Positions 1-48,835 of a DNA stretch of 48,835 nucleotides are shown in pieces (the first letter of the stretch is position 1; each line of letters starts with the position of its first letter). The DNA lies in contig NZ_KZ983964.1 in the NCBI RefSeq assembly GCF_003569765.1, positions 234-49,068 on the forward strand, written 5' to 3'. The notes under the pieces are model-generated. The model worked only from the letters and a program-made list of their open reading frames with translations. It had not been told where the DNA came from and searched no databases. A program made the translations under genes and the position numbers. The DNA comes from Caldimonas tepidiphila. Its GTDB lineage: Bacteria; Pseudomonadota; Gammaproteobacteria; Burkholderiales; Burkholderiaceae_C.

Positions 1-242
1 CGCGGGCGGCGAATAGCGGGTCCTGGAGGAATGAGGAGCTCGGGGCGGCATGGCGGTCGGTCGAGTGAGGACGCGGGAACCCGTCACGGCGGCGACGGGG
101 CGGACCGGCGCGAGGCGGCGCCGGGAACGTTTCGCAGTGTCCGGGGCGGGGAGGACGCCGTCAGTGCGTTTACGCACCGGCGCGGGCCGCCTCGCAAACG
201 GCCTGGGCCGGCGCCTTCCTGCAAGGGCGGCTGCGGCCCGGT
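1..242. other. Left-edge stretch without a recognisable gene
   Basis: This stretch lies downstream of the Crp-like gene and runs to the window edge. Open frames are present on both strands but are arginine- and alanine-rich, as expected for random frames in such GC-rich DNA, and none shows a family motif. A short inverted repeat (GTGCGT/ACGCAC at 164-177) has no T-tract on either strand, so I do not call it a terminator. It may contain the end of a gene that lies outside the window. Confidence 0.4.
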
Positions 243-953
243 TCAGGCCTGGCTGCGCTGCGCCTCGACCGCGCGGGCGAGCCCGGCGACGTCGGTGACG
301 AGCAGCGCGCGGCCGTCCCGGGCGAGCAGGCCCGAGCGCTGCAGGCGCGACAGCTCGCGCGAGACCTGCTCGCGGTAGGTGCTGATGCGGCTGGCGAGGT
401 CGGCATGGCGCGGGGCCGGGTCGAGCCGCGCGCGGTTGTCCTGCACGCCGGCCTCGTGCGCGAGGCGCAGCAGCTCGGCCTGCAGGCGCGGCGCCACGCC
501 GAGCGTGCTGAGCTCGATCACGCGCTCGGACAGGCTGCGCACCAGTCCCGCGAGCCGCTGCAGCACCTCGCGCGCGACGGCCGGCTCGCGCTCCAGCAGC
601 TCGGCGAACACCTCGCGCGGCAGCACCGCGAGCTCGCTGTCGTCGAGCGCCTGCACGTCCGCCGAGCGCGGCAGGCCGTCGATCGCCGCGACCTCGCCGA
701 ACCAGTCGCCCGCGTTCACGTCGCGGAAGGTGACCTGGCGGCCGCCGGCGGAGTAGCTCGTCACGCGCACCCGGCCCGCGACGACGAGGTAGACGCCGCG
801 GTCGCCGGACTGCCGGCTCACCACCTCCTCGCCCGCGGCGGCGCGCCGCCAGGCGCAGCGCTGCGCCAGCGCGTCGAGCCGCTCGTCGGTCAGGGCGGCG
901 AGCAGCGCGATGCGGCGCAGTGCGGATGGCAGGGCTTCGGTCTTCGGCGTCAT
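243..953 (-). CDS. Crp/Fnr-family transcriptional regulator
   Basis: This 236-residue protein has the usual Crp/Fnr layout and length. Residues about 15-130 form a cyclic-nucleotide-binding beta-barrel (GDRGVYLVVAGRVRV, then GDWFGEVAAIDGLPRSA, close to the phosphate-binding cassette). A long dimerisation helix follows near residues 130-165, then a winged helix with recognition helix STYREQVSRELSRLQRSGLL near the C-terminus. There is no N-terminal cysteine cluster, so an Fnr-type iron-sulfur sensor is unlikely. The FGE and R-S residues of the cassette suggest a cyclic nucleotide may bind, but this is inference. It is divergent from an adenylate cyclase, with 56 bases between the two starts, so the pair may form one cAMP circuit. 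The upstream Shine-Dalgarno sequence is weak. Confidence 0.85.
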   Translation of the reverse strand: MTPKTEALPSALRRIALLAALTDERLDALAQRCAWRRAAAGEEVVSRQSGDRGVYLVVAGRVRVTSYSAGGRQVTFRDVNAGDWFGEVAAIDGLPRSADVQALDDSELAVLPREVFAELLEREPAVAREVLQRLAGLVRSLSERVIELSTLGVAPRLQAELLRLAHEAGVQDNRARLDPAPRHADLASRISTYREQVSRELSRLQRSGLLARDGRALLVTDVAGLARAVEAQRSQA

Positions 954-1009
954 GGCAGGCGGGTCGGGAGGGCGCCTCGATTGTCCCCGCGCTCGGCGAT
1001 GATTGCCGC

Positions 1010-2629
1010 ATGCCGCTCACCCGACGCTCCCTCCGATGGACCACCGGCCTGGTGCTGCTGAGCTATGTCGGCACGCACCTGGCGAACCATGCGCTCGGGC
1101 TCGTGTCGCTGCCGGCGGCCGAGGCCGGACGCGAGGTCTTCCTCGCCGTCTGGCGCAGCCTGCCGGGCACGATCGCGTTCTACGGCGCGCTGCTGCTGCA
1201 CCTGGGGCTGGCGATCGACGCGCTGCTCGGGCGCTTCACGCTGCGCATGCCCTTCACCGAGGCGGTGCGCCTGCTGCTCGGCTTCGCGGTGCCGCTGCTG
1301 CTCGCCAACCACTTCGTGTACACGCGCCTCGCGCACGAGTTGCATGCCTATCCCGATCCCTACGCCCGCATCGTCGCGGGGCTGTGGGCGCGCGACGGCG
1401 GCACGCGCCAGCTGCTGCTGATGGCGATCGCGTGGACCCACGGCTGCCTCGGGCTGCACCTGGCGCTGCGGCACCGCCCCGGCTACCGGCGCCGCTTCCA
1501 CTGGGTGTTCTGCGCGATGCTGCTGCTGCCGCTGCTGGCCGCGCTCGGCTTCGTCTCGATGGCGCGCGAGCTGGAGGACCCGCGCACCGTGCATCCGGTG
1601 CTGCCGCCGCTGGCGGCCGGGCAGCGCCAGCGGCTCGACGCCACCACCGACGGCCTGCTGCTCGGCTTCGCGGCGCTCGGCGCGTCGGTGCTGCTCGTGC
1701 GCGGCGCGCACGGCTGGTGGCTGCGGGGCCGCGGCGCGCTGGTGCGCATCCGCTATCCGGATCGGGTGGTGACGGTGCCGCGCGGCTGGTCGGTGCTCGA
1801 GGCGAGCCGCGCGCACGGACTGCCGCACCTGTCGCTGTGCGGCGGCCGGGCGCGCTGCTCGACCTGCCGGGTGCAGGTGGACGCACCGCACCACGCTTGC
1901 AACCCGGTGTCGGACGAGGAGCGGCGCACGCTCGATCGCGTCGGCGCGGGGCCTGGCGTGCGCCTGGCCTGCCAGCTGCGCCCGGTGGCGGACATCGAGG
2001 TCACGCCGCTGTTGCCCGCGCGGGCCGCCGACGATCCGCTGCCGGCCCTGCAGACCGAGCAGGCGATCGCGATCCTGTTCATCGACCTGCGGCGCTGGAC
2101 CGGCCTGGCCGAGCAGCATGCGCCGCACGACCTCGTGTACCTGCTCGACCGCTACTTCGACGCCGTGGGCGCGGCGGTGCGCGACAGCGGCGGCGTGGCC
2201 AACCAGTTCGTCGGCGACAGCGTGATGGCGATCTTCGGGCTGCGCAGCGGCCTGCCGGCGGCATGCCGCCAGGCGCTCGACGCGGCCGCGCGCATCGCGC
2301 GGCGGCTGGACGCGCTGGGCGAGCGCCTCGAGGGCGAGTTCGGCCACCGGCTCGACTTCGGCATCGGCATCCACTGCGGCAGCGCGGTGGTCGCCGAGGT
2401 GGGCTGGCGCGACACGCGCACGCTGTCGGCGGTCGGCGACGCGGTCAACACGGCGAGCCGGCTGCAGGAGCTGACCAAGCGCTTCGGCGTGCGCTTCGTC
2501 GTGTCGGCCGAGGCGGCGCGCCTCGCCGGGCTCGACACCGCAGGCGTGGCGGCCGAGCCGGTGCTGCTGCGCGGGCGCCGAACCCCGATCGAGGTGCTGC
2601 CGCTGCAGCGGCTCGGCGGTACGCCCTGA
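1010..2629 (+). CDS. Membrane-bound class III adenylate cyclase with 2Fe-2S ferredoxin domain
   Basis: A 539-residue protein of three parts. Residues 1 to about 245 hold about six membrane segments with paired histidines (THLANHALGL near 22-31, further His in later helices), resembling the SdhC/cytochrome-b-like anchor of CyaC-type redox-sensing cyclases. Residues about 247-335 are a ferredoxin domain with cysteines 277, 283, 286 and 321 (C-x5-C-x2-C-x34-C, adrenodoxin-like spacing). From about 350 comes the class III cyclase domain, with metal-binding Asp359 (FIDLRRW) and Asp403 (FVGDSVMAIF), and SAVGDAVNTASRL. I chose the ATG at 1010 because it begins directly before the first membrane segment; an in-frame ATG at 920 would overlap the divergent regulator. 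Expected role: cAMP synthesis controlled by quinone or redox state at the inner membrane. ATP rather than GTP preference is inferred from the family. Confidence 0.85.
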   Translation: MPLTRRSLRWTTGLVLLSYVGTHLANHALGLVSLPAAEAGREVFLAVWRSLPGTIAFYGALLLHLGLAIDALLGRFTLRMPFTEAVRLLLGFAVPLLLANHFVYTRLAHELHAYPDPYARIVAGLWARDGGTRQLLLMAIAWTHGCLGLHLALRHRPGYRRRFHWVFCAMLLLPLLAALGFVSMARELEDPRTVHPVLPPLAAGQRQRLDATTDGLLLGFAALGASVLLVRGAHGWWLRGRGALVRIRYPDRVVTVPRGWSVLEASRAHGLPHLSLCGGRARCSTCRVQVDAPHHACNPVSDEERRTLDRVGAGPGVRLACQLRPVADIEVTPLLPARAADDPLPALQTEQAIAILFIDLRRWTGLAEQHAPHDLVYLLDRYFDAVGAAVRDSGGVANQFVGDSVMAIFGLRSGLPAACRQALDAAARIARRLDALGERLEGEFGHRLDFGIGIHCGSAVVAEVGWRDTRTLSAVGDAVNTASRLQELTKRFGVRFVVSAEAARLAGLDTAGVAAEPVLLRGRRTPIEVLPLQRLGGTP

Positions 2630-2642
2630 GCCGGGCGCAGCG

Positions 2643-3266
2643 CTACGGCCGCACGCGCCGGCCGTCCACGTGCACCTCGATCATCGCGTGCAGGTCCTCG
2701 AGCAGGTGCCGGTCGTGCAGCTGCAGCAGCGTCAGCCGCGCCAAGCCGCCGACGAAGCAGGCGGTCTCGAGCGCCGCGGCGCGCGGCGGCAGCCCCGCGC
2801 GCAACTCGCCGCGCTGCTGCGCCTCGCGGTGCACGCGCTCGAGCTTCTCGACCAGGCCCCGGTGCTTGGTGAGGTGCGCGGCGAGGTCCCCCGACATCGG
2901 GCCGACGTACTCGCACTTGAACACCATGATCTCCAGCACCTCGCGCAGCACCTCGCAGCCCGTCCAGGCCTCGACCAGCTGGGTCAGGAAGCGGTGCAGG
3001 CGGTCGAGCGGCGGCATCGACTGATCCTCGATCAGCAGGTCGTCAGAGCGCGCCATGTGCGGCAGCAGCGCGTCCTCGCGCATCGCCTTGAACAGCGCCC
3101 CCTTGTTCTCGAAGTGCCAGTAGATCGCGCCGCGCGTCACGCCGGCGGCATGCGCGATGTGCTCCAGGCTCGTGGCCGAAACGCCGCGCTCGTGGAAGGT
3201 GCGGCGGGCGGCCTCCAGGATCTGGCGGCGGGTCTGTTCGGCTTCTTCCTTGGTGCGGCGGGGCAT
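2643..3266 (-). CDS. TetR/AcrR-family repressor of the adjacent RND efflux operon
   Basis: A 207-residue TetR-type regulator from the ATG at 3266; an upstream ATG at 3305 is in frame but lies inside the operator. The N-terminal helix-turn-helix reads RRQILEAARRTFHERGVSATSLEHIAHAAGVTRGAIYWHFENK in separate recognisable blocks (ILEAARRTFHERG, GVTRGAIYWHFENKGALF at about residues 40-58), very like AcrR, TtgR and MexR-type local efflux repressors. The C-terminal helical ligand domain continues to the end. It is divergent from the adaptor/pump/channel operon and shares with it an AcrR-like palindrome. Role by family: represses the pump until a toxic ligand binds. The ligand cannot be read from sequence. 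Confidence 0.87.
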   Translation of the reverse strand: MPRRTKEEAEQTRRQILEAARRTFHERGVSATSLEHIAHAAGVTRGAIYWHFENKGALFKAMREDALLPHMARSDDLLIEDQSMPPLDRLHRFLTQLVEAWTGCEVLREVLEIMVFKCEYVGPMSGDLAAHLTKHRGLVEKLERVHREAQQRGELRAGLPPRAAALETACFVGGLARLTLLQLHDRHLLEDLHAMIEVHVDGRRVRP

Positions 3267-3297
3267 GGCGGTGAAGGGCGTGTCATCGAAGCGACAC

Positions 3298-3319
3298 ACA
3301 TACATTCGAGATTGTATGT
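3298..3319. promoter_or_regulatory. AcrR-like operator palindrome between tetR and the RND operon
   Basis: Seven-base arms ACATACA (3298-3304) and TGTATGT (3313-3319) pair perfectly around an 8-base centre in which two further pairs fit. The arms match the ACATACA/TGTATGT arms I recall for the enterobacterial AcrR operator. A possible plus-strand -10 (TATGAT, 3319-3324) overlaps the right arm, so repressor binding would block transcription of the efflux operon. The region is AT-rich compared with its surroundings. Confidence 0.75.
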
Positions 3320-3439
3320 ATGATAGCCGGATTCTCCGGCGTGTCGACTTCGTGTTGTTACCGATGAAGTCGGGGGTCGCTTCCCCGTTCTCCGCCCGGC
3401 CCCGCTATTCCTCCCCTTCTTCTCCTGCAGGCGCTCCTC

Positions 3440-4732
3440 ATGGTCCATGCACTCGATTCCGTTTCCGATCGGTCGCGCACCGCATCCCGCTTCCCCGGCA
3501 CGCCGGGACTCCGCGCCGCGGGCGGGGCGATCGCCCTCGCCGCGCTGCTGGCGGTGGCGGCCTGCGGCCAGCAGCAGGATGCTGCCGCGCAGGGCGCCGC
3601 CGGGGGGCCGGGCGGTGCCGGCGGCCCGCCGCCGGCGATGCCGGTGGCCGTGCAGGAGGTGCGACAGCAGGCCGTGCCGGTGACGATCGAGGCAGTCGGC
3701 CAGGCCGAGGGCTCGAAGGAGGTCGAGGTGCGCGCGCGTGTCTCGGGCCTGATCGAGCGCCAGCTCTACCAGGAGGGCGAGCGGGTCAAGGCCGGCGCGC
3801 CGCTGTTCCAGATCGAGCGCGCCCCGTTCGAGATCGCGCTGGCGCAGGCGCGCGCGGCGCTCGCGCAGGAGACCGCGCGGGCCGAGCAGGCGCGGCGCGA
3901 GGCGCAGCGCCTGGCGCCGCTGGCCCAGGCGCAGGCGATCAGCCAGCGCGAGCACGACGAGGCGGTCGCAACGCAGCGCGCGCTCGAGGCCTCGCTGCAG
4001 GCGGCGCAGGCGCGGGTGCGGGAGGCGGAGCTGAACCTGTCCTACACGCTCGTGAACGCGCCGATCGCCGGCATCACCGGCCGTGCGCAGAAGTCGCAGG
4101 GCAGCCTCGTGAGCCCGGGCAGCGACTCGCTGCTGACCACCGTCTCCCAGACCGACCCGATCTGGGTGCGCTTCTCGTTCTCGACCGAGGAGCAGGAGCG
4201 GCTGCAGCGCATGGACGCCGCGCAGCGCCGCCAGGCCTCGGTGCGCCTGCTCGACGCGAACGGCCAGCCGATTCCAGACGCCGTGGGGCGGCTGAACTTC
4301 TCCGGCTCGACGGTCGACCCGCGCCTGGGCACGGTGGCGCTGCGCGCCGAGTTCCCGAACCCGCGACTTGAGATCCTGCCGGGCCAGTTCGTGCGCGCGC
4401 AGGTGGTGCTCGGCGCGCAGCCGGCGGTGCTCGTGCCGCAGGCGGCGGTGATGCAGGGCGAGCAGGGCCGCATGGTCTGGACCGTGCGCGACGGCAAGGC
4501 CACGCCGACGCCGGTGCAGGTCGGCGGCTGGGTCGGCCAGGACTGGGCGATCCGCGGCGGCCTGAAGGAGGGCGACCAGGTGATCGTCAACAACCTGATG
4601 AAGCTGCGCCCCGGCGCCCCGGTGGCGCCGCAGGCCGCGGGCGCTGCCGGCGCGCCGGCCGGCGCCGCCTCGGCTCCGGCCGCCGGGGCCTCCGCGCCCG
4701 CGCCGTCCACCACCGCCTCGGCCGCGCGCTGA
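3440..4732 (+). CDS. RND efflux periplasmic adaptor (AcrA/MexA family lipoprotein)
   Basis: A 430-residue membrane-fusion protein. The N-terminus ends in a lipobox (VAAC, Cys42) after a hydrophobic stretch, so it is probably anchored to the inner membrane by lipid. The order of domains is typical: first barrel half (VTIEAVGQAEGSKEVEVRARVSG, about 73-95), lipoyl half, an alanine/glutamate/arginine-rich alpha-hairpin (about 135-195), second lipoyl half (LNLSYTLVNAPIAGITGRA), beta-barrel (ILPGQFVRAQVVLG) and membrane-proximal domain. The C-terminal 40 residues are a low-complexity Ala/Pro/Ser tail. It is the first gene of an operon; the pump starts 19 bases downstream. The 42-residue leader before Cys is long, and a later start is possible. 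Confidence 0.92.
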   Translation: MVHALDSVSDRSRTASRFPGTPGLRAAGGAIALAALLAVAACGQQQDAAAQGAAGGPGGAGGPPPAMPVAVQEVRQQAVPVTIEAVGQAEGSKEVEVRARVSGLIERQLYQEGERVKAGAPLFQIERAPFEIALAQARAALAQETARAEQARREAQRLAPLAQAQAISQREHDEAVATQRALEASLQAAQARVREAELNLSYTLVNAPIAGITGRAQKSQGSLVSPGSDSLLTTVSQTDPIWVRFSFSTEEQERLQRMDAAQRRQASVRLLDANGQPIPDAVGRLNFSGSTVDPRLGTVALRAEFPNPRLEILPGQFVRAQVVLGAQPAVLVPQAAVMQGEQGRMVWTVRDGKATPTPVQVGGWVGQDWAIRGGLKEGDQVIVNNLMKLRPGAPVAPQAAGAAGAPAGAASAPAAGASAPAPSTTASAAR

Positions 4733-4751
4733 GGCCAGGGAGTCCCCGCAG

Positions 4752-7700
4752 ATGTTTTCCCGCTTCTTCATCGAGCGCCCGGTCTTCGCCGGGGTGCTGT
4801 CGATCATCATCGTGCTCGCGGGCCTGGTGGCGATGCGGATCCTGCCGATCGCGCAGTATCCCGAGATCGCGCCGCCCACCGTCACCGTCACCGCGGTCTA
4901 TCCCGGGGCTTCCGCCGAGACGCTCGCGCGCACCGTGGCCGCGCCGATCGAGGAGCAGCTCTCGGGCGTCGAGGGCCTGCTCTACTTCAACTCGAGCGCC
5001 GCGTCCAACGGCCAGGTGACGATCACCGCCACCTTCGAGGTCGGCACCGACATCGACAAGGCCACCTTCAACATCAACAACCGGGTGCAGCTCGCCACGC
5101 CCCGCCTGCCCGACGAGGTGCGGCGCAACGGCGTGACGGTGGCCAAGCGCTCCAACAACATCCTGCTGGTGGTGGCGCTGAACTCGCCGCAGGGCACGCG
5201 CGACACGCTCTTCCTGTCGAACTACATCACGCAGAACGTGCTCGACGAGATGAAGCGCATCCCGGGCGTCGCCGACGCGACGATCTTCGGCGCGCGCGAG
5301 TACTCGATGCGGCTGTGGCTCAAGCCCGACCGCATGGCGCAGCTCGGCATCACGACGGGCGACATCGCTGCCGCGGTGGCGGGCCAGAACGCGCAGTTCG
5401 CCGCCGGCAAGATCGGCGCGGAGCCCGCGCCGGCGGGCCAGCAGCTCAACTACACGGTGACCGCGCGCGGACGCCTCGTGCAGCCGGAGGAGTTCGGCAA
5501 CATCGTGCTGCGCGCCTCCGGCCCCGGCGGCACGCTGCGCCTGAAGGACGTGGCGCGCATCGAGCTCGGCGCGCAGAGCTACGACCAGACCAACAGCGTC
5601 AACGGCCAGCCCGCGATCGCGTTCGCGGTCTTCCTGCAGTCGGGCGCCAACGCGCTCGACGTGGCCGACGGCGTGAAGGCGCGCGTGGCCGAGCTCAAGC
5701 GCGACCAGTTCCCCTCCGACGTCGACTACCTGATCCCCTACGACACCACCACCTTCGTGTCGGCCTCGATCCACGAGGTGGTCAAGACCATCGTCGAGGC
5801 GGCGCTCATCGTCGTGCTGGTGGTGTTCGTGTTCCTGCAGACCTGGCGCGCGACGCTGATCCCGATGCTGGCGGTGCCGGTGTCGCTGCTCGGCACCTTC
5901 GCAGGTCTCTGGCTGTTCGGCTTCTCGATCAACACGCTCACCCTCTTCGCGATGGTGCTGGCGATCGGCATCGTCGTGGACGACGCGATCGTCGTGCTCG
6001 AGAACGTCGAGCGGCTGATGCGCGAGGAGCGCATGGCCCCCTTCCCGGCGGCGGTCGAGGCGATGCGCGAGGTCTCCGGTGCGGTCATCGGCATCGTGCT
6101 GGTGCTGTGCGCGGTGTTCATCCCGGTGGCCTTCATGGGCGGCATCGCCGGCCAGCTCTACCGCCAGTTCGCCATCACGGTCGCGATCTCGGTGGTGCTG
6201 TCGGGCGTGGTCGCGCTCACGCTCACGCCGGCGCTGTGCGCGCTGCTGCTGAAGGCGCACGACCACGGCCACGGGCCGCTCGCGCCGCTGTTCGACCGCT
6301 TCAACCGCGGCTTCGACTGGCTCACCGGCCGCTACCTGTGGGCGGTCAAGGGCGCGCTGCGCTGGCGTCTCGTCGCGCTGCTGGCCTTCGCCGGCATCCT
6401 CGCGCTCGCCGCGCTGCTGCTCGCGCGCGTTCCCGGCAGTTTCGTGCCGCAGGAGGACCAGGGCTTCGTGATCGCCGCGGTGCAGCTGCCCGATGGCGCG
6501 ACGCTCGAGCGCACCAGCCGCACCACCGAGCAGCTGCGCCAGATGATGAAGGACAACCCGGCGATCCAGAACTTCTTCATCGTCAACGGCTTCGACCTGA
6601 TCGGCGGCGGCGCCAAGAGCAGCTCGGCGACGATCTTCGTCGCGATGAAGCGCTGGGAGGAGCGGCAGCAGACCTCGGCGCAGCTCGCGCAGGAGATGAG
6701 CGGCAAGGGCTTCGCGCTCGCCGACGGCATCGCCTTCGCGTTCGTGCCGCCGTCGATCCAGGGCTTGGGCCAGGCCGGCGGCTTCGAGGTCTTCGTGCAG
6801 GGCCGCACCGATGCCGACCCGCAGCGCCTCGCGCAGGTGACCAACGAGTTCATGGGCGCCCTGCGCGAGCACCCGGTGCTCACCGGCATCAACACCTTCT
6901 ACCGCGCGTCGGTGCCGCAGCTGCGCGTGGACGTGGACCGCGAGAAGGCGCTTGCGCTGGGCGTGCCGGTCAACGACGTGTTCGCGGCGCTGCAGGCGCA
7001 GATGGGCTCGCTCTACGTCAACGACTTCAACCTCGGCGGCCGCACCTACCGCGTGACGATGCAGGCCGACGCGCCCTACCGCGCGCGTCCCGAGGACCTG
7101 GGCGCGATCTACGTGCGCTCCGCAGGCAGCGGCCAGATGATCCCGCTCAAGGCGCTGATCCGCGTCGAGAGCATCGTCGGCCCCGAGCAGCTCGAGCGCT
7201 ACAACGGCTCCATCGCCGCCAAGGTGATGGGCAGCGGCAAGCCCGGCTACAGCTCGGGCGACGCGATCGCGGCGGTCGAGGAGGTGGCCGCGCGCGTGCT
7301 GCCCGCCGGCTACGCGATCGAGTGGACCGGCCAGGCCTTCCAGGAGAAGCGCACCGGCAACGCCTCGGTGTTCGCCTTCGGCTTCGCGCTGGTGATGGTC
7401 TACCTGATCCTCGCGGCGCTGTACGAGCGCTGGGGCGTGCCGCTGGCGGTCGTGCTCGCGGTGCCCTTCGCGCTGACCGGCGCGCTGGTCGCGGTCGCCT
7501 TGCGCGGCATGGAGAACGACATCTACTTCCAGATCGGCCTGGTGGTGCTGATCGGCCTCGCGGCGAAGAACGCGATCCTGATCGCCGAGTTCGCGATGCA
7601 GGGCATGAGCGAGGGCAAGAGCGCGCTCGACGCGGCGGTGGAGGCGGCGCGCCTGCGCTTCCGCCCGATCGTGATGACCTCGCTCGCCTTCATCTTCGGC

Positions 7701-7904
7701 GTGATCCCGCTCGCGATCGCCTCCGGCGCGGGTGCGGCGGCGCGCCAGTCCATGGGCACCGGCGTCGTCGGCGGCATGCTCGTCGCCACCTTCGTCGCAC
7801 CGATCTTCATCCCGCTGTTCTTCGCGCTGCTCACGCGCAAGCCGCGACCCAAGCACACCCACGGCCACGAGCTCAACGGCCCGGCCGCCGAGGAGGCCGT
7901 CTGA
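4752..7904 (+). CDS. RND multidrug efflux pump, inner-membrane transporter (AcrB/MexB, HAE1 type)
   Basis: At 1050 residues this has the normal AcrB length. The start is typical (FSRFFIERPVFAGVLSIII). The proton-relay residues are present: Asp410-Asp411 in transmembrane segment 4 (GIVVDDAIVVLENVERLM) and Lys939 in segment 10 (GLAAKNAILIAEFA). The duplicated periplasmic porter and docking domains are complete, and FVPQEDQGFV is the usual start of the second half. The C-terminus is basic and histidine-containing. By family, it uses the proton gradient to expel hydrophobic or amphiphilic compounds from the periplasm through the channel encoded next. An AGGGAG ribosome-binding site precedes the ATG, and its stop overlaps the next start (TGATG). 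Confidence 0.95.
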   Translation: MFSRFFIERPVFAGVLSIIIVLAGLVAMRILPIAQYPEIAPPTVTVTAVYPGASAETLARTVAAPIEEQLSGVEGLLYFNSSAASNGQVTITATFEVGTDIDKATFNINNRVQLATPRLPDEVRRNGVTVAKRSNNILLVVALNSPQGTRDTLFLSNYITQNVLDEMKRIPGVADATIFGAREYSMRLWLKPDRMAQLGITTGDIAAAVAGQNAQFAAGKIGAEPAPAGQQLNYTVTARGRLVQPEEFGNIVLRASGPGGTLRLKDVARIELGAQSYDQTNSVNGQPAIAFAVFLQSGANALDVADGVKARVAELKRDQFPSDVDYLIPYDTTTFVSASIHEVVKTIVEAALIVVLVVFVFLQTWRATLIPMLAVPVSLLGTFAGLWLFGFSINTLTLFAMVLAIGIVVDDAIVVLENVERLMREERMAPFPAAVEAMREVSGAVIGIVLVLCAVFIPVAFMGGIAGQLYRQFAITVAISVVLSGVVALTLTPALCALLLKAHDHGHGPLAPLFDRFNRGFDWLTGRYLWAVKGALRWRLVALLAFAGILALAALLLARVPGSFVPQEDQGFVIAAVQLPDGATLERTSRTTEQLRQMMKDNPAIQNFFIVNGFDLIGGGAKSSSATIFVAMKRWEERQQTSAQLAQEMSGKGFALADGIAFAFVPPSIQGLGQAGGFEVFVQGRTDADPQRLAQVTNEFMGALREHPVLTGINTFYRASVPQLRVDVDREKALALGVPVNDVFAALQAQMGSLYVNDFNLGGRTYRVTMQADAPYRARPEDLGAIYVRSAGSGQMIPLKALIRVESIVGPEQLERYNGSIAAKVMGSGKPGYSSGDAIAAVEEVAARVLPAGYAIEWTGQAFQEKRTGNASVFAFGFALVMVYLILAALYERWGVPLAVVLAVPFALTGALVAVALRGMENDIYFQIGLVVLIGLAAKNAILIAEFAMQGMSEGKSALDAAVEAARLRFRPIVMTSLAFIFGVIPLAIASGAGAAARQSMGTGVVGGMLVATFVAPIFIPLFFALLTRKPRPKHTHGHELNGPAAEEAV

Positions 7905-9334
7905 TGCGTCCGAACTTCTTCCCGTCCCTGCGTGCGCCGGCGGCGCTCGCGGTCGCCGCGCTGCTGTCGGCCTGTGCCGCCGTCGGCCCCGACTACCGTC
8001 GCCCCGAGGCGCCGCTGCCTGCGGCCTTCCCCGGCGAGGCCGCAGCCGCCGTCGAGGCGCCGGCCGCCGCGGTGCCCGCCGACTGGTGGACGCTGCTGCG
8101 GGACCCGCAGCTCGACGCGCTCGTCGACGCGGCGCTCGCGCGCAACGCGGACCTGCTGCAGGCGGCCGCGCGCGTCGAGCAGGCCGACGCGCAGCTGCGC
8201 GAGGCCGGCAGCGCGCTGTTCCCGAGCGTCAACGGCAGCGCGAACGGCTCGCGTGCGCGGCGCTTCGTCAACGGCCAGGCCGTCACCGGCACGAACCTCG
8301 GCCTGAGCCTGTCGACCGCGTTCGAGCTCGACTTCTGGGGCCGGCTGCGCCGCGCCGACGAGGCGGCGCGCGCGCAGGCGCTGGCCTCGCGCCATGCGCG
8401 CGACACGGTGCGGCTGACGGTCGCGGCGCTGACCGCGCAGGCCTACCTGTCGCTGCGCTCGCTCGACGAGCAGATCGCGATCACGCGCGAGACGCTGCGC
8501 ACCCGGGACGAGCAGCTGCGCGTGCTGCGCAGCCGCGTCGAGGCGGGCGTGAGCGGGCGGCTCGACCTGGACCAGTCGCAGGTGCTGCGCGCCGACGCCG
8601 CAGTGCAGCTGCGCGAGCTGCAGCGCCAGCGCGCGCTCGCCGCCTCGCAGCTCGGCCTGCTCGCGGGCGAGCCGGGCCTGCAGGTCGGCGAGGGCCGGCT
8701 CGGCCAGCCGGTGCCGGCCGCGCCGCCTGCGGGCCTGCCGTCCTCGCTGCTGCTGCGCCGCCCCGACGTGCAGCAGGCCGAGCAGCGGCTGGTGGCGGCC
8801 AACGCGCTGGTCGGCGTGGCGCGCGCGGCGATGTTCCCGTCGCTGTCGCTCACCGGCGCGCTCGGCGGCGAGAGCCCCGAGCTGTCCAACCTGCTCGACG
8901 CCGGCTCGCGCATCTGGTCGCTCGGCTTCGGGCTGACGGTGCCGCTGTTCAACGGCGGGCGGCTCGCTGCGCGCACCGACCAGGCCTGGGCGGTGCAGCG
9001 CGAGGCGGTCGCCGCCTACCAGGGCGCGGTGCAGTCCGCCTTCCAGGACACCGCCGACGCGCTCGCGACGCTGCGCGCCGCGCGCGAGTCCGAGGCGGAC
9101 GTGCAGCAGCGCTGGCAGGCGAGCGCCAACGCGCTGAAGCTCGCGCAGATGCGCTACGACGCCGGCTACTCGGCCTATGTCGAGCTGCTCGACGCGCAGC
9201 GCACCGCCAACGCGGCGCGGCTCGAGGTGGTGCGCAACCGCGCCGCGCAGCTCGCCGGCACGGTGGCGCTGTGGCGCGCGCTCGGCGGCGGCTGGAGCGC
9301 CGACGCGGAGGACCGGGCGGCGGCAGCGCGCTGA
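7904..9334 (+). CDS. RND efflux outer-membrane channel (OprM/NodT family lipoprotein)
   Basis: A 476-residue outer-membrane factor. The signal ends in lipobox LLSAC with Cys24, followed by the usual VGPDYRRPEAPLPAAF. Two tandem outer-membrane-efflux repeats follow: WWTLLRDPQLDALVDAALARN (about 57-77) to GLLAGEPG, then the second repeat with LLLRRPDVQQAEQRL and PLFNGGRLAAR. The C-terminal repeat ends with LAQMRYDAGYSAYVELLDAQR. It assembles as a trimeric channel with the adaptor and pump. The start overlaps the pump stop by one base, which implies translational coupling. Confidence 0.94.
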   Translation: MRPNFFPSLRAPAALAVAALLSACAAVGPDYRRPEAPLPAAFPGEAAAAVEAPAAAVPADWWTLLRDPQLDALVDAALARNADLLQAAARVEQADAQLREAGSALFPSVNGSANGSRARRFVNGQAVTGTNLGLSLSTAFELDFWGRLRRADEAARAQALASRHARDTVRLTVAALTAQAYLSLRSLDEQIAITRETLRTRDEQLRVLRSRVEAGVSGRLDLDQSQVLRADAAVQLRELQRQRALAASQLGLLAGEPGLQVGEGRLGQPVPAAPPAGLPSSLLLRRPDVQQAEQRLVAANALVGVARAAMFPSLSLTGALGGESPELSNLLDAGSRIWSLGFGLTVPLFNGGRLAARTDQAWAVQREAVAAYQGAVQSAFQDTADALATLRAARESEADVQQRWQASANALKLAQMRYDAGYSAYVELLDAQRTANAARLEVVRNRAAQLAGTVALWRALGGGWSADAEDRAAAAR

Positions 9335-9385
9335 GCGCGGGGCACCGGGCTGTCCCCGGCCCGGTATCGCGCTTGCTGGTCAGGC

Positions 9386-9409
9386 GGCACCCGTCGCGCG
9401 ACGGGTGCC
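9386..9409. repeat. Perfect 24-base palindrome after the efflux operon
   Basis: Each half reads GGCACCCGTCGC on its own strand, so the 24 bases are their own reverse complement. It lies 52 bases after the outer-membrane channel gene and 20 bases before the next start. It has no T-tract on the plus strand (GAAAACC follows), so it is not a classic terminator. It could act as a transcript-stabilising or attenuating hairpin, or as a dimeric protein site. Confidence 0.6.
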
Positions 9410-9429
9410 GAAAACCGGAGAAGCAGCCG

Positions 9430-10137
9430 ATGCGCACCGCCCTGAAGATCGTCCTGGCCACCGCCGCCTTCGCCGCCGTGCACAGCGCCCTCGCGAGCCA
9501 CGCCGCCAAGCGGGCGGCCGCGAACGTGCTCGGCGAGCGCCGCCAGCGCGCGCTCTACCGTCCCTTCTTCGTCGCGCAGGCGCTGCTGACCACGGCGGCG
9601 CTCGCGCGCTACGGCTCGCGCCTGCCCAAGCGCACGATCTACCGGCTGCACGGGCCCGCCGCATGGCTGTGCCGGGCGGGGCAGGCGGCGGCGCTGCTGC
9701 AGGTCTGGGCCGGCGCCCGCGAGGTGGGCGTGATGCGGCTCACCGGCCTCGACGGCCTCGCGGCGTGGCGGCGTGGCGGGGAGCCTCCGGAGCCGCCTGC
9801 GGCGCAGGGGCCCGAGCTGGACCCGGCGAGCGGGCGCCTCACCGACGGCGGTCCCTTCCGCCTCAGCCGCCATCCGCTGAACTTCGCCGGCGTGCCGCTG
9901 TTCTGGCTCACGCCGCACCTGACCACGCGCCGGCTCGCGTTCAACCTCGCCAGCACTGTCTACTTCCTCGCCGGCTCGGCGCACGAGGCGGCGCGGCTGC
10001 GCGCGGCCTACGGCACGCGCTACCGCGCCTACGAGGCCGGCGGCGTGCCCTTCTTCTTCCCGCGGCTGCGCGTCGCGCAGCCCGACCGGCCGCCGCTGCC
10101 GCCGGCGCGGAGCGCGGCAGGCCTCACGGCACCCTGA
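9430..10137 (+). CDS. NnrU/ICMT-like integral membrane protein, possible methyltransferase
   Basis: A 235-residue protein with four to five hydrophobic segments. The C-terminal half carries the pattern typical of the isoprenylcysteine-methyltransferase/NnrU/PEMT-like group: LSRHPLNFAGVPLFWL (about 137-152) and HEAARLRAAYGTRYRAYEAGG (about 186-206), where the RHP and the E-x-x-RL-x4-G-x-x-Y-x-x-Y residues are the usual conserved positions. A good ribosome-binding site (GGAGAAG) precedes the ATG. It follows the efflux operon by 95 bases with the palindrome between, and may be separately controlled. The substrate is unknown; NnrU proteins are linked to nitrogen oxide metabolism, other members methylate lipids or thiols. 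Confidence 0.6.
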   Translation: MRTALKIVLATAAFAAVHSALASHAAKRAAANVLGERRQRALYRPFFVAQALLTTAALARYGSRLPKRTIYRLHGPAAWLCRAGQAAALLQVWAGAREVGVMRLTGLDGLAAWRRGGEPPEPPAAQGPELDPASGRLTDGGPFRLSRHPLNFAGVPLFWLTPHLTTRRLAFNLASTVYFLAGSAHEAARLRAAYGTRYRAYEAGGVPFFFPRLRVAQPDRPPLPPARSAAGLTAP

Positions 10138-10340
10138 CTGCGTTGCGCCCCTCCGCCTTGGCGCGGTAGAGCGCGGCGTCCGGCCGCCGCGCACCTCGCC
10201 GCCGTCCAGCGGACCGTGGACATGGGGCGGCGAGCAAGGCGACTTCGTGCTGCCTCTCGCGCAGGTGCTCTGCCAAGGGGTGGCGATTTGGTGCGAGAGC
10301 CGCGCCAGTGCCTCGCTGCATTTCTGACGCGCCGCTTTCA
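10124..10340 (-). pseudogene. Remnant of a GGDEF (diguanylate cyclase) gene
   Basis: Reading the minus strand towards 10124, the last codons spell DAALYRAKAEGRNAVRVP and stop. This is the characteristic C-terminal end of GGDEF domains (ADAALYRAKAEGRN). Upstream in the same frame, LAEHLRERQHEVALL could be a piece of the middle of such a domain, but the GGEEF motif and the segment between are missing, and no start is visible. I read it as a deleted gene. Its last bases overlap the end of the NnrU-like gene on the other strand. Confidence 0.6.
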
Positions 10341-10678
10341 TCCGGTTGGGGTGTTTACTCTATTCCCCGGAAATACCGCTTCGTTTCTATCCCCTGCGCC
10401 GATGTGCCGGTCCTGCCCGGCCTCGCGCGCCGCATTGCGGAATGCCTGGCGAATGCCTTCCGGAAGTGAAACCCCTTCTTGAAACGAGAGTGGAGGCTCC
10501 CCGAGGACCGGGAGGTTTGCGACGGGGAGGCCGCCAGAGGAGAGGCAGGAAAGCCGAAAACCCGGAGGCAGGCCCGAATAAGTGGAATCACGGATGCATT
10601 TGCGCCCGCAGGCTTGTTCGGCCGAATCGCTCCCGATAGCATCATTGTTTCCAGGTGTTTCAATAAAAAGGAGGGGTG
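10341..10678. other. Intergenic stretch, AT-richer than its surroundings
   Basis: These 338 bases separate the GGDEF remnant from the binding-protein gene. No frame shows a family motif. Base composition is clearly less GC-rich than the flanking genes, and runs such as CAATAAAAAGGAGGGG at the right end provide a strong ribosome-binding site for the next gene. The promoter of that gene must lie here, but I see no convincing -35/-10 pair. Confidence 0.5.
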
Positions 10679-11806
10679 ATGGCAATGCGTATGTTTCGTC
10701 TGCTCGCCGCGGCGGCACTTTTCTGGGTGGCTTCCGCGTCCGGGGCCGGCGAGATCGTGATCGGGCAATCCGCCCCGCTCTCGGGCTCGCTTGCCAGCAC
10801 CGGCAAGGAAATGGCCCTCGGCGCACGGATCTATTTCGACACGGTGAACGCGCAGGGCGGCATCGGCGGCCGCAAGATCCGCCACGTCGTGAAGGACGAC
10901 GGCTACAAGACGGAAGAGACGGTGCGCCTGACGCAGGAGCTGATCGAGCAGGACAAGGCGGTGGGCCTGATCGGCTATGCCGGCACCGGCAACATCTCGG
11001 AGCTGCTCTCGCAGGGCGTGCTCGCCTCGCGCAACGTGCCGCTGGTGGCGCCCTACACCGGCGGCGAGCCCTTGCGCAGCCCCTACAACCCCTACATCTT
11101 CCACATCCGCGCCGGCTACGCCGACGAGATCGAGCGCATGGTCGAGCAGTTCACGAGCGTGGGCATGAACCGGATCGCGGTGTTCTACCAGAACGACGCC
11201 TTCGGGCTCGCCGGCGTCGCCGGCGCGGAGAAGGCGCTGGCCAAGCGCAAGCTCGCGCTGGTGGGCCGCGGCAGCTACGAGAAGGGCAGCGAGGACGTGA
11301 CGGCCGCGGTCGAGGCGCTGGCCCGCACCTCGCCGCAGGCGGTGCTGATGGTGGCCGTGATGCGGCCCGCCGCCGCCTTCGTGCGCCAGTTCCGCAAGGT
11401 GAGCCCCGGCACCCAGATCTTCAGCATCTCGGTGATCAACGGCAAGGACCTGTACGCGCTCGCCGGCGGCGATGTCGCGCGCGGCGTCGGCATCACGCAG
11501 GTCGTACCCTCGCCGTTCAGCGGCGCGCAGAAGGTGGTGCAGGAGTACCGCGCGGCGCTCGCGCAGCACGCGCCCGACGCCGCGCCCTCGTACGCGAGCT
11601 TCGAGATGTTCCTCGGCGCCAAGGTGGTGGTCGAGGGGCTGCGCCGCGTGAAGGGCGAGTTCACGCCCGAGGCGCTGATGAAGGCGCTGGAGACTGTCGA
11701 TGCCGACCTCGGCGGCTACGGCGTGCGCTTCGGCCCCGGCCACCGGCTCGGCTCCGGCTTCGTCGAGGTGACGCTGCTGCGCAGCGGCGGCGTGCTCGGC
11801 AAGTGA
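10679..11806 (+). CDS. ABC-type branched-chain amino-acid-like periplasmic binding protein
   Basis: A 375-residue type I periplasmic binding protein of the Leu/Ile/Val-binding (LivJ/LivK, Peripla_BP_6) family. A signal peptide with core LLAAAALFWVASA is followed by the mature start EIVIGQSAPLSGSLASTGKEM, the usual first beta-strand and ligand loop. Further family blocks are GGIGGRKIRHVVKDDGYKT, VGLIGYAGTGN and VFYQNDAFGLAGVAGAEKAL. The ligand is not predictable. An AAGGAGG site at 10668-10674 lies 4 bases before this ATG; an ATG at 10685 (spacing 10) is also possible. No permease or ATPase genes are nearby, so this is an orphan receptor that must work with distant components or act as a sensor. 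Confidence 0.88.
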   Translation: MAMRMFRLLAAAALFWVASASGAGEIVIGQSAPLSGSLASTGKEMALGARIYFDTVNAQGGIGGRKIRHVVKDDGYKTEETVRLTQELIEQDKAVGLIGYAGTGNISELLSQGVLASRNVPLVAPYTGGEPLRSPYNPYIFHIRAGYADEIERMVEQFTSVGMNRIAVFYQNDAFGLAGVAGAEKALAKRKLALVGRGSYEKGSEDVTAAVEALARTSPQAVLMVAVMRPAAAFVRQFRKVSPGTQIFSISVINGKDLYALAGGDVARGVGITQVVPSPFSGAQKVVQEYRAALAQHAPDAAPSYASFEMFLGAKVVVEGLRRVKGEFTPEALMKALETVDADLGGYGVRFGPGHRLGSGFVEVTLLRSGGVLGK

Positions 11807-11958
11807 GCGCGCCCTCGATTCATGCGCAGGATTTAATGCTCTCCCGCGTTCGACGGCGCTGAGGGGGCGTCTCCCGCCGGACAATCGCGCCGCCGGGCGC
11901 CTGCCCGGCGCGGGCCGGCGTGCCGGGGCACGACCGGCCGGACCCGTGGAGAGATTCG

Positions 11959-12330
11959 ATGAATGTCATGGACATGCCCGATGTCGAGGAGCTGAGGGCG
12001 ATGGCGCGCGCGGCCTTCGAGACGCTGCGCAGCAACCCGCCGACGCTGACGCTGTCGCAGGCGGCGGGCACGCTGGTCTTCGTGCAGAACGAGCTGCGCC
12101 AGATCGGCAGCGAGCGCGTCTACCAGGAGGAGTGCCGCCGGCACGAGCTCCTCAAGCGCGGCTTCACGCCGCCCGACGATTTCGCGCAGGCGCTGCCGGC
12201 GGGCACGCAGCCCGAGGAGCTGAGCGACGCGCAGTGCGACGAGCTGCGCCGCTCGCCCGGCTCCTTCAACGACATGGTGCGCGCCATCTACCGCGCCGGC
12301 TGGAACGCGCGCGGGCAACTGGAGGAGTAG
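11959..12330 (+). CDS. Small unknown protein, 123 residues
   Basis: I do not recognise this protein. It is soluble, rich in Glu, Arg and Ala, and mostly predicted helical, with ELRAMARAAFETLRSNP near the start and SPGSFNDMVRAIYRAGWNARGQLEE at the end in short blocks. It has two or three cysteines (EECRRHE, AQCDELRR) without a clear metal pattern. A GGAGAG ribosome-binding site before the ATG and normal codon use support a real gene. It stands 152 bases after the binding protein and 121 bases before the diguanylate cyclase. Confidence 0.65.
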   Translation: MNVMDMPDVEELRAMARAAFETLRSNPPTLTLSQAAGTLVFVQNELRQIGSERVYQEECRRHELLKRGFTPPDDFAQALPAGTQPEELSDAQCDELRRSPGSFNDMVRAIYRAGWNARGQLEE

Positions 12331-12451
12331 CGCCCACGGCGCCGCAAGTGTTACATTCCGTGACCAAGCGTGCGTCCGGCCGACAGGACTCGACCCGGGC
12401 TGTTCGAACGAGCCGTTCCCGCATCCCCTGCGGCCCCTTGCCTCCGAGGGC

Positions 12452-13624
12452 ATGAATCTCGACATCCAGACCCTGTTCGTCATGATGCTGGCGAACGTGT
12501 TCACCGTTTCGCTGGCCCTGCCGGCCCTGATGGGCTGGCGGGTGAGCCGGGCCGCGCGCTTCGCGCAGGGCTCGGGCCTCGTGCAGGCGATCGGCTGGGC
12601 CTGCTTCCTGGTGGCCCGGGCGCTCAACGATCGCCTGTTCTCCACGCTGTGGATCGGCTGCCTGGGGCTGAGCTTCGTGCTGCTGTGGCGGGCGCTGGAG
12701 CTGTGGCTCGGGCCGCGGCCGGCGCGCGGCTGGCTGCTGCCGCTGGCGCTGCTGACGCCGCTCGGCTACGGCCTGGGCTTCGAGCACTACGCCTTCCGCG
12801 TCGGCTGGTCGAACTTCGGGCTGGCGCTGCTGATGATGCTCGTCTGCCTGGCGCTGGTGGCCCCGGCGCCCCAGGGGAGCTGGCGCTGGCGCGGGCTGAT
12901 CCTCGCCAGCGTCGCGGCGCTCGCCGGCGTGACCGCGTGGCGCGGCGTGCTCGGCGCCTTCTTCACCGAGCTCTATCCCTATCTTCGCGCCCCCCACCCG
13001 GTGAACGTCGCCGCGGCGGTGCTCAACCATGTCGCGCTGACGATGACGACGATCGGCGCGCTGGCGGCATGGCGCGAGGAGGCCGAGCGCGAGCTGAAGT
13101 TCCAGGCCGAGACCGACGGCCTCACCGGGCTGATGAACCGCCCGGCCTTCCTGGCGCGTGCCGAGGACATGCTCGCGCTGGCGCGGCGTCACCGCGACAA
13201 GCTATCGCTGCTGCTGATCGACCTCGACCATTTCAAGCAGATCAACGACCGCGGCGGCCATGCCGCCGGCGACCGCGCGCTGCAGTTGTTCGCCCATGCG
13301 CTGCGCCTGAGCCTGCGCCGGGGCGACCTGGTCTGCCGCTACGGCGGCGAGGAGTTCTGCGTGCTGCTGGCGCGCTCCGAGCCGGGCGCCCGCGCGCTCT
13401 TCGATGCGCGCCTGAGGGCGGCGCTGCGGGAGCAGATCCGGAGGGAGGAGCCGCAGGCCCCCGACTTCAGCTTCAGCGCCGGGGGCGCGGTCTTCGACGC
13501 GCAGGACGACTCGCTCGACGCGCTGCTGCGGCGTGCCGACGCCGCGCTCTATCGCGCCAAGGAGGGGGGGCGGGGGCGCCTGGTCGAGGACGAAGGGGTG
13601 CCGCTGCTGGCCCGGGTGGCCTGA
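12452..13624 (+). CDS. Membrane diguanylate cyclase (GGDEF)
   Basis: A 390-residue protein. Residues 1 to about 205 hold six or so membrane segments (from LDIQTLFVMMLANVFTVSL to HVALTMTTIGALAAW). The GGDEF domain begins at TDGLTGLMNR (about 221) and contains LLIDLDHFKQINDRGGHAAGD with the metal Asp, and the active-site motif GGEEF at about 298-302. An RxxD inhibitory site (RRGD) lies five residues before it, so product feedback by c-di-GMP is likely. The domain ends with RADAALYRAKEGGRGRL. It should make c-di-GMP from two GTP at the inner membrane; what the membrane part senses is unknown. Confidence 0.92.
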   Translation: MNLDIQTLFVMMLANVFTVSLALPALMGWRVSRAARFAQGSGLVQAIGWACFLVARALNDRLFSTLWIGCLGLSFVLLWRALELWLGPRPARGWLLPLALLTPLGYGLGFEHYAFRVGWSNFGLALLMMLVCLALVAPAPQGSWRWRGLILASVAALAGVTAWRGVLGAFFTELYPYLRAPHPVNVAAAVLNHVALTMTTIGALAAWREEAERELKFQAETDGLTGLMNRPAFLARAEDMLALARRHRDKLSLLLIDLDHFKQINDRGGHAAGDRALQLFAHALRLSLRRGDLVCRYGGEEFCVLLARSEPGARALFDARLRAALREQIRREEPQAPDFSFSAGGAVFDAQDDSLDALLRRADAALYRAKEGGRGRLVEDEGVPLLARVA

Positions 13625-13658
13625 GCGGGGCGGGGGGCCGCGGCCGGCCGGCGGCGAT

Positions 13659-15875
13659 TCACGGCCGCGGCGCAGCGGCCGCGCCGGGCGGCGCTGCCGC
13701 CGGGTCCGGGGAGGTCGGCCGCGGGAAGTCGAGCAGGCCGGCCTGCCAGGCGAGCCCCAGCGCCGCGATCACGAGACCGAGCGCGAGCGCCGCATAGAGC
13801 CCGCCGTGCCGCTCGGCGAAGGGGTCGCGCAGCCGCAGATCGGCCCCGCGCGGCAAGCGGGCCGTCTCCGACAGCGAGGCGCCGAGCGGGACGTTGATGC
13901 GCATGCGGCCGTTGATCGCCCAGCCGCTGGCGTCCAGCAGCGGCGCGAGGCTGCGCTGGCGCAGCTTCAGCCACGCGATCAGCATGCTCGGCCCCGAGAT
14001 CGCGAGCACGATGCCGAGCACCGCCACCGGGATCCACCAGCCGAGCTCGACGAACTTGGCGAACACGCCCACCGCCACCGTGCTGAGGCTGCCGAGGGCG
14101 ACCCCGAGCGCCGCGACGGTGCCCACGTCCACCCGCCGCGCCGCCCCGGCCGACGCCGCGGCCGCTGCAGGCGCCGCGGCAGCCCCGGCGGCCGGGGCTG
14201 CGGGTGCGGAGGCGGGCGCCACCCAGCGCGACGCCAGGCTGCTGAGCTTGCCCTGCGCCTCGGCGTCGCTCGCCGCCGCGCGCTTGGCCACCATCTCCTC
14301 CAGCATGCGCAGGAACTTCTTGTAGGGCGCGAGGAAGGCCTGCCGGATGCTGATCGGGTTCTCGATCACCTTGGTGATCGTCGCGTCCCAGTCGCGGCCC
14401 TTGCGGTCGTAGAAGACGCCGTTGCGCCCCACCATCAGGAAGTCCACGTCGCCGGCGGTGAAGGCCGCGGCGATAGACATCTTCTCGCCCTGGCGGCTGC
14501 AGTCGCAGTAGGCGAGGTAGGTGCGCGCGAGGCCCGCGAGCGCGGCATGGCGCCCGGCATCGTTCACCTGCACGGTGAGGTCGCAGCTGCGCGCGTCGAG
14601 GTAGAGCGTGCCGGCCTGGAAGATCGCGGTGCGGCGGTGGTAGAAGTCGGAGAAGGACACGAAGTTGTTCAGCAGCCGCACCAGGTCGCGCTGGAACAGC
14701 ACCAGCCGCTCGAGCGCCTGGATCTGCGTCCACTGCGGCTCGACCTCGGCGTCCCGGCGGATCAGCGCGTCCACTGCCTCCCTGAGCGCGGGCTCCAGCA
14801 GCTCCTGCAGCCGTGCCGGCTCCAGCGCGGCCAGCAGCGTGCCGGGCTTCTCCGCCAGCCAGGCCTCGCAGGGCTGGAGCCGCTCGCGCAGCCGGCGCCA
14901 GTCCGCCTCGTGCAGTTCCGCGAGCGGCGCGCCGAGCAGCGGCTCGGCCGCATCGCGGCGCAGCGCCCCGATCGCGCCGACCCAGGCCGGGTTCAGGCCC
15001 TCGTGCAGCGGCAGCGCGCGTCCCGGCGCGACGGTCGCGAGCGGCAGCGCGGCGATGCTCTGCGAGTCCGCCCTCAGCGCCTCGGACGCCATCGCTTCGT
15101 AGTCCTCCTCGGACGGGTTCAGCGCGGCCGCGGCGCGCGCGTCGTAGGCGGCGACGCGGCAGCGAGCGAAGAAGTCCTCGACCTTGTCGCGCACGGCCGC
15201 CACCGCCTCCACCGCGGCACGCGTGCGCTCGGCCAGCGGCAGGATGCCCGGCACGCAATCCGTGCGGCGCTGCCATTCGGCAAGCGCGGCGGCCTGCGCG
15301 AAGAAGGCGTCGGCCCGCGCCTGGTCGATGCCCGGCCGGCCGCTGCGGTCCGTGATGCCGCCCTGGGTGTCGATGATCTCCTGCAGCACGCGGCGCAGCG
15401 CCTCGTCGTCGCTCGCCTCGACCGGCACGATGCCGTCGCCGTTGAAGGGGAGGGCGTCGAACTGGCGCATGCGTTCGCGCACGTCGTCGAGCCGGATCGT
15501 GTCGGCGTCGGCCTTGCCGAGCCAGGCCAGCGTGCGCCGCGCCTCCTCGACGAGCCGTTGGCCGTCCTCGGTCGCGTCGTTGATCGACTCGAGCGGCACC
15601 TCGTCGCCGCCGGCGAGCAGCGCGTCCGGGTCGCGGAAGTGCTCGCGCACCCAGCGCGAGGCCTCGATCAGCTCGGGCGGGCGGATGCGGCCGTCCTTGT
15701 CGCCGTCGAGCAGCTCGAGCGTGCGCGGGTCGAACTCGATGCCGTGCGTCGGGCAGGCGAGCGCCACCCAGAGCTTCTGGTCGAGCTGCTCGAGGTTGAC
15801 GATGTCGGCGCCGCTGCGGATCACCACCTGTTCCACGCCGCCGGCGCGCACGAACTTCCACCGATGCTGCTCCAT
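13659..15875 (-). CDS. Large unknown protein with EF-hand loop and C-terminal membrane region
   Basis: A 738-residue protein of no family I can name. Near the N-terminus residues 57-68 form a perfect EF-hand loop (DGDKDGRIRPPE: Asp at 1, 3, 5, Gly 6, Ile 8, Glu 12), and FNGDGIVPVEA near 130 and TDRSGRPGID near 165 look like degenerate ones. A long helical, Ala/Arg-rich middle follows, including LVRLLNNFVSFSDFYHRRTAIF. An Ala/Pro linker (about 555-590) leads to three hydrophobic segments (VDVGTVAALGVALGSLS, WWIPVAVLGIVLAISG, YAALALGLVIAALGLAW). It may therefore be a calcium-responsive membrane-associated protein, but this is inference. The ATG at 15875 follows a G-rich stretch. The neighbouring FRG-domain gene on the same strand lies 125 bases upstream. 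Confidence 0.7.
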   Translation of the reverse strand: MEQHRWKFVRAGGVEQVVIRSGADIVNLEQLDQKLWVALACPTHGIEFDPRTLELLDGDKDGRIRPPELIEASRWVREHFRDPDALLAGGDEVPLESINDATEDGQRLVEEARRTLAWLGKADADTIRLDDVRERMRQFDALPFNGDGIVPVEASDDEALRRVLQEIIDTQGGITDRSGRPGIDQARADAFFAQAAALAEWQRRTDCVPGILPLAERTRAAVEAVAAVRDKVEDFFARCRVAAYDARAAAALNPSEEDYEAMASEALRADSQSIAALPLATVAPGRALPLHEGLNPAWVGAIGALRRDAAEPLLGAPLAELHEADWRRLRERLQPCEAWLAEKPGTLLAALEPARLQELLEPALREAVDALIRRDAEVEPQWTQIQALERLVLFQRDLVRLLNNFVSFSDFYHRRTAIFQAGTLYLDARSCDLTVQVNDAGRHAALAGLARTYLAYCDCSRQGEKMSIAAAFTAGDVDFLMVGRNGVFYDRKGRDWDATITKVIENPISIRQAFLAPYKKFLRMLEEMVAKRAAASDAEAQGKLSSLASRWVAPASAPAAPAAGAAAAPAAAAASAGAARRVDVGTVAALGVALGSLSTVAVGVFAKFVELGWWIPVAVLGIVLAISGPSMLIAWLKLRQRSLAPLLDASGWAINGRMRINVPLGASLSETARLPRGADLRLRDPFAERHGGLYAALALGLVIAALGLAWQAGLLDFPRPTSPDPAAAPPGAAAAPRP

Positions 15876-16000
15876 CCCCCCGCGTCCTCTGAATTCGTTA
15901 CGCGCGCCATTGTGGTCAGCCGGGTTCGCGCAAGGGGCGCAGGGCCTCCAGTGCCCGCGTTCCACCCGGGCAAGGCGCCGGACCGCGGCGCGGTCGGGGC

Positions 16001-16843
16001 TCAGCCGGGGAAGGGCCCCTCGTCGTGCCGGTGCGGGACGGGGGCGCCCGGCTGGCGCTCGACGTACTCCTCGACGAGGCGCTCCCAGATCACCTCCAGC
16101 TCGTAGCCGAGCGAGCGCGCCATGCCCTCGAGGTCGGGGAAGAGCGTCGCGTAGGTGACGTTCATGCGGTAGAGCGCGCGCATCGCCGTCTCGCGCACGG
16201 ACAGCGGCAGCACGAACTTGTACAGCAGCTCCTGCGGCGGGCCGTAGGCTTCCAGGAGCATGTCGATCGGGCGGTCGAGCATGCCCGGCACGACGAAGAG
16301 CCCCGACTGCGCCATCAGGCGGCTGTCCATCTCCGACGGCTCGCCGAACCACATCATCGGGCTGCGGTTGCCGATGAAGTAGCGCTCGAAGTTGCCCGGC
16401 ACGCGCGGGTCGATCCGGTCGCGCGTCAGGCTCGGGTCGAAGCGCGGCGTGAGCGACCACAGCGCCGGCGTGTTGAGCGCGAACACCGCGACGTCGGTGT
16501 CGGCGTTCTCGAGCGCGAAGAAGGCCGCGACGAAGGGCGACTTCGTGAAGTCGAGCAGCCGCGTCGGCGCGCCGTGGTGCTGCATCAGCGCCAGGCAGCG
16601 CAGGTCGTTCTCGAGCGCGGTGCTGTTGCGCAGGTAGATGTGTGCCTTGCGGCGGAAGATGCGCATCGCGCGCTCCTCGCGCAGCGGCCACAGCCGCTGG
16701 TCAGGGCAGAAGAGCTGGAGCCGGCGCGTCAGCGAGCTGACGAGCGGCCAGTGCGCCGCCACCTGTCCGCGGAAGGCCCAGCCATCGAGCTCCTCGGTCC
16801 GCTCGACGAATTCCTTCCAGCTCGACAGCAGGATCACTTTCAA
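16001..16843 (-). CDS. FRG-domain protein
   Basis: A 280-residue protein with the FRG domain (PF08867): WAFRGQ at 22-27 with the naming Phe-Arg-Gly, then HWPLVSSLTRR, and the second conserved block QHHGAPTRLLDFTKSPFVAAFFA (about 88-110; quoted in two parts QHHGAPTRLLDFT and SPFVAAFFA). The rest of the domain runs to about 230. The biochemical role of FRG domains is not settled. I chose a TTG start at 16843 because a GAGGAGG ribosome-binding site sits seven bases upstream; the first residues are then MKVILLSSWKEF. A GTG two codons later is less well placed. Its upstream neighbour is a TetR regulator on the same strand. Confidence 0.82.
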   Translation of the reverse strand: MKVILLSSWKEFVERTEELDGWAFRGQVAAHWPLVSSLTRRLQLFCPDQRLWPLREERAMRIFRRKAHIYLRNSTALENDLRCLALMQHHGAPTRLLDFTKSPFVAAFFALENADTDVAVFALNTPALWSLTPRFDPSLTRDRIDPRVPGNFERYFIGNRSPMMWFGEPSEMDSRLMAQSGLFVVPGMLDRPIDMLLEAYGPPQELLYKFVLPLSVRETAMRALYRMNVTYATLFPDLEGMARSLGYELEVIWERLVEEYVERQPGAPVPHRHDEGPFPG

Positions 16844-16941
16844 GGGCAGACCTCCTCGTTGTCTCCGCGGGGCGCGGCGCCTTGGAAGGCACGAGCAAGT
16901 GCCGGGCCTTCGCACCGGCACGCGCCTTCGCGGCCCGCCGA

Positions 16942-17637
16942 TCAGCGGGCGCGGGGGGGCGGGCGGTTCAGCAACCCCCGCATGCACAGCTCGAGCAGCT
17001 CGTGCAGGCGCGCCAGGCCCTCGCCGGCCTGCGGCCGCTCGTCCTGCAGCCAGCGGCGCACCTCGATCAGGTAGATGCCGAGGAAGAGCGAGGCGGCGCG
17101 CTCGGGCGGCACGCCCGGATCCACCTCGCCCTGCCGCTGCGCGTCGCGCACCAGCGCGACGAGCTGCTCGTGGATCACCGCGCGGCGCGCATAGAAGCGG
17201 CGCGTCTCCTCGCCCTGCTCCCCGCCCTCGCGGCCGAGGAAGTCGAAGGTCTCGCGCACCGCGGGGCGCGACAGGCGCGGCTCGCTCGCCCAGTAGCGGT
17301 AGCGGAGCTCGAACAGCGCGCCCAGGCGCTCGAGCAGCGGCCCGGGGCTCTCGAGGACGGCCCGGCCCTCGGCGGTGATCGCGTCGAGCTCGTCGTTGAC
17401 GATCGACAGCAGCAGGTCGCGCTTGTCCTTCGCATAGACGAACACCGTGCCGATCGAGACCTCGGCGCGCGTGGCGATCTCGCGGGTCGTAGCGGCCTCG
17501 TAGCCGTGCTCGACGAAGACCGCCTTCGCCGCGTCCATGATGCGCCGGCGCTTGTCGAGCTTGCTCTGCTCGCGCCGTCCGGGGCGCGCGGGAGGGGGAC
17601 TGCGCTCGGGGGTCGGAAGTGCGGCGTCCTGGGACAT
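16942..17637 (-). CDS. TetR-family transcriptional regulator
   Basis: A 231-residue regulator from the ATG at 17637; an in-frame ATG at 17652 would add five residues, and neither has a good ribosome-binding site. The DNA-binding domain follows a Pro/Arg-rich leader: RRRIMDAAKAVFVEHGYEA, TTREIATRAEVSIGTVFVYAKDKRDLLLSI (in parts, about 32-75). The ligand-binding part ends in LLELCMRGLLNRPPPRAR. It is divergent from the Bug receptor/decarboxylase/MFS unit and the intervening 130 bases contain a strong palindrome, so it probably represses that unit and itself. The inducer may be an aromatic carboxylate handled by that unit (inference). Confidence 0.85.
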   Translation of the reverse strand: MSQDAALPTPERSPPPARPGRREQSKLDKRRRIMDAAKAVFVEHGYEAATTREIATRAEVSIGTVFVYAKDKRDLLLSIVNDELDAITAEGRAVLESPGPLLERLGALFELRYRYWASEPRLSRPAVRETFDFLGREGGEQGEETRRFYARRAVIHEQLVALVRDAQRQGEVDPGVPPERAASLFLGIYLIEVRRWLQDERPQAGEGLARLHELLELCMRGLLNRPPPRAR

Positions 17638-17695
17638 GATCTTGGTGTGCATCGCGGGCGGAAATCATAGGCCCCGCGGACCGGGAACCCTTGTC

Positions 17696-17737
17696 TTGAC
17701 ATGTATTTTGAGCATGATTAATCTTGAGCGTGCTCAA
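17696..17737 (+). promoter_or_regulatory. Promoter with TetR-type operator upstream of the Bug-receptor gene
   Basis: A consensus -35 TTGACA lies at 17696-17701. A weak -10 (TAATCT, 17719-17724) follows at 17 bases. The palindrome TTGAGC-GT-GCTCAA (17724-17737) overlaps the -10, and a third half-site TTGAGC sits at 17708-17713 between -35 and -10. The three half-sites suggest binding of more than one dimer or a shifted operator. The region is clearly AT-rich compared with its flanks, and it lies between the divergent TetR gene and the receptor gene. Confidence 0.75.
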
Positions 17738-17782
17738 AAATCAACGCGTCCCGCCCGATGGCCGGCACGCCAGGAGACAACC

Positions 17783-18772
17783 GTGTACGACTCCTTCGAT
17801 TCCTCCCGGAACACGCGCCGCCTGCTGCTGAAGGCCGGCGCCCTGACCCTGCTCGGCGCTGCCGGCCTGGGTGCCCGCGCCGCGCAACCGGTGCGGATGG
17901 TCATTCCCTTCACCCCCGGCACGACGCCCGACCTGATCGCACGCCTGCTCGGCCCGAAGCTGCAGGCGAGCCTGGGGCAGCCCTTCGTCGCGGACAACAA
18001 GCCCGGCGCCTCCGGCATGCTCGGCATGGACGCGGTCGCGAAGGCGCCCGCCGACGGCAGCACGCTCCTGTTCGGCACCTCGACGGCGCTGACGCTGCCC
18101 TTCGTCTACCGGAAGGTGCCCTTCGACGTGCTGACCGCCTTCACGCCGATCACGATGATCGGCACCACCAACTTCGCGCTCGTCGTGCACCCCTCGGTGC
18201 CGGCGAAGAACGCGCGCGAGCTGGTGGCCTGGGTGAAGTCGCAGCCGGCGCCGGTCGACTACGCGTCGCCGGGCAAGGGCACCTTCCAGCACCTGACGAT
18301 GGAGTGGATCGCCCACCTCGCCGGCATGGACCTGCGCCACGTGCCCTACCGCGGCTCGGCGCCGGCGGTGACCGACCTGCTCGGCGGCCACGTCAAGCTG
18401 CTGATCATGCCGCTGCACGTCGCCGCGCCGCTGGCCGCCGACAACAAGCTGCGCATCCTCGGCGCGACGCGCCGCACGCAGGACGCGGCCTATCCGACGG
18501 TGCCGCCGCTGCACCAGAGCGGCGTGCCGAACCTCGACGCCGACGCCTGGTACGCGGTGTGGGGTCCCAAGGGCATGTCGAGGGATCTCGTCGGCCGCTA
18601 CAACACCGCGATCCGCGCCGTGCTGAACGAGCCCGACTCGAAGGCGACGCTGGAGAAGCAGGGCGTGTCGGTCCAGACCGGGACGCCCGAGGAGCTGGCG
18701 CGCATCGCGCAGGCCGAGCACGACAAGTGGGGCCGGCTGATCAAGGACATCAAGCTGCCGCAGGAGGAGTGA
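17783..18772 (+). CDS. Bug-family (TctC-like) periplasmic solute receptor
   Basis: A 329-residue tripartite-tricarboxylate-transporter-type receptor. The start is GTG at 17783, five bases after AGGAGA. A twin-arginine-like leader (TRRLLLKAGALTLLGAAGLGARA) precedes the mature start PVRMVIPFTPGTTPDLIARLL, and the family blocks VADNKPGASGMLGMDAVAKAPADG, YRGSAPAVTDLLGGHV and GTPEELARIAQAEHDKW (in pieces) are all present. Such receptors bind carboxylates or aromatic acids and are greatly expanded in Burkholderiales. No TctA/TctB membrane genes are in the window; the nearby MFS carrier may be the actual importer, or distant TctAB may be shared. Likely co-transcribed with the decarboxylase 137 bases downstream. 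Confidence 0.9.
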   Translation: MYDSFDSSRNTRRLLLKAGALTLLGAAGLGARAAQPVRMVIPFTPGTTPDLIARLLGPKLQASLGQPFVADNKPGASGMLGMDAVAKAPADGSTLLFGTSTALTLPFVYRKVPFDVLTAFTPITMIGTTNFALVVHPSVPAKNARELVAWVKSQPAPVDYASPGKGTFQHLTMEWIAHLAGMDLRHVPYRGSAPAVTDLLGGHVKLLIMPLHVAAPLAADNKLRILGATRRTQDAAYPTVPPLHQSGVPNLDADAWYAVWGPKGMSRDLVGRYNTAIRAVLNEPDSKATLEKQGVSVQTGTPEELARIAQAEHDKWGRLIKDIKLPQEE

Positions 18773-18909
18773 GCCGCCGGCGCGTCCCCGCACGCGCCGC
18801 GCCTGCTTCGCGCCGGTCCGCCTGAGGCGGCGGCCGCCCCTCCGATCCTTCCTTCCCGCGCGGGCGGGGCCGCCGTGCCCCGTCCCGGCGCATCACTTCC
18901 GAGACTCCG

Positions 18910-19974
18910 ATGACCGAATCCCTTGCCCCCCAGAAGCCGAAGCCGGTGCCCTACAAGCGCATCGCCACCGAGGAAGCCTTCGCCCCCGCGGAGATGATGG
19001 CGATCTACCGCGAGATGATCGAGAAGAAGGTCGTCGACGACCCCGGCTTCAACACGATGTGGGGCTTCTACCTCGGCGGCACGAGCGAGCGCTCGCGCCA
19101 CATCGAGGCCTGCATGTCCGACCTCGACGACCTGCGGCTGCGCCACATGGACGAGGCGGGCATCGACATGCAGATCCTCGCGCTGACCGCGCCCGGCGTG
19201 CAGATCATGGACCGCGACACCGGCACGAGCTTCGCGCGCTTCGCCAACGACCAGCTCGCGGCGGCGGTGAAGCGCCACCCGACGCGCTACGCGGGGCTGG
19301 CGGCGGTGGCGCCCCAGGACCCGGCTGCGGCGGCTGCCGAGATCCAGCGCGCCGTGACGCAGCTCGGCCTCAAGGGCGTGATCATCAACTCGCACACCCA
19401 CGGCGAGTACCTGTCGGACACCAGGTTCTGGCCGATCTTCGAGGCCGCCGAGGCGCTCGACGTGCCGGTCTACCTGCACCCGAACAGCCCGCCGCGCGGC
19501 ATGATCGGCCCGATGCTCGAGTGCGGCCTCGACGGCGCGATCTTCGGCTTCGGCGTCGAGACCGGCATGCATGCGCTGCGCATCATCACCTCGGGCGTGT
19601 TCGACCGCTTCCCGAAGCTGCAGCTCATCCTCGGCCACATGGGCGAGGCGCTGCCCTTCTGGCTGTACCGGCTCGAGTACATGCACAAGGCGACCGTCGC
19701 CTCGCAGCGCTACGAGGCGATCAAGCCGCTGCAGCGCCGCATCGGCGACTACATGCGCGAGAACATGCTGATCACCTGCAGCGGCATGGCCTGGGAGCCG
19801 GCGATCAAGTTCACGCAGTCGGTGGTCGGTGCCGACCGCGTGCTGTACGCGATGGACTACCCCTACCAGTACTCGCTCGACGAGGTCAACGCGCTCGACG
19901 CGATGCAGATGGACGACGCGACCAAGCACGCCTTCTTCGAGGGCAACGCGCGGCGCGTGTTCAAGCTCGGCTGA
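18910..19974 (+). CDS. LigW-like amidohydrolase, probable aromatic acid decarboxylase
   Basis: A 354-residue amidohydrolase (PF04909) of the ACMSD/gamma-resorcylate/5-carboxyvanillate decarboxylase group. It resembles 5-carboxyvanillate decarboxylase LigW unusually well as I recall it: RIATEEAFA at the start, DEAGIDMQILALTAPGVQ, INSHTHGEYL, DGAIFGFGVETGMHALR, HMGEALPFWLYRLEYMHK and AMDYPYQYSLDEV. Probable metal and catalytic residues are Glu21, His190 (YLHP), His243 (GHMGE) and Asp316 (AMDYP). It would remove CO2 from a hydroxylated aromatic acid in the cytoplasm without a redox cofactor. Its position between a carboxylate receptor and an MFS carrier fits uptake and decarboxylation. The precise substrate (5-carboxyvanillate, a dihydroxybenzoate or another) is not fixed by sequence. 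Confidence 0.82.
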   Translation: MTESLAPQKPKPVPYKRIATEEAFAPAEMMAIYREMIEKKVVDDPGFNTMWGFYLGGTSERSRHIEACMSDLDDLRLRHMDEAGIDMQILALTAPGVQIMDRDTGTSFARFANDQLAAAVKRHPTRYAGLAAVAPQDPAAAAAEIQRAVTQLGLKGVIINSHTHGEYLSDTRFWPIFEAAEALDVPVYLHPNSPPRGMIGPMLECGLDGAIFGFGVETGMHALRIITSGVFDRFPKLQLILGHMGEALPFWLYRLEYMHKATVASQRYEAIKPLQRRIGDYMRENMLITCSGMAWEPAIKFTQSVVGADRVLYAMDYPYQYSLDEVNALDAMQMDDATKHAFFEGNARRVFKLG

Positions 19975-20130
19975 GCGCACGACGCCGCCTCCGCGCTGCC
20001 CGCCGCTGCGGGCGGCCCGCCCGGCGCCGGCGGGGAGGGCGCCTGCCGCCCCGCCTCCCGAACCCCGCTGCGCCCGCCCCGTGCCGCACCCCGCGGGCCG
20101 CGGCAGCACCCCCCACCCACCGGAGTCCCC

Positions 20131-21369
20131 TTGACGGCCGCCGCCTCCGCATCCGCCCCGCCCGCGCTCGCCCCCGTCCCGGCCCTGGCCATCCTCTGCC
20201 TGAGCCTCGCGGCCTTCGGCAGCGGCATCAACATGCGGCTCAACGACGCGCTGCTGCCGCAGCTGGCGACCGAGTTCTCGGTCGGGCTGGGGCAGGCGGC
20301 CGCGGTGACCAGCGTCTTCTCGATCGCCTACGGCATCGCGCAGCTCTTCGTTGGCTCGCTCGGCGAGCGCTTCGGCAAGTTCCGCCTCGTGGCCGGCGCC
20401 TGCCTCGGCTGCGCGCTCAGCGCGGCGCTGTGCGCGCTGGCGCCCGACTTCGGGCTGCTGCGCCTGCTGCGGGGGCTCGCCGGCATCATGGCCGCCGCCG
20501 TCATCCCGCTGTCGATGGCCTGGATCGGCGACGTGGTGGGCTACGAGCGGCGCCAGCCGGTGCTTGCGCGCTTCATGATCGGGCAGATCCTCGGCGTGTC
20601 CGCCGGCGTGTGGATGGGCGGCTTCGCCGCCGACCACCTCGACTGGCGCGCGCCCTACTTCGTGCTGGCCGCGCTGTTCGCCGCGGTCGGCGTGGCGCTG
20701 TTCCTGCTCCAGCGCCGGCTGCCGGCCCACGCGAGGGCGACGCGCGTCGAGCCCGGCTCGCCGCTGCAGCGCATCGCGTCGGACTTCCGGCAGGTGTTCG
20801 CCGGGCGCTGGGCGCGCGTGATCCTGGCCTGCGTCTTCCTCGAGGGGATGCTGCTGTACGGCCCCTTCGCCTTCATCGCCGCGCACCTGCACGTGACCTT
20901 CGCGCTGTCGCTGGCGATGGCGGGCACGCTGCTGATGCTGTTCGGCCTGGGCGGGCTCGGGTTCGCGCTCGCCTCGCGGCGGCTCGTCGCCGGGCTCGGC
21001 GAGGTGGGGCTGGCGCGCCAGGGCGGGGCGGTGGCGGCGGCCTCGCTGCTGCTGCTGGCCTACGCGCCGGCCTGGGGCTGGGTGGTGCCGGCCTGCCTCG
21101 GCGCCGGCGTCGGCTTCTACATGCTGCACAACACGCTGCAGGTCAACGCGACGCAGATGGTGCCCGAGCGGCGGGGGCCGGCCGTGTCGGCCTTCGCGGC
21201 CTGCTTCTTCCTCGGCCAGGCCGCGGGCGTGTCGCTGTCGGGCTGGCTGTCGGCGCGCATCGGCACCGCGCACGTGATCGCGCTCGGCGCGCTCGGCCTG
21301 CTGCTGGTCGCGTGGGCCTTCGGCACGTGGCGGGCGAGCAGGGACCGTTCCGCAGCGCCCGCGACCTGA
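20131..21369 (+). CDS. MFS transporter
   Basis: A 412-residue major facilitator protein with about twelve membrane segments. The loop 2-3 signature reads GSLGERFGKFRLV (about 75-87), and the second half repeats the fold from about 225. A TTG start at 20131 is preceded by CGGAG at 5 bases; no better ATG lies before the first membrane segment. It follows the LigW-like gene by 156 bases. It could import the substrate or export the decarboxylated product of that enzyme. The subfamily (drug export versus organic acid uptake) is not clear from sequence. Confidence 0.85.
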   Translation: MTAAASASAPPALAPVPALAILCLSLAAFGSGINMRLNDALLPQLATEFSVGLGQAAAVTSVFSIAYGIAQLFVGSLGERFGKFRLVAGACLGCALSAALCALAPDFGLLRLLRGLAGIMAAAVIPLSMAWIGDVVGYERRQPVLARFMIGQILGVSAGVWMGGFAADHLDWRAPYFVLAALFAAVGVALFLLQRRLPAHARATRVEPGSPLQRIASDFRQVFAGRWARVILACVFLEGMLLYGPFAFIAAHLHVTFALSLAMAGTLLMLFGLGGLGFALASRRLVAGLGEVGLARQGGAVAAASLLLLAYAPAWGWVVPACLGAGVGFYMLHNTLQVNATQMVPERRGPAVSAFAACFFLGQAAGVSLSGWLSARIGTAHVIALGALGLLLVAWAFGTWRASRDRSAAPAT

Positions 21370-21382
21370 GGGGAGAAGGGGC

Positions 21383-21397
21383 CGCAGCCCGGCTGCG
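21383..21397 (+). terminator. Weak hairpin between convergent mfs and ldhA
   Basis: CGCAGCC (21383-21389) can pair with GGCTGCG (21391-21397) after the MFS stop, followed by only two T. It lies between convergent genes. The short loop and missing T-tract make its terminator function doubtful. Confidence 0.3.
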
Positions 21398-21401
21398 TTC
21401 C

Positions 21402-22406
21402 TCAGGCGGGCGCTTGCGCCGTCACCGGATGCAGCGGCCGCCCGCCGTCCTCGAAGGCCGACAGGTTGCCGAGCGTCGTCGCGGCGATCGCCGCGAGCGC
21501 GTCCTCGGTGAAGAAGCCCTGGTGGCCGGTGACGATCACGTTCGGGAAGGTCAGCAGCCGCGCGAACACGTCGTCCTAGATCACCGTGTCCGACAGGTCG
21601 CGGAAGAACAGGCCGTCCTCCTCCTCGTAGACGTCGATGCCGAGGCCGCCGAGCGTGCCGGCCTTCAGCGCGCCGATCACGGCGCGCGTGTCGATCACCG
21701 CGCCGCGGCTGGTGTTGACGAGCAGCGCGCCGGGCTGCATCGCCGCGAGCGCCTGTGCGTCGATCAGGTGCCGCGTGCGCGGCGTGAGCGGGCAGTGCAG
21801 CGTCACGATGCGGCTGTCGCGCAGCAACTCGGGCAGCGCCACGTAGCGTGCTCCCGCGGCCGTGCAGGCCGGGTCGGGCTGCGGGTCGAAGGCGAGCACA
21901 CGGCAGCCGAAGCCGGCGAGGATGCGGATCACCGCAGCGCCGATGCGGCCGGTGCCGACCACGCCGACGCTGCGGCCGTGCATGTCGAAGCCGAGCAGCC
22001 CCTCGAGCGCGAAGTTGCCCTCGCGCACGCGGGCGTGGGCGCGGTGGATCCTGCGGTTGAGCGCGAGCATCAGCGCGAGCGCGTGCTCGGCCACCGCGTG
22101 CGGCGAATACTCCGGCACCCGCGCCACCGCGATGCCGAGCGACTGCGCCGCCTCCAGGTCGACGTTGTTGAAGCCGGCGCAGCGCAGCGCCACGAGCCGC
22201 ACGCCCAGGCGCGCGAGCCGCGCCAGCGCCTCGGCGTCGGCGCGGTCGTTGACGAAGATGCAGACCGCCTGCGCGCCCTCGGCTGCCGCCGCGGTGTCCG
22301 CGTCGAGCCGCGCCTCGAGGTAGGCGAGCGCGTGCCGGCCGCCGGCGTTGGCCGCGTCGAGGAAGCGGCGGTCGTAGGAACGGGTGCTGAAGACGGCGAC
22401 GCGCAT
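21402..22406 (-). pseudogene. ldhA: D-lactate dehydrogenase (LdhA family) with in-frame amber stop
   Basis: The reading frame encodes a D-2-hydroxyacid dehydrogenase very close to LdhA: RVAVFSTRSYDRRFL, AVCIFVNDRAD, LRCAGFNNVDLEAA, LALNRRIHRAHARVREGNF, the NAD motif GVVGTGRIGAA, the catalytic Arg in NTSRGAVID and Glu in DVYEEE. At 21576-21578 the frame has TAG, then continues as [18 protein letters not shown] and further to a TGA at 21402. The amber replaces the Gln of the family block DVIQDDVF, one base change from CAG. Readthrough would give 334 residues, the normal length; the truncated form (276 residues) loses the catalytic His in VTGHQ and would be inactive. A good AAGGAG site precedes the ATG at 22406. 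It may be a recent pseudogene or a sequence error. The normal role is reduction of pyruvate to D-lactate. Confidence 0.9.
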
Positions 22407-22585
22407 CGGAGGGCTCCTTCGCGGGCGATGCGGCGGACCCTAGCACAGCCCCGCCGCGGCCGGCCCATGAAGCGGCAGGGGACTATCCGGGCGCGCCGGT
22501 GCCCGGCACCGGGGACGACGCTGATGCGCGGGCACGGAATCCGGGCTAAAAAGCCGTCACAACAACCCTGATGAGGAGACACCCC

Positions 22586-24211
22586 ATGCAAGGCCAGATG
22601 ATGGACGTGCCGCTGCTCGTGTCGTCGCTGCTCGTCCATGCCGAGCGCCACCACGGCGAGCAGGAGATCGTTTCGCGGCGCGTCGAGGGCGACATCCACC
22701 GCTGCACCTACCGCGAGCTCGCCGCGCGAGCGCGCCGCGTCGCCAAGGCAATCGCCGCGCTCGGCGTGCAGCAGGGGCAGCGCGTCGGCACGCTGGCCTG
22801 GAACGGCTACCGCCACATGGAGCTCTACTACGGCGTCTCCGGCTCGGGCGCCGTGCTGCACACGCTCAACCCGCGGCTGCACCCGGACCAGATCGTCTAC
22901 ATCCTCGACCATGCCGAGGACCAGGTGCTGTTCTTCGACCTGACCTTCCTGCCGCTCGTCGAGGCGGTGGCGCCGCGCCTGGCCACCGTGAAGCACTTCG
23001 TCGCCATGGTCGACCGCGAGCGCATGCCCGCGGACAGCCGCATCCCGAACCTGCGCTGCTACGAGGAGCTCGTCGGCGCGCAGGACGACGACTACGCCTG
23101 GCCGGGGCTCGACGAGCGCGCCGCCTCGTCGCTGTGCTACACCTCCGGCACCACCGGGAACCCGAAGGGCGTGCTCTACAGCCACCGCTCGACGCTGCTG
23201 CACACGCTGGCCGCGGCGCTGCCCGACGCGCTCGACTGCTCGGCGGGCGACACGATCCTGCCGGTGGTGCCGATGTTCCACGTCAACGCCTGGGGGCTGC
23301 CCTACATCGCCTGCCTGGCCGGCTCCAAGCTCGTGTTCCCCGGTCCGGGGCTCGACGGCAAGTCGCTCTACGAGCTGTTCGAGGCCGAGGGCGTGACGCT
23401 GTCGGCCGGCGTGCCCACCGTCTGGCAGGGGCTGCTCGCCTACGTCGACGCCAACGACAAGCGCTTCTCGACGATGCGCCGCACCGTCATCGGCGGCTCG
23501 GCCTGCCCGCCGGCGATGCTGCGCGCCTTCCAGCAGCGCCACGGCGTGCAGGTGCTGCACGCCTGGGGCATGACCGAGATGAGCCCGCTCGGCACCGTCG
23601 CGGCGCCGAAGCGCAAGCACATGGAGCTCTCCGGCGAGGAGCGGCTGGCGATGCAGTCGACGCAGGGCCGGGTGGTGTTCGGCGTCGACATGCGCGTGGT
23701 GGACGGCAGCGGCCGCGAGCTGCCGCACGACGGCCAGTCCTCGGGCGAGCTGCAGGTGCGCGGGCCCTGGGTCGTGTCGCGCTACTTCAAGGAGGAGCGG
23801 GACCCGCGGGTCGACGGCTGGTTCCCGACCGGCGACGTGGCGAAGATCGATCCCGACGGCTACATGCAGATCACCGACCGCAGCAAGGACGTGATCAAGT
23901 CCGGCGGCGAGTGGATCGGCTCGATCGACCTCGAGAACATCGCGATGGCGCACCCGGCGGTCGCGATGGCCGCCTGCATCGCCGCGCGCCACCCGAAGTG
24001 GGACGAGCGCCCGCTGCTGGTGGTGATGAGGAAGCCCGGCGCGGAGCTCACGCGCGAGGAGCTGCTCGCCTTCTACAAGGGCAAGGTGGCCGACTGGTGG
24101 ACGCCGGACGACGTGGTCTTCGTCGACAGCATCCCGATCGGCGCGACCGGCAAGATGCTGAAGAACCGGCTGCGCGAGCAGTTCAAGGACTACCGGCTGC
24201 CGACCGCCTGA
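22586..24211 (+). CDS. Acyl-CoA ligase, DmdB/fatty-acyl-CoA ligase type
   Basis: A 541-residue ANL-superfamily enzyme that activates a carboxylic acid with ATP and CoA. The phosphate loop is [17 protein letters not shown] (about 184-200), followed by [32 protein letters not shown], the hinge [15 protein letters not shown] and the C-terminal lysine motif [15 protein letters not shown]. The N-terminus ([15 protein letters not shown]) is typical of the group annotated as long- or medium-chain fatty-acyl or 3-(methylthio)propionyl-CoA ligase (DmdB). I chose the ATG at 22586, seven bases after GAGGAGA; an in-frame ATG at 22571 lies before that site. It is divergent from the ldhA-type gene. The chain-length preference cannot be read. 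Confidence 0.88.
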
Positions 24212-24227
24212 GCGCGAGGGCGCGTCC

Positions 24228-24623
24228 TCAGCGCTGCTTCCTCGCGATCGCGCGCGCGAGCTCCTCCTTGTTCATCGTCGAGCGGCCGGCGATGTCGAGC
24301 GCCTTCGCGCGCTCGTAGAGCTCCTGGCGCGTGTGGCCGAGCGCGTCGACGCCGCCGGCGGTCTCGCGCCGGCCCTCGCGCGCCTCGCGCCCGGACCGCG
24401 CCGCCTGCGCGTCCGAGGGGCCCTTGTGCTCCTTCGGCTCCCAGTGGTCGCCGACCTTCTCGAAGCCGTGCTTCAGCGACGCATAGGCCGTGCGCGCGGC
24501 GCGCTCGCCGCTGCCGTAGGTCTTCTCCGCGCTCTTGAGCGTCTCAGCATAGGTGCGCTGCGCCTTCTCGGGCGAGCGTTCGAGCGTGCCCGGCAGGTCC
24601 ACGCCGTACTTCTTCTTGGCCAT
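24228..24623 (-). CDS. ChaB-like protein with C-terminal Rho_N/SAP-like helix pair
   Basis: A 131-residue basic protein. Residues about 1-65 resemble the ChaB family (LPGTLERSPEKAQRTYAETLKSAEKTYG, quoted in parts: LPGTLERSPEKAQRTYA and SGERAARTAYASLKHGFEK). After a charged linker, residues about 97-131 (TRQELYERAKALDIAGRST and MNKEELARAIARK) look like the Rho N-terminal/SAP-type helix-extended-loop-helix. A strong AAAGGAGAG site precedes the ATG. ChaB was named as a cation-transport regulator in E. coli, but the role of stand-alone ChaB-Rho_N proteins is not established. It converges with the acyl-CoA ligase gene. Confidence 0.75.
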   Translation of the reverse strand: MAKKKYGVDLPGTLERSPEKAQRTYAETLKSAEKTYGSGERAARTAYASLKHGFEKVGDHWEPKEHKGPSDAQAARSGREAREGRRETAGGVDALGHTRQELYERAKALDIAGRSTMNKEELARAIARKQR

Positions 24624-24828
24624 GGGATCTCTCCTTTCCGGCGGGACGCTGCTGCCCGCTGAGCCCGCAGGTGCACCCTCCGGGCAAGAGGGAGCCGGCA
24701 AGCCGCGTTCCCTGCCGGCCCTCGGCGGCAGGTCCGGCCCGCTTCCCGCCGCGCCGGGGCGCCGTGCGGGCGGGGCGGGCCTTTCCTCCCGACGGCCAGG
24801 CGCCGCAGCGGTTCACGCAGCCCGCGCC

Positions 24829-26649
24829 TCAGGCGGTCTCCCTCGCGGCCGCGACCTGCGGGAGCGGTGGCACGGCGATGAGGTGCAGGCCGCTTCCCAG
24901 GGCCTTGCCGCTGCGCTTGGCCGCCGCCGCCGCGGTGGCCACCTCCTCGGCGTCGTGGAACATGCCGCCGCGCGCCTCGACCGCGCCGATCGACAGCGTC
25001 GTGCAGGGGAAGAAGCGCATCACGCCGTAGCGGTCCTCGGCATGGATGCCGCCGTCGGTGCGCGCCTGCGCGTCGTAGAGCTCGAGCGCCTTCTCGTTGA
25101 AGGACTGCAGCACCCGCTCGCAGCGCTCGCGCCAGTCGCGGCTCTGGAACAGGACCACGAAGTCGTCGCCGCCGACGTGGCCGAGGAAGTCGCGCTTGGG
25201 GTCGCAGTGCGTCAGGAAGGCGCGCGCCGCGAGCCGGATCATCTCGTCGCCACGCCAGTAGCCGTACTGGTCGTTGAAGGGCTTGAAGTGGTTCAGGTCG
25301 CCGTAGCAGGCGACGAAGTCGCTGCCGCTCGCGAGCAGCCGGTCGATGTGGTCGCTGATCGGGATGTTGCCGGGCAGGAAGGTCAGCGGGTTGGCGTGGC
25401 GCGCGGCCTCGATGCGCAGCTCGGTCACCACGCGCACCAGCTGCTCGCCGGTGCCCAGCCCCCGGTAGCGGCCCTGGTCGGTGATGACGAAGCCCTCGCG
25501 CAGGTAGCGCTGGTCCTCCGACGTCAGGATCGCCGTCAGCTCCTCCACCGAGGTGTAGAGCTCGATGCACAGCGGCGAGCGGTTCGACGACGCCACGCAG
25601 GGCTGGCGGCCGTAGAGCTCCTTGAAGTAGGGCTTGGTGTACTGGTCGAGCAGCTGCTGCCGGTTGAGCAGGCCGACCGGACGGCCGTTCTCGACCAGCG
25701 CCACCGCGGGCAGCCGCTCGTCCTGGTGGAAGAGCCGCAGCAGCTCGTCGTGGGTCGCCTGCGGCGGCACGTGCGGCGCGTTGACGATGAAGCGCTCGGC
25801 CGGGAAGCTGCGCCCGGCGATGCGGCGCAGCTCCGGGAACACCGCGATGTCGCGGCTCGTCAGCACCGCGGCGGCGTCCGGGTCCAGCGCCTGCGTGGGC
25901 CGCGGCCGGGGCATGCCGAGGAAATAGCCCTGCCCGAGCGCGATGCCCAGGTCGCGGATCACGCGCAGGTCCTCGGCCGTCTCGATGCCCTCGGCGACCA
26001 TCTTGGTGCCGAAGATCTCGGCGATCTGCAGCAGCGCGCGCAGCGTCTGCAGCTTGTCGCCGTGCAGCGAGATCTCATGCGAGAAGTACTTGTCGATCTT
26101 CACGATCTGCGGCCGCAGCTCCGACCACAGCCGCAGGCTCGAGCGCCCGTCGCCGAAGTCGTCGAGCGCGAGCGCGATGCCGGAGGCCCGCAGGTGCGAG
26201 GCAGCGTGGACCAGGCGTTGCACGTCGCCCACATGCTCGTGCTCGGTCAGCTCCAGCACGATCGAGGACGGGGCGATGTCGAGCCGGTGCAGCACCGACA
26301 GCCAGGTCCGGCAGCTGTCGGAGAAGAAGCCCTGCACCAGCGCCCGCGCGCTCAGGTTGATGAAGATCTTTCCCGGGTGGCGCAGCCGGGCCCATTCGCG
26401 GATCGCGGCATGCAGGCAGGCGAACTCCAGCTCGGTCTCCAGCCCCGCCTCGCGCGCCGCGGCGAACAGCGCGTCCGGGCGCTCCAGCGCCGAGCCGGCG
26501 GGCCCGCGGATCAGCGCCTCGTGGGCGTGGATCTTCCCGGTCGCCAGTTCGACCAGCGGCTGGAAGCAGGGCTTCAACGCGCGGCGGGAAATCAGCGTCG
26601 AGATATCCGATGCCGGGCCGGCGGGTAAAGGGTCGAAGGCGTTCTTCAC
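24829..26649 (-). CDS. EAL-CBS-GGDEF c-di-GMP turnover protein
   Basis: A 606-residue cytoplasmic protein with no membrane segments. The EAL domain (about 15-250) has all expected catalytic residues: EALIRG, FINLSA, LELTEHE, DDFGDG, KIDKYF, AEGIE and LGQGYFLG, so it is probably an active c-di-GMP phosphodiesterase. Two CBS-like motifs follow (about 280-405), which usually bind adenine nucleotides. The GGDEF domain (about 430-590) reads GGDDF instead of GGDEF/GGEEF, with the metal Asp in CYGDLNHF; cyclase activity is uncertain. The start is GTG at 26649 with a weak ribosome-binding site behind a strong hairpin. The chemoreceptor gene lies 178 bases upstream on the same strand. Confidence 0.9.
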   Translation of the reverse strand: MKNAFDPLPAGPASDISTLISRRALKPCFQPLVELATGKIHAHEALIRGPAGSALERPDALFAAAREAGLETELEFACLHAAIREWARLRHPGKIFINLSARALVQGFFSDSCRTWLSVLHRLDIAPSSIVLELTEHEHVGDVQRLVHAASHLRASGIALALDDFGDGRSSLRLWSELRPQIVKIDKYFSHEISLHGDKLQTLRALLQIAEIFGTKMVAEGIETAEDLRVIRDLGIALGQGYFLGMPRPRPTQALDPDAAAVLTSRDIAVFPELRRIAGRSFPAERFIVNAPHVPPQATHDELLRLFHQDERLPAVALVENGRPVGLLNRQQLLDQYTKPYFKELYGRQPCVASSNRSPLCIELYTSVEELTAILTSEDQRYLREGFVITDQGRYRGLGTGEQLVRVVTELRIEAARHANPLTFLPGNIPISDHIDRLLASGSDFVACYGDLNHFKPFNDQYGYWRGDEMIRLAARAFLTHCDPKRDFLGHVGGDDFVVLFQSRDWRERCERVLQSFNEKALELYDAQARTDGGIHAEDRYGVMRFFPCTTLSIGAVEARGGMFHDAEEVATAAAAAKRSGKALGSGLHLIAVPPLPQVAAARETA

Positions 26650-26660
26650 GGTCGTTCCAG

Positions 26661-26697
26661 CGGGGGGTGATGCTATTTCCCGATTGGATACCCCCCG
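26661..26697 (-). promoter_or_regulatory. Hairpin in the leader of the EAL-CBS-GGDEF gene
   Basis: CGGGGGGT (26661-26668) pairs with ACCCCCCG (26690-26697), giving a perfect 8-base G-C stem with a 21-base loop. On the minus strand it ends 11 bases before the GTG start, so it sits directly against the ribosome-binding region. It could also be the terminator of the upstream chemoreceptor gene, but no T-tract follows. I do not recognise it as a GEMM-type c-di-GMP riboswitch. Confidence 0.45.
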
Positions 26698-26827
26698 GAT
26701 GAAGGGAGTATGAAACCGGAGATTCGCAGACTCATCGGCCGGGCATGGCGCGCGTCGTCCGGTGGGAAGGAGGTGCGAATCGGCGCAGGCCGCGCGAGGG
26801 CCGCCGAATCCTTCCCGATTCCGGCGC

Positions 26828-28780
26828 TCAGGCCCGGGCGAGGCGGAACACCGCCGCCAGCCGGGACATGCCTTCGGCCTGCTCGCGCATCGTCTGCGCG
26901 GCCAGTGCCGATTCGCCGACCAGCGCAGCGTTCTGCCGCGTCACCCGGTCGAGTTCGGCGACCGCCGCATTGACCTGCGACATGCCGGCGGACTGCTGCT
27001 GCGCCGCCGCCGCGATGTCGCCGAGCGTGGCACGCACCTGCTCGACGCGCCCGACCAGCGACTCGATCGAGCGGCCGGCCCGCTCCGCCGTGCGGCCGCC
27101 GTGCTCGATGCGCTCGGTGGCGGCTTGCACCAGGTCGCGGATCTCGCGCGCCGACTGCGCGCTGCGCTGCGCGAGCGTGCGCACCTCGGCCGCCACCACC
27201 GCGAAGCCGCGGCCCTGCGGGCCGGCGCGCGCCGCCTCCACGGCGGCATTGAGCGCGAGCAGATTGGTCTGGAACGCGAGGCCGTCGATCACGCCGACGA
27301 TCTCGCCGATGCGGGTCGAGGTGCCGTGGATGGCCTGCATGCTGCGCACCATCTCGGAGACCGCCGCGCCGCCGTCCTGCGCCGTGCGGGCCGCCGCCTC
27401 GGCGAGCGCGTGGGCCTCGCGGGCACCGTCCGCCGACTGGCCCACGGCCACCGCCATGCGCTCGACCGCGCTGGCGGCCTCCTGCAGGCGCGACGCCGCC
27501 TGCGCGGTGCGCTCGCTCAGGTGCTGGTTGCCGCTGGCGATGTCGGCGGCGATGGCCCGGACCCCGGTGGCGGACGCCTGAATCTGCGCCACGACGCCGT
27601 GCAGCTGGCTTTGCATGCGCTCCAGACCGCCGAGGATGCGGCCCATCTCGTCGTTGCGGCCTTTCGCGATGTTCCCGGAGAGGTCGCCGGCCGCGATCCG
27701 CTCGGTGGTCTCCAGCACGCTGAGGGTGGGGCCGAGGATGGCGCGCAAGGTGTTCCACAGCATCGCGGCGACGAAGACCCACAGCAGCCCGAGCCCGGCC
27801 ACGAGGGCAAGGCGGCGCGCGGCGAGCCGCTCCTCGCGGAGTGCCAGTTCGGTGTCGAGGATCTGCAGCACCTCGCCGCTGACACCGGCATGCGTGGCCA
27901 TCGCGCCGGTGAGCGAGCGGACCATCTCGTCGAGCGGGAAGTTCACGTCCAGCATCGCTGCCTGCACGGTCTCGGCAACGCTGCGCTGCTGGGCCTCGAT
28001 CTGCTGCAGCACCGGGGCATGGCGCGCGGCGAGGCCGGGCTCCGCCCGGGAGGCGAGCGTCAGCAGCTGCGCGAGCTCCCGGACTTGGCCTTCGTAGCGG
28101 GCGAACGCCGCCGAGATCCCGCCCACGTCGTCGATGCGTGCCGCGACGGCGATCGCGACCATCTCGGACAGCGCATCGCCCACGCGCGGCGCCTTCTGGA
28201 GCCCGGCAGCGATGCCGAGGTGGGTCGCCGCGTCGCGCTCGAACAGCAGCCCGGTGGCGGCCATGCCCGCGGTCTGCAGCGCCAGGATGCGGTCAGCGAG
28301 CGCGCGGTGCCGCTCCATCAGCGTGCCGAACTCGGTCCCGGGGCTGGCGCTCGCGCCCACCAGTTCCCGGGCGTCCCCCTCAATCGCCTGGATTTCCGCG
28401 GAAAGCGGCGAGCCCAGGGCCGGATTGGCGGCGATGGCGTTCGCGGCCGCCTCCACGCCGAGAAGGAGCTGCTGTCCGCTTTCCTGCTGCCGCGCGCGGC
28501 CGGCCTCCTGCCGGGACGGGACGAGCGCGGTGGCGCTGCGGTGCTCTCCCAGCGCCGCCACCGAGTGCTGCACCGCGCGGGCGAGCGGCAGGGCTTCCCG
28601 CTGCCGCTCGAGCAGCCGCGATTCCTGCCGGTCCTGCGCCACCAGCAGTCCGGTCGGCACGGCCGCCGCCAGCAGGCACAGCAGCCCGACGCCGAGAAGC
28701 CGCGTCCGCATCGCCAGCGCCGGGGATCGGGATTCCTTGTTTTTCATCTGCCTGTCATTTTTATCGGCTTGCTTGTTCAT
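26828..28780 (-). CDS. Methyl-accepting chemotaxis protein
   Basis: A 650-residue chemoreceptor. A first membrane segment ([20 protein letters not shown], about 28-47) is followed by a long periplasmic helical region of about 260 residues, a second membrane segment ([19 protein letters not shown], about 317-335), a HAMP domain ([22 protein letters not shown]) and the cytoplasmic signalling coiled coil. The conserved hairpin tip lies around residues 493-540 ([23 protein letters not shown], given here in part: [15 protein letters not shown]). The C-terminus ends with FRLARA and has no CheR-binding pentapeptide. The start is uncertain: ATG at 28780 or 28747, neither with a strong ribosome-binding site. 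No che genes are in the window. Confidence 0.93.
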
Positions 28781-28808
28781 TATTCGAGACCGGTCGGGGA
28801 AAATCGGT

Positions 28809-28836
28809 TCTTCGGCAGATGTTCAGCGTCAATTGA
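28809..28836 (-). promoter_or_regulatory. Possible sigma-28 (FliA) promoter of the chemoreceptor gene
   Basis: On the minus strand TCAA (28836-28833) is followed after 16 bases by GCCGAAGA (28816-28809). The recalled sigma-28 pattern is TAAA, 15 bases, GCCGATAA, so 3 of 4 and 6 of 8 positions match. It lies 28 bases before the ATG at 28780. Sigma-28 control is common for chemoreceptors, which supports the call, but the spacing is one base long. Confidence 0.35.
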
Positions 28837-29187
28837 GCGGTATATTTGATTTTTCTTCGCGCGTTTTTCATCAGGATTTCATCGAATCCGCAGTCCGTGC
28901 TCGATGAGAAAGGCAGGCGGGGGGATAAGCTCGCGGAGCGGTTCCGGTATTCCGGCGCGGGAATCTCTCGAACGGATTCCTGCCGGAGTGGAACGGGGCT
29001 TCCGGCGACATCGGCTGCCGGATCCGGCAGGCGCGAACTGCACCCGGCAACCGTCTCGCTGGAGCGGTCGAATCGGGGACTTCAAGGGCAGGCGCGGCCC
29101 GCAAGGCCGGTCGGACGCCCCGCGCGGCCCGTTTCCGCCCCCCGGTCGACCGCGGCGCGGTGCCTGCCGGACCGGGAGGCAGCCGGG
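28837..29187. other. Gene-free stretch between chemoreceptor and GntR gene
   Basis: About 350 bases before the chemoreceptor promoter and after the GntR stop. The left part (28837-28880) is AT-rich, unlike the surrounding DNA. The rest is GC-rich with several short inverted repeats of the GGATTCC/CCGGC type. No frame shows a family motif and no RNA gene is apparent. Confidence 0.5.
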
Positions 29188-29913
29188 TCAGCCCGGATCG
29201 GTGGAGCCGGGGGCGAGCTGGCGGTAGAGCTGGTTGGCGCGAGTCAGGTGCTCGCGCATCGCGTCCTCGGCCGCTTGCGGGTCGCGCGCGGCGATCGCGT
29301 CGACGATGCGCTCGTGCTCGGCGAGCGTGAGGCGCTCGGCGCCGGGCGCGCGCACCAGCTTCTGGTAGTACTCGCCGGCCCAGCCGAACAGCGCCTCGAC
29401 GATGGCCGGGTAGATCGGGTTGCCGCTGATCGCGGCGATCTCGCGGTGGAAGGCCATGTCGCGCGCGAGGAAGTGCTGCAGGTCGTCCATCGCGGCGCGG
29501 TGCTCTTCGAGTCGCCGGCGCAGCCGCGCGACGTCGGCCTCGCCGGCCTGCTGCGCCGCGAGCCGCGCCATGCCGGTCTCGAGGAAGATGCGCGCGTCCT
29601 TCAGGTGCGCGAGCGTTCCGGGCTGGATGCGCAGCAGGTGGCGCGCGCCGCCGGCGAGCTGCGCGATCAGATCCTGCGCGGTGGGCACCGCGACGCGGGC
29701 GCGCTCGCCCTGCGCGATCTCGACGATGTTCGAGCGCTCGAGCGACTGCAGCGCTTCGCGCACCGCCGGGCGGCCGACGCCGTAGTGCTCCATCAGCTCG
29801 CGCTCGGACGGCAGCGCGTCGCCGGGCGCGAACTCGCCGCCGCGGATGCGCGCGAGCAGCTGCTCGCACAGCTGCTCGGAGAGCTTGCGTTTGTGCAGCG
29901 GTTCGGCGGTCAT
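29188..29913 (-). CDS. GntR-family regulator, FCD type (first of two)
   Basis: A 241-residue FadR-like regulator from ATG 29913. The winged helix is at residues about 12-75 (SEQLCEQLLARIRGGEFAPGD, LPSERELMEHYGVGRPAVREAL, in parts), followed by an all-helical FCD ligand domain with the usual metal/ligand residues (DMAFHREIAAISGNP, EHERIVDAIAARDPQAAEDAMREHL). FCD regulators of this kind usually respond to organic or sugar acids. It lies at the downstream end of the acid-sugar island, 106 bases after the otnI-like gene, and may control the threonate/erythronate part. The start has no strong ribosome-binding site and an earlier in-frame ATG (30093) lies inside otnI, so I prefer 29913. Confidence 0.87.
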   Translation of the reverse strand: MTAEPLHKRKLSEQLCEQLLARIRGGEFAPGDALPSERELMEHYGVGRPAVREALQSLERSNIVEIAQGERARVAVPTAQDLIAQLAGGARHLLRIQPGTLAHLKDARIFLETGMARLAAQQAGEADVARLRRRLEEHRAAMDDLQHFLARDMAFHREIAAISGNPIYPAIVEALFGWAGEYYQKLVRAPGAERLTLAEHERIVDAIAARDPQAAEDAMREHLTRANQLYRQLAPGSTDPG

Positions 29914-30019
29914 CTCGGAGGCGTCGGGCGGGCAGGGGCGGTTCGCACGATCGGCATTGTCCTTCAGCCGCGCGCCGGCCCCCGCTACGGCAGCGGCCGC
30001 AGCGCTGCGGGCAGGGCCT

Positions 30020-30805
30020 TCAGCGGAGATGCGGCCGCAGCCAGCCCAGCCCCTCGGAGGTGCCGGCGCGCGGCCGGTACTCGCAGCCGACATGGCCCTC
30101 GTAGCCCAGCGCGTCGATCAGCGCGAAGAGGTAGGGGTAGTTCAGCTCGCCGGTGTCGGGCTCGTGGCGCTCCGGCACGCCGGCGATCTGCAGGTGCGCG
30201 ACGCGGCCCGTGGGCAGCCAGCGGCGCAGCTTGGTGGCGAGGTCGCCCTCGACGATCTGGCAGTGGTAGAGGTCCATCTGCACCTTCAGGTTCGCCGCCC
30301 CGAGCTCCTCGACGATCGCATGCGCCTCGTCCTGGCGGTTCAGGAAGTAGCCGGGGATGTCGCGGGTGTTGATCGGCTCGATCAGCACCTCCACGCCGGC
30401 GGGCGCCGCCTGCGCGGCGGCCCATGCGAGGTTGTCCAGATAGGTGGCGCGCAGCGCGGCGCGCGCCGCGCCGGCGGGCGCGAGCCCGGCCATCACGTGC
30501 AGCCGCGGGCAGCCGAGCGCATGCGCGTAGTCGAGCGCGCGCGTAATGCCGGCGCGGAACTCGGCTGTGCGGCCTGGCAGGCAGGCCAGCCCGCGCTCGC
30601 CGGCGTCCCAGTCGCCCGGCGGCGCGTTGAACAGCACCTGGCTCAGGCCGTGCTCGCGCAGCCGCGCGGCGAGCGCCTCGGCGGGGTGGGCGTAGGGGAA
30701 CAGGTACTCGACGGCACGGAAGCCGTCGCGCGCGGCGGCGGCGAAGCGGTCGAGGAAGTCGTGCTCCCCGTACATCAGGCTCAGGTTGGCGGCGAAGCGG
30801 GGCAT
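30020..30805 (-). CDS. otnI: 2-oxo-tetronate isomerase (OtnI; hydroxypyruvate isomerase family)
   Basis: A 261-residue TIM-barrel isomerase of the Hyi/OtnI family (PF01261): [21 protein letters not shown] at the start (in part), then [21 protein letters not shown], the metal Glu in [49 protein letters not shown] and the C-terminal Glu in GCEYRP. Sequence alone cannot separate hydroxypyruvate isomerase from OtnI. The direct neighbours LtnD, OtnK and OtnC make OtnI more likely; it converts 2-oxo-tetronate to 3-oxo-tetronate for phosphorylation by OtnK. It lies 28 bases after the OtnC gene, in the same operon. Confidence 0.87.
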
Positions 30806-30833
30806 GTCGGTCTCCGGGTCCTTGTCGTGGGGC

Positions 30834-31520
30834 TCACCAGGCGGCGCCGAAGTGCTCGCGCAGCTCGGCGATCTGTTCGGGCGTGAGCGGCGCGGGCTTC
30901 GGGGACGGCGCCAGCAGCCACAGCCGCGCGGTCTCCTCCAGCTCCTCGAGCGTCGCCATCGCCGAGGCGGGGTCGCGGTGCCAGACGTTGGGGCCGAGCC
31001 GCTCGAGCATCACCGCGCGGATCGGCGTGCCGCGCGCGCGCATCGCCTCGATGCGCTCGGCCACCCGCTCGCCGACCGCCGGGTCGCCGGGGCGGTGGTA
31101 GGGGATGAGCGGCACGTGGCCGACCTTCATCACGAAGTAGGGCGTGAGCGGCGGCAGCAGCTCCTCGGCGCTCCACGCGCCGGCGAGCGTCAGCGCGACG
31201 AGGTGCGTGCTGTGGGTGTGGATCACGCAGCGCGCCTCGGGGTCGGCGGCGTAGATGCGGCGGTGCAGCGCCAGCGTCTTCGACGCGCGCTCGCCACCGA
31301 GCTGGCGGCCGTCGCGGTCCACCCGCGCGAGCGCCGCCGGGTCGAGCCGCCCGAGGCAGGCGTCGGTGGGCGTGATCAGGAAGCCGCCGTCCTCCAGGCG
31401 CACGCTGATGTTGCCGGCGCTCGCGTGCACGTAGCCGCGCGCGTAGAGCGAGGCGCCGACGCGGCAGACCTCGTCGCGCAGCGCCGCCTCCTGCAGCGTG
31501 CCGGGGGGCAGGGCGCTCAT
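30834..31520 (-). CDS. otnC: 3-oxo-tetronate 4-phosphate decarboxylase (OtnC; class II aldolase family)
   Basis: A 228-residue class II aldolase/adducin protein. The zinc ligands include His101 and His103 in [13 protein letters not shown] and a later His in [11 protein letters not shown]. The N-terminal phosphate loop is [11 protein letters not shown], and [15 protein letters not shown] carries the conserved Ser-Lys and catalytic acid region. In the known pathway it converts 3-oxo-tetronate 4-phosphate to dihydroxyacetone phosphate and CO2. The ATG overlaps the stop of the kinase gene (ATGA), so the two are coupled. Related family members are fuculose- and ribulose-phosphate aldolases; the context decides for OtnC. 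Confidence 0.88.
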
Positions 31521-32836
31521 CGCGCCGCCTCCTCGAGCAGCCGCGCGAAGGCCTTGTCGAAGAAGTCGGTCGTGCCGAAGTTGCCGGACTTGAGCGCGAG
31601 GTGCAGCGTGTCCTGCGGGCACAGCGGCGAGCGCACCGCGGTCCACGGCACGCCGGGATCGATCTGCGGGCCGATCGCCATCTGCGCGATGCCGAGCGCC
31701 TGCACCACCGCGCCGGAGGTCTCGCCGCCGGCGACGACGAGCTGGCGCACGCCGCGCGCGATCAGGCCGTGCGCGAGCGCCGCCATCGCCTGCTCGACCA
31801 GCGCGCCGGCGCGCTCGACGCCGAGCTCGGCCTGCACCGCGCGCACCGCGTCGGGCTCGGCGGTGGCGTGGATCAGCAGCGGCCCGAGCTCGTCCTGGCG
31901 CGCGAGCTGGCGCTGCGCCCAGGCCAGCGCCTCGTCGAGGCCCTGCGCGCCGCTCGCGAGCGCGAGCGGGTCGAGCGCGAAGCAGGGCCGGCCGGCGGCG
32001 CGGAAGTGGCGCACCTGCGCGTTGGTCGCCGCCGAGCAACTGCCGGACAGCACCGCCTGCAGCCCGACAGGCTGCGGCAGCCGGTCGGCCTTCCCGCTCG
32101 GGCGCAGGCTGCCGTCGTCGCGCCAGTTCTGCGGCAGCCCGATCGCGACGCCGGAGCCGGCGGTCACCAGCGGCAGCCCGGCCAGCGCCGGGCCGAGCCG
32201 CAGCAGGTCCTCGTTGGAGATCGCGTCGACGATGGCGATGCCGACGCCCTCGGCGCGCAGCGCCGCGAAGCGCGCACGGATCGCGTCGGGGCCGCGCGCC
32301 ACCACGTCGTAGGGCACGAGGCCGACCTTGCGGCGCGTCTGGCGCTGCAGCACGCGCACCAGGTTGGGGTCGGTCATCGGCGTGAGCGGGTGGTGCTGCA
32401 TGCCGCTCTCGCTGAGCAGCGCGTCGCCGGCGAACAGGTGGCCGCGGAAGACGGTGCGGCCGTTCTCCGGGAGGGCCGGGCAGGCGATCGTGAAGCCGTC
32501 GCCGTCCGGGTGCAGCGCGTCGAGCAGCGCGTCGGCGACCGGGCCGATGTTGCCGCGCTCGGTCGAGTCGAAGGTCGAGCAGTACTTGAAGTAGACCTGG
32601 CGCACGCCCTGCGCCTGCAGCCAGCGCAGCGCCCCGAGCGACTGCGCCACCGCCTCCTGCGGCGGCAGCGTGCGCGACTTCAGCGCCACCACCACCGCGT
32701 CGGCAGCGATGTCGAGCGCCTGCCCGGGCACGCCGATGGTCTGCACCGCGCGCATGCCGGCGCGCACCAGGTTGTTGGCGAGGTCGGTGGCGCCGGTGAA
32801 GTCGTCGGCGATGCAGCCGAGCAGCGGCCGGCTCAC
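31517..32836 (-). CDS. otnK: 3-oxo-tetronate kinase (OtnK; DUF1537 four-carbon acid sugar kinase)
   Basis: A 439-residue DUF1537 kinase with both family domains. The N-terminal sugar-binding domain begins LLGCIADDFTGATDLANNLV and includes KYCSTFDSTERGNIGPVADAL and CPALPENGRTVFRGHLF. The C-terminal nucleotide-binding domain has VVAGGETSGAVVQALGI (about 370-386) and LALKSGNFGTTDFF. It phosphorylates 3-oxo-tetronate with ATP to the 4-phosphate. The start is GTG at 32836, overlapping the LtnD stop (GTGA), and the end overlaps OtnC. A second, more divergent DUF1537 kinase lies at 41515-42927. Confidence 0.92.
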   Translation of the reverse strand: MSRPLLGCIADDFTGATDLANNLVRAGMRAVQTIGVPGQALDIAADAVVVALKSRTLPPQEAVAQSLGALRWLQAQGVRQVYFKYCSTFDSTERGNIGPVADALLDALHPDGDGFTIACPALPENGRTVFRGHLFAGDALLSESGMQHHPLTPMTDPNLVRVLQRQTRRKVGLVPYDVVARGPDAIRARFAALRAEGVGIAIVDAISNEDLLRLGPALAGLPLVTAGSGVAIGLPQNWRDDGSLRPSGKADRLPQPVGLQAVLSGSCSAATNAQVRHFRAAGRPCFALDPLALASGAQGLDEALAWAQRQLARQDELGPLLIHATAEPDAVRAVQAELGVERAGALVEQAMAALAHGLIARGVRQLVVAGGETSGAVVQALGIAQMAIGPQIDPGVPWTAVRSPLCPQDTLHLALKSGNFGTTDFFDKAFARLLEEAAR

Positions 32837-33735
32837 CGCCCGCTCCCCGCGGCGGGCAGCCCGATGCCGGGGAAGATCTTGATCACCGCGGCGTCGTCCT
32901 CGCGGCCGTGGCCGGCGCTCGAGGCCTGCATGAACATCTGGTGCGCGGTGGCCGACAGCGGCAGCGGGAACTTGCTCGCGCGCGCGGTGTCGAGCACCAG
33001 CCCGAGGTCCTTGACGAAGATGTCCACCGCCGACAGCGGCGTGTAGTCGCCGGCGAGCACGTGCGGGATGCGGTTCTCGAACATCCAGCTGTTGCCGGCG
33101 CTGTTCGTGATCACCTCGTAGAGCGCGTGCGGATCGACCCCCTCGCGCAGCCCGAGTGCCATCGCCTCGGCGGCGGCGGCGATGTGCACGCCGGCGAGGA
33201 GCTGGTTGACGATCTTGACCTTGCTGCCGGCGCCGGCGGCGTCGCCGAGCCGGTAGACCTTGGCGGCCATCGCGTCGAGCACGGCGCCCGCCTTCGCGTA
33301 GGCCTCGGGCCGGCCCGAGGTCATCATCGTCAGCTGCCCGGCGGCGGCCTTCGCGGCGCCGCCCGAGATCGGCGCGTCGAGGTAGAGCACGCCCTGCGCG
33401 GCGAGGCGCTGCTCCAGCGCGATCGACCAGTTCGGGTCGACCGTCGAGCACATCACGAACACGCTGCCGGGGCGCAGCGCCGCGCCGGCGCCCTGCTCGC
33501 CCCACAGCACCGCCTCGGTCTGCGCGGCGTTGACCACCACGCTGACCACCACGTCGCAGTGCGCCGCGACCTCGGCCGGGCTCGCGCAGGCCACGCCGCC
33601 CTCGGCGGCGAAGGCCTGCGCCGCGTCGGCGCGCACGTCGCACACGTGCACATGGTGGCCGGCGCGGCGCAGCGAGCGCGCCATGCCCAGGCCCATGGCG
33701 CCGAGGCCGATCAGTCCGATGTTGCCAGTCGTCAT
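32833..33735 (-). CDS. ltnD: L-threonate dehydrogenase (LtnD; beta-hydroxyacid dehydrogenase family)
   Basis: A 300-residue NAD-dependent beta-hydroxyacid dehydrogenase. The Rossmann start is NIGLIGLGAMGLGMARSL, the substrate loop DAPISGGAAKAAAGQLT, and the catalytic lysine lies in GAGSKVKIVNQLLAG. The late block NSAGNSWMFENRIPHVL with DYTPLSAVDIFVKDLGLV is typical of the LtnD-type group beside OtnK. In the known pathway it oxidises L-threonate to 2-oxo-tetronate. It is translationally coupled to OtnK by a GTGA overlap and follows the TRAP permease by 25 bases. Confidence 0.88.
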   Translation of the reverse strand: MTTGNIGLIGLGAMGLGMARSLRRAGHHVHVCDVRADAAQAFAAEGGVACASPAEVAAHCDVVVSVVVNAAQTEAVLWGEQGAGAALRPGSVFVMCSTVDPNWSIALEQRLAAQGVLYLDAPISGGAAKAAAGQLTMMTSGRPEAYAKAGAVLDAMAAKVYRLGDAAGAGSKVKIVNQLLAGVHIAAAAEAMALGLREGVDPHALYEVITNSAGNSWMFENRIPHVLAGDYTPLSAVDIFVKDLGLVLDTARASKFPLPLSATAHQMFMQASSAGHGREDDAAVIKIFPGIGLPAAGSGR

Positions 33736-33760
33736 CTTGCTTGTCCGGAAGGGGTGGGGG

Positions 33761-35083
33761 TCACTGCGGGCCGATGGCCGGGCCGATCGACGGCGCGACG
33801 GCCGGCGCCGCGTAGACCAGATCGCGCAGCGCGAGGCTGATCCAGGGCAGGTAGGTGATCAGCATCAGGCAGCCGATGATCACCAGCACGAAGGGCACCA
33901 GGTAGCGGATGATCTGGTCGAGCGAGATCCGGGCCACCGTGCAGGCGGCGAACAGGTTGACGCCAAAGGGCGGGGTGATCATGCCCAGCGCCAGGTTCAC
34001 GACCATGATGATGCCGAAGTGCACCGGGTCGACCCCGAAGTGGCGCGCCACCGGCACCAGGATCGGCGCGAGCACGATGATCGCGGCCGAGGTCTCGATG
34101 AACATGCCGATCACGAACAGCGCAACGTTGACGCCGAGCAGGAACCACAGCGGCGACTTGAGGATCTCGGTGAGCCACGCGCCGATTGCCTCGGGGATGC
34201 CCGCGCGCGTGATCAGGAAGGCGAACAGGCCCGCGTTGGCGATGATGAACATGATCACCGCGCTCGAGATCACCGACTTGCGCAGCACCTGCAGCAGGTC
34301 CTTCGGCGCCAGCTCGCGGTGGATGAACAGGCCCACCGTCAGCGCGTAGAACACCGCCACCACCGAGGCCTCGGTCGGCGTGAAGATGCCGCCGTAGATG
34401 CCGCCGAGGATGATCACCGGCATCAGCAGCGCCCAGGCGGCGTTGCCGGTGGCGCGCGTCACCGACAGGCGGCCCTCGCCGTCCTGCTTGCCCCAGCCCT
34501 TGAGGCGGCAGTACAGGTGCACGAACAGCATCAGCGCGCCGCCGATCAGCAGGCCCGGGCCGAAGCCGGCGATGAACAGCTCGCCGATCGAGACCTCGGC
34601 CGCGACGCCGAACAGGATCAGCGGGATCGACGGCGGGATGATCACGCCGAGCTCGGCCGAGGTCGCCTGCAGCGCCGCGGCGTAGTTGCGCGGGTAGCCG
34701 TGGTGGATCAGCGCCGGGATCAGCACCGAGCCGATCGCGAAGGTGGTGGCCACCGAGGAGCCCGACACCGCGGCGAAGATCATGCAGGTCAGCACGCAGG
34801 TCATCGGCAGGCCGCCCTGCACGCCGCCGACCAGCGACTTGGCGAAGTCGACCAGGCGGCGCGAGATGCCGCCGGTCTCCATCAGGTTGCCGGCGAGGAT
34901 GAAGAAGGGGATCGCCGCGAGCGGGAACTTGTCGAGCGCCGAGAACATTTCCTTCGGCGCCAGCACCAGCTTGTCGGCGTCGAAGAGCGCCAGGCCCAGC
35001 ATGGCCGAGCCGCCGATCGAGACCGCGATCGAGACGCTGAACGCGAAGCCCAGCATCATGGTGAGCAAGAGAACGGACGACAT
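33761..35083 (-). CDS. dctM: TRAP transporter large permease (DctM)
   Basis: A 440-residue DctM-type membrane protein with about twelve membrane segments, from SSVLLLTMMLGFAFSVSIAV to IGCLMLITYLPWISLAL. Family blocks are FFILAGNLMETGGISRRLVDF, MTCVLTCMIFAAVSGSSVAT, PPSIPLILFGVAAE and TPTEASVVAVFYAL (in part). It is the sodium-driven membrane subunit of the importer. A GAAGGA site precedes the ATG at 35083. It is located between DctQ and LtnD in an operon, so the substrate is most likely a sugar acid used by the enzymes around it. Confidence 0.93.
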   Translation of the reverse strand: MSSVLLLTMMLGFAFSVSIAVSIGGSAMLGLALFDADKLVLAPKEMFSALDKFPLAAIPFFILAGNLMETGGISRRLVDFAKSLVGGVQGGLPMTCVLTCMIFAAVSGSSVATTFAIGSVLIPALIHHGYPRNYAAALQATSAELGVIIPPSIPLILFGVAAEVSIGELFIAGFGPGLLIGGALMLFVHLYCRLKGWGKQDGEGRLSVTRATGNAAWALLMPVIILGGIYGGIFTPTEASVVAVFYALTVGLFIHRELAPKDLLQVLRKSVISSAVIMFIIANAGLFAFLITRAGIPEAIGAWLTEILKSPLWFLLGVNVALFVIGMFIETSAAIIVLAPILVPVARHFGVDPVHFGIIMVVNLALGMITPPFGVNLFAACTVARISLDQIIRYLVPFVLVIIGCLMLITYLPWISLALRDLVYAAPAVAPSIGPAIGPQ

Positions 35084-35114
35084 GTCGGGTCCTTCGTGAA
35101 GCCTGGCGCGCGTC

Positions 35115-35699
35115 TTACTGCGCGTTGTCCAGTTCCTCGTTGACGGGGTCGAGGTGGTGCGCGAGCACCGCGACGATGCACAGCGCGGCGCCGACCGGCA
35201 GCGCGGCATAGGCCCAGGCCATCGACAGCTCCAGCGATGCGAAGGTCTGGAAGCGCACGCGCCGGGTCAGGTCGATGCCGAACCACAGCAGCACGCCGAG
35301 GTAGGCCAGCGCGGTGCCGGTGATGAAGTGGCGCACGACGCGCCGCCACATCCCGCGCGAGGTGCGCAGCATCAGGTCCACCGACACCAGCGCACCGCGG
35401 CGGAAGGCCACCACGGTGCCGAGCACCACGCACCACACCAGCAGCCGGCGCATCAGCTCCTCGGTCCAGCTGCTCGGCTGCGACAGCACGAAGCGTGCGA
35501 TCACCTGCCACAGCCCGAGCGCGGAGATCACCGCAAGCAGCGCGCAGGCGACGTGCAGCGCGAGCGCGGTGAGGCGGCGGTCGACGGCGAGCACGAGCGC
35601 CGTCAGCGGGCCGGGCTCGCCGCGGGCGGTCCCCGGCACGGCGGCGGCGGCCGCCGCCACCGTGCCGGGGACCGCGCCTTCGATGTGCGGCGCGGCCAT
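35115..35699 (-). CDS. dctQ: TRAP transporter small permease (DctQ)
   Basis: A 194-residue protein with four membrane segments and the DctQ block WQVIARFVLSQPSSWTEEL (about 67-85), followed by RRLLVWCVVLGTVVAFRRGAL. The N-terminal about 35 residues are Ala/Pro/Gly-rich and hydrophilic, so an internal start is possible. It begins two bases after the DctP stop and ends 31 bases before DctM. Confidence 0.9.
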   Translation of the reverse strand: MAAPHIEGAVPGTVAAAAAAVPGTARGEPGPLTALVLAVDRRLTALALHVACALLAVISALGLWQVIARFVLSQPSSWTEELMRRLLVWCVVLGTVVAFRRGALVSVDLMLRTSRGMWRRVVRHFITGTALAYLGVLLWFGIDLTRRVRFQTFASLELSMAWAYAALPVGAALCIVAVLAHHLDPVNEELDNAQ

Positions 35700-35701
35700 G
35701 G

Positions 35702-36679
35702 TCAGCGCACCGCCTGGATCGCCGCGATGCGGTCGGCGCCGAACTCCTTCGCGAACTCGGCATAGGCCGGCCCGACCGCCTTGCGGAAGCTGTCGCCGTC
35801 GACCTTCTCGATCACCTGCATGCCGTCCTTCTTCAGCTGCGCGAGGCCGCTCGCCTCGTCGTCGTTGACGCGCTTGCGCTGCACCTCGGCGCTCTTCTTC
35901 GCCGCGGCCTGGAAGACCTGCTTGTCGGCGTCGGACAGCTTGCCCCAGGCGGACTGCGACATCAGCAGCAGCGCCGGCGAGTAGACGTGGCCGGTCAGCG
36001 ACAGGTGCTTCTGCACCTGCGAGAACTTGGCCGACAGGATCACGGGGATCGGGTTCTCCTGGCCGTCCACGGTGCCCTGCTGCAGCGCGGTGAAGACCTC
36101 GGTCATCGACATCGGCGTCGGCAGGATGCCGAAGGTCTTGTAGGCCGCCATGTGGACCTTGTTCTCCATCGTGCGCAGCTTCAGGCCGCTGGCGTCGCTC
36201 GCGCTCTGGATCGCGCGCTTGTTGTTGGTCATGTGGCGGAAGCCGTTCTCGCTCCACGCCAGCGCCACCATGCCCTTCGACGGGAACTTGGTCAGCAGCT
36301 CCTGGCCGATCTTGCCGTCGAGCACCTTGCGCGCATGCTCGTAGTCGCGGAACAGGAAGGGGATGTCGAGCACCTTGATCTCGGGCACGAAGTTGCCGAC
36401 CGGGCCGGTGGAGGTCAGCACGACGTCCTGCGTGCCGAGCTGCACCGCCTCGACCATCTCGCGCTCGCCGCCGAGCGCGCCCGACGGGAACTGCTGGCAC
36501 TTGTAGCGCCCCTGCGTGCCGCGCTCGACCTCGTCGCAGAATGCGGTCGCCCCCGCGCCGTAGTGCGACTCCTTGGGCACCGTGTAGCCGATCTTCAGCA
36601 CGGTCTGCGCCGAGGCGGCGCTGCCGAGTCCGAACACCGCGACGGCGGCCAGGGCGATGCGGGTGAAACGACGGTTCAT
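35702..36679 (-). CDS. dctP: TRAP transporter periplasmic binding protein (DctP family)
   Basis: A 325-residue receptor with a cleavable signal (RFTRIALAAVAVFGLGSAASA, about 4-24, then QTVLKIGYT). Typical DctP features are GQQFPSGALGGEREM-like CQQFPSGALGGEREMVEAVQ, FLFRDYEHARKVLDGKIGQE, the carboxylate-binding Arg in KLRTMENKVH, PTPMSMTEVFTALQQGTVDG and QENPIPVI. The invariant Arg suggests a carboxylate ligand. The subset beside acid-sugar enzymes often binds aldonates such as erythronate, threonate or xylonate; the ligand here is inferred only from context. A motif shared with other promoters of the island lies 70-90 bases upstream. Confidence 0.92.
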   Translation of the reverse strand: MNRRFTRIALAAVAVFGLGSAASAQTVLKIGYTVPKESHYGAGATAFCDEVERGTQGRYKCQQFPSGALGGEREMVEAVQLGTQDVVLTSTGPVGNFVPEIKVLDIPFLFRDYEHARKVLDGKIGQELLTKFPSKGMVALAWSENGFRHMTNNKRAIQSASDASGLKLRTMENKVHMAAYKTFGILPTPMSMTEVFTALQQGTVDGQENPIPVILSAKFSQVQKHLSLTGHVYSPALLLMSQSAWGKLSDADKQVFQAAAKKSAEVQRKRVNDDEASGLAQLKKDGMQVIEKVDGDSFRKAVGPAYAEFAKEFGADRIAAIQAVR

Positions 36680-36750
36680 GGGCTTGTCTCCTTGGGTGGG
36701 GGAAGGAAGAGGCGGTCGTGCCGCCTTCGAGGGAGCCGGGACGTCAGGAA

Positions 36751-36770
36751 ATCGTATGGTCATCATATGA
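36751..36770 (-). promoter_or_regulatory. Putative GntR operator/promoter of the dctPQM-ltnD-otnKCI operon
   Basis: GGTCATCATATGA (36758-36770) is identical over 13 bases to the site before the GntR gene at 41462. The preceding ATCGTATG (36751-36758) recurs at 48453. On the minus strand TATGAT (36767-36762) could be a -10 with ATGACG (36790-36785) as -35, 17 bases apart. It sits in the 137-base gap between the dehydratase stop and dctP, which supports a promoter inside the island. Confidence 0.65.
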
Positions 36771-36816
36771 GTCACCTTGACGCCCGTCATTCGGGTAGAC
36801 CCGCGCCGGCGGGCGC

Positions 36817-38643
36817 CTAGTGGTTGTCGCGCGGGTAGGCGATGTGCGCGACGTCGCGGTACTTGGTCGCGTTGCGCAGCACCGCGCCCTCCGACATCTC
36901 GCTGACGAGGCTGCGCTGGATCTCCTGCCACGGCGTCTGGCTCGGCGGCACGTAGGGCAGGCCGCCGGCGGCGAGCTGCGCCTGCAGCTCGGCGCGGCGC
37001 CGCGCCAGCTCCTCGTCGCCGACCAGCATGTTCGCGCTGCGCTTCCTTAGGTCGATGCGCACCCGGTCGCCGGTGCGCAGCAGCGCCAGCCCGCCGCCGG
37101 TGGCGGCCTCGGGCGAGGCGTTGAGGATCGACGGCGAGCCCGAGGTGCCGGACTGGCGGCCGTCGCCGATGCAGGGCAGCGCGGTGATGCCGATCTGCAG
37201 CAGCGCCTTGGGCGGGTCCATGTTGACCACCTCGGCCGCGCCGGGATGGCCGACCGGGCCGGCGCCGCGCATGAACAGCAGCGTGTGCTCGTCGATCTCG
37301 AGCGCGGGGTCGTTGATGCGGCGGTGGTAGTCCTCGCGGCCGTCGAACACCACCGCGCGGCCCTCGAAGGCGTCGGGGTCGTCCGGGTTGGACAGGTAGC
37401 GCGCGCGGAAGTCGGCCGAGATCGCGCAGGTCTTCATGATCGCGCTGTCGAACAGGTTGCCCTTGAGGTTCAGGAAGCCCGCGGACTCGACGAGCGGCGC
37501 GTCCCAGGCGCGGATCACCTCGCGATCCTCGCTGAAGCGGCCCTCGCAGTTGGCGGCGATGCTGCGGCCGTTCACGGTCAGCGCCTGCGGATGCGGCAGC
37601 CGCCCGGCCTGGAGCAGCTCGGCCACCACCGCCGGCACGCCGCCGGCACGGAAGTAGTCCTCGCCGAGGAAGCGGCCGGTCGGCTGCATGTCCACCAGCA
37701 GCGGGATCGGGTGGCCGATGCGCTCCCAGTCGTCGTTGTCGAGCGGCACGCCGAGGTGCGCGGCGATCGCGTTGAGGTGGATCGGCGCGTTGGTCGAGCC
37801 GCCGATCGCCGAACACACCGCAATCGCGTTCTCGAATGCGGCGCGCGTCATCACCTGCGAGGGCTTGAGGTCCTCCCACACCATCCCGACGATGCGCTTG
37901 CCGGTGAGGTAGGCGACCTGGCCGCGCCCCTTGTGCGGCGCCGGGATCACCGCCGAGCCCGGCAGCATCATGCCCAGCGCCTCGGCGAGCGAGTTCATCG
38001 TCGTCGCGGTGCCCATCGTGTTGCAGAAGCCGGGCGAGGGCGCGGCCGACGCGACCAGCTCCATGTACTCGGCCTCGCCGATCTCGCCGGTGCTCAGCAG
38101 CTTCTTCGCATGCCACTTGATCGTGCCGGCGCCGGTGCGCTGGCCCTTGTGCCAGCCGTTGAGCATCGGGCCGACCGACAGCGCGATCGCCGGGATGTTG
38201 ACGGTGGCCGCCGCCATCAGCAGCGCCGGCGTGGTCTTGTCGCAGCCGGTGGTCAGCACCACGCCGTCGAGCGGGTAGCCGTGCAGCGTCTCGACCAGGC
38301 CGAGGTAGGCGAGGTTGCGGTCCAGGCCCGCGGTCGGGCGCTTGCCGGTCTCCTGGATCGGGTGCACCGGGAACTCGAAGGCGATGCCGCCGGCCTCGCG
38401 GATGCCCTCGCGCACCCGCTGCGCCAGCTCCAGGTGCTGCCGGTTGCAGGGCGAGAGGTCCGAGCCGGTCTGCGCGATGCCGATGATCGGCTTGCCCGAC
38501 TGCAGCTCCTCGCGCGTCAGGCCCCAGTTCATGTAGCGCTCCAGGTAAAGCGCGGTCATGTCCGGGTCCTCGGGGTTGTCGAACCAGATCTGCGAACGCA
38601 GTTTCAGGCGGGTCGGGCGGCCGGGTTTGGCTTCGAAGCTCAT
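36817..38643 (-). CDS. IlvD/Edd-family sugar-acid dehydratase (L-arabinonate/D-xylonate dehydratase type)
   Basis: A 608-residue dehydratase. Cysteines 66 (SPCNRQH), 134 ([10 protein letters not shown]) and 207 ([10 protein letters not shown]) match the three iron-sulfur ligands of pentonate dehydratases. The block [19 protein letters not shown] and the C-terminal [20 protein letters not shown] complete the family picture. At this length it is closer to pentonate dehydratases than to dihydroxyacid dehydratase for branched-chain amino acids or Edd. It removes water from an aldonate to give a 2-keto-3-deoxy acid, which the HpcH-type aldolase at the island's other end could split. The substrate is unknown. 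It follows the DenD gene by 34 bases. Confidence 0.9.
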
Positions 38644-38677
38644 GGGGGGATCCTTGGTGGTTGGCGGGGGCAGGGGC

Positions 38678-39658
38678 TCAGGCCGGCTGCAGCTCGTCCT
38701 CGATGTAGGCGCGCACGATCTCGTCGAAGGACGCGTCGCCCTCCAGGCCGAGCGCCTCGGCGCGCCGCGTGTCCCAGGCGGCCGGCCAGCTCGCCACGAT
38801 GCGCTCGACCAGCGGGTCGGACGACCAGCGGACGTGGCGCAGCGGTGCCGGGCCGGCAACGCGCTCGAGCGCGGCCAGCATCTCGGCCACCGAGACCGAG
38901 ATGCCGGGCATGTTGATGTTGCGGCTGGCGCCGAGCGCGGCGGCGTCGAGCTCGTGGCCGTCGATCAGGCAGCGGATCGCGCGGCGCGGCGACAGCAGCC
39001 ACAGGCGCGTGTCGGGCCCGACCGGGCAGACGCTCTCCACGCCGTTGAGCGGCTCGCGGATGATGCCGCTGGCGAAGGAGGACGCGGCCTTGTTCGGCTT
39101 GCCGGGGCGCACGCTGATGGTCGGCAGGCGCATGCAGCGCCCGTCGACGAAGCCGCGGCGGCTGTAGTCAGCGAGCAGCAGCTCGGCGATCGCCTTCTGC
39201 GTGCCGTAGGAGGTCTGCGGCGCGAGCGTGGTGTCGTCCCGCACCGCGCCCGACGCGGCGCTGCCGTACACCGCGACCGAGCTGGTGAAGACCACGCGCG
39301 GGCGGGTGCCGAGCGCGCGGCAGCGCTCGAGCAGCAGCCGCGAGGCGTCGAGGTTGATGCGCATGCCGAGCTCGAAGTCGGCCTCGGCGTGGCCGCTGAC
39401 GATCGCCGCGAGGTGGAACACCGAGCCGGTGTCGGCGTCGATCGCGTCGGCGAGCACCGCCGGGTCGGCGACGTCGCCGGTGAGGACGCGCAGCCGCGGA
39501 TCGTCGGGCAGGCCCTCGGCGGCGACCACGTCGACCAGCACGATGCGCTCGATCGTGCGCGGGCGGCCGTCCGGGCCGCCGAGCGTGCCGCGCCCGAGCA
39601 GTTCGAGCGCCAGGCGCTTGCCGAGGAAACCGGCGCCGCCGGTGATGACAACGTTCAT
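38678..39658 (-). CDS. denD: D-erythronate dehydrogenase (DenD; extended SDR)
   Basis: A 326-residue extended SDR/epimerase-type protein. The NAD motif is [16 protein letters not shown], the catalytic serine lies in FTSSVAVYG, and the YxxxK is in [17 protein letters not shown]. The pattern [21 protein letters not shown] and [15 protein letters not shown] matches the DenD group known from Cupriavidus (Ralstonia) D-erythronate catabolism. It oxidises D-erythronate to 2-oxo-tetronate, which feeds OtnI, OtnK and OtnC encoded further downstream. It lies between a beta-hydroxyacid dehydrogenase and the dehydratase, all on one strand. Confidence 0.85.
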
Positions 39659-39704
39659 GGCTGGGACACTCCGCAGGATGGGATCGGGGGAAGGGAGGCG
39701 GCGC

Positions 39705-40595
39705 TCAGGCCGGGTTGCGGTGCTCGAGCTCGAGCAGCAGCGCGGCATGGTCGATCTCGCCCTCGCGCGCCAGCAGCGCGCGGAACAGCTCGGCGGTGCG
39801 CGCGGTCAGCGGCAGCTCGCGCAGCCCGTCGCGGCTCGCGGCGTCGAGCGCGTTGTCGAGGTCCTTGAGCTGCATCGTCGCGCGCCCGCGCGTCTCGAAG
39901 TCGCGCCGGATCATGCGCTCGCCGTGCAGCTCGAGGATGCGGCTCTCGGCGAAGCCGCCGCGCAGCGCATCGCGCACCTTCCCGGGGTCGGCGCCGCCGC
40001 GCTGCGCGATCAGCAGCGCCTCGGAGACCGCGGCGATCGTCACGCCGACGATCACCTGGTTGGCGAGCTTGGCGAGCTGGCCCGCGCCGTGCGGGCCGAC
40101 ATGCGTCGGCCGGCCCATCGCGGCCAGCAGCGGCTCGACGCGGGCGAAGACCGCCGCGTCGCCGCCGGCCATGATCGCGAGCGTGCCCTGCTCGGCGCCG
40201 GCGGTGCCGCCGGAGACCGGCGCGTCGAGGTGGTGGACGCCCGTCTCCATGAGGCGCCGCGCATGCTCGCGCGCCTGCCCGGGCTTGATCGAGCTCATGT
40301 CGACGATGACGGCGCCGGGCCGCAGCGCGCGCGCCACGCCCTGCTCGAACAGCACGTCCGCCACCACCGGGCCGTTCTCCAGCATCGTGAACACGATGTC
40401 GGCCCCGGCGGCGGCCTGCGCCGCGCTTTCCGCCACCGCGGCGCCGGCGCGCTCCAGTGCCAGCGTCTTGTCGCGCGAGCGGTTCCAGACCGTCGGCGCA
40501 TGGCCGGCCTGCAGCAGCCGCATCGCCTGGCGTGAGCCCATCAGCCCGGTGCCGAGAAAGGCCACGCGGGGCCGCGGCGGGGTGTCGGTGTCCAA
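39705..40595 (-). CDS. NAD(P)-dependent beta-hydroxyacid dehydrogenase (GlxR/MmsB/LtnD-like)
   Basis: A 296-residue enzyme of the 3-hydroxyisobutyrate/tartronate-semialdehyde reductase family. The coenzyme motif is VAFLGTGLMGSRQAMRLL, the substrate loop DAPVSGGTAGAEQGTLAIM, and the catalytic lysine is in GAGQLAKLANQVIVG. It differs clearly from the LtnD of the same island. Possible roles are oxidation of another sugar acid or reduction of a C3-C4 semialdehyde. The start is TTG at 40595 with AGGAGGAG seven or so bases upstream; the next ATG would lose the coenzyme motif. Confidence 0.87.
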   Translation of the reverse strand: MDTDTPPRPRVAFLGTGLMGSRQAMRLLQAGHAPTVWNRSRDKTLALERAGAAVAESAAQAAAGADIVFTMLENGPVVADVLFEQGVARALRPGAVIVDMSSIKPGQAREHARRLMETGVHHLDAPVSGGTAGAEQGTLAIMAGGDAAVFARVEPLLAAMGRPTHVGPHGAGQLAKLANQVIVGVTIAAVSEALLIAQRGGADPGKVRDALRGGFAESRILELHGERMIRRDFETRGRATMQLKDLDNALDAASRDGLRELPLTARTAELFRALLAREGEIDHAALLLELEHRNPA

Positions 40596-40643
40596 GTTCG
40601 TCTCCTCCTGTGCCTCGTCGGGCTGCGCCTCTTGCCGGGCGGC

Positions 40644-41459
40644 TTACTTCTTCTTCGCGCGGCCGCCGCGCGCGGGCGGCCGCGCCTCGGGCGGCGCGAC
40701 GGCCAGCGGCGGGCTCTCGTAGACGCCGCCGAGGCGCAGGCGCTGCTGGCCGGAGGCGATGTGCCCGGTGGCGCAGCGGCGCGCCGCCTCGGCGTCGCCG
40801 GCGGCGATCGCGTCGACGATCGCGTGGTGCTCGCTGCGCACCGCCTCCATGAAGGCGGCGTAGCGCGCCTCGTTGCCGCGCGTCACGCGCATCGCCTCGC
40901 GCAGGTACTGCTCCAGGTGCTCGAGCAGGCGGGCGAACTGCGGGTTGCCGGTCACGTCGCCGATCGCGCGGTGGAAGGCGAGGTCCTCGGCGACGCCGTC
41001 GCGGCCGGCGTCGACCGCCGCGTCGATCGCGTCGAGCTTGCCGCGCAGCATCTCGACCTGCGCGCGGGTGGCGCGCTCGGCGGCCAGCGCGGCGATCTCG
41101 CCTTCGAGCACGCGGCGCAGTTCGACCACCTGAAGCACCGCCTCGAAGGAGTCCAGCACCGTGGCGTCGAAGGTCAGCGGCTTGTGCACCGCGGCCTGCG
41201 CAACGAACACGCCGGCGCCCTGCTTGGACAGCAGCAGCCCCTGCGAACGCAGCTGGTGCACCGCCTCGCGCACCACGGTGCGCGACACGCCGTGCGCCTC
41301 GGCCAGCTGCGGCTCGGTCGGCAGCCGGTCGCCGGGGGACAGCTCGCCGCTCTCGATCTGCTGTCTCAACCGCGCCGCGAGCCGGTCGGACAGGCGGTCC
41401 GTGACCAGACGCGGGGATCCGCCCGCGCCCGGAACAGGAGGATGAATTTGTGTGTTCAT
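40644..41459 (-). CDS. GntR-family regulator, FCD type (second), likely island regulator
   Basis: A 271-residue FadR-like regulator. The winged helix spans about 20-85 (LAARLRQQIESGELSPGDRLPT, quoted in part; LAEAHGVSRTVVREAVHQL; KQGAGVFVA). The FCD domain holds DLAFHRAIGDVTGNPQFARLL and EHHAIVDAIAAGDAEAARR. The C-terminal tail is Pro/Arg/Lys-rich (PPARGGRAKKK). It is placed centrally in the island, starts three bases after a motif that recurs at three other island promoters, and is therefore the best candidate to bind it and to sense a sugar-acid intermediate. Confidence 0.9.
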   Translation of the reverse strand: MNTQIHPPVPGAGGSPRLVTDRLSDRLAARLRQQIESGELSPGDRLPTEPQLAEAHGVSRTVVREAVHQLRSQGLLLSKQGAGVFVAQAAVHKPLTFDATVLDSFEAVLQVVELRRVLEGEIAALAAERATRAQVEMLRGKLDAIDAAVDAGRDGVAEDLAFHRAIGDVTGNPQFARLLEHLEQYLREAMRVTRGNEARYAAFMEAVRSEHHAIVDAIAAGDAEAARRCATGHIASGQQRLRLGGVYESPPLAVAPPEARPPARGGRAKKK

Positions 41460-41461
41460 AA

Positions 41462-41474
41462 GGTCATCATATGA
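41462..41474 (-). promoter_or_regulatory. Putative GntR autoregulatory operator
   Basis: GGTCATCATATGA directly precedes the gntR start codon at 41459; it includes the palindrome TCATATGA (41467-41474). The same 13 bases occur at 36758. Being so close to the start codon, binding would block its own expression. Confidence 0.65.
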
Positions 41475-41514
41475 ATTCGATCCATCCCCGCCCTCGGGAC
41501 TAACCCCAGCGCCG

Positions 41515-42927
41515 CTAGAGCGGGCGCGGCGGCGCGGCGGCCGGTGCCGGGTCGACCCGACCGGCGCGCACCTCGCCGAAGAAGGCGGCGCCGCCCATCT
41601 GCCCGCCCTTGAGCACGATCTCGAGCCCGTCGCGCGCCGGGTCCTCGGACCAGGCGCGGCACAGCGGCGCGCCCGGCGCAAGGCCGGCGAGCACGCTCAG
41701 CGCGGCGATGTCGAGCCGGCTCGCCACCTCGCCCGAGCTGTCGCCGCCTGCGACCACGACGCGGCGCAGCGGCACGCGGTCGAGCAGCCGCCGCATCAGC
41801 TCGGCAAGCCCGCGGCCGACCTGCTGCATCGCGTCCTCGCGCGACAGCCCGGCCTCGCGCGCGGTGGCGTCGAAGCCCGTCACCGCAGGATCGTCTGGGC
41901 CGAGCGCCGAGTACACCAGTGCGCTGCGGCCCTGCGCCAGCGCGGCGGCGGCGGCGTCGAGCGCGCGCCCGATCTCGGCCTCGCGGCCCGCCGCGTCGAA
42001 CAGCGGCGCGAGCCGCAGCCGCTCGGCGTGGAAGCCGTTGTCCTGCGCCCAGCGGATCTGCGCCGCGGTGACCGGCGAGCAGCTGCCGCTGACGGCGGCG
42101 ATCGCCTCCACCGGCGCGGCGCACGGCAGAGAGGGCTCGGCCGGCAGCAGGCCGATGCGGCGCCAGTGCGCCGCGAGCGCGTACTGCAGCCCCGAGGACG
42201 AGGCGCTGAAGAGGCCGGAGCCGCGCAGCTCCCACACGAGGCGCCCCGCCTCGGCGAGCGTCTCCTCGTCGAGCACGTCGATCAGCGTCACCGGCACGTC
42301 GTCGCCGGCGAGCGCCTGCACGCGCGCGTCGGCGCCGGCGCGCAGCTGCACCAGGTCGATCAGCTCGGTGCGGCGCGCGGTCTGCGCGCGCAGGTGCAGG
42401 CGCAGGTCCGCCTCGCGCATCGGCGTGGCCGGGTGGCGCGACATGGTCGGGTGGCGGTCGAGCCGGTGGCAGACGCCGTCGACCGCGGCGAACAGGTTGC
42501 CGAAGGCCTGGTAGCGCTTCAGGCGCGGCACGCCGACCAGCATCGGCGACCAGCGCCCCGGCATCAGCGGCACGCCCAGCTCGATCGCCTGCCCGATCGA
42601 GCCGATCTCGGGCGAGGAGTCGAAGGTCGAGCAGACCTTGTACTGCAGCAGCGGCGCGCCGAGCCGCGCCAGGCTCGCCAGCGCCGCCGGCAGCTCGCGG
42701 CGCATCCACTCGGGGCTGCGGCCGCGCGACTGGCCGGCGAGGCCGACGCAGCGCACGCCGGGGAAGCGCTGCAGCCAGTGCGGCTGCGGCGGGCGCAGGA
42801 ACAGCACCGTCGGCACGCCGGCCGCGGTGAAGGCCTCCATCACGTCGGTGGAGCCGGTGAAGTCGTCGCCGTAGTAGCTCAGCAGCAGCCCGTCGGGCCA
42901 GCGCGCGCCTGCGGCCGCGGCCGCCAT
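41515..42927 (-). CDS. oiaK: 3-oxo-isoapionate kinase-like DUF1537 kinase (OiaK-like)
   Basis: A 470-residue DUF1537 kinase, the second in the island. The N-terminal block is LLLSYYGDDFTGSTDVMEAF, then QYKVCSTFDSSPEIGSIGQA and YQAFGNLFAAVDG. The C-terminal nucleotide domain has VVVAGGDSSGEVASRLDI and IVLKGGQMGGAAFFGEV. It differs from OtnK in substrate-loop sequence (YGDDFTGS versus ADDFTGA). It is coupled to the RuBisCO-like gene by a TGATG overlap; in D-apionate pathways a DUF1537 kinase (OiaK) phosphorylates 3-oxo-isoapionate just before such a protein acts. The specific name rests on this context. Confidence 0.82.
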   Translation of the reverse strand: MAAAAAGARWPDGLLLSYYGDDFTGSTDVMEAFTAAGVPTVLFLRPPQPHWLQRFPGVRCVGLAGQSRGRSPEWMRRELPAALASLARLGAPLLQYKVCSTFDSSPEIGSIGQAIELGVPLMPGRWSPMLVGVPRLKRYQAFGNLFAAVDGVCHRLDRHPTMSRHPATPMREADLRLHLRAQTARRTELIDLVQLRAGADARVQALAGDDVPVTLIDVLDEETLAEAGRLVWELRGSGLFSASSSGLQYALAAHWRRIGLLPAEPSLPCAAPVEAIAAVSGSCSPVTAAQIRWAQDNGFHAERLRLAPLFDAAGREAEIGRALDAAAAALAQGRSALVYSALGPDDPAVTGFDATAREAGLSREDAMQQVGRGLAELMRRLLDRVPLRRVVVAGGDSSGEVASRLDIAALSVLAGLAPGAPLCRAWSEDPARDGLEIVLKGGQMGGAAFFGEVRAGRVDPAPAAAPPRPL

Positions 42928-44168
42928 CACCACACCTCCAGCGCCGCCTGCAGCGCCGGGTGCGAGCGCGCGTGCTCGGCGATCGGCACGCCCTGCATCG
43001 CCGCGCGCCAGGCCTCGCGCATCGCGGCGACGCCGGCGGCGATGCCGCCCGGGTGGCCGAAGATGCCGCCGCCGGCAGCGTGGATCAGGTCGGCGCGGCC
43101 GAGCGCGGCCCAGGTGCCGGCGGCCTGCAGTCCGGTCTGGCCGGAGCTGAACACCGGCATCGCCGCCATCGGCGCCTCGTCCCACAGCGGCCGCAGCACG
43201 GAACGCGCCGCCGCGATCACGCTGTCGTCGGGCTCGCTGAACTTGTTGCGCAGGCCGTTGACGTGCAGGTGGTCGGCGCCGGCGAGGCGCCAGATCTGCT
43301 GCCACGGCGCGTAGTCCCAGCCGAGCGCCGGGCTGCGGCTCAGGTAGCCCCAGCCGTTGCGGTGCGCGTGGATCGGCAGCGCCGCGTGGCGGCGCAGCTC
43401 GAGCAGGCCGACGAGGCCGATCGAGTTCAGGCTCGCCATCACGCAGGTGCCGCCGAGCGACAGCACCAGGTCGTGGCGGCGCTTCATCTGGTCGAGCTCG
43501 CCGGTCAGGTTGAAGGCGACCATCACTTTGCGGCCGTGGCGCTGCGCGGCGTCGTCGACGACGCGCATGACCGCGCGCACGCGCTCCTCGAAGGGGCAGT
43601 GCGGGCCGTCGGCCTGCAGCTCGTCGTCCTTGATGAAGTCGATGCCGCCGTCGATCAGCTGGCGCACCTGCGCGGCGGTCTCCTGCGCGTCGAGCCCGAC
43701 GCTCGGCTTGATGATGGTGCCGATCAGCGGGCCCTCGTGCACGCCGGCGAGCGCGCGCGTGCCTTCGATGCCGAAGGCCGGGCCGGGGTAGGCGGCGGCG
43801 AAGGCGGGCGGCAGCTTCAGCTCGAGCAGCCGCAGGCCCGAGACCTGGCGCAGCTCGAACAGGTTGCCGGCGACGGTGGCCATCAGGTTCGGCAGCGAGG
43901 GGCCGAGGTTCTCGATCGGCCACGACAGCGTCAGGTGGCAGCGCGTGTAGAAGGGCGCGCTCATGCCCCCGGGCAGGCTGGGCTGCGCGACGCGCTCGAG
44001 CAGCTCGAGCGACTCGACGCGCGCGCCGGCGCGCGCCTTGAGCTCCGGCGTCTCGCCGGCGAGCGCGACGAAGGTGCCGCTGGACTGCTCGCCGGCGATG
44101 GCCTCGGCGGCGCGCCGCGGGTCGTCGCCGGTCTCGAGCCAGTAGCGGGCGTAGATGCGTTCCGACAT
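42927..44168 (-). CDS. RuBisCO-like protein, 3-oxo-isoapionate-4-phosphate decarboxylase or transcarboxylase/hydrolase type
   Basis: A 413-residue form IV RuBisCO-like protein. Lys180 in GGIDFIKDDE corresponds to the carbamylated lysine, with Asp182 and Glu183 as metal ligands. GTIIKPSVGL keeps the first active-site lysine (Lys154) but has Ser for the second. IHAHRNGWGY, HLHVNGLRNKF (His302, loop-6-like Lys309), VFSSGQTG and the phosphate loop GGGIFGHPGG are present. Carbon fixation is therefore unlikely. Beside an OiaK-like kinase and an ApnO-like enzyme it should act on 3-oxo-isoapionate 4-phosphate, either as decarboxylase (OiaX) or transcarboxylase/hydrolase (OiaT). No erythrulose-phosphate isomerase is seen nearby, which mildly favours the latter. 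Confidence 0.88.
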   Translation of the reverse strand: MSERIYARYWLETGDDPRRAAEAIAGEQSSGTFVALAGETPELKARAGARVESLELLERVAQPSLPGGMSAPFYTRCHLTLSWPIENLGPSLPNLMATVAGNLFELRQVSGLRLLELKLPPAFAAAYPGPAFGIEGTRALAGVHEGPLIGTIIKPSVGLDAQETAAQVRQLIDGGIDFIKDDELQADGPHCPFEERVRAVMRVVDDAAQRHGRKVMVAFNLTGELDQMKRRHDLVLSLGGTCVMASLNSIGLVGLLELRRHAALPIHAHRNGWGYLSRSPALGWDYAPWQQIWRLAGADHLHVNGLRNKFSEPDDSVIAAARSVLRPLWDEAPMAAMPVFSSGQTGLQAAGTWAALGRADLIHAAGGGIFGHPGGIAAGVAAMREAWRAAMQGVPIAEHARSHPALQAALEVW

Positions 44169-44178
44169 CGTCCGCTCC

Positions 44179-44940
44179 TCAGACGCAGCGCCCGCCGTCC
44201 ACCTCCAGCGCGACGCCGGTGATGAAGTCGGCCTCGTCGCTGGCCAGGAAGGCTGCGGCCTTGGCCATGTCCAGCGGGCGGCTCAGGCGCCCGAGCGGGA
44301 TGGTGGCGATGATCTTGGCGCGCGTGGCCTCGTTGTCCTCGCCGGGCAGGAAGTCGCCGATCAGGCCGGTCTCGCCCATCACCGGGTTGATCGCGACGAC
44401 GCGGATGCGGTCGGGCGCGAGCTCGGCGGCCATCGACTTCGTCAGCACGATCGCCGCGCCCTTGCTGCCGTTGTACCAGGTCAGCCCTGGGCGCGGGCGC
44501 ACGCCGGCGGTGGAGGCGATGTTGATGATCACGCCGCCGCCCTGGCGGCGCAGCACCGGCACGACGTGCAGCGCGCTCAGGTAGATGCTCTTGACGTTGG
44601 TGGCGTAGACGCGGTCGAAGGTGGCCTCGTCGACGTTGAGCATCGGCTGGTTCTTGTGCGTGGTGCCGGCGTTGTTGACCAGCACGTCGATGCGGCCGTA
44701 GCGCTCGAGCGTCGCCTGCGCCAGCGCGGCCCAGTCCTCGTTGCGCGTCACGTCGGCATGCAGCGCGAGCGCCTGGCCGCCGGCGGCGGTGATCCCGGCC
44801 GCGACGCGCTGCGCCGCGTCGCCGCGCAGGTCGGCCACCACCACCTTGGCGCCGAGCTCGGCGTAGTGCCTCGCGATGCCCTCGCCGAAGCCGCCGCCGG
44901 CGCCGGTCACGATCGCCACGCGGTCCTGAAGCTTGCCCAT
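44179..44940 (-). CDS. SDR-family oxidoreductase
   Basis: A 253-residue classical short-chain dehydrogenase. The coenzyme motif is VAIVTGAGGGFGEGIARHYA, followed by VLVNNAGTTHKNQP, the catalytic Ser in NIASTAGVRPRPG and the Tyr/Lys in WYNGSKGAAIVLTK. VVADLRGD after the second strand suggests NAD rather than NADP. It lies between the aldehyde dehydrogenase and the RuBisCO-like gene (10 bases from the latter). Its substrate is unknown; it could oxidise a sugar or an acid-sugar alcohol that enters the apionate branch. Confidence 0.88.
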   Translation of the reverse strand: MGKLQDRVAIVTGAGGGFGEGIARHYAELGAKVVVADLRGDAAQRVAAGITAAGGQALALHADVTRNEDWAALAQATLERYGRIDVLVNNAGTTHKNQPMLNVDEATFDRVYATNVKSIYLSALHVVPVLRRQGGGVIINIASTAGVRPRPGLTWYNGSKGAAIVLTKSMAAELAPDRIRVVAINPVMGETGLIGDFLPGEDNEATRAKIIATIPLGRLSRPLDMAKAAAFLASDEADFITGVALEVDGGRCV

Positions 44941-44988
44941 GGATGTCTCCTCGAAGTGCCTGGGGGCGCGGGCGCGCGCCCCGCGGGT

Positions 44989-46443
44989 TCAGCCATGCCG
45001 GATGGCGATGGTCTTGATGGTGGTGAAGCCGCGCAGGCCCTCGAAGGCCTTCTCGCGGCCGTGGCCCGAATGCTTCATGCCGCCGAAGGGCAGCTCGATG
45101 CCGCCGCCGGCGCCGTAGTTGTTGACGAAGACCTGGCCGGCCTCGATGCGGTGCGCCATGCGCAGCTGGCGCGCGCCGTCGCGCGTCCACACGCCGGCGG
45201 TCAGCCCGTAGGGCGTGCCGTTGGCGAGCGCCGCCGCCTCGTCCTCGCCGTCGAAGGCGAAGGCGGCGAGCACCGGGCCGAACACCTCCTGCTGCGCGAT
45301 GTCGTGCGCGGGCGGCACCTGCGCGAGCAGCAGCGGCGGGAAGTAGTGGCCGCCGCTCGCGGCCTCGTCCATCAGCCGCGCGCGCGCCGCGACCCGCACC
45401 CCGTCGGCGCAGGCGGCCTCGACCATCGCGCCGACGCGCTCGAGCTGGCGGCGGCTGATCAGCGGGCCGCAGTCCGGGTCGAGCCGGCCCGGGCCGCAGC
45501 GCAGCGCCTCGAAGCGCGCGGCGAGCCGCTCCATCACCTCCTCGTGGATCGCGCGCTCGATCAGCACGCGGCTGCCGGCGGCGCAGGTCTGGCCGGCGTT
45601 CTGCACGATCGCCTGCACCACCACCGGCAGCGCCGCGTCGAGGTCGGCGTCGGCGAACAGCAGCTGCGGCGACTTGCCGCCGAGCTCCAGCGTCACCGGC
45701 ACGTGGTTGACGGCGGCGGCCTGCGCCACCGCGGTGCCGGTCTGCGGCGAGCCGGTGAAGGAGATGTGGTCGATGCCCGGATGCGCCGCGAGCGCCGCGC
45801 CCGCCTCCGCGCCGAGCCCGCAGACGAGGTTCAGCGCGCCCGGAGGCAGCCCGGCTTCGAGCGCCAGCGCGGCGAGCCGCAGCGGCGTCAGGCAGGCGTC
45901 CTCGGCGGGCTTGACGACGCAGGCGTTGCCGGCCGCGAGCGCGGCGCCGACCGAGCGGCCGAAGATCTGCGCCGGGTAGTTCCACGGGATGATGTGGCCG
46001 GTCACGCCGTGCGGCACGCGCAGCGCCATCACGGTGCTGCCGGCGGCGTAGGGGATGGTCTCGCCGTGCAGCTTGTCGGCGGCGCCGGCGTAGTACTCGA
46101 AGTAGCGCGCGCAGGCGCCGATGTCGGCGCGCGCCTGGCTGATCGGCTTGCCGGTGTCGCGGCATTCCAGCGCGGCGAGCTCCTCGTGGTGCTGCGCGAC
46201 CAGCGCCGACCAGCGCATCAGCACGCGGCCGCGCTCGGTGGCGGTCGCGCGCCCCCAGGCGCCGCGGCAGGCGCGCCGCGCCGCGTCGACGGCGGCGTCG
46301 ACGTCGCGCGCGTCGCCGCGCGGCAGCGTCGCGAAGCGCTCGCCGGTGGACGGGTCGGCGACGTCGAGCGTGCGCCCCGACGCGGCCTCGCGCGGCTCGC
46401 CGTCGATCAGGTGGAGCCAGCGGGCGGTCTCGTTGCTCGGCAT
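44989..46443 (-). CDS. NAD-dependent aldehyde dehydrogenase
   Basis: A 484-residue ALDH. The oxyanion Asn is in HIIPWNYPAQIFG, the coenzyme loop is FTGSPQTGTAVA, the general base Glu in VTLELGGKSPQ and the catalytic Cys in QNAGQTCAAGSRVL. C-terminal EVFGPVLAAFAF and LPFGGMKHSGHGREK are typical. It resembles the betaine-/gamma-aminobutyraldehyde type broad group, so the substrate cannot be told. In this operon it may oxidise glycolaldehyde or a sugar aldehyde. It begins 17 bases after the ApnO-like stop. Confidence 0.9.
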   Translation of the reverse strand: MPSNETARWLHLIDGEPREAASGRTLDVADPSTGERFATLPRGDARDVDAAVDAARRACRGAWGRATATERGRVLMRWSALVAQHHEELAALECRDTGKPISQARADIGACARYFEYYAGAADKLHGETIPYAAGSTVMALRVPHGVTGHIIPWNYPAQIFGRSVGAALAAGNACVVKPAEDACLTPLRLAALALEAGLPPGALNLVCGLGAEAGAALAAHPGIDHISFTGSPQTGTAVAQAAAVNHVPVTLELGGKSPQLLFADADLDAALPVVVQAIVQNAGQTCAAGSRVLIERAIHEEVMERLAARFEALRCGPGRLDPDCGPLISRRQLERVGAMVEAACADGVRVAARARLMDEAASGGHYFPPLLLAQVPPAHDIAQQEVFGPVLAAFAFDGEDEAAALANGTPYGLTAGVWTRDGARQLRMAHRIEAGQVFVNNYGAGGGIELPFGGMKHSGHGREKAFEGLRGFTTIKTIAIRHG

Positions 46444-46460
46444 GGCGGGCGCTCCCCGGC

Positions 46461-47291
46461 TCAGGTGATGCGGCGGATGCTGTCGGCGATCTCGGCGCGG
46501 TCGAAGACCTGCTTCCAGTCCTCGCGCATCAGCCGCGGCTTGCCGAAGGCGATGGCCTTGTTGCAGGCGTCGGAGAACTGGCCCGGGATCTCCTTGAAGA
46601 TCACCGCGCCGAGGATGGTCATGTGGCCGAGCAGGAAGTCGCGCGCCGCGACCTCGGGCACGCCGCGCGCGACCACCTCGTCCATCGCCTCGCGCATCAC
46701 GTCGAGCAGCGTCGCGCAGACCGTCTCGGACAGCCCCGGCTCGAGCAGCGCCATCTGCTCGACGGTGAGGCGGTGCGAGCGCAGGATCGGCGCGTAGATC
46801 ACCTTCGCGATCTCCTCGCCGAGGTCGAAGGCCGACTCCGGCCCCTGCATCAGCGCGCTGACGATGGACTGGCGCGCATGCGCGCCGCCGAAGAAGTCGC
46901 GCCGCGCGGCCGGCTCGCTCTCGTCGTTGAAGATCGGCGGGTGGCAGGGGTGGGCGACGAAGTAGACCAGGTCGGGGCGGTCGGGCAGGTGGCCGGCGAA
47001 GGGCGCGGCGGCGTCGAGCGTCATCACCATCGTGCCGGGCTGCAGCATCGGGGAGATCTCGGCGGCGAGCCGCCCGATGAGCGTGTCGGGCACCGCGAGG
47101 ATCACCACCTCGGCGCCGTCGAGCGCGGCGGCGGTCGGCACGCACTCGACGCCGAGCTCGGCCTTCAGCCGCTCCTGCCCCGCGGGGCTCACCTCGACAT
47201 GCCTCACGCGGTAGGCCGAACCCTGCAGGTTGCGGCTCAGCCGCAGACCCATCTTTCCACCGGCGCCGAACAGCGCGATCGTCGTACTCAT
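46461..47291 (-). CDS. apnO: D-apionate oxidoisomerase-like protein (ApnO-like, 6-phosphogluconate-dehydrogenase C-terminal type)
   Basis: A 276-residue NAD-binding protein: coenzyme motif IALFGAGGKMGLRLSRNL, then EVVILAVPDTLIGRLAAEI, HPCHPPIFNDE and a helical C-terminal half (EEIAKVIYAPILRSHRLTVE, DFLLGHMTILGAVIFKEIPG) of the 6-phosphogluconate-dehydrogenase C-terminal type. As I recall, D-apionate oxidoisomerase (ApnO) belongs to this group; it oxidises D-apionate and moves a hydroxymethyl group to give 3-oxo-isoapionate. The neighbouring OiaK-like kinase and RuBisCO-like protein agree with this role. It is the first gene of its operon, behind a GGAG site and a 21-base palindrome. Confidence 0.8.
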   Translation of the reverse strand: MSTTIALFGAGGKMGLRLSRNLQGSAYRVRHVEVSPAGQERLKAELGVECVPTAAALDGAEVVILAVPDTLIGRLAAEISPMLQPGTMVMTLDAAAPFAGHLPDRPDLVYFVAHPCHPPIFNDESEPAARRDFFGGAHARQSIVSALMQGPESAFDLGEEIAKVIYAPILRSHRLTVEQMALLEPGLSETVCATLLDVMREAMDEVVARGVPEVAARDFLLGHMTILGAVIFKEIPGQFSDACNKAIAFGKPRLMREDWKQVFDRAEIADSIRRIT

Positions 47292-47353
47292 GAGGTGCTC
47301 CGAAGTAAGGGGGCGGCGCTGCGGCGGGAAGCAGCTCGGGGGCCGGCGCCTGG

Positions 47354-47374
47354 TCTAATCATATGATGATTAGA
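47354..47374. promoter_or_regulatory. Putative GntR operator upstream of the apnO-like operon
   Basis: Nine-base arms TCTAATCAT (47354-47362) and ATGATTAGA (47366-47374) are perfectly complementary around ATG. The preceding bases read GG, so the left end is GGTCTAAT, similar to GGTCAT at the other sites, and the reverse strand shares the core TCATCATATGA with 36760 and 41464. It lies 62 bases before the apnO-like start. The region is AT-rich. Confidence 0.75.
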
Positions 47375-47583
47375 CGAGATTCCTTGCTCATGGCTAACCC
47401 TGAGAACCTGCTTGCGAGGGGAGCGCCGCACGGTGCACGCCGGCTCGCCGCCTGTGGGAACGGGGCGCCTGCATTGGCAGAAGCCGGCGGGAAGAGGCCC
47501 GGGGCGGGTGCCGGGAGGAAGGTGCGGCCGTCCCCACGACACCGGCGCAGGCGAGCGCGGGCGGGCGCCTGCGGCGGGCCGGT
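47375..47583. other. Gene-free stretch between the apnO-like operator and the aldolase
   Basis: About 209 bases downstream of the aldolase gene and upstream of the apnO operator. It is GC-rich after 47410 with several G-runs on the plus strand. No motif-bearing frame, RNA or clear terminator is visible. Confidence 0.5.
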
Positions 47584-48399
47584 TCAGTAGGCGGCCGACG
47601 GAGCCGGCGCCCCAGGCGCGCCCTGCTCCCGGCAGTGCGCCGACAGCGAGCGTGCCGCGTTGGCCAGCAGCAGCACGTCCACGCCCACCGCGACGAAGGT
47701 CGCGCCGAGTTCCAGGTAGCGGCGTGCTGGCGCCGGGCCGGAGACCAGGATGCCGGCGGCCTTGCCGCTGGCGACGATGGTGGCGATGGCCGACTCGATC
47801 GCGTCCTGCACCTCCGGGTGTTCCGGGTGGCCCCGGTGGCCCATCGAGGCCGCGAGGTCTGCCGGGCCGATGAACACGCCGTCCACACCGTCCACCGCGC
47901 AGATCGCGGGCAGGTTGCGCATCGCCGTCACGGTCTCGGCCTGCACCAGCAGGCAGACCTCGTCGTCGGCGACGTCGAGGTAGTCGCCGCGGGCGTTCCA
48001 GCGCGAGGCGCGGGCGATCGCGCTGCCCACCCCGCGGATGCCGCGCGGCGGGTAGCGCACCGCCGAGACCATCTGCCGTGCCTGCTCCGGGGTGTCGACC
48101 ATCGGCACCAGCAGCGTCTGCGCGCCCAGGTCGAGGACCTGCTTGATCAGCGGCACCTCGCCCGCCACCACCCGCACCACCGGGTGCGCCGGATAGGGGG
48201 CGAGCGCCTGCAGCTGCGGCAGCACGCTGCGCACGTCGTTCGGCGCATGCTCGCCGTCGATCAGCAGCCAGTCGAAGCCGGCGGTGGCGCAGACCTCGGC
48301 CGAATAGGCATCGGCCAGCGACAGCCACAGGCCGATCCGGGCGCGGCGCTCGATCAGGGCTTGCTTGAAGGGATTGGGGCAGGGGGTCGAAGGGGTCAT
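47584..48399 (-). CDS. HpcH/HpaI-family class II (metal-dependent) aldolase
   Basis: A 271-residue TIM-barrel aldolase of the HpaI/GarL/RhmA group. His51 ([11 protein letters not shown]), Arg76 (HPVVRVV), Glu155 ([15 protein letters not shown]), Asp181 ([12 protein letters not shown]) and [18 protein letters not shown] are the usual catalytic, substrate and metal positions. The family cleaves 2-keto-3-deoxy sugar acids or 4-hydroxy-2-oxo acids to pyruvate and an aldehyde. Here it could split the product of the IlvD-type dehydratase, with the aldehyde dehydrogenase acting on the aldehyde. The tail beyond about 255 is Ala/Pro-rich. A putative GntR site lies 45-63 bases upstream. Confidence 0.9.
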
Positions 48400-48443
48400 G
48401 GGCGCGTGCGTCGGGAAGGGGCACCGTGCGGTGCGGGACGTTC

Positions 48444-48463
48444 GGTCATGTGATCGTATGACG
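48444..48463 (-). promoter_or_regulatory. Putative GntR operator upstream of the aldolase gene
   Basis: GGTCAT (48444-48449) and ATGACGA (48458-48464) flank GTGATCGT; GTCAT and ATGAC are complementary arms. The left half equals the GGTCAT of the sites at 36758 and 41462, and ATCGTATG (48453-48460) also occurs at 36751. On the minus strand TACGAT could be a -10. Weaker as a palindrome than the site at 47354. Confidence 0.55.
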
Positions 48464-48779
48464 AGTTCCTGCCCGCGCTCCCTAGCGTCAACCCTTGGCG
48501 CGGGCGGGGGCGGAGGGCCGTTCGCCGACCGGGACGTGACCCGGACGATCGGGGCGCTGAAGGCGCGGTCTGGCTGTTCAACAAGCGCCTCGTGCAGGGC
48601 GGGCTCGGCGCTCTGACGAACCTCGACGCGGTGCGGCAGCAACCGAAGGCGCAGGGCTGCATCCCGAGAGGGGACGGATCGCAGGCGCCGCCATCGTGCG
48701 CATGCCCGTCCCCCACCTCGACGACAGGAGAAGACCCTCGTCCAGCAGGGCGCGAGGCCCCGCCGTGCGGCGGGCGGGC
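48464..48779. other. Gene-free stretch upstream of the aldolase gene
   Basis: About 316 bases between the aldolase operator and the partial gene at the edge. A plus-strand frame reads [19 protein letters not shown] in the middle, which might be a remnant of a coding region, but there is no start, no ribosome-binding site and no family I recognise. I therefore leave it unassigned. Confidence 0.4.
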
Positions 48780-48835
48780 TCAGCCGGCGCCGCGGGCGGC
48801 GAGCAGCTGGGAGATGGAGCGGGCGGCGTCGAGCA
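48780..48835 (-). CDS. C-terminal end of a gene cut by the window edge
   Basis: The last codons on the minus strand read [17 protein letters not shown] and a TGA stop at 48780. This is only about 18 residues. The ending of type AARSISQLL resembles the C-terminal helix of IclR-family regulators, which would suit a catabolic island, but it is too short for a call. Confidence 0.35.

Follow-up and report, generated by a model that had tools for sequence, protein, structure and literature searches.

The closest described systems are the D-erythronate/L-threonate operon, LtnD/DenD-OtnI-OtnK-OtnC (Zhang 2016, as outlined in excerpts of PMC12540250 and PMC10580937), and the D-apiose/D-apionate pathways that employ RuBisCO-like proteins (RLPs; Carter 2018, via an excerpt of PMC6302742). 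A RuBisCO-like oxygenase has also been assigned to the D-hamamelose pathway of Ochrobactrum anthropi (Kim 2018, known through citations in PMC8914248 and PMC10176493). The island analyzed here contains the same five enzyme families as the tetronate operon and shares an ApnO-like protein, OiaK, and an RLP, which belongs to a clade that includes Xanthobacter, with the apionate pathways. It differs from the tetronate operon in that these genes are also joined to apionate genes, a TRAP importer, an aldehyde dehydrogenase-short-chain dehydrogenase (ALDH-SDR) pair, and an IlvD gene. The Brucella tetronate operon is controlled by the DeoR-type regulator VdtR, whereas the island encodes a GntR/FCD and a NanR-type regulator. 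Compared with the apiose and apionate systems, it has no close homologue of the Paraburkholderia sprentiae dehydrogenase or lactonase, includes a TRAP importer, and carries an RLP other than OiaX. The island links two known sugar-acid pathways; the pathways have been described before, but the arrangement is new. Judging from the sequence, it is probably one co-regulated locus through which 2,4-dihydroxybutanoate-type sugar acids are taken up and degraded, with a tetronate branch and an apionate branch.

The window, i.e., the whole analyzed stretch of 48,835 nt, spans positions 234 to 49068 of contig C39 (49,068 nt) in a 5.47-Mb draft genome. Only 436 nt of the contig precede the HpaI start, so that any genes farther upstream are outside view. 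Profile scores locate all the tetronate and apionate-type genes on the minus strand at 29188 to 48399, approximately at the coordinates given in the preliminary description, whose placement of the named genes together on one strand is borne out by the NCBIfam and Pfam scores. The features are as follows, with NCBIfam and Pfam scores given as bits/curated cut-off:

47584..48399, minus strand, HpaI/HpcH-type aldolase, regulon membership doubtful (TIGR02311, 397.5/368.8)
47353..47375, minus strand, operator-like palindrome GTCTAATCAT-CAT-ATGATTAGAC upstream of ApnO (contains TCATATGAT)
46461..47291, minus strand, ApnO-like D-apionate oxidoisomerase, 276 aa (Pfam PGDH_C, 246/25)
44989..46443, minus strand, aldehyde dehydrogenase (ALDH), 484 aa (Aldedh)
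44179..44940, minus strand, SDR, NCBIfam subfamily "glucose 1-dehydrogenase," 253 aa (PRK07231, 347/215)
42927..44168, minus strand, RLP, predicted 3-oxo-isoapionate-4-phosphate transcarboxylase/hydrolase type (RuBisCO_large, 212/30.1)
41515..42927, minus strand, OiaK, predicted 3-oxo-isoapionate kinase, DUF1537 family (NF042436, 827.5/700)
41462..41474, minus strand, operator-like word TCATATGATGACC upstream of GntR (sequence)
40644..41459, minus strand, GntR/FCD regulator, orthologue of the otn-operon regulator (Pfam GntR and FCD)
39705..40595, minus strand, GarR-like protein, 2-hydroxy-3-oxopropionate reductase family (TIGR01505, 283.8, below the cut-off of 340.75)
38678..39658, minus strand, DenD, D-erythronate dehydrogenase (NF043036, 503.6/325)
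36817..38643, minus strand, IlvD/EDD sugar-acid dehydratase (PRK13017, 997.7/684)
36758..36770, minus strand, operator-like word TCATATGATGACC upstream of the TRAP genes (sequence)
35702..36679, minus strand, DctP, TRAP solute-binding protein (TIGR00787, 265/175)
35115..35699, minus strand, DctQ (PF04290, 90.6/28.3)
33761..35083, minus strand, DctM (TIGR00786, 453/268)
32833..33735, minus strand, LtnD, L-threonate dehydrogenase (NF043037, 476.1/350)
31517..32836, minus strand, OtnK, 3-oxo-tetronate kinase (NF043035, 642.5/350)
30834..31520 (start inferred), minus strand, OtnC (NF043034, 252/250)
30020..30805, minus strand, OtnI, 2-oxo-tetronate isomerase (NF043033, 409.6/325)
29188..29913, minus strand, NanR-type GntR regulator (PRK03837, 305/260)

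The GntR/FCD regulator (40644 to 41459), the GarR-like reductase (39705 to 40595), and the NanR-type regulator (29188 to 29913) were missing from the earlier gene list.

All five tetronate equivalogs (LtnD, DenD, OtnI, OtnK, and OtnC) score above their curated cut-offs, OtnC by just 2 bits; a second OtnK (610 bits) is encoded elsewhere in the genome, on contig C64. In the predicted tetronate branch, DenD or LtnD would produce 2-oxo-tetronate for isomerization by OtnI, OtnK would phosphorylate the resulting compound, and OtnC would decarboxylate it to DHAP. The solute-binding protein DctP is most similar, among solved structures, to 4pdd (540 bits, about 75% identity). Related TRAP proteins are 4pdd/4pdh from Polaromonas, 4p9k/4pak from Verminephrobacter, and 4nq8 from Bordetella, whose crystals presumably contain D-erythronate or pantoate. 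Because the DctP structure model is poor (pLDDT 43.5), the Foldseek list was used for entry names and sequence identity only. A DctP tree put the island protein in neither the tetronate nor the apionate type. The importer would take up D-erythronate, L-threonate, and probably D-apionate. If several acids with four or five carbons do share one importer, this would go some way toward explaining bacterial use of ascorbate and plant cell wall breakdown products. The acids may be plant derived, as the preliminary description proposed.

The apionate branch would start with conversion of D-apionate to 3-oxo-isoapionate by ApnO, followed by phosphorylation by OiaK. The ApnO-like protein matched no ApnO equivalog in the NCBIfam search and is assigned from its PGDH_C domain and its place beside RLP and OiaK. 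It is 75 to 84% identical to ApnO-like proteins encoded near RLP and OiaK in close relatives, and an ApnO-like gene (at least 35% identity) is found within the examined flanks of 59 of 80 RLP loci. The preliminary description tied ApnO, OiaK, and the RLP to apionate. By its equivalog score (827.5 against a cut-off of 700 bits), OiaK falls inside the characterized apionate group, with kinase activity predicted; the result for the RLP is divided, as it lies outside the OiaX decarboxylase group and within the group that contains the RLPs of Xanthobacter and of apiose loci bearing Gfo/Idh/MocA. Searches of the draft genome with the P. sprentiae Gfo/Idh/MocA and SMP-30 proteins returned distant matches only (the best by E-value 27% identical over part of the length, and 26%), so that for these two families no close homologue of a P. 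sprentiae-type apiose dehydrogenase or apionolactonase is present. This agrees with the earlier suggestion that degradation starts from the acids, and an importer of the TRAP kind fits entry at that level.

Among NCBIfam families, the RLP scores best with OiaX, yet at 449.3 bits it stays below the equivalog cut-off of 700 (NF042437), and it is 43 to 44% identical to two OiaX rows of the alignment. In the midpoint-rooted RLP tree, it belongs to a 59-row clade (SH-aLRT 100) that includes the Xanthobacter loci L092 and L098 and Paraburkholderia loci bearing Gfo/Idh/MocA, ApnO, and OiaK, and the six RLPs that score as OiaX fall in a clade of their own; the tree does not include the characterized X. 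autotrophicus and Agrobacterium radiobacter K84 enzymes or the O. anthropi RLP. Its grouping with the Xanthobacter RLPs, in a comparison that covers strains other than the characterized one, is accompanied by 73% identity to the protein of X. oligotrophicus 29k. Alignment columns E60, N123, and H327 (spinach numbering) contain E/N/H in 121 of 121 non-OiaX rows and D/G/Q in 6 of 6 OiaX rows, and the island RLP does not have the D/G/Q residues. The nearest solved RLP, 3nwr from Burkholderia fungorum (399 bits, TM 0.92 to 0.94, 47%), has an entry title that names no function. By its score and its differing active-site residues, the RLP is very probably not an OiaX decarboxylase. RLPs of the Xanthobacter type reportedly release 3-phosphoglycerate and glycolate, and the grouping with these and the apiose-locus RLPs leads to a prediction of the same products here. 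The RLP would split the OiaK product by transcarboxylation/hydrolysis and not by OiaX-like decarboxylation. More generally, there is a set of RLPs that NCBIfam does not name OiaX and whose active-site residues suit C-C hydrolysis better than decarboxylation. As for the fate of glycolate, the best GlcD-like and glyoxylate carboligase (Gcl)-like proteins in the genome are both below the cut-off (494 of 567.9 and 350 of 711 bits, respectively).

Ordinary OiaX-type decarboxylation, which gives L-erythrulose 1-phosphate and CO2, would be in line with the common superfamily, the OiaK and ApnO neighbors, and the top rank of OiaX among NCBIfam families; nevertheless, the score of 449 of 700 bits, the limited identity to the two OiaX rows, the separate clade, and three active-site columns that differ without exception make it highly improbable. 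It is also very unlikely that the substrate of this branch is not D-apionate but a different branched acid, for example, D-hamamelonate. An RLP distinct from OiaX would suit such a substrate, a passage of PMC8914248 links the final D-hamamelose step with 3-phosphoglycerate and glycolate, and in two RLP-kinase loci (L035 and L036) no ApnO was found nearby. However, the OiaK equivalog is passed, an ApnO-like gene lies nearby, and the RLP clade is common to loci with Gfo/Idh/MocA, ApnO, and OiaK, the tree being one from which the O. anthropi RLP is absent.

The joining of two acid-sugar modules, proposed from this window, recurs in relatives. Fifteen genomes of the same family encode this RLP type; 14 of them have OtnK, which lies within 20 kb of the RLP in 7 of the 14 (five genera), as opposed to 0 of 7 genomes with other RLP types. 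In the cultured relative Limnohabitans parvus II-B4 (genome G189), the distance between OtnK and this RLP is 13.5 kb. Gene order varies among the joined loci. Four composites (G182, G077, G062, and G174) have the order GntR-LtnD-OtnK-OtnC-OtnI-DenD-DctPQM-ApnO-DctP-ALDH-SDR-RLP-OiaK-NanR, in which apionate genes flank ALDH-SDR. In three other genomes (G075, G059, and G114), the same order extends as far as DctPQM-ALDH-SDR, and the stretch read lacks apionate genes; this also holds for G129, from the same genus as the window, in which no LtnD was found. The island GntR/FCD regulator is 65 to 66% identical to GntR of four composite loci, and the NanR-type regulator is 73 to 75% identical to its orthologues in four composite relatives, where they come after OiaK.

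The draft genome has the word TCATATGAT at three sites only, all of them intergenic and in the island: one before ApnO, one before GntR, and one before the TRAP genes. Both modules thus carry it. The core TATGATGA is preceded by CA at all three island sites; in relatives, it is preceded by GG in 17 of 17 ApnO-upstream segments having the word and by TG or CG in 7 of 7 GntR or LtnD segments having the core. The exact core is present in 17/75 ApnO-upstream, 6/14 GntR-upstream, and 1/22 LtnD-upstream segments of relatives and in 0/31 DctP segments. In the island, none was found before NanR, and the segment before HpaI has only an operator-like word with three mismatches (48449 to 48461). When up to three mismatches are allowed, the 13-base word shows no enrichment in the window, with 5 matches against 2.6 expected. 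A scan for the FadR-type TNGTNNNACNA gave one intergenic match against 0.6 expected and was dropped. One promoter-like site (36790 to 36762, overlapping the DctP word) was found against 0.4 expected, and four terminator-like sites against 3.8. The recognition helices (HTH) of GntR and NanR show no clear change from their orthologues, so that nothing visible in either regulator matches the operator change.

The uniform CA, compared with GG and TG/CG in relatives, suggests a single regulon across both modules, and the island-only word at both of them lends support to the one regulon of the preliminary description. The GntR/FCD regulator, the NanR-type regulator, or both might bind the CATATGATGA-core operators before ApnO, GntR, and the TRAP genes, and both branches would then respond together. 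Somewhat tentatively, we propose that two operons with kindred but distinct operators in relatives changed together in this lineage to one private operator (CA-TATGATGA), which would put both breakdown routes and the shared TRAP importer under one switch. With operators and gene order that vary between relatives, the island offers a compact, testable case of catabolic regulon merging. The forms in relatives are GG-TATGATGA (apionate/NanR) and TG-TATGATGA (tetronate/GntR), and the CA form is palindromic at ApnO. The shared importer would suit the 2,4-dihydroxybutanoate scaffold.

Two independent catabolic operons, adjacent by chance and separately controlled by NanR (apionate) and GntR (tetronate), would account for one regulator per module, the occurrence of either module without the other in relatives, the different operators of relatives where the core is found (GG or TG/CG), and the lack of a clear change in the HTH helices. 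This is unlikely, given that the joining recurs in different gene orders (7/14), that apionate genes lie on either side of ALDH-SDR in four genomes, and that an identical island-only word marks both modules. Somewhat less doubtful, although still not favored, is a third route in which IlvD, HpaI, and ALDH would convert a sugar acid to a 2-keto-3-deoxy acid, then to pyruvate and an aldehyde, and the latter to an acid. IlvD belongs to the dehydratase subfamily PRK13017 and is closest, among solved structures, to 7m3k, named "Galactonate dehydratase" (959 bits), and 5oyn (802 bits), a xylonate dehydratase. HpaI exceeds its cut-off, an ALDH is present, and one relative (G005) has a 70% IlvD homologue in one 20-kb stretch with OtnK and OtnC. 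Against this route, IlvD (at least 45% identity) is found in 0 of 80 RLP loci and in none of the composites G182, G077, G062, G174, and G003. The HpcH/HpaI aldolase named in the preliminary description is present, but its membership in the island is doubtful because a 292-nt gap separates it from ApnO and a homologue adjoins the RLP in just 1 of 80 other loci, within short flanks; a link was considered and then rated weak, and HpaI may be a mere neighbor. IlvD falls short of the equivalog for the dihydroxy-acid dehydratase of amino acid synthesis (TIGR00110, 348.9 bits, cut-off 618). Within the preferred reading of one locus with two branches, neither the tetronate nor the apionate route accounts for IlvD and the GarR-like gene, which are left unexplained.

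The ALDH and SDR genes are present as previously described but are not specific to the apionate route. Orthologues of ALDH (67 to 80%), and of SDR as well, are found in tetronate-TRAP operons without apionate genes (ALDH in G129, G075, and G059), and ALDH-SDR pairs (59 to 64%) occur with neither module in five loci (G047, G085, G183, G078, and G187). By weak inference, the pair may feed in acids made from aldehydes or polyols. Searches of plasmid records showed adjacent ALDH and SDR genes, of unclear function, in Azospirillum thermophilum and, by match coordinates, a similar pair in Shinella sp. HZN7.

The island, on the minus strand at positions 29188 to 48399 of the window, lies in a draft genome of 5.47 Mb in 178 contigs; its genes were called by composition-based gene finding together with Pfam and NCBIfam scans. 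In the order of transcription, the HpaI aldolase gene and a 292-nt gap are followed by genes for ApnO, ALDH, SDR, a RuBisCO-like protein (RLP), OiaK, a GntR/FCD regulator, a GarR-like protein, and DenD, then IlvD, DctP, DctQ, DctM, LtnD, OtnK, OtnC, OtnI, and a NanR-type GntR regulator. From ApnO to OtnI, overlaps between adjacent genes are no longer than 4 nt and gaps no longer than 55 nt, with the one exception of 137 nt before DctP; the gap ahead of NanR is 106 nt. Upstream of the HpaI start, 436 nt remain to the end of the contig. OiaK and all five tetronate enzymes exceed their curated cut-offs, with ApnO and RLP on the same strand. The composite island of the preliminary description is real. 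Its enzymes are known ones, and their arrangement is recurrent and apparently co-regulated. Two possible sensors are encoded directly downstream:

26828-28780, minus strand, methyl-accepting chemotaxis receptor
24829-26649, minus strand, EAL/GGDEF protein

An RLP with at least 69% identity is found in 15 of the 200 genomes of the family, 14 of which also encode an OtnK over the cut-off. The two genes are 8 to 14 kb apart in seven of these 14 (G000, the window's own genome, and G182, G077, G062, G174, G003, and G189), which represent five genera, since G182 shares a genus with G077 and G062 with G174. In the other seven, they are 353 kb apart in one genome and on different contigs in six, so linkage is still possible there. 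RLP genes of other types (48 to 59%, n = 13) occur in seven cases in genomes with OtnK and in none of the seven within 20 kb of it, six of the seven likewise being on different contigs from OtnK. Four genomes share the composite order GntR-LtnD-OtnK-OtnC-OtnI-DenD-DctPQM-ApnO-DctP-ALDH-SDR-RLP-OiaK-NanR, in which the modules are arranged opposite to the window; G077 has a more distantly related DctQM pair (33% and 44%). Among 80 named RLP loci, LtnD and OtnK are found near RLP in two from Rhodobacterales (L131 and L134, Roseicyclus), and OtnK in one from Oceanicola (L115). The overall counts, at least 3/80 for OtnK and at least 6/80 for LtnD, are lower bounds, because the flanks extend to 10 kb at most and some are shorter. 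Among the literature matches listed, which covered few subscription papers, none described a joined tetronate-apionate locus; we do not claim its absence from print. The genome has a second OtnK (G000:C64:23774-25018; 610 bits), with OtnC, at a contig end; the kinase of the window is therefore not the sole copy.

The reading of the island as one regulon for D-apionate and threonate/erythronate stands largely as proposed, with corrections for the ALDH-SDR pair and the remaining genes. In G075, G059, G114, and G129, orthologues of the pair belong to tetronate-TRAP operons, and the stretches read there show no apionate gene; G129 is from the window's own genus, with no RLP found and no LtnD seen. 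G133 combines the pair with tetronate genes but lacks a matching TRAP, and Azospirillum thermophilum has DctPQM-ALDH-SDR alone. Five loci carry the pair (59 to 64%) with neither module, and two (L061 and L070) carry it with apionate genes and no tetronate gene in the available flanks. Thus, the pair is not restricted to the apionate route; a tie to the importer and the tetronate branch is likely. As for the remaining genes, one stretch (G005:C31:198000-217900) combines a 70% IlvD homologue with OtnK and OtnC, which hints at a dehydratase branch as part of some tetronate loci. The 80 RLP loci contain no IlvD at 45% or more, one GarR-like gene at 45% or more, and one HpaI-like gene at 40% or more.

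The operator-like word TCATATGAT recurs in the OiaK-GntR gap and ahead of both DctP and ApnO. In the window, it has four matches at three places, one of them palindromic, where 0.01 would be expected; the draft genome contains no further copies. The 13-base TCATATGATGACC with up to one mismatch has two genomic matches, both in the island; with up to three mismatches, it shows no enrichment in the window (5 occurrences, 2.6 expected). In relatives, the core TATGATGA, with a background rate of 0.007 per 330 bases, is found in 17/75 windows upstream of ApnO, each time after GG; it also lies upstream of GntR (6/14) and LtnD (1/22), there after TG or CG. It also occurs in 6/100 RLP windows (5 GG, 1 GA) and, always with GG, in 3/71 NanR and 1/91 OiaK windows, some of which overlap ApnO windows. 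It is absent before OtnK (23), OtnI (20), ALDH (24), SDR (18), DctM (14), and DctP (31) in relatives, and was not found before NanR of the window. These counts exclude the duplicate loci L076 and L094, the own-genome loci L142 and L175, L178 to L181, and identical windows. In the window, CA precedes the core at all three places, the pattern that merging of the regulons would produce; the shared dinucleotide, seen in one genome only, may also have arisen by chance or parallel change, and no clear change from the orthologues was seen in the recognition helix of either regulator.

The RLP of the window scores 449 against the OiaX (3-oxo-isoapionate-4-phosphate decarboxylase) cut-off of 700; those of Paraburkholderia sprentiae (444), Microvirga ossetica (453), and Xanthobacter oligotrophicus (432) also fall below it. 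Only 6 of the 398 sampled genomes of the phylum encode an RLP above this cut-off, and these six form a separate clade of their own in a midpoint-rooted tree of 127 rows. The window RLP belongs to a 59-row clade (SH-aLRT 100) that also includes two Xanthobacter RLPs and those of Paraburkholderia loci; several of these loci encode ApnO, OiaK, a ribose-type ABC importer, and a Gfo/Idh/MocA dehydrogenase as well. Of the lysine and metal-site columns compared (spinach RuBisCO numbering), K175, K201, D203, E204, and K334 are conserved in 127/127 rows, and K177 in 0/127. Columns E60, N123, and H327 hold the RuBisCO residue in 121/121 non-OiaX rows and D, G, and Q in 6/6 OiaX rows. The best structural match of the AlphaFold model (pLDDT 88.8) is 3nwr (TM 0.92 to 0.94). 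The products of transcarboxylase/hydrolase-type RLPs, according to Carter in 2018, are reportedly 3-phosphoglycerate and glycolate; a search of the genome established no route of glycolate disposal. PMC6302742 treats the RLPs of named bacteria as more than one kind, and from the sequence comparisons we infer that the window RLP would be of the second (transcarboxylase/hydrolase) kind. A RuBisCO large-chain gene is present elsewhere in the genome (G000:C4:8073-8996; 452 bits; ~30% to the window RLP). A Limnohabitans-like RLP locus is also present on a contig assigned to an Akkermansia muciniphila MAG (L079), probably through an error of binning or labelling.

With the Gfo/Idh/MocA and SMP-30 proteins of P. 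sprentiae as queries, no close homologue was found in this genome, G182, G077, G062, G174, or G003, in agreement with the proposal that the pathway seems to start from the acids, no apiose dehydrogenase or apionolactonase being visible in the window. The nearest solved binding protein to DctP is 4pdd (~75% identity); it and its kin were reportedly crystallised with D-erythronate or pantoate, which share an HOOC-CHOH-C-CH2OH core with D-apionate. TRAP binding proteins are linked to carboxylates in PMC4646407, so that the substrates likely enter as acids. The four composites have ApnO and a second DctP immediately ahead of ALDH, with RLP-OiaK-NanR following directly on SDR; the two DctPs are sister copies in a tree (87/93). 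Loci L037 to L040 each contain such a sister pair, one copy beside the tetronate genes and the other beside ApnO, with a single DctQM pair, and offer a natural system for the study of importer specificity.
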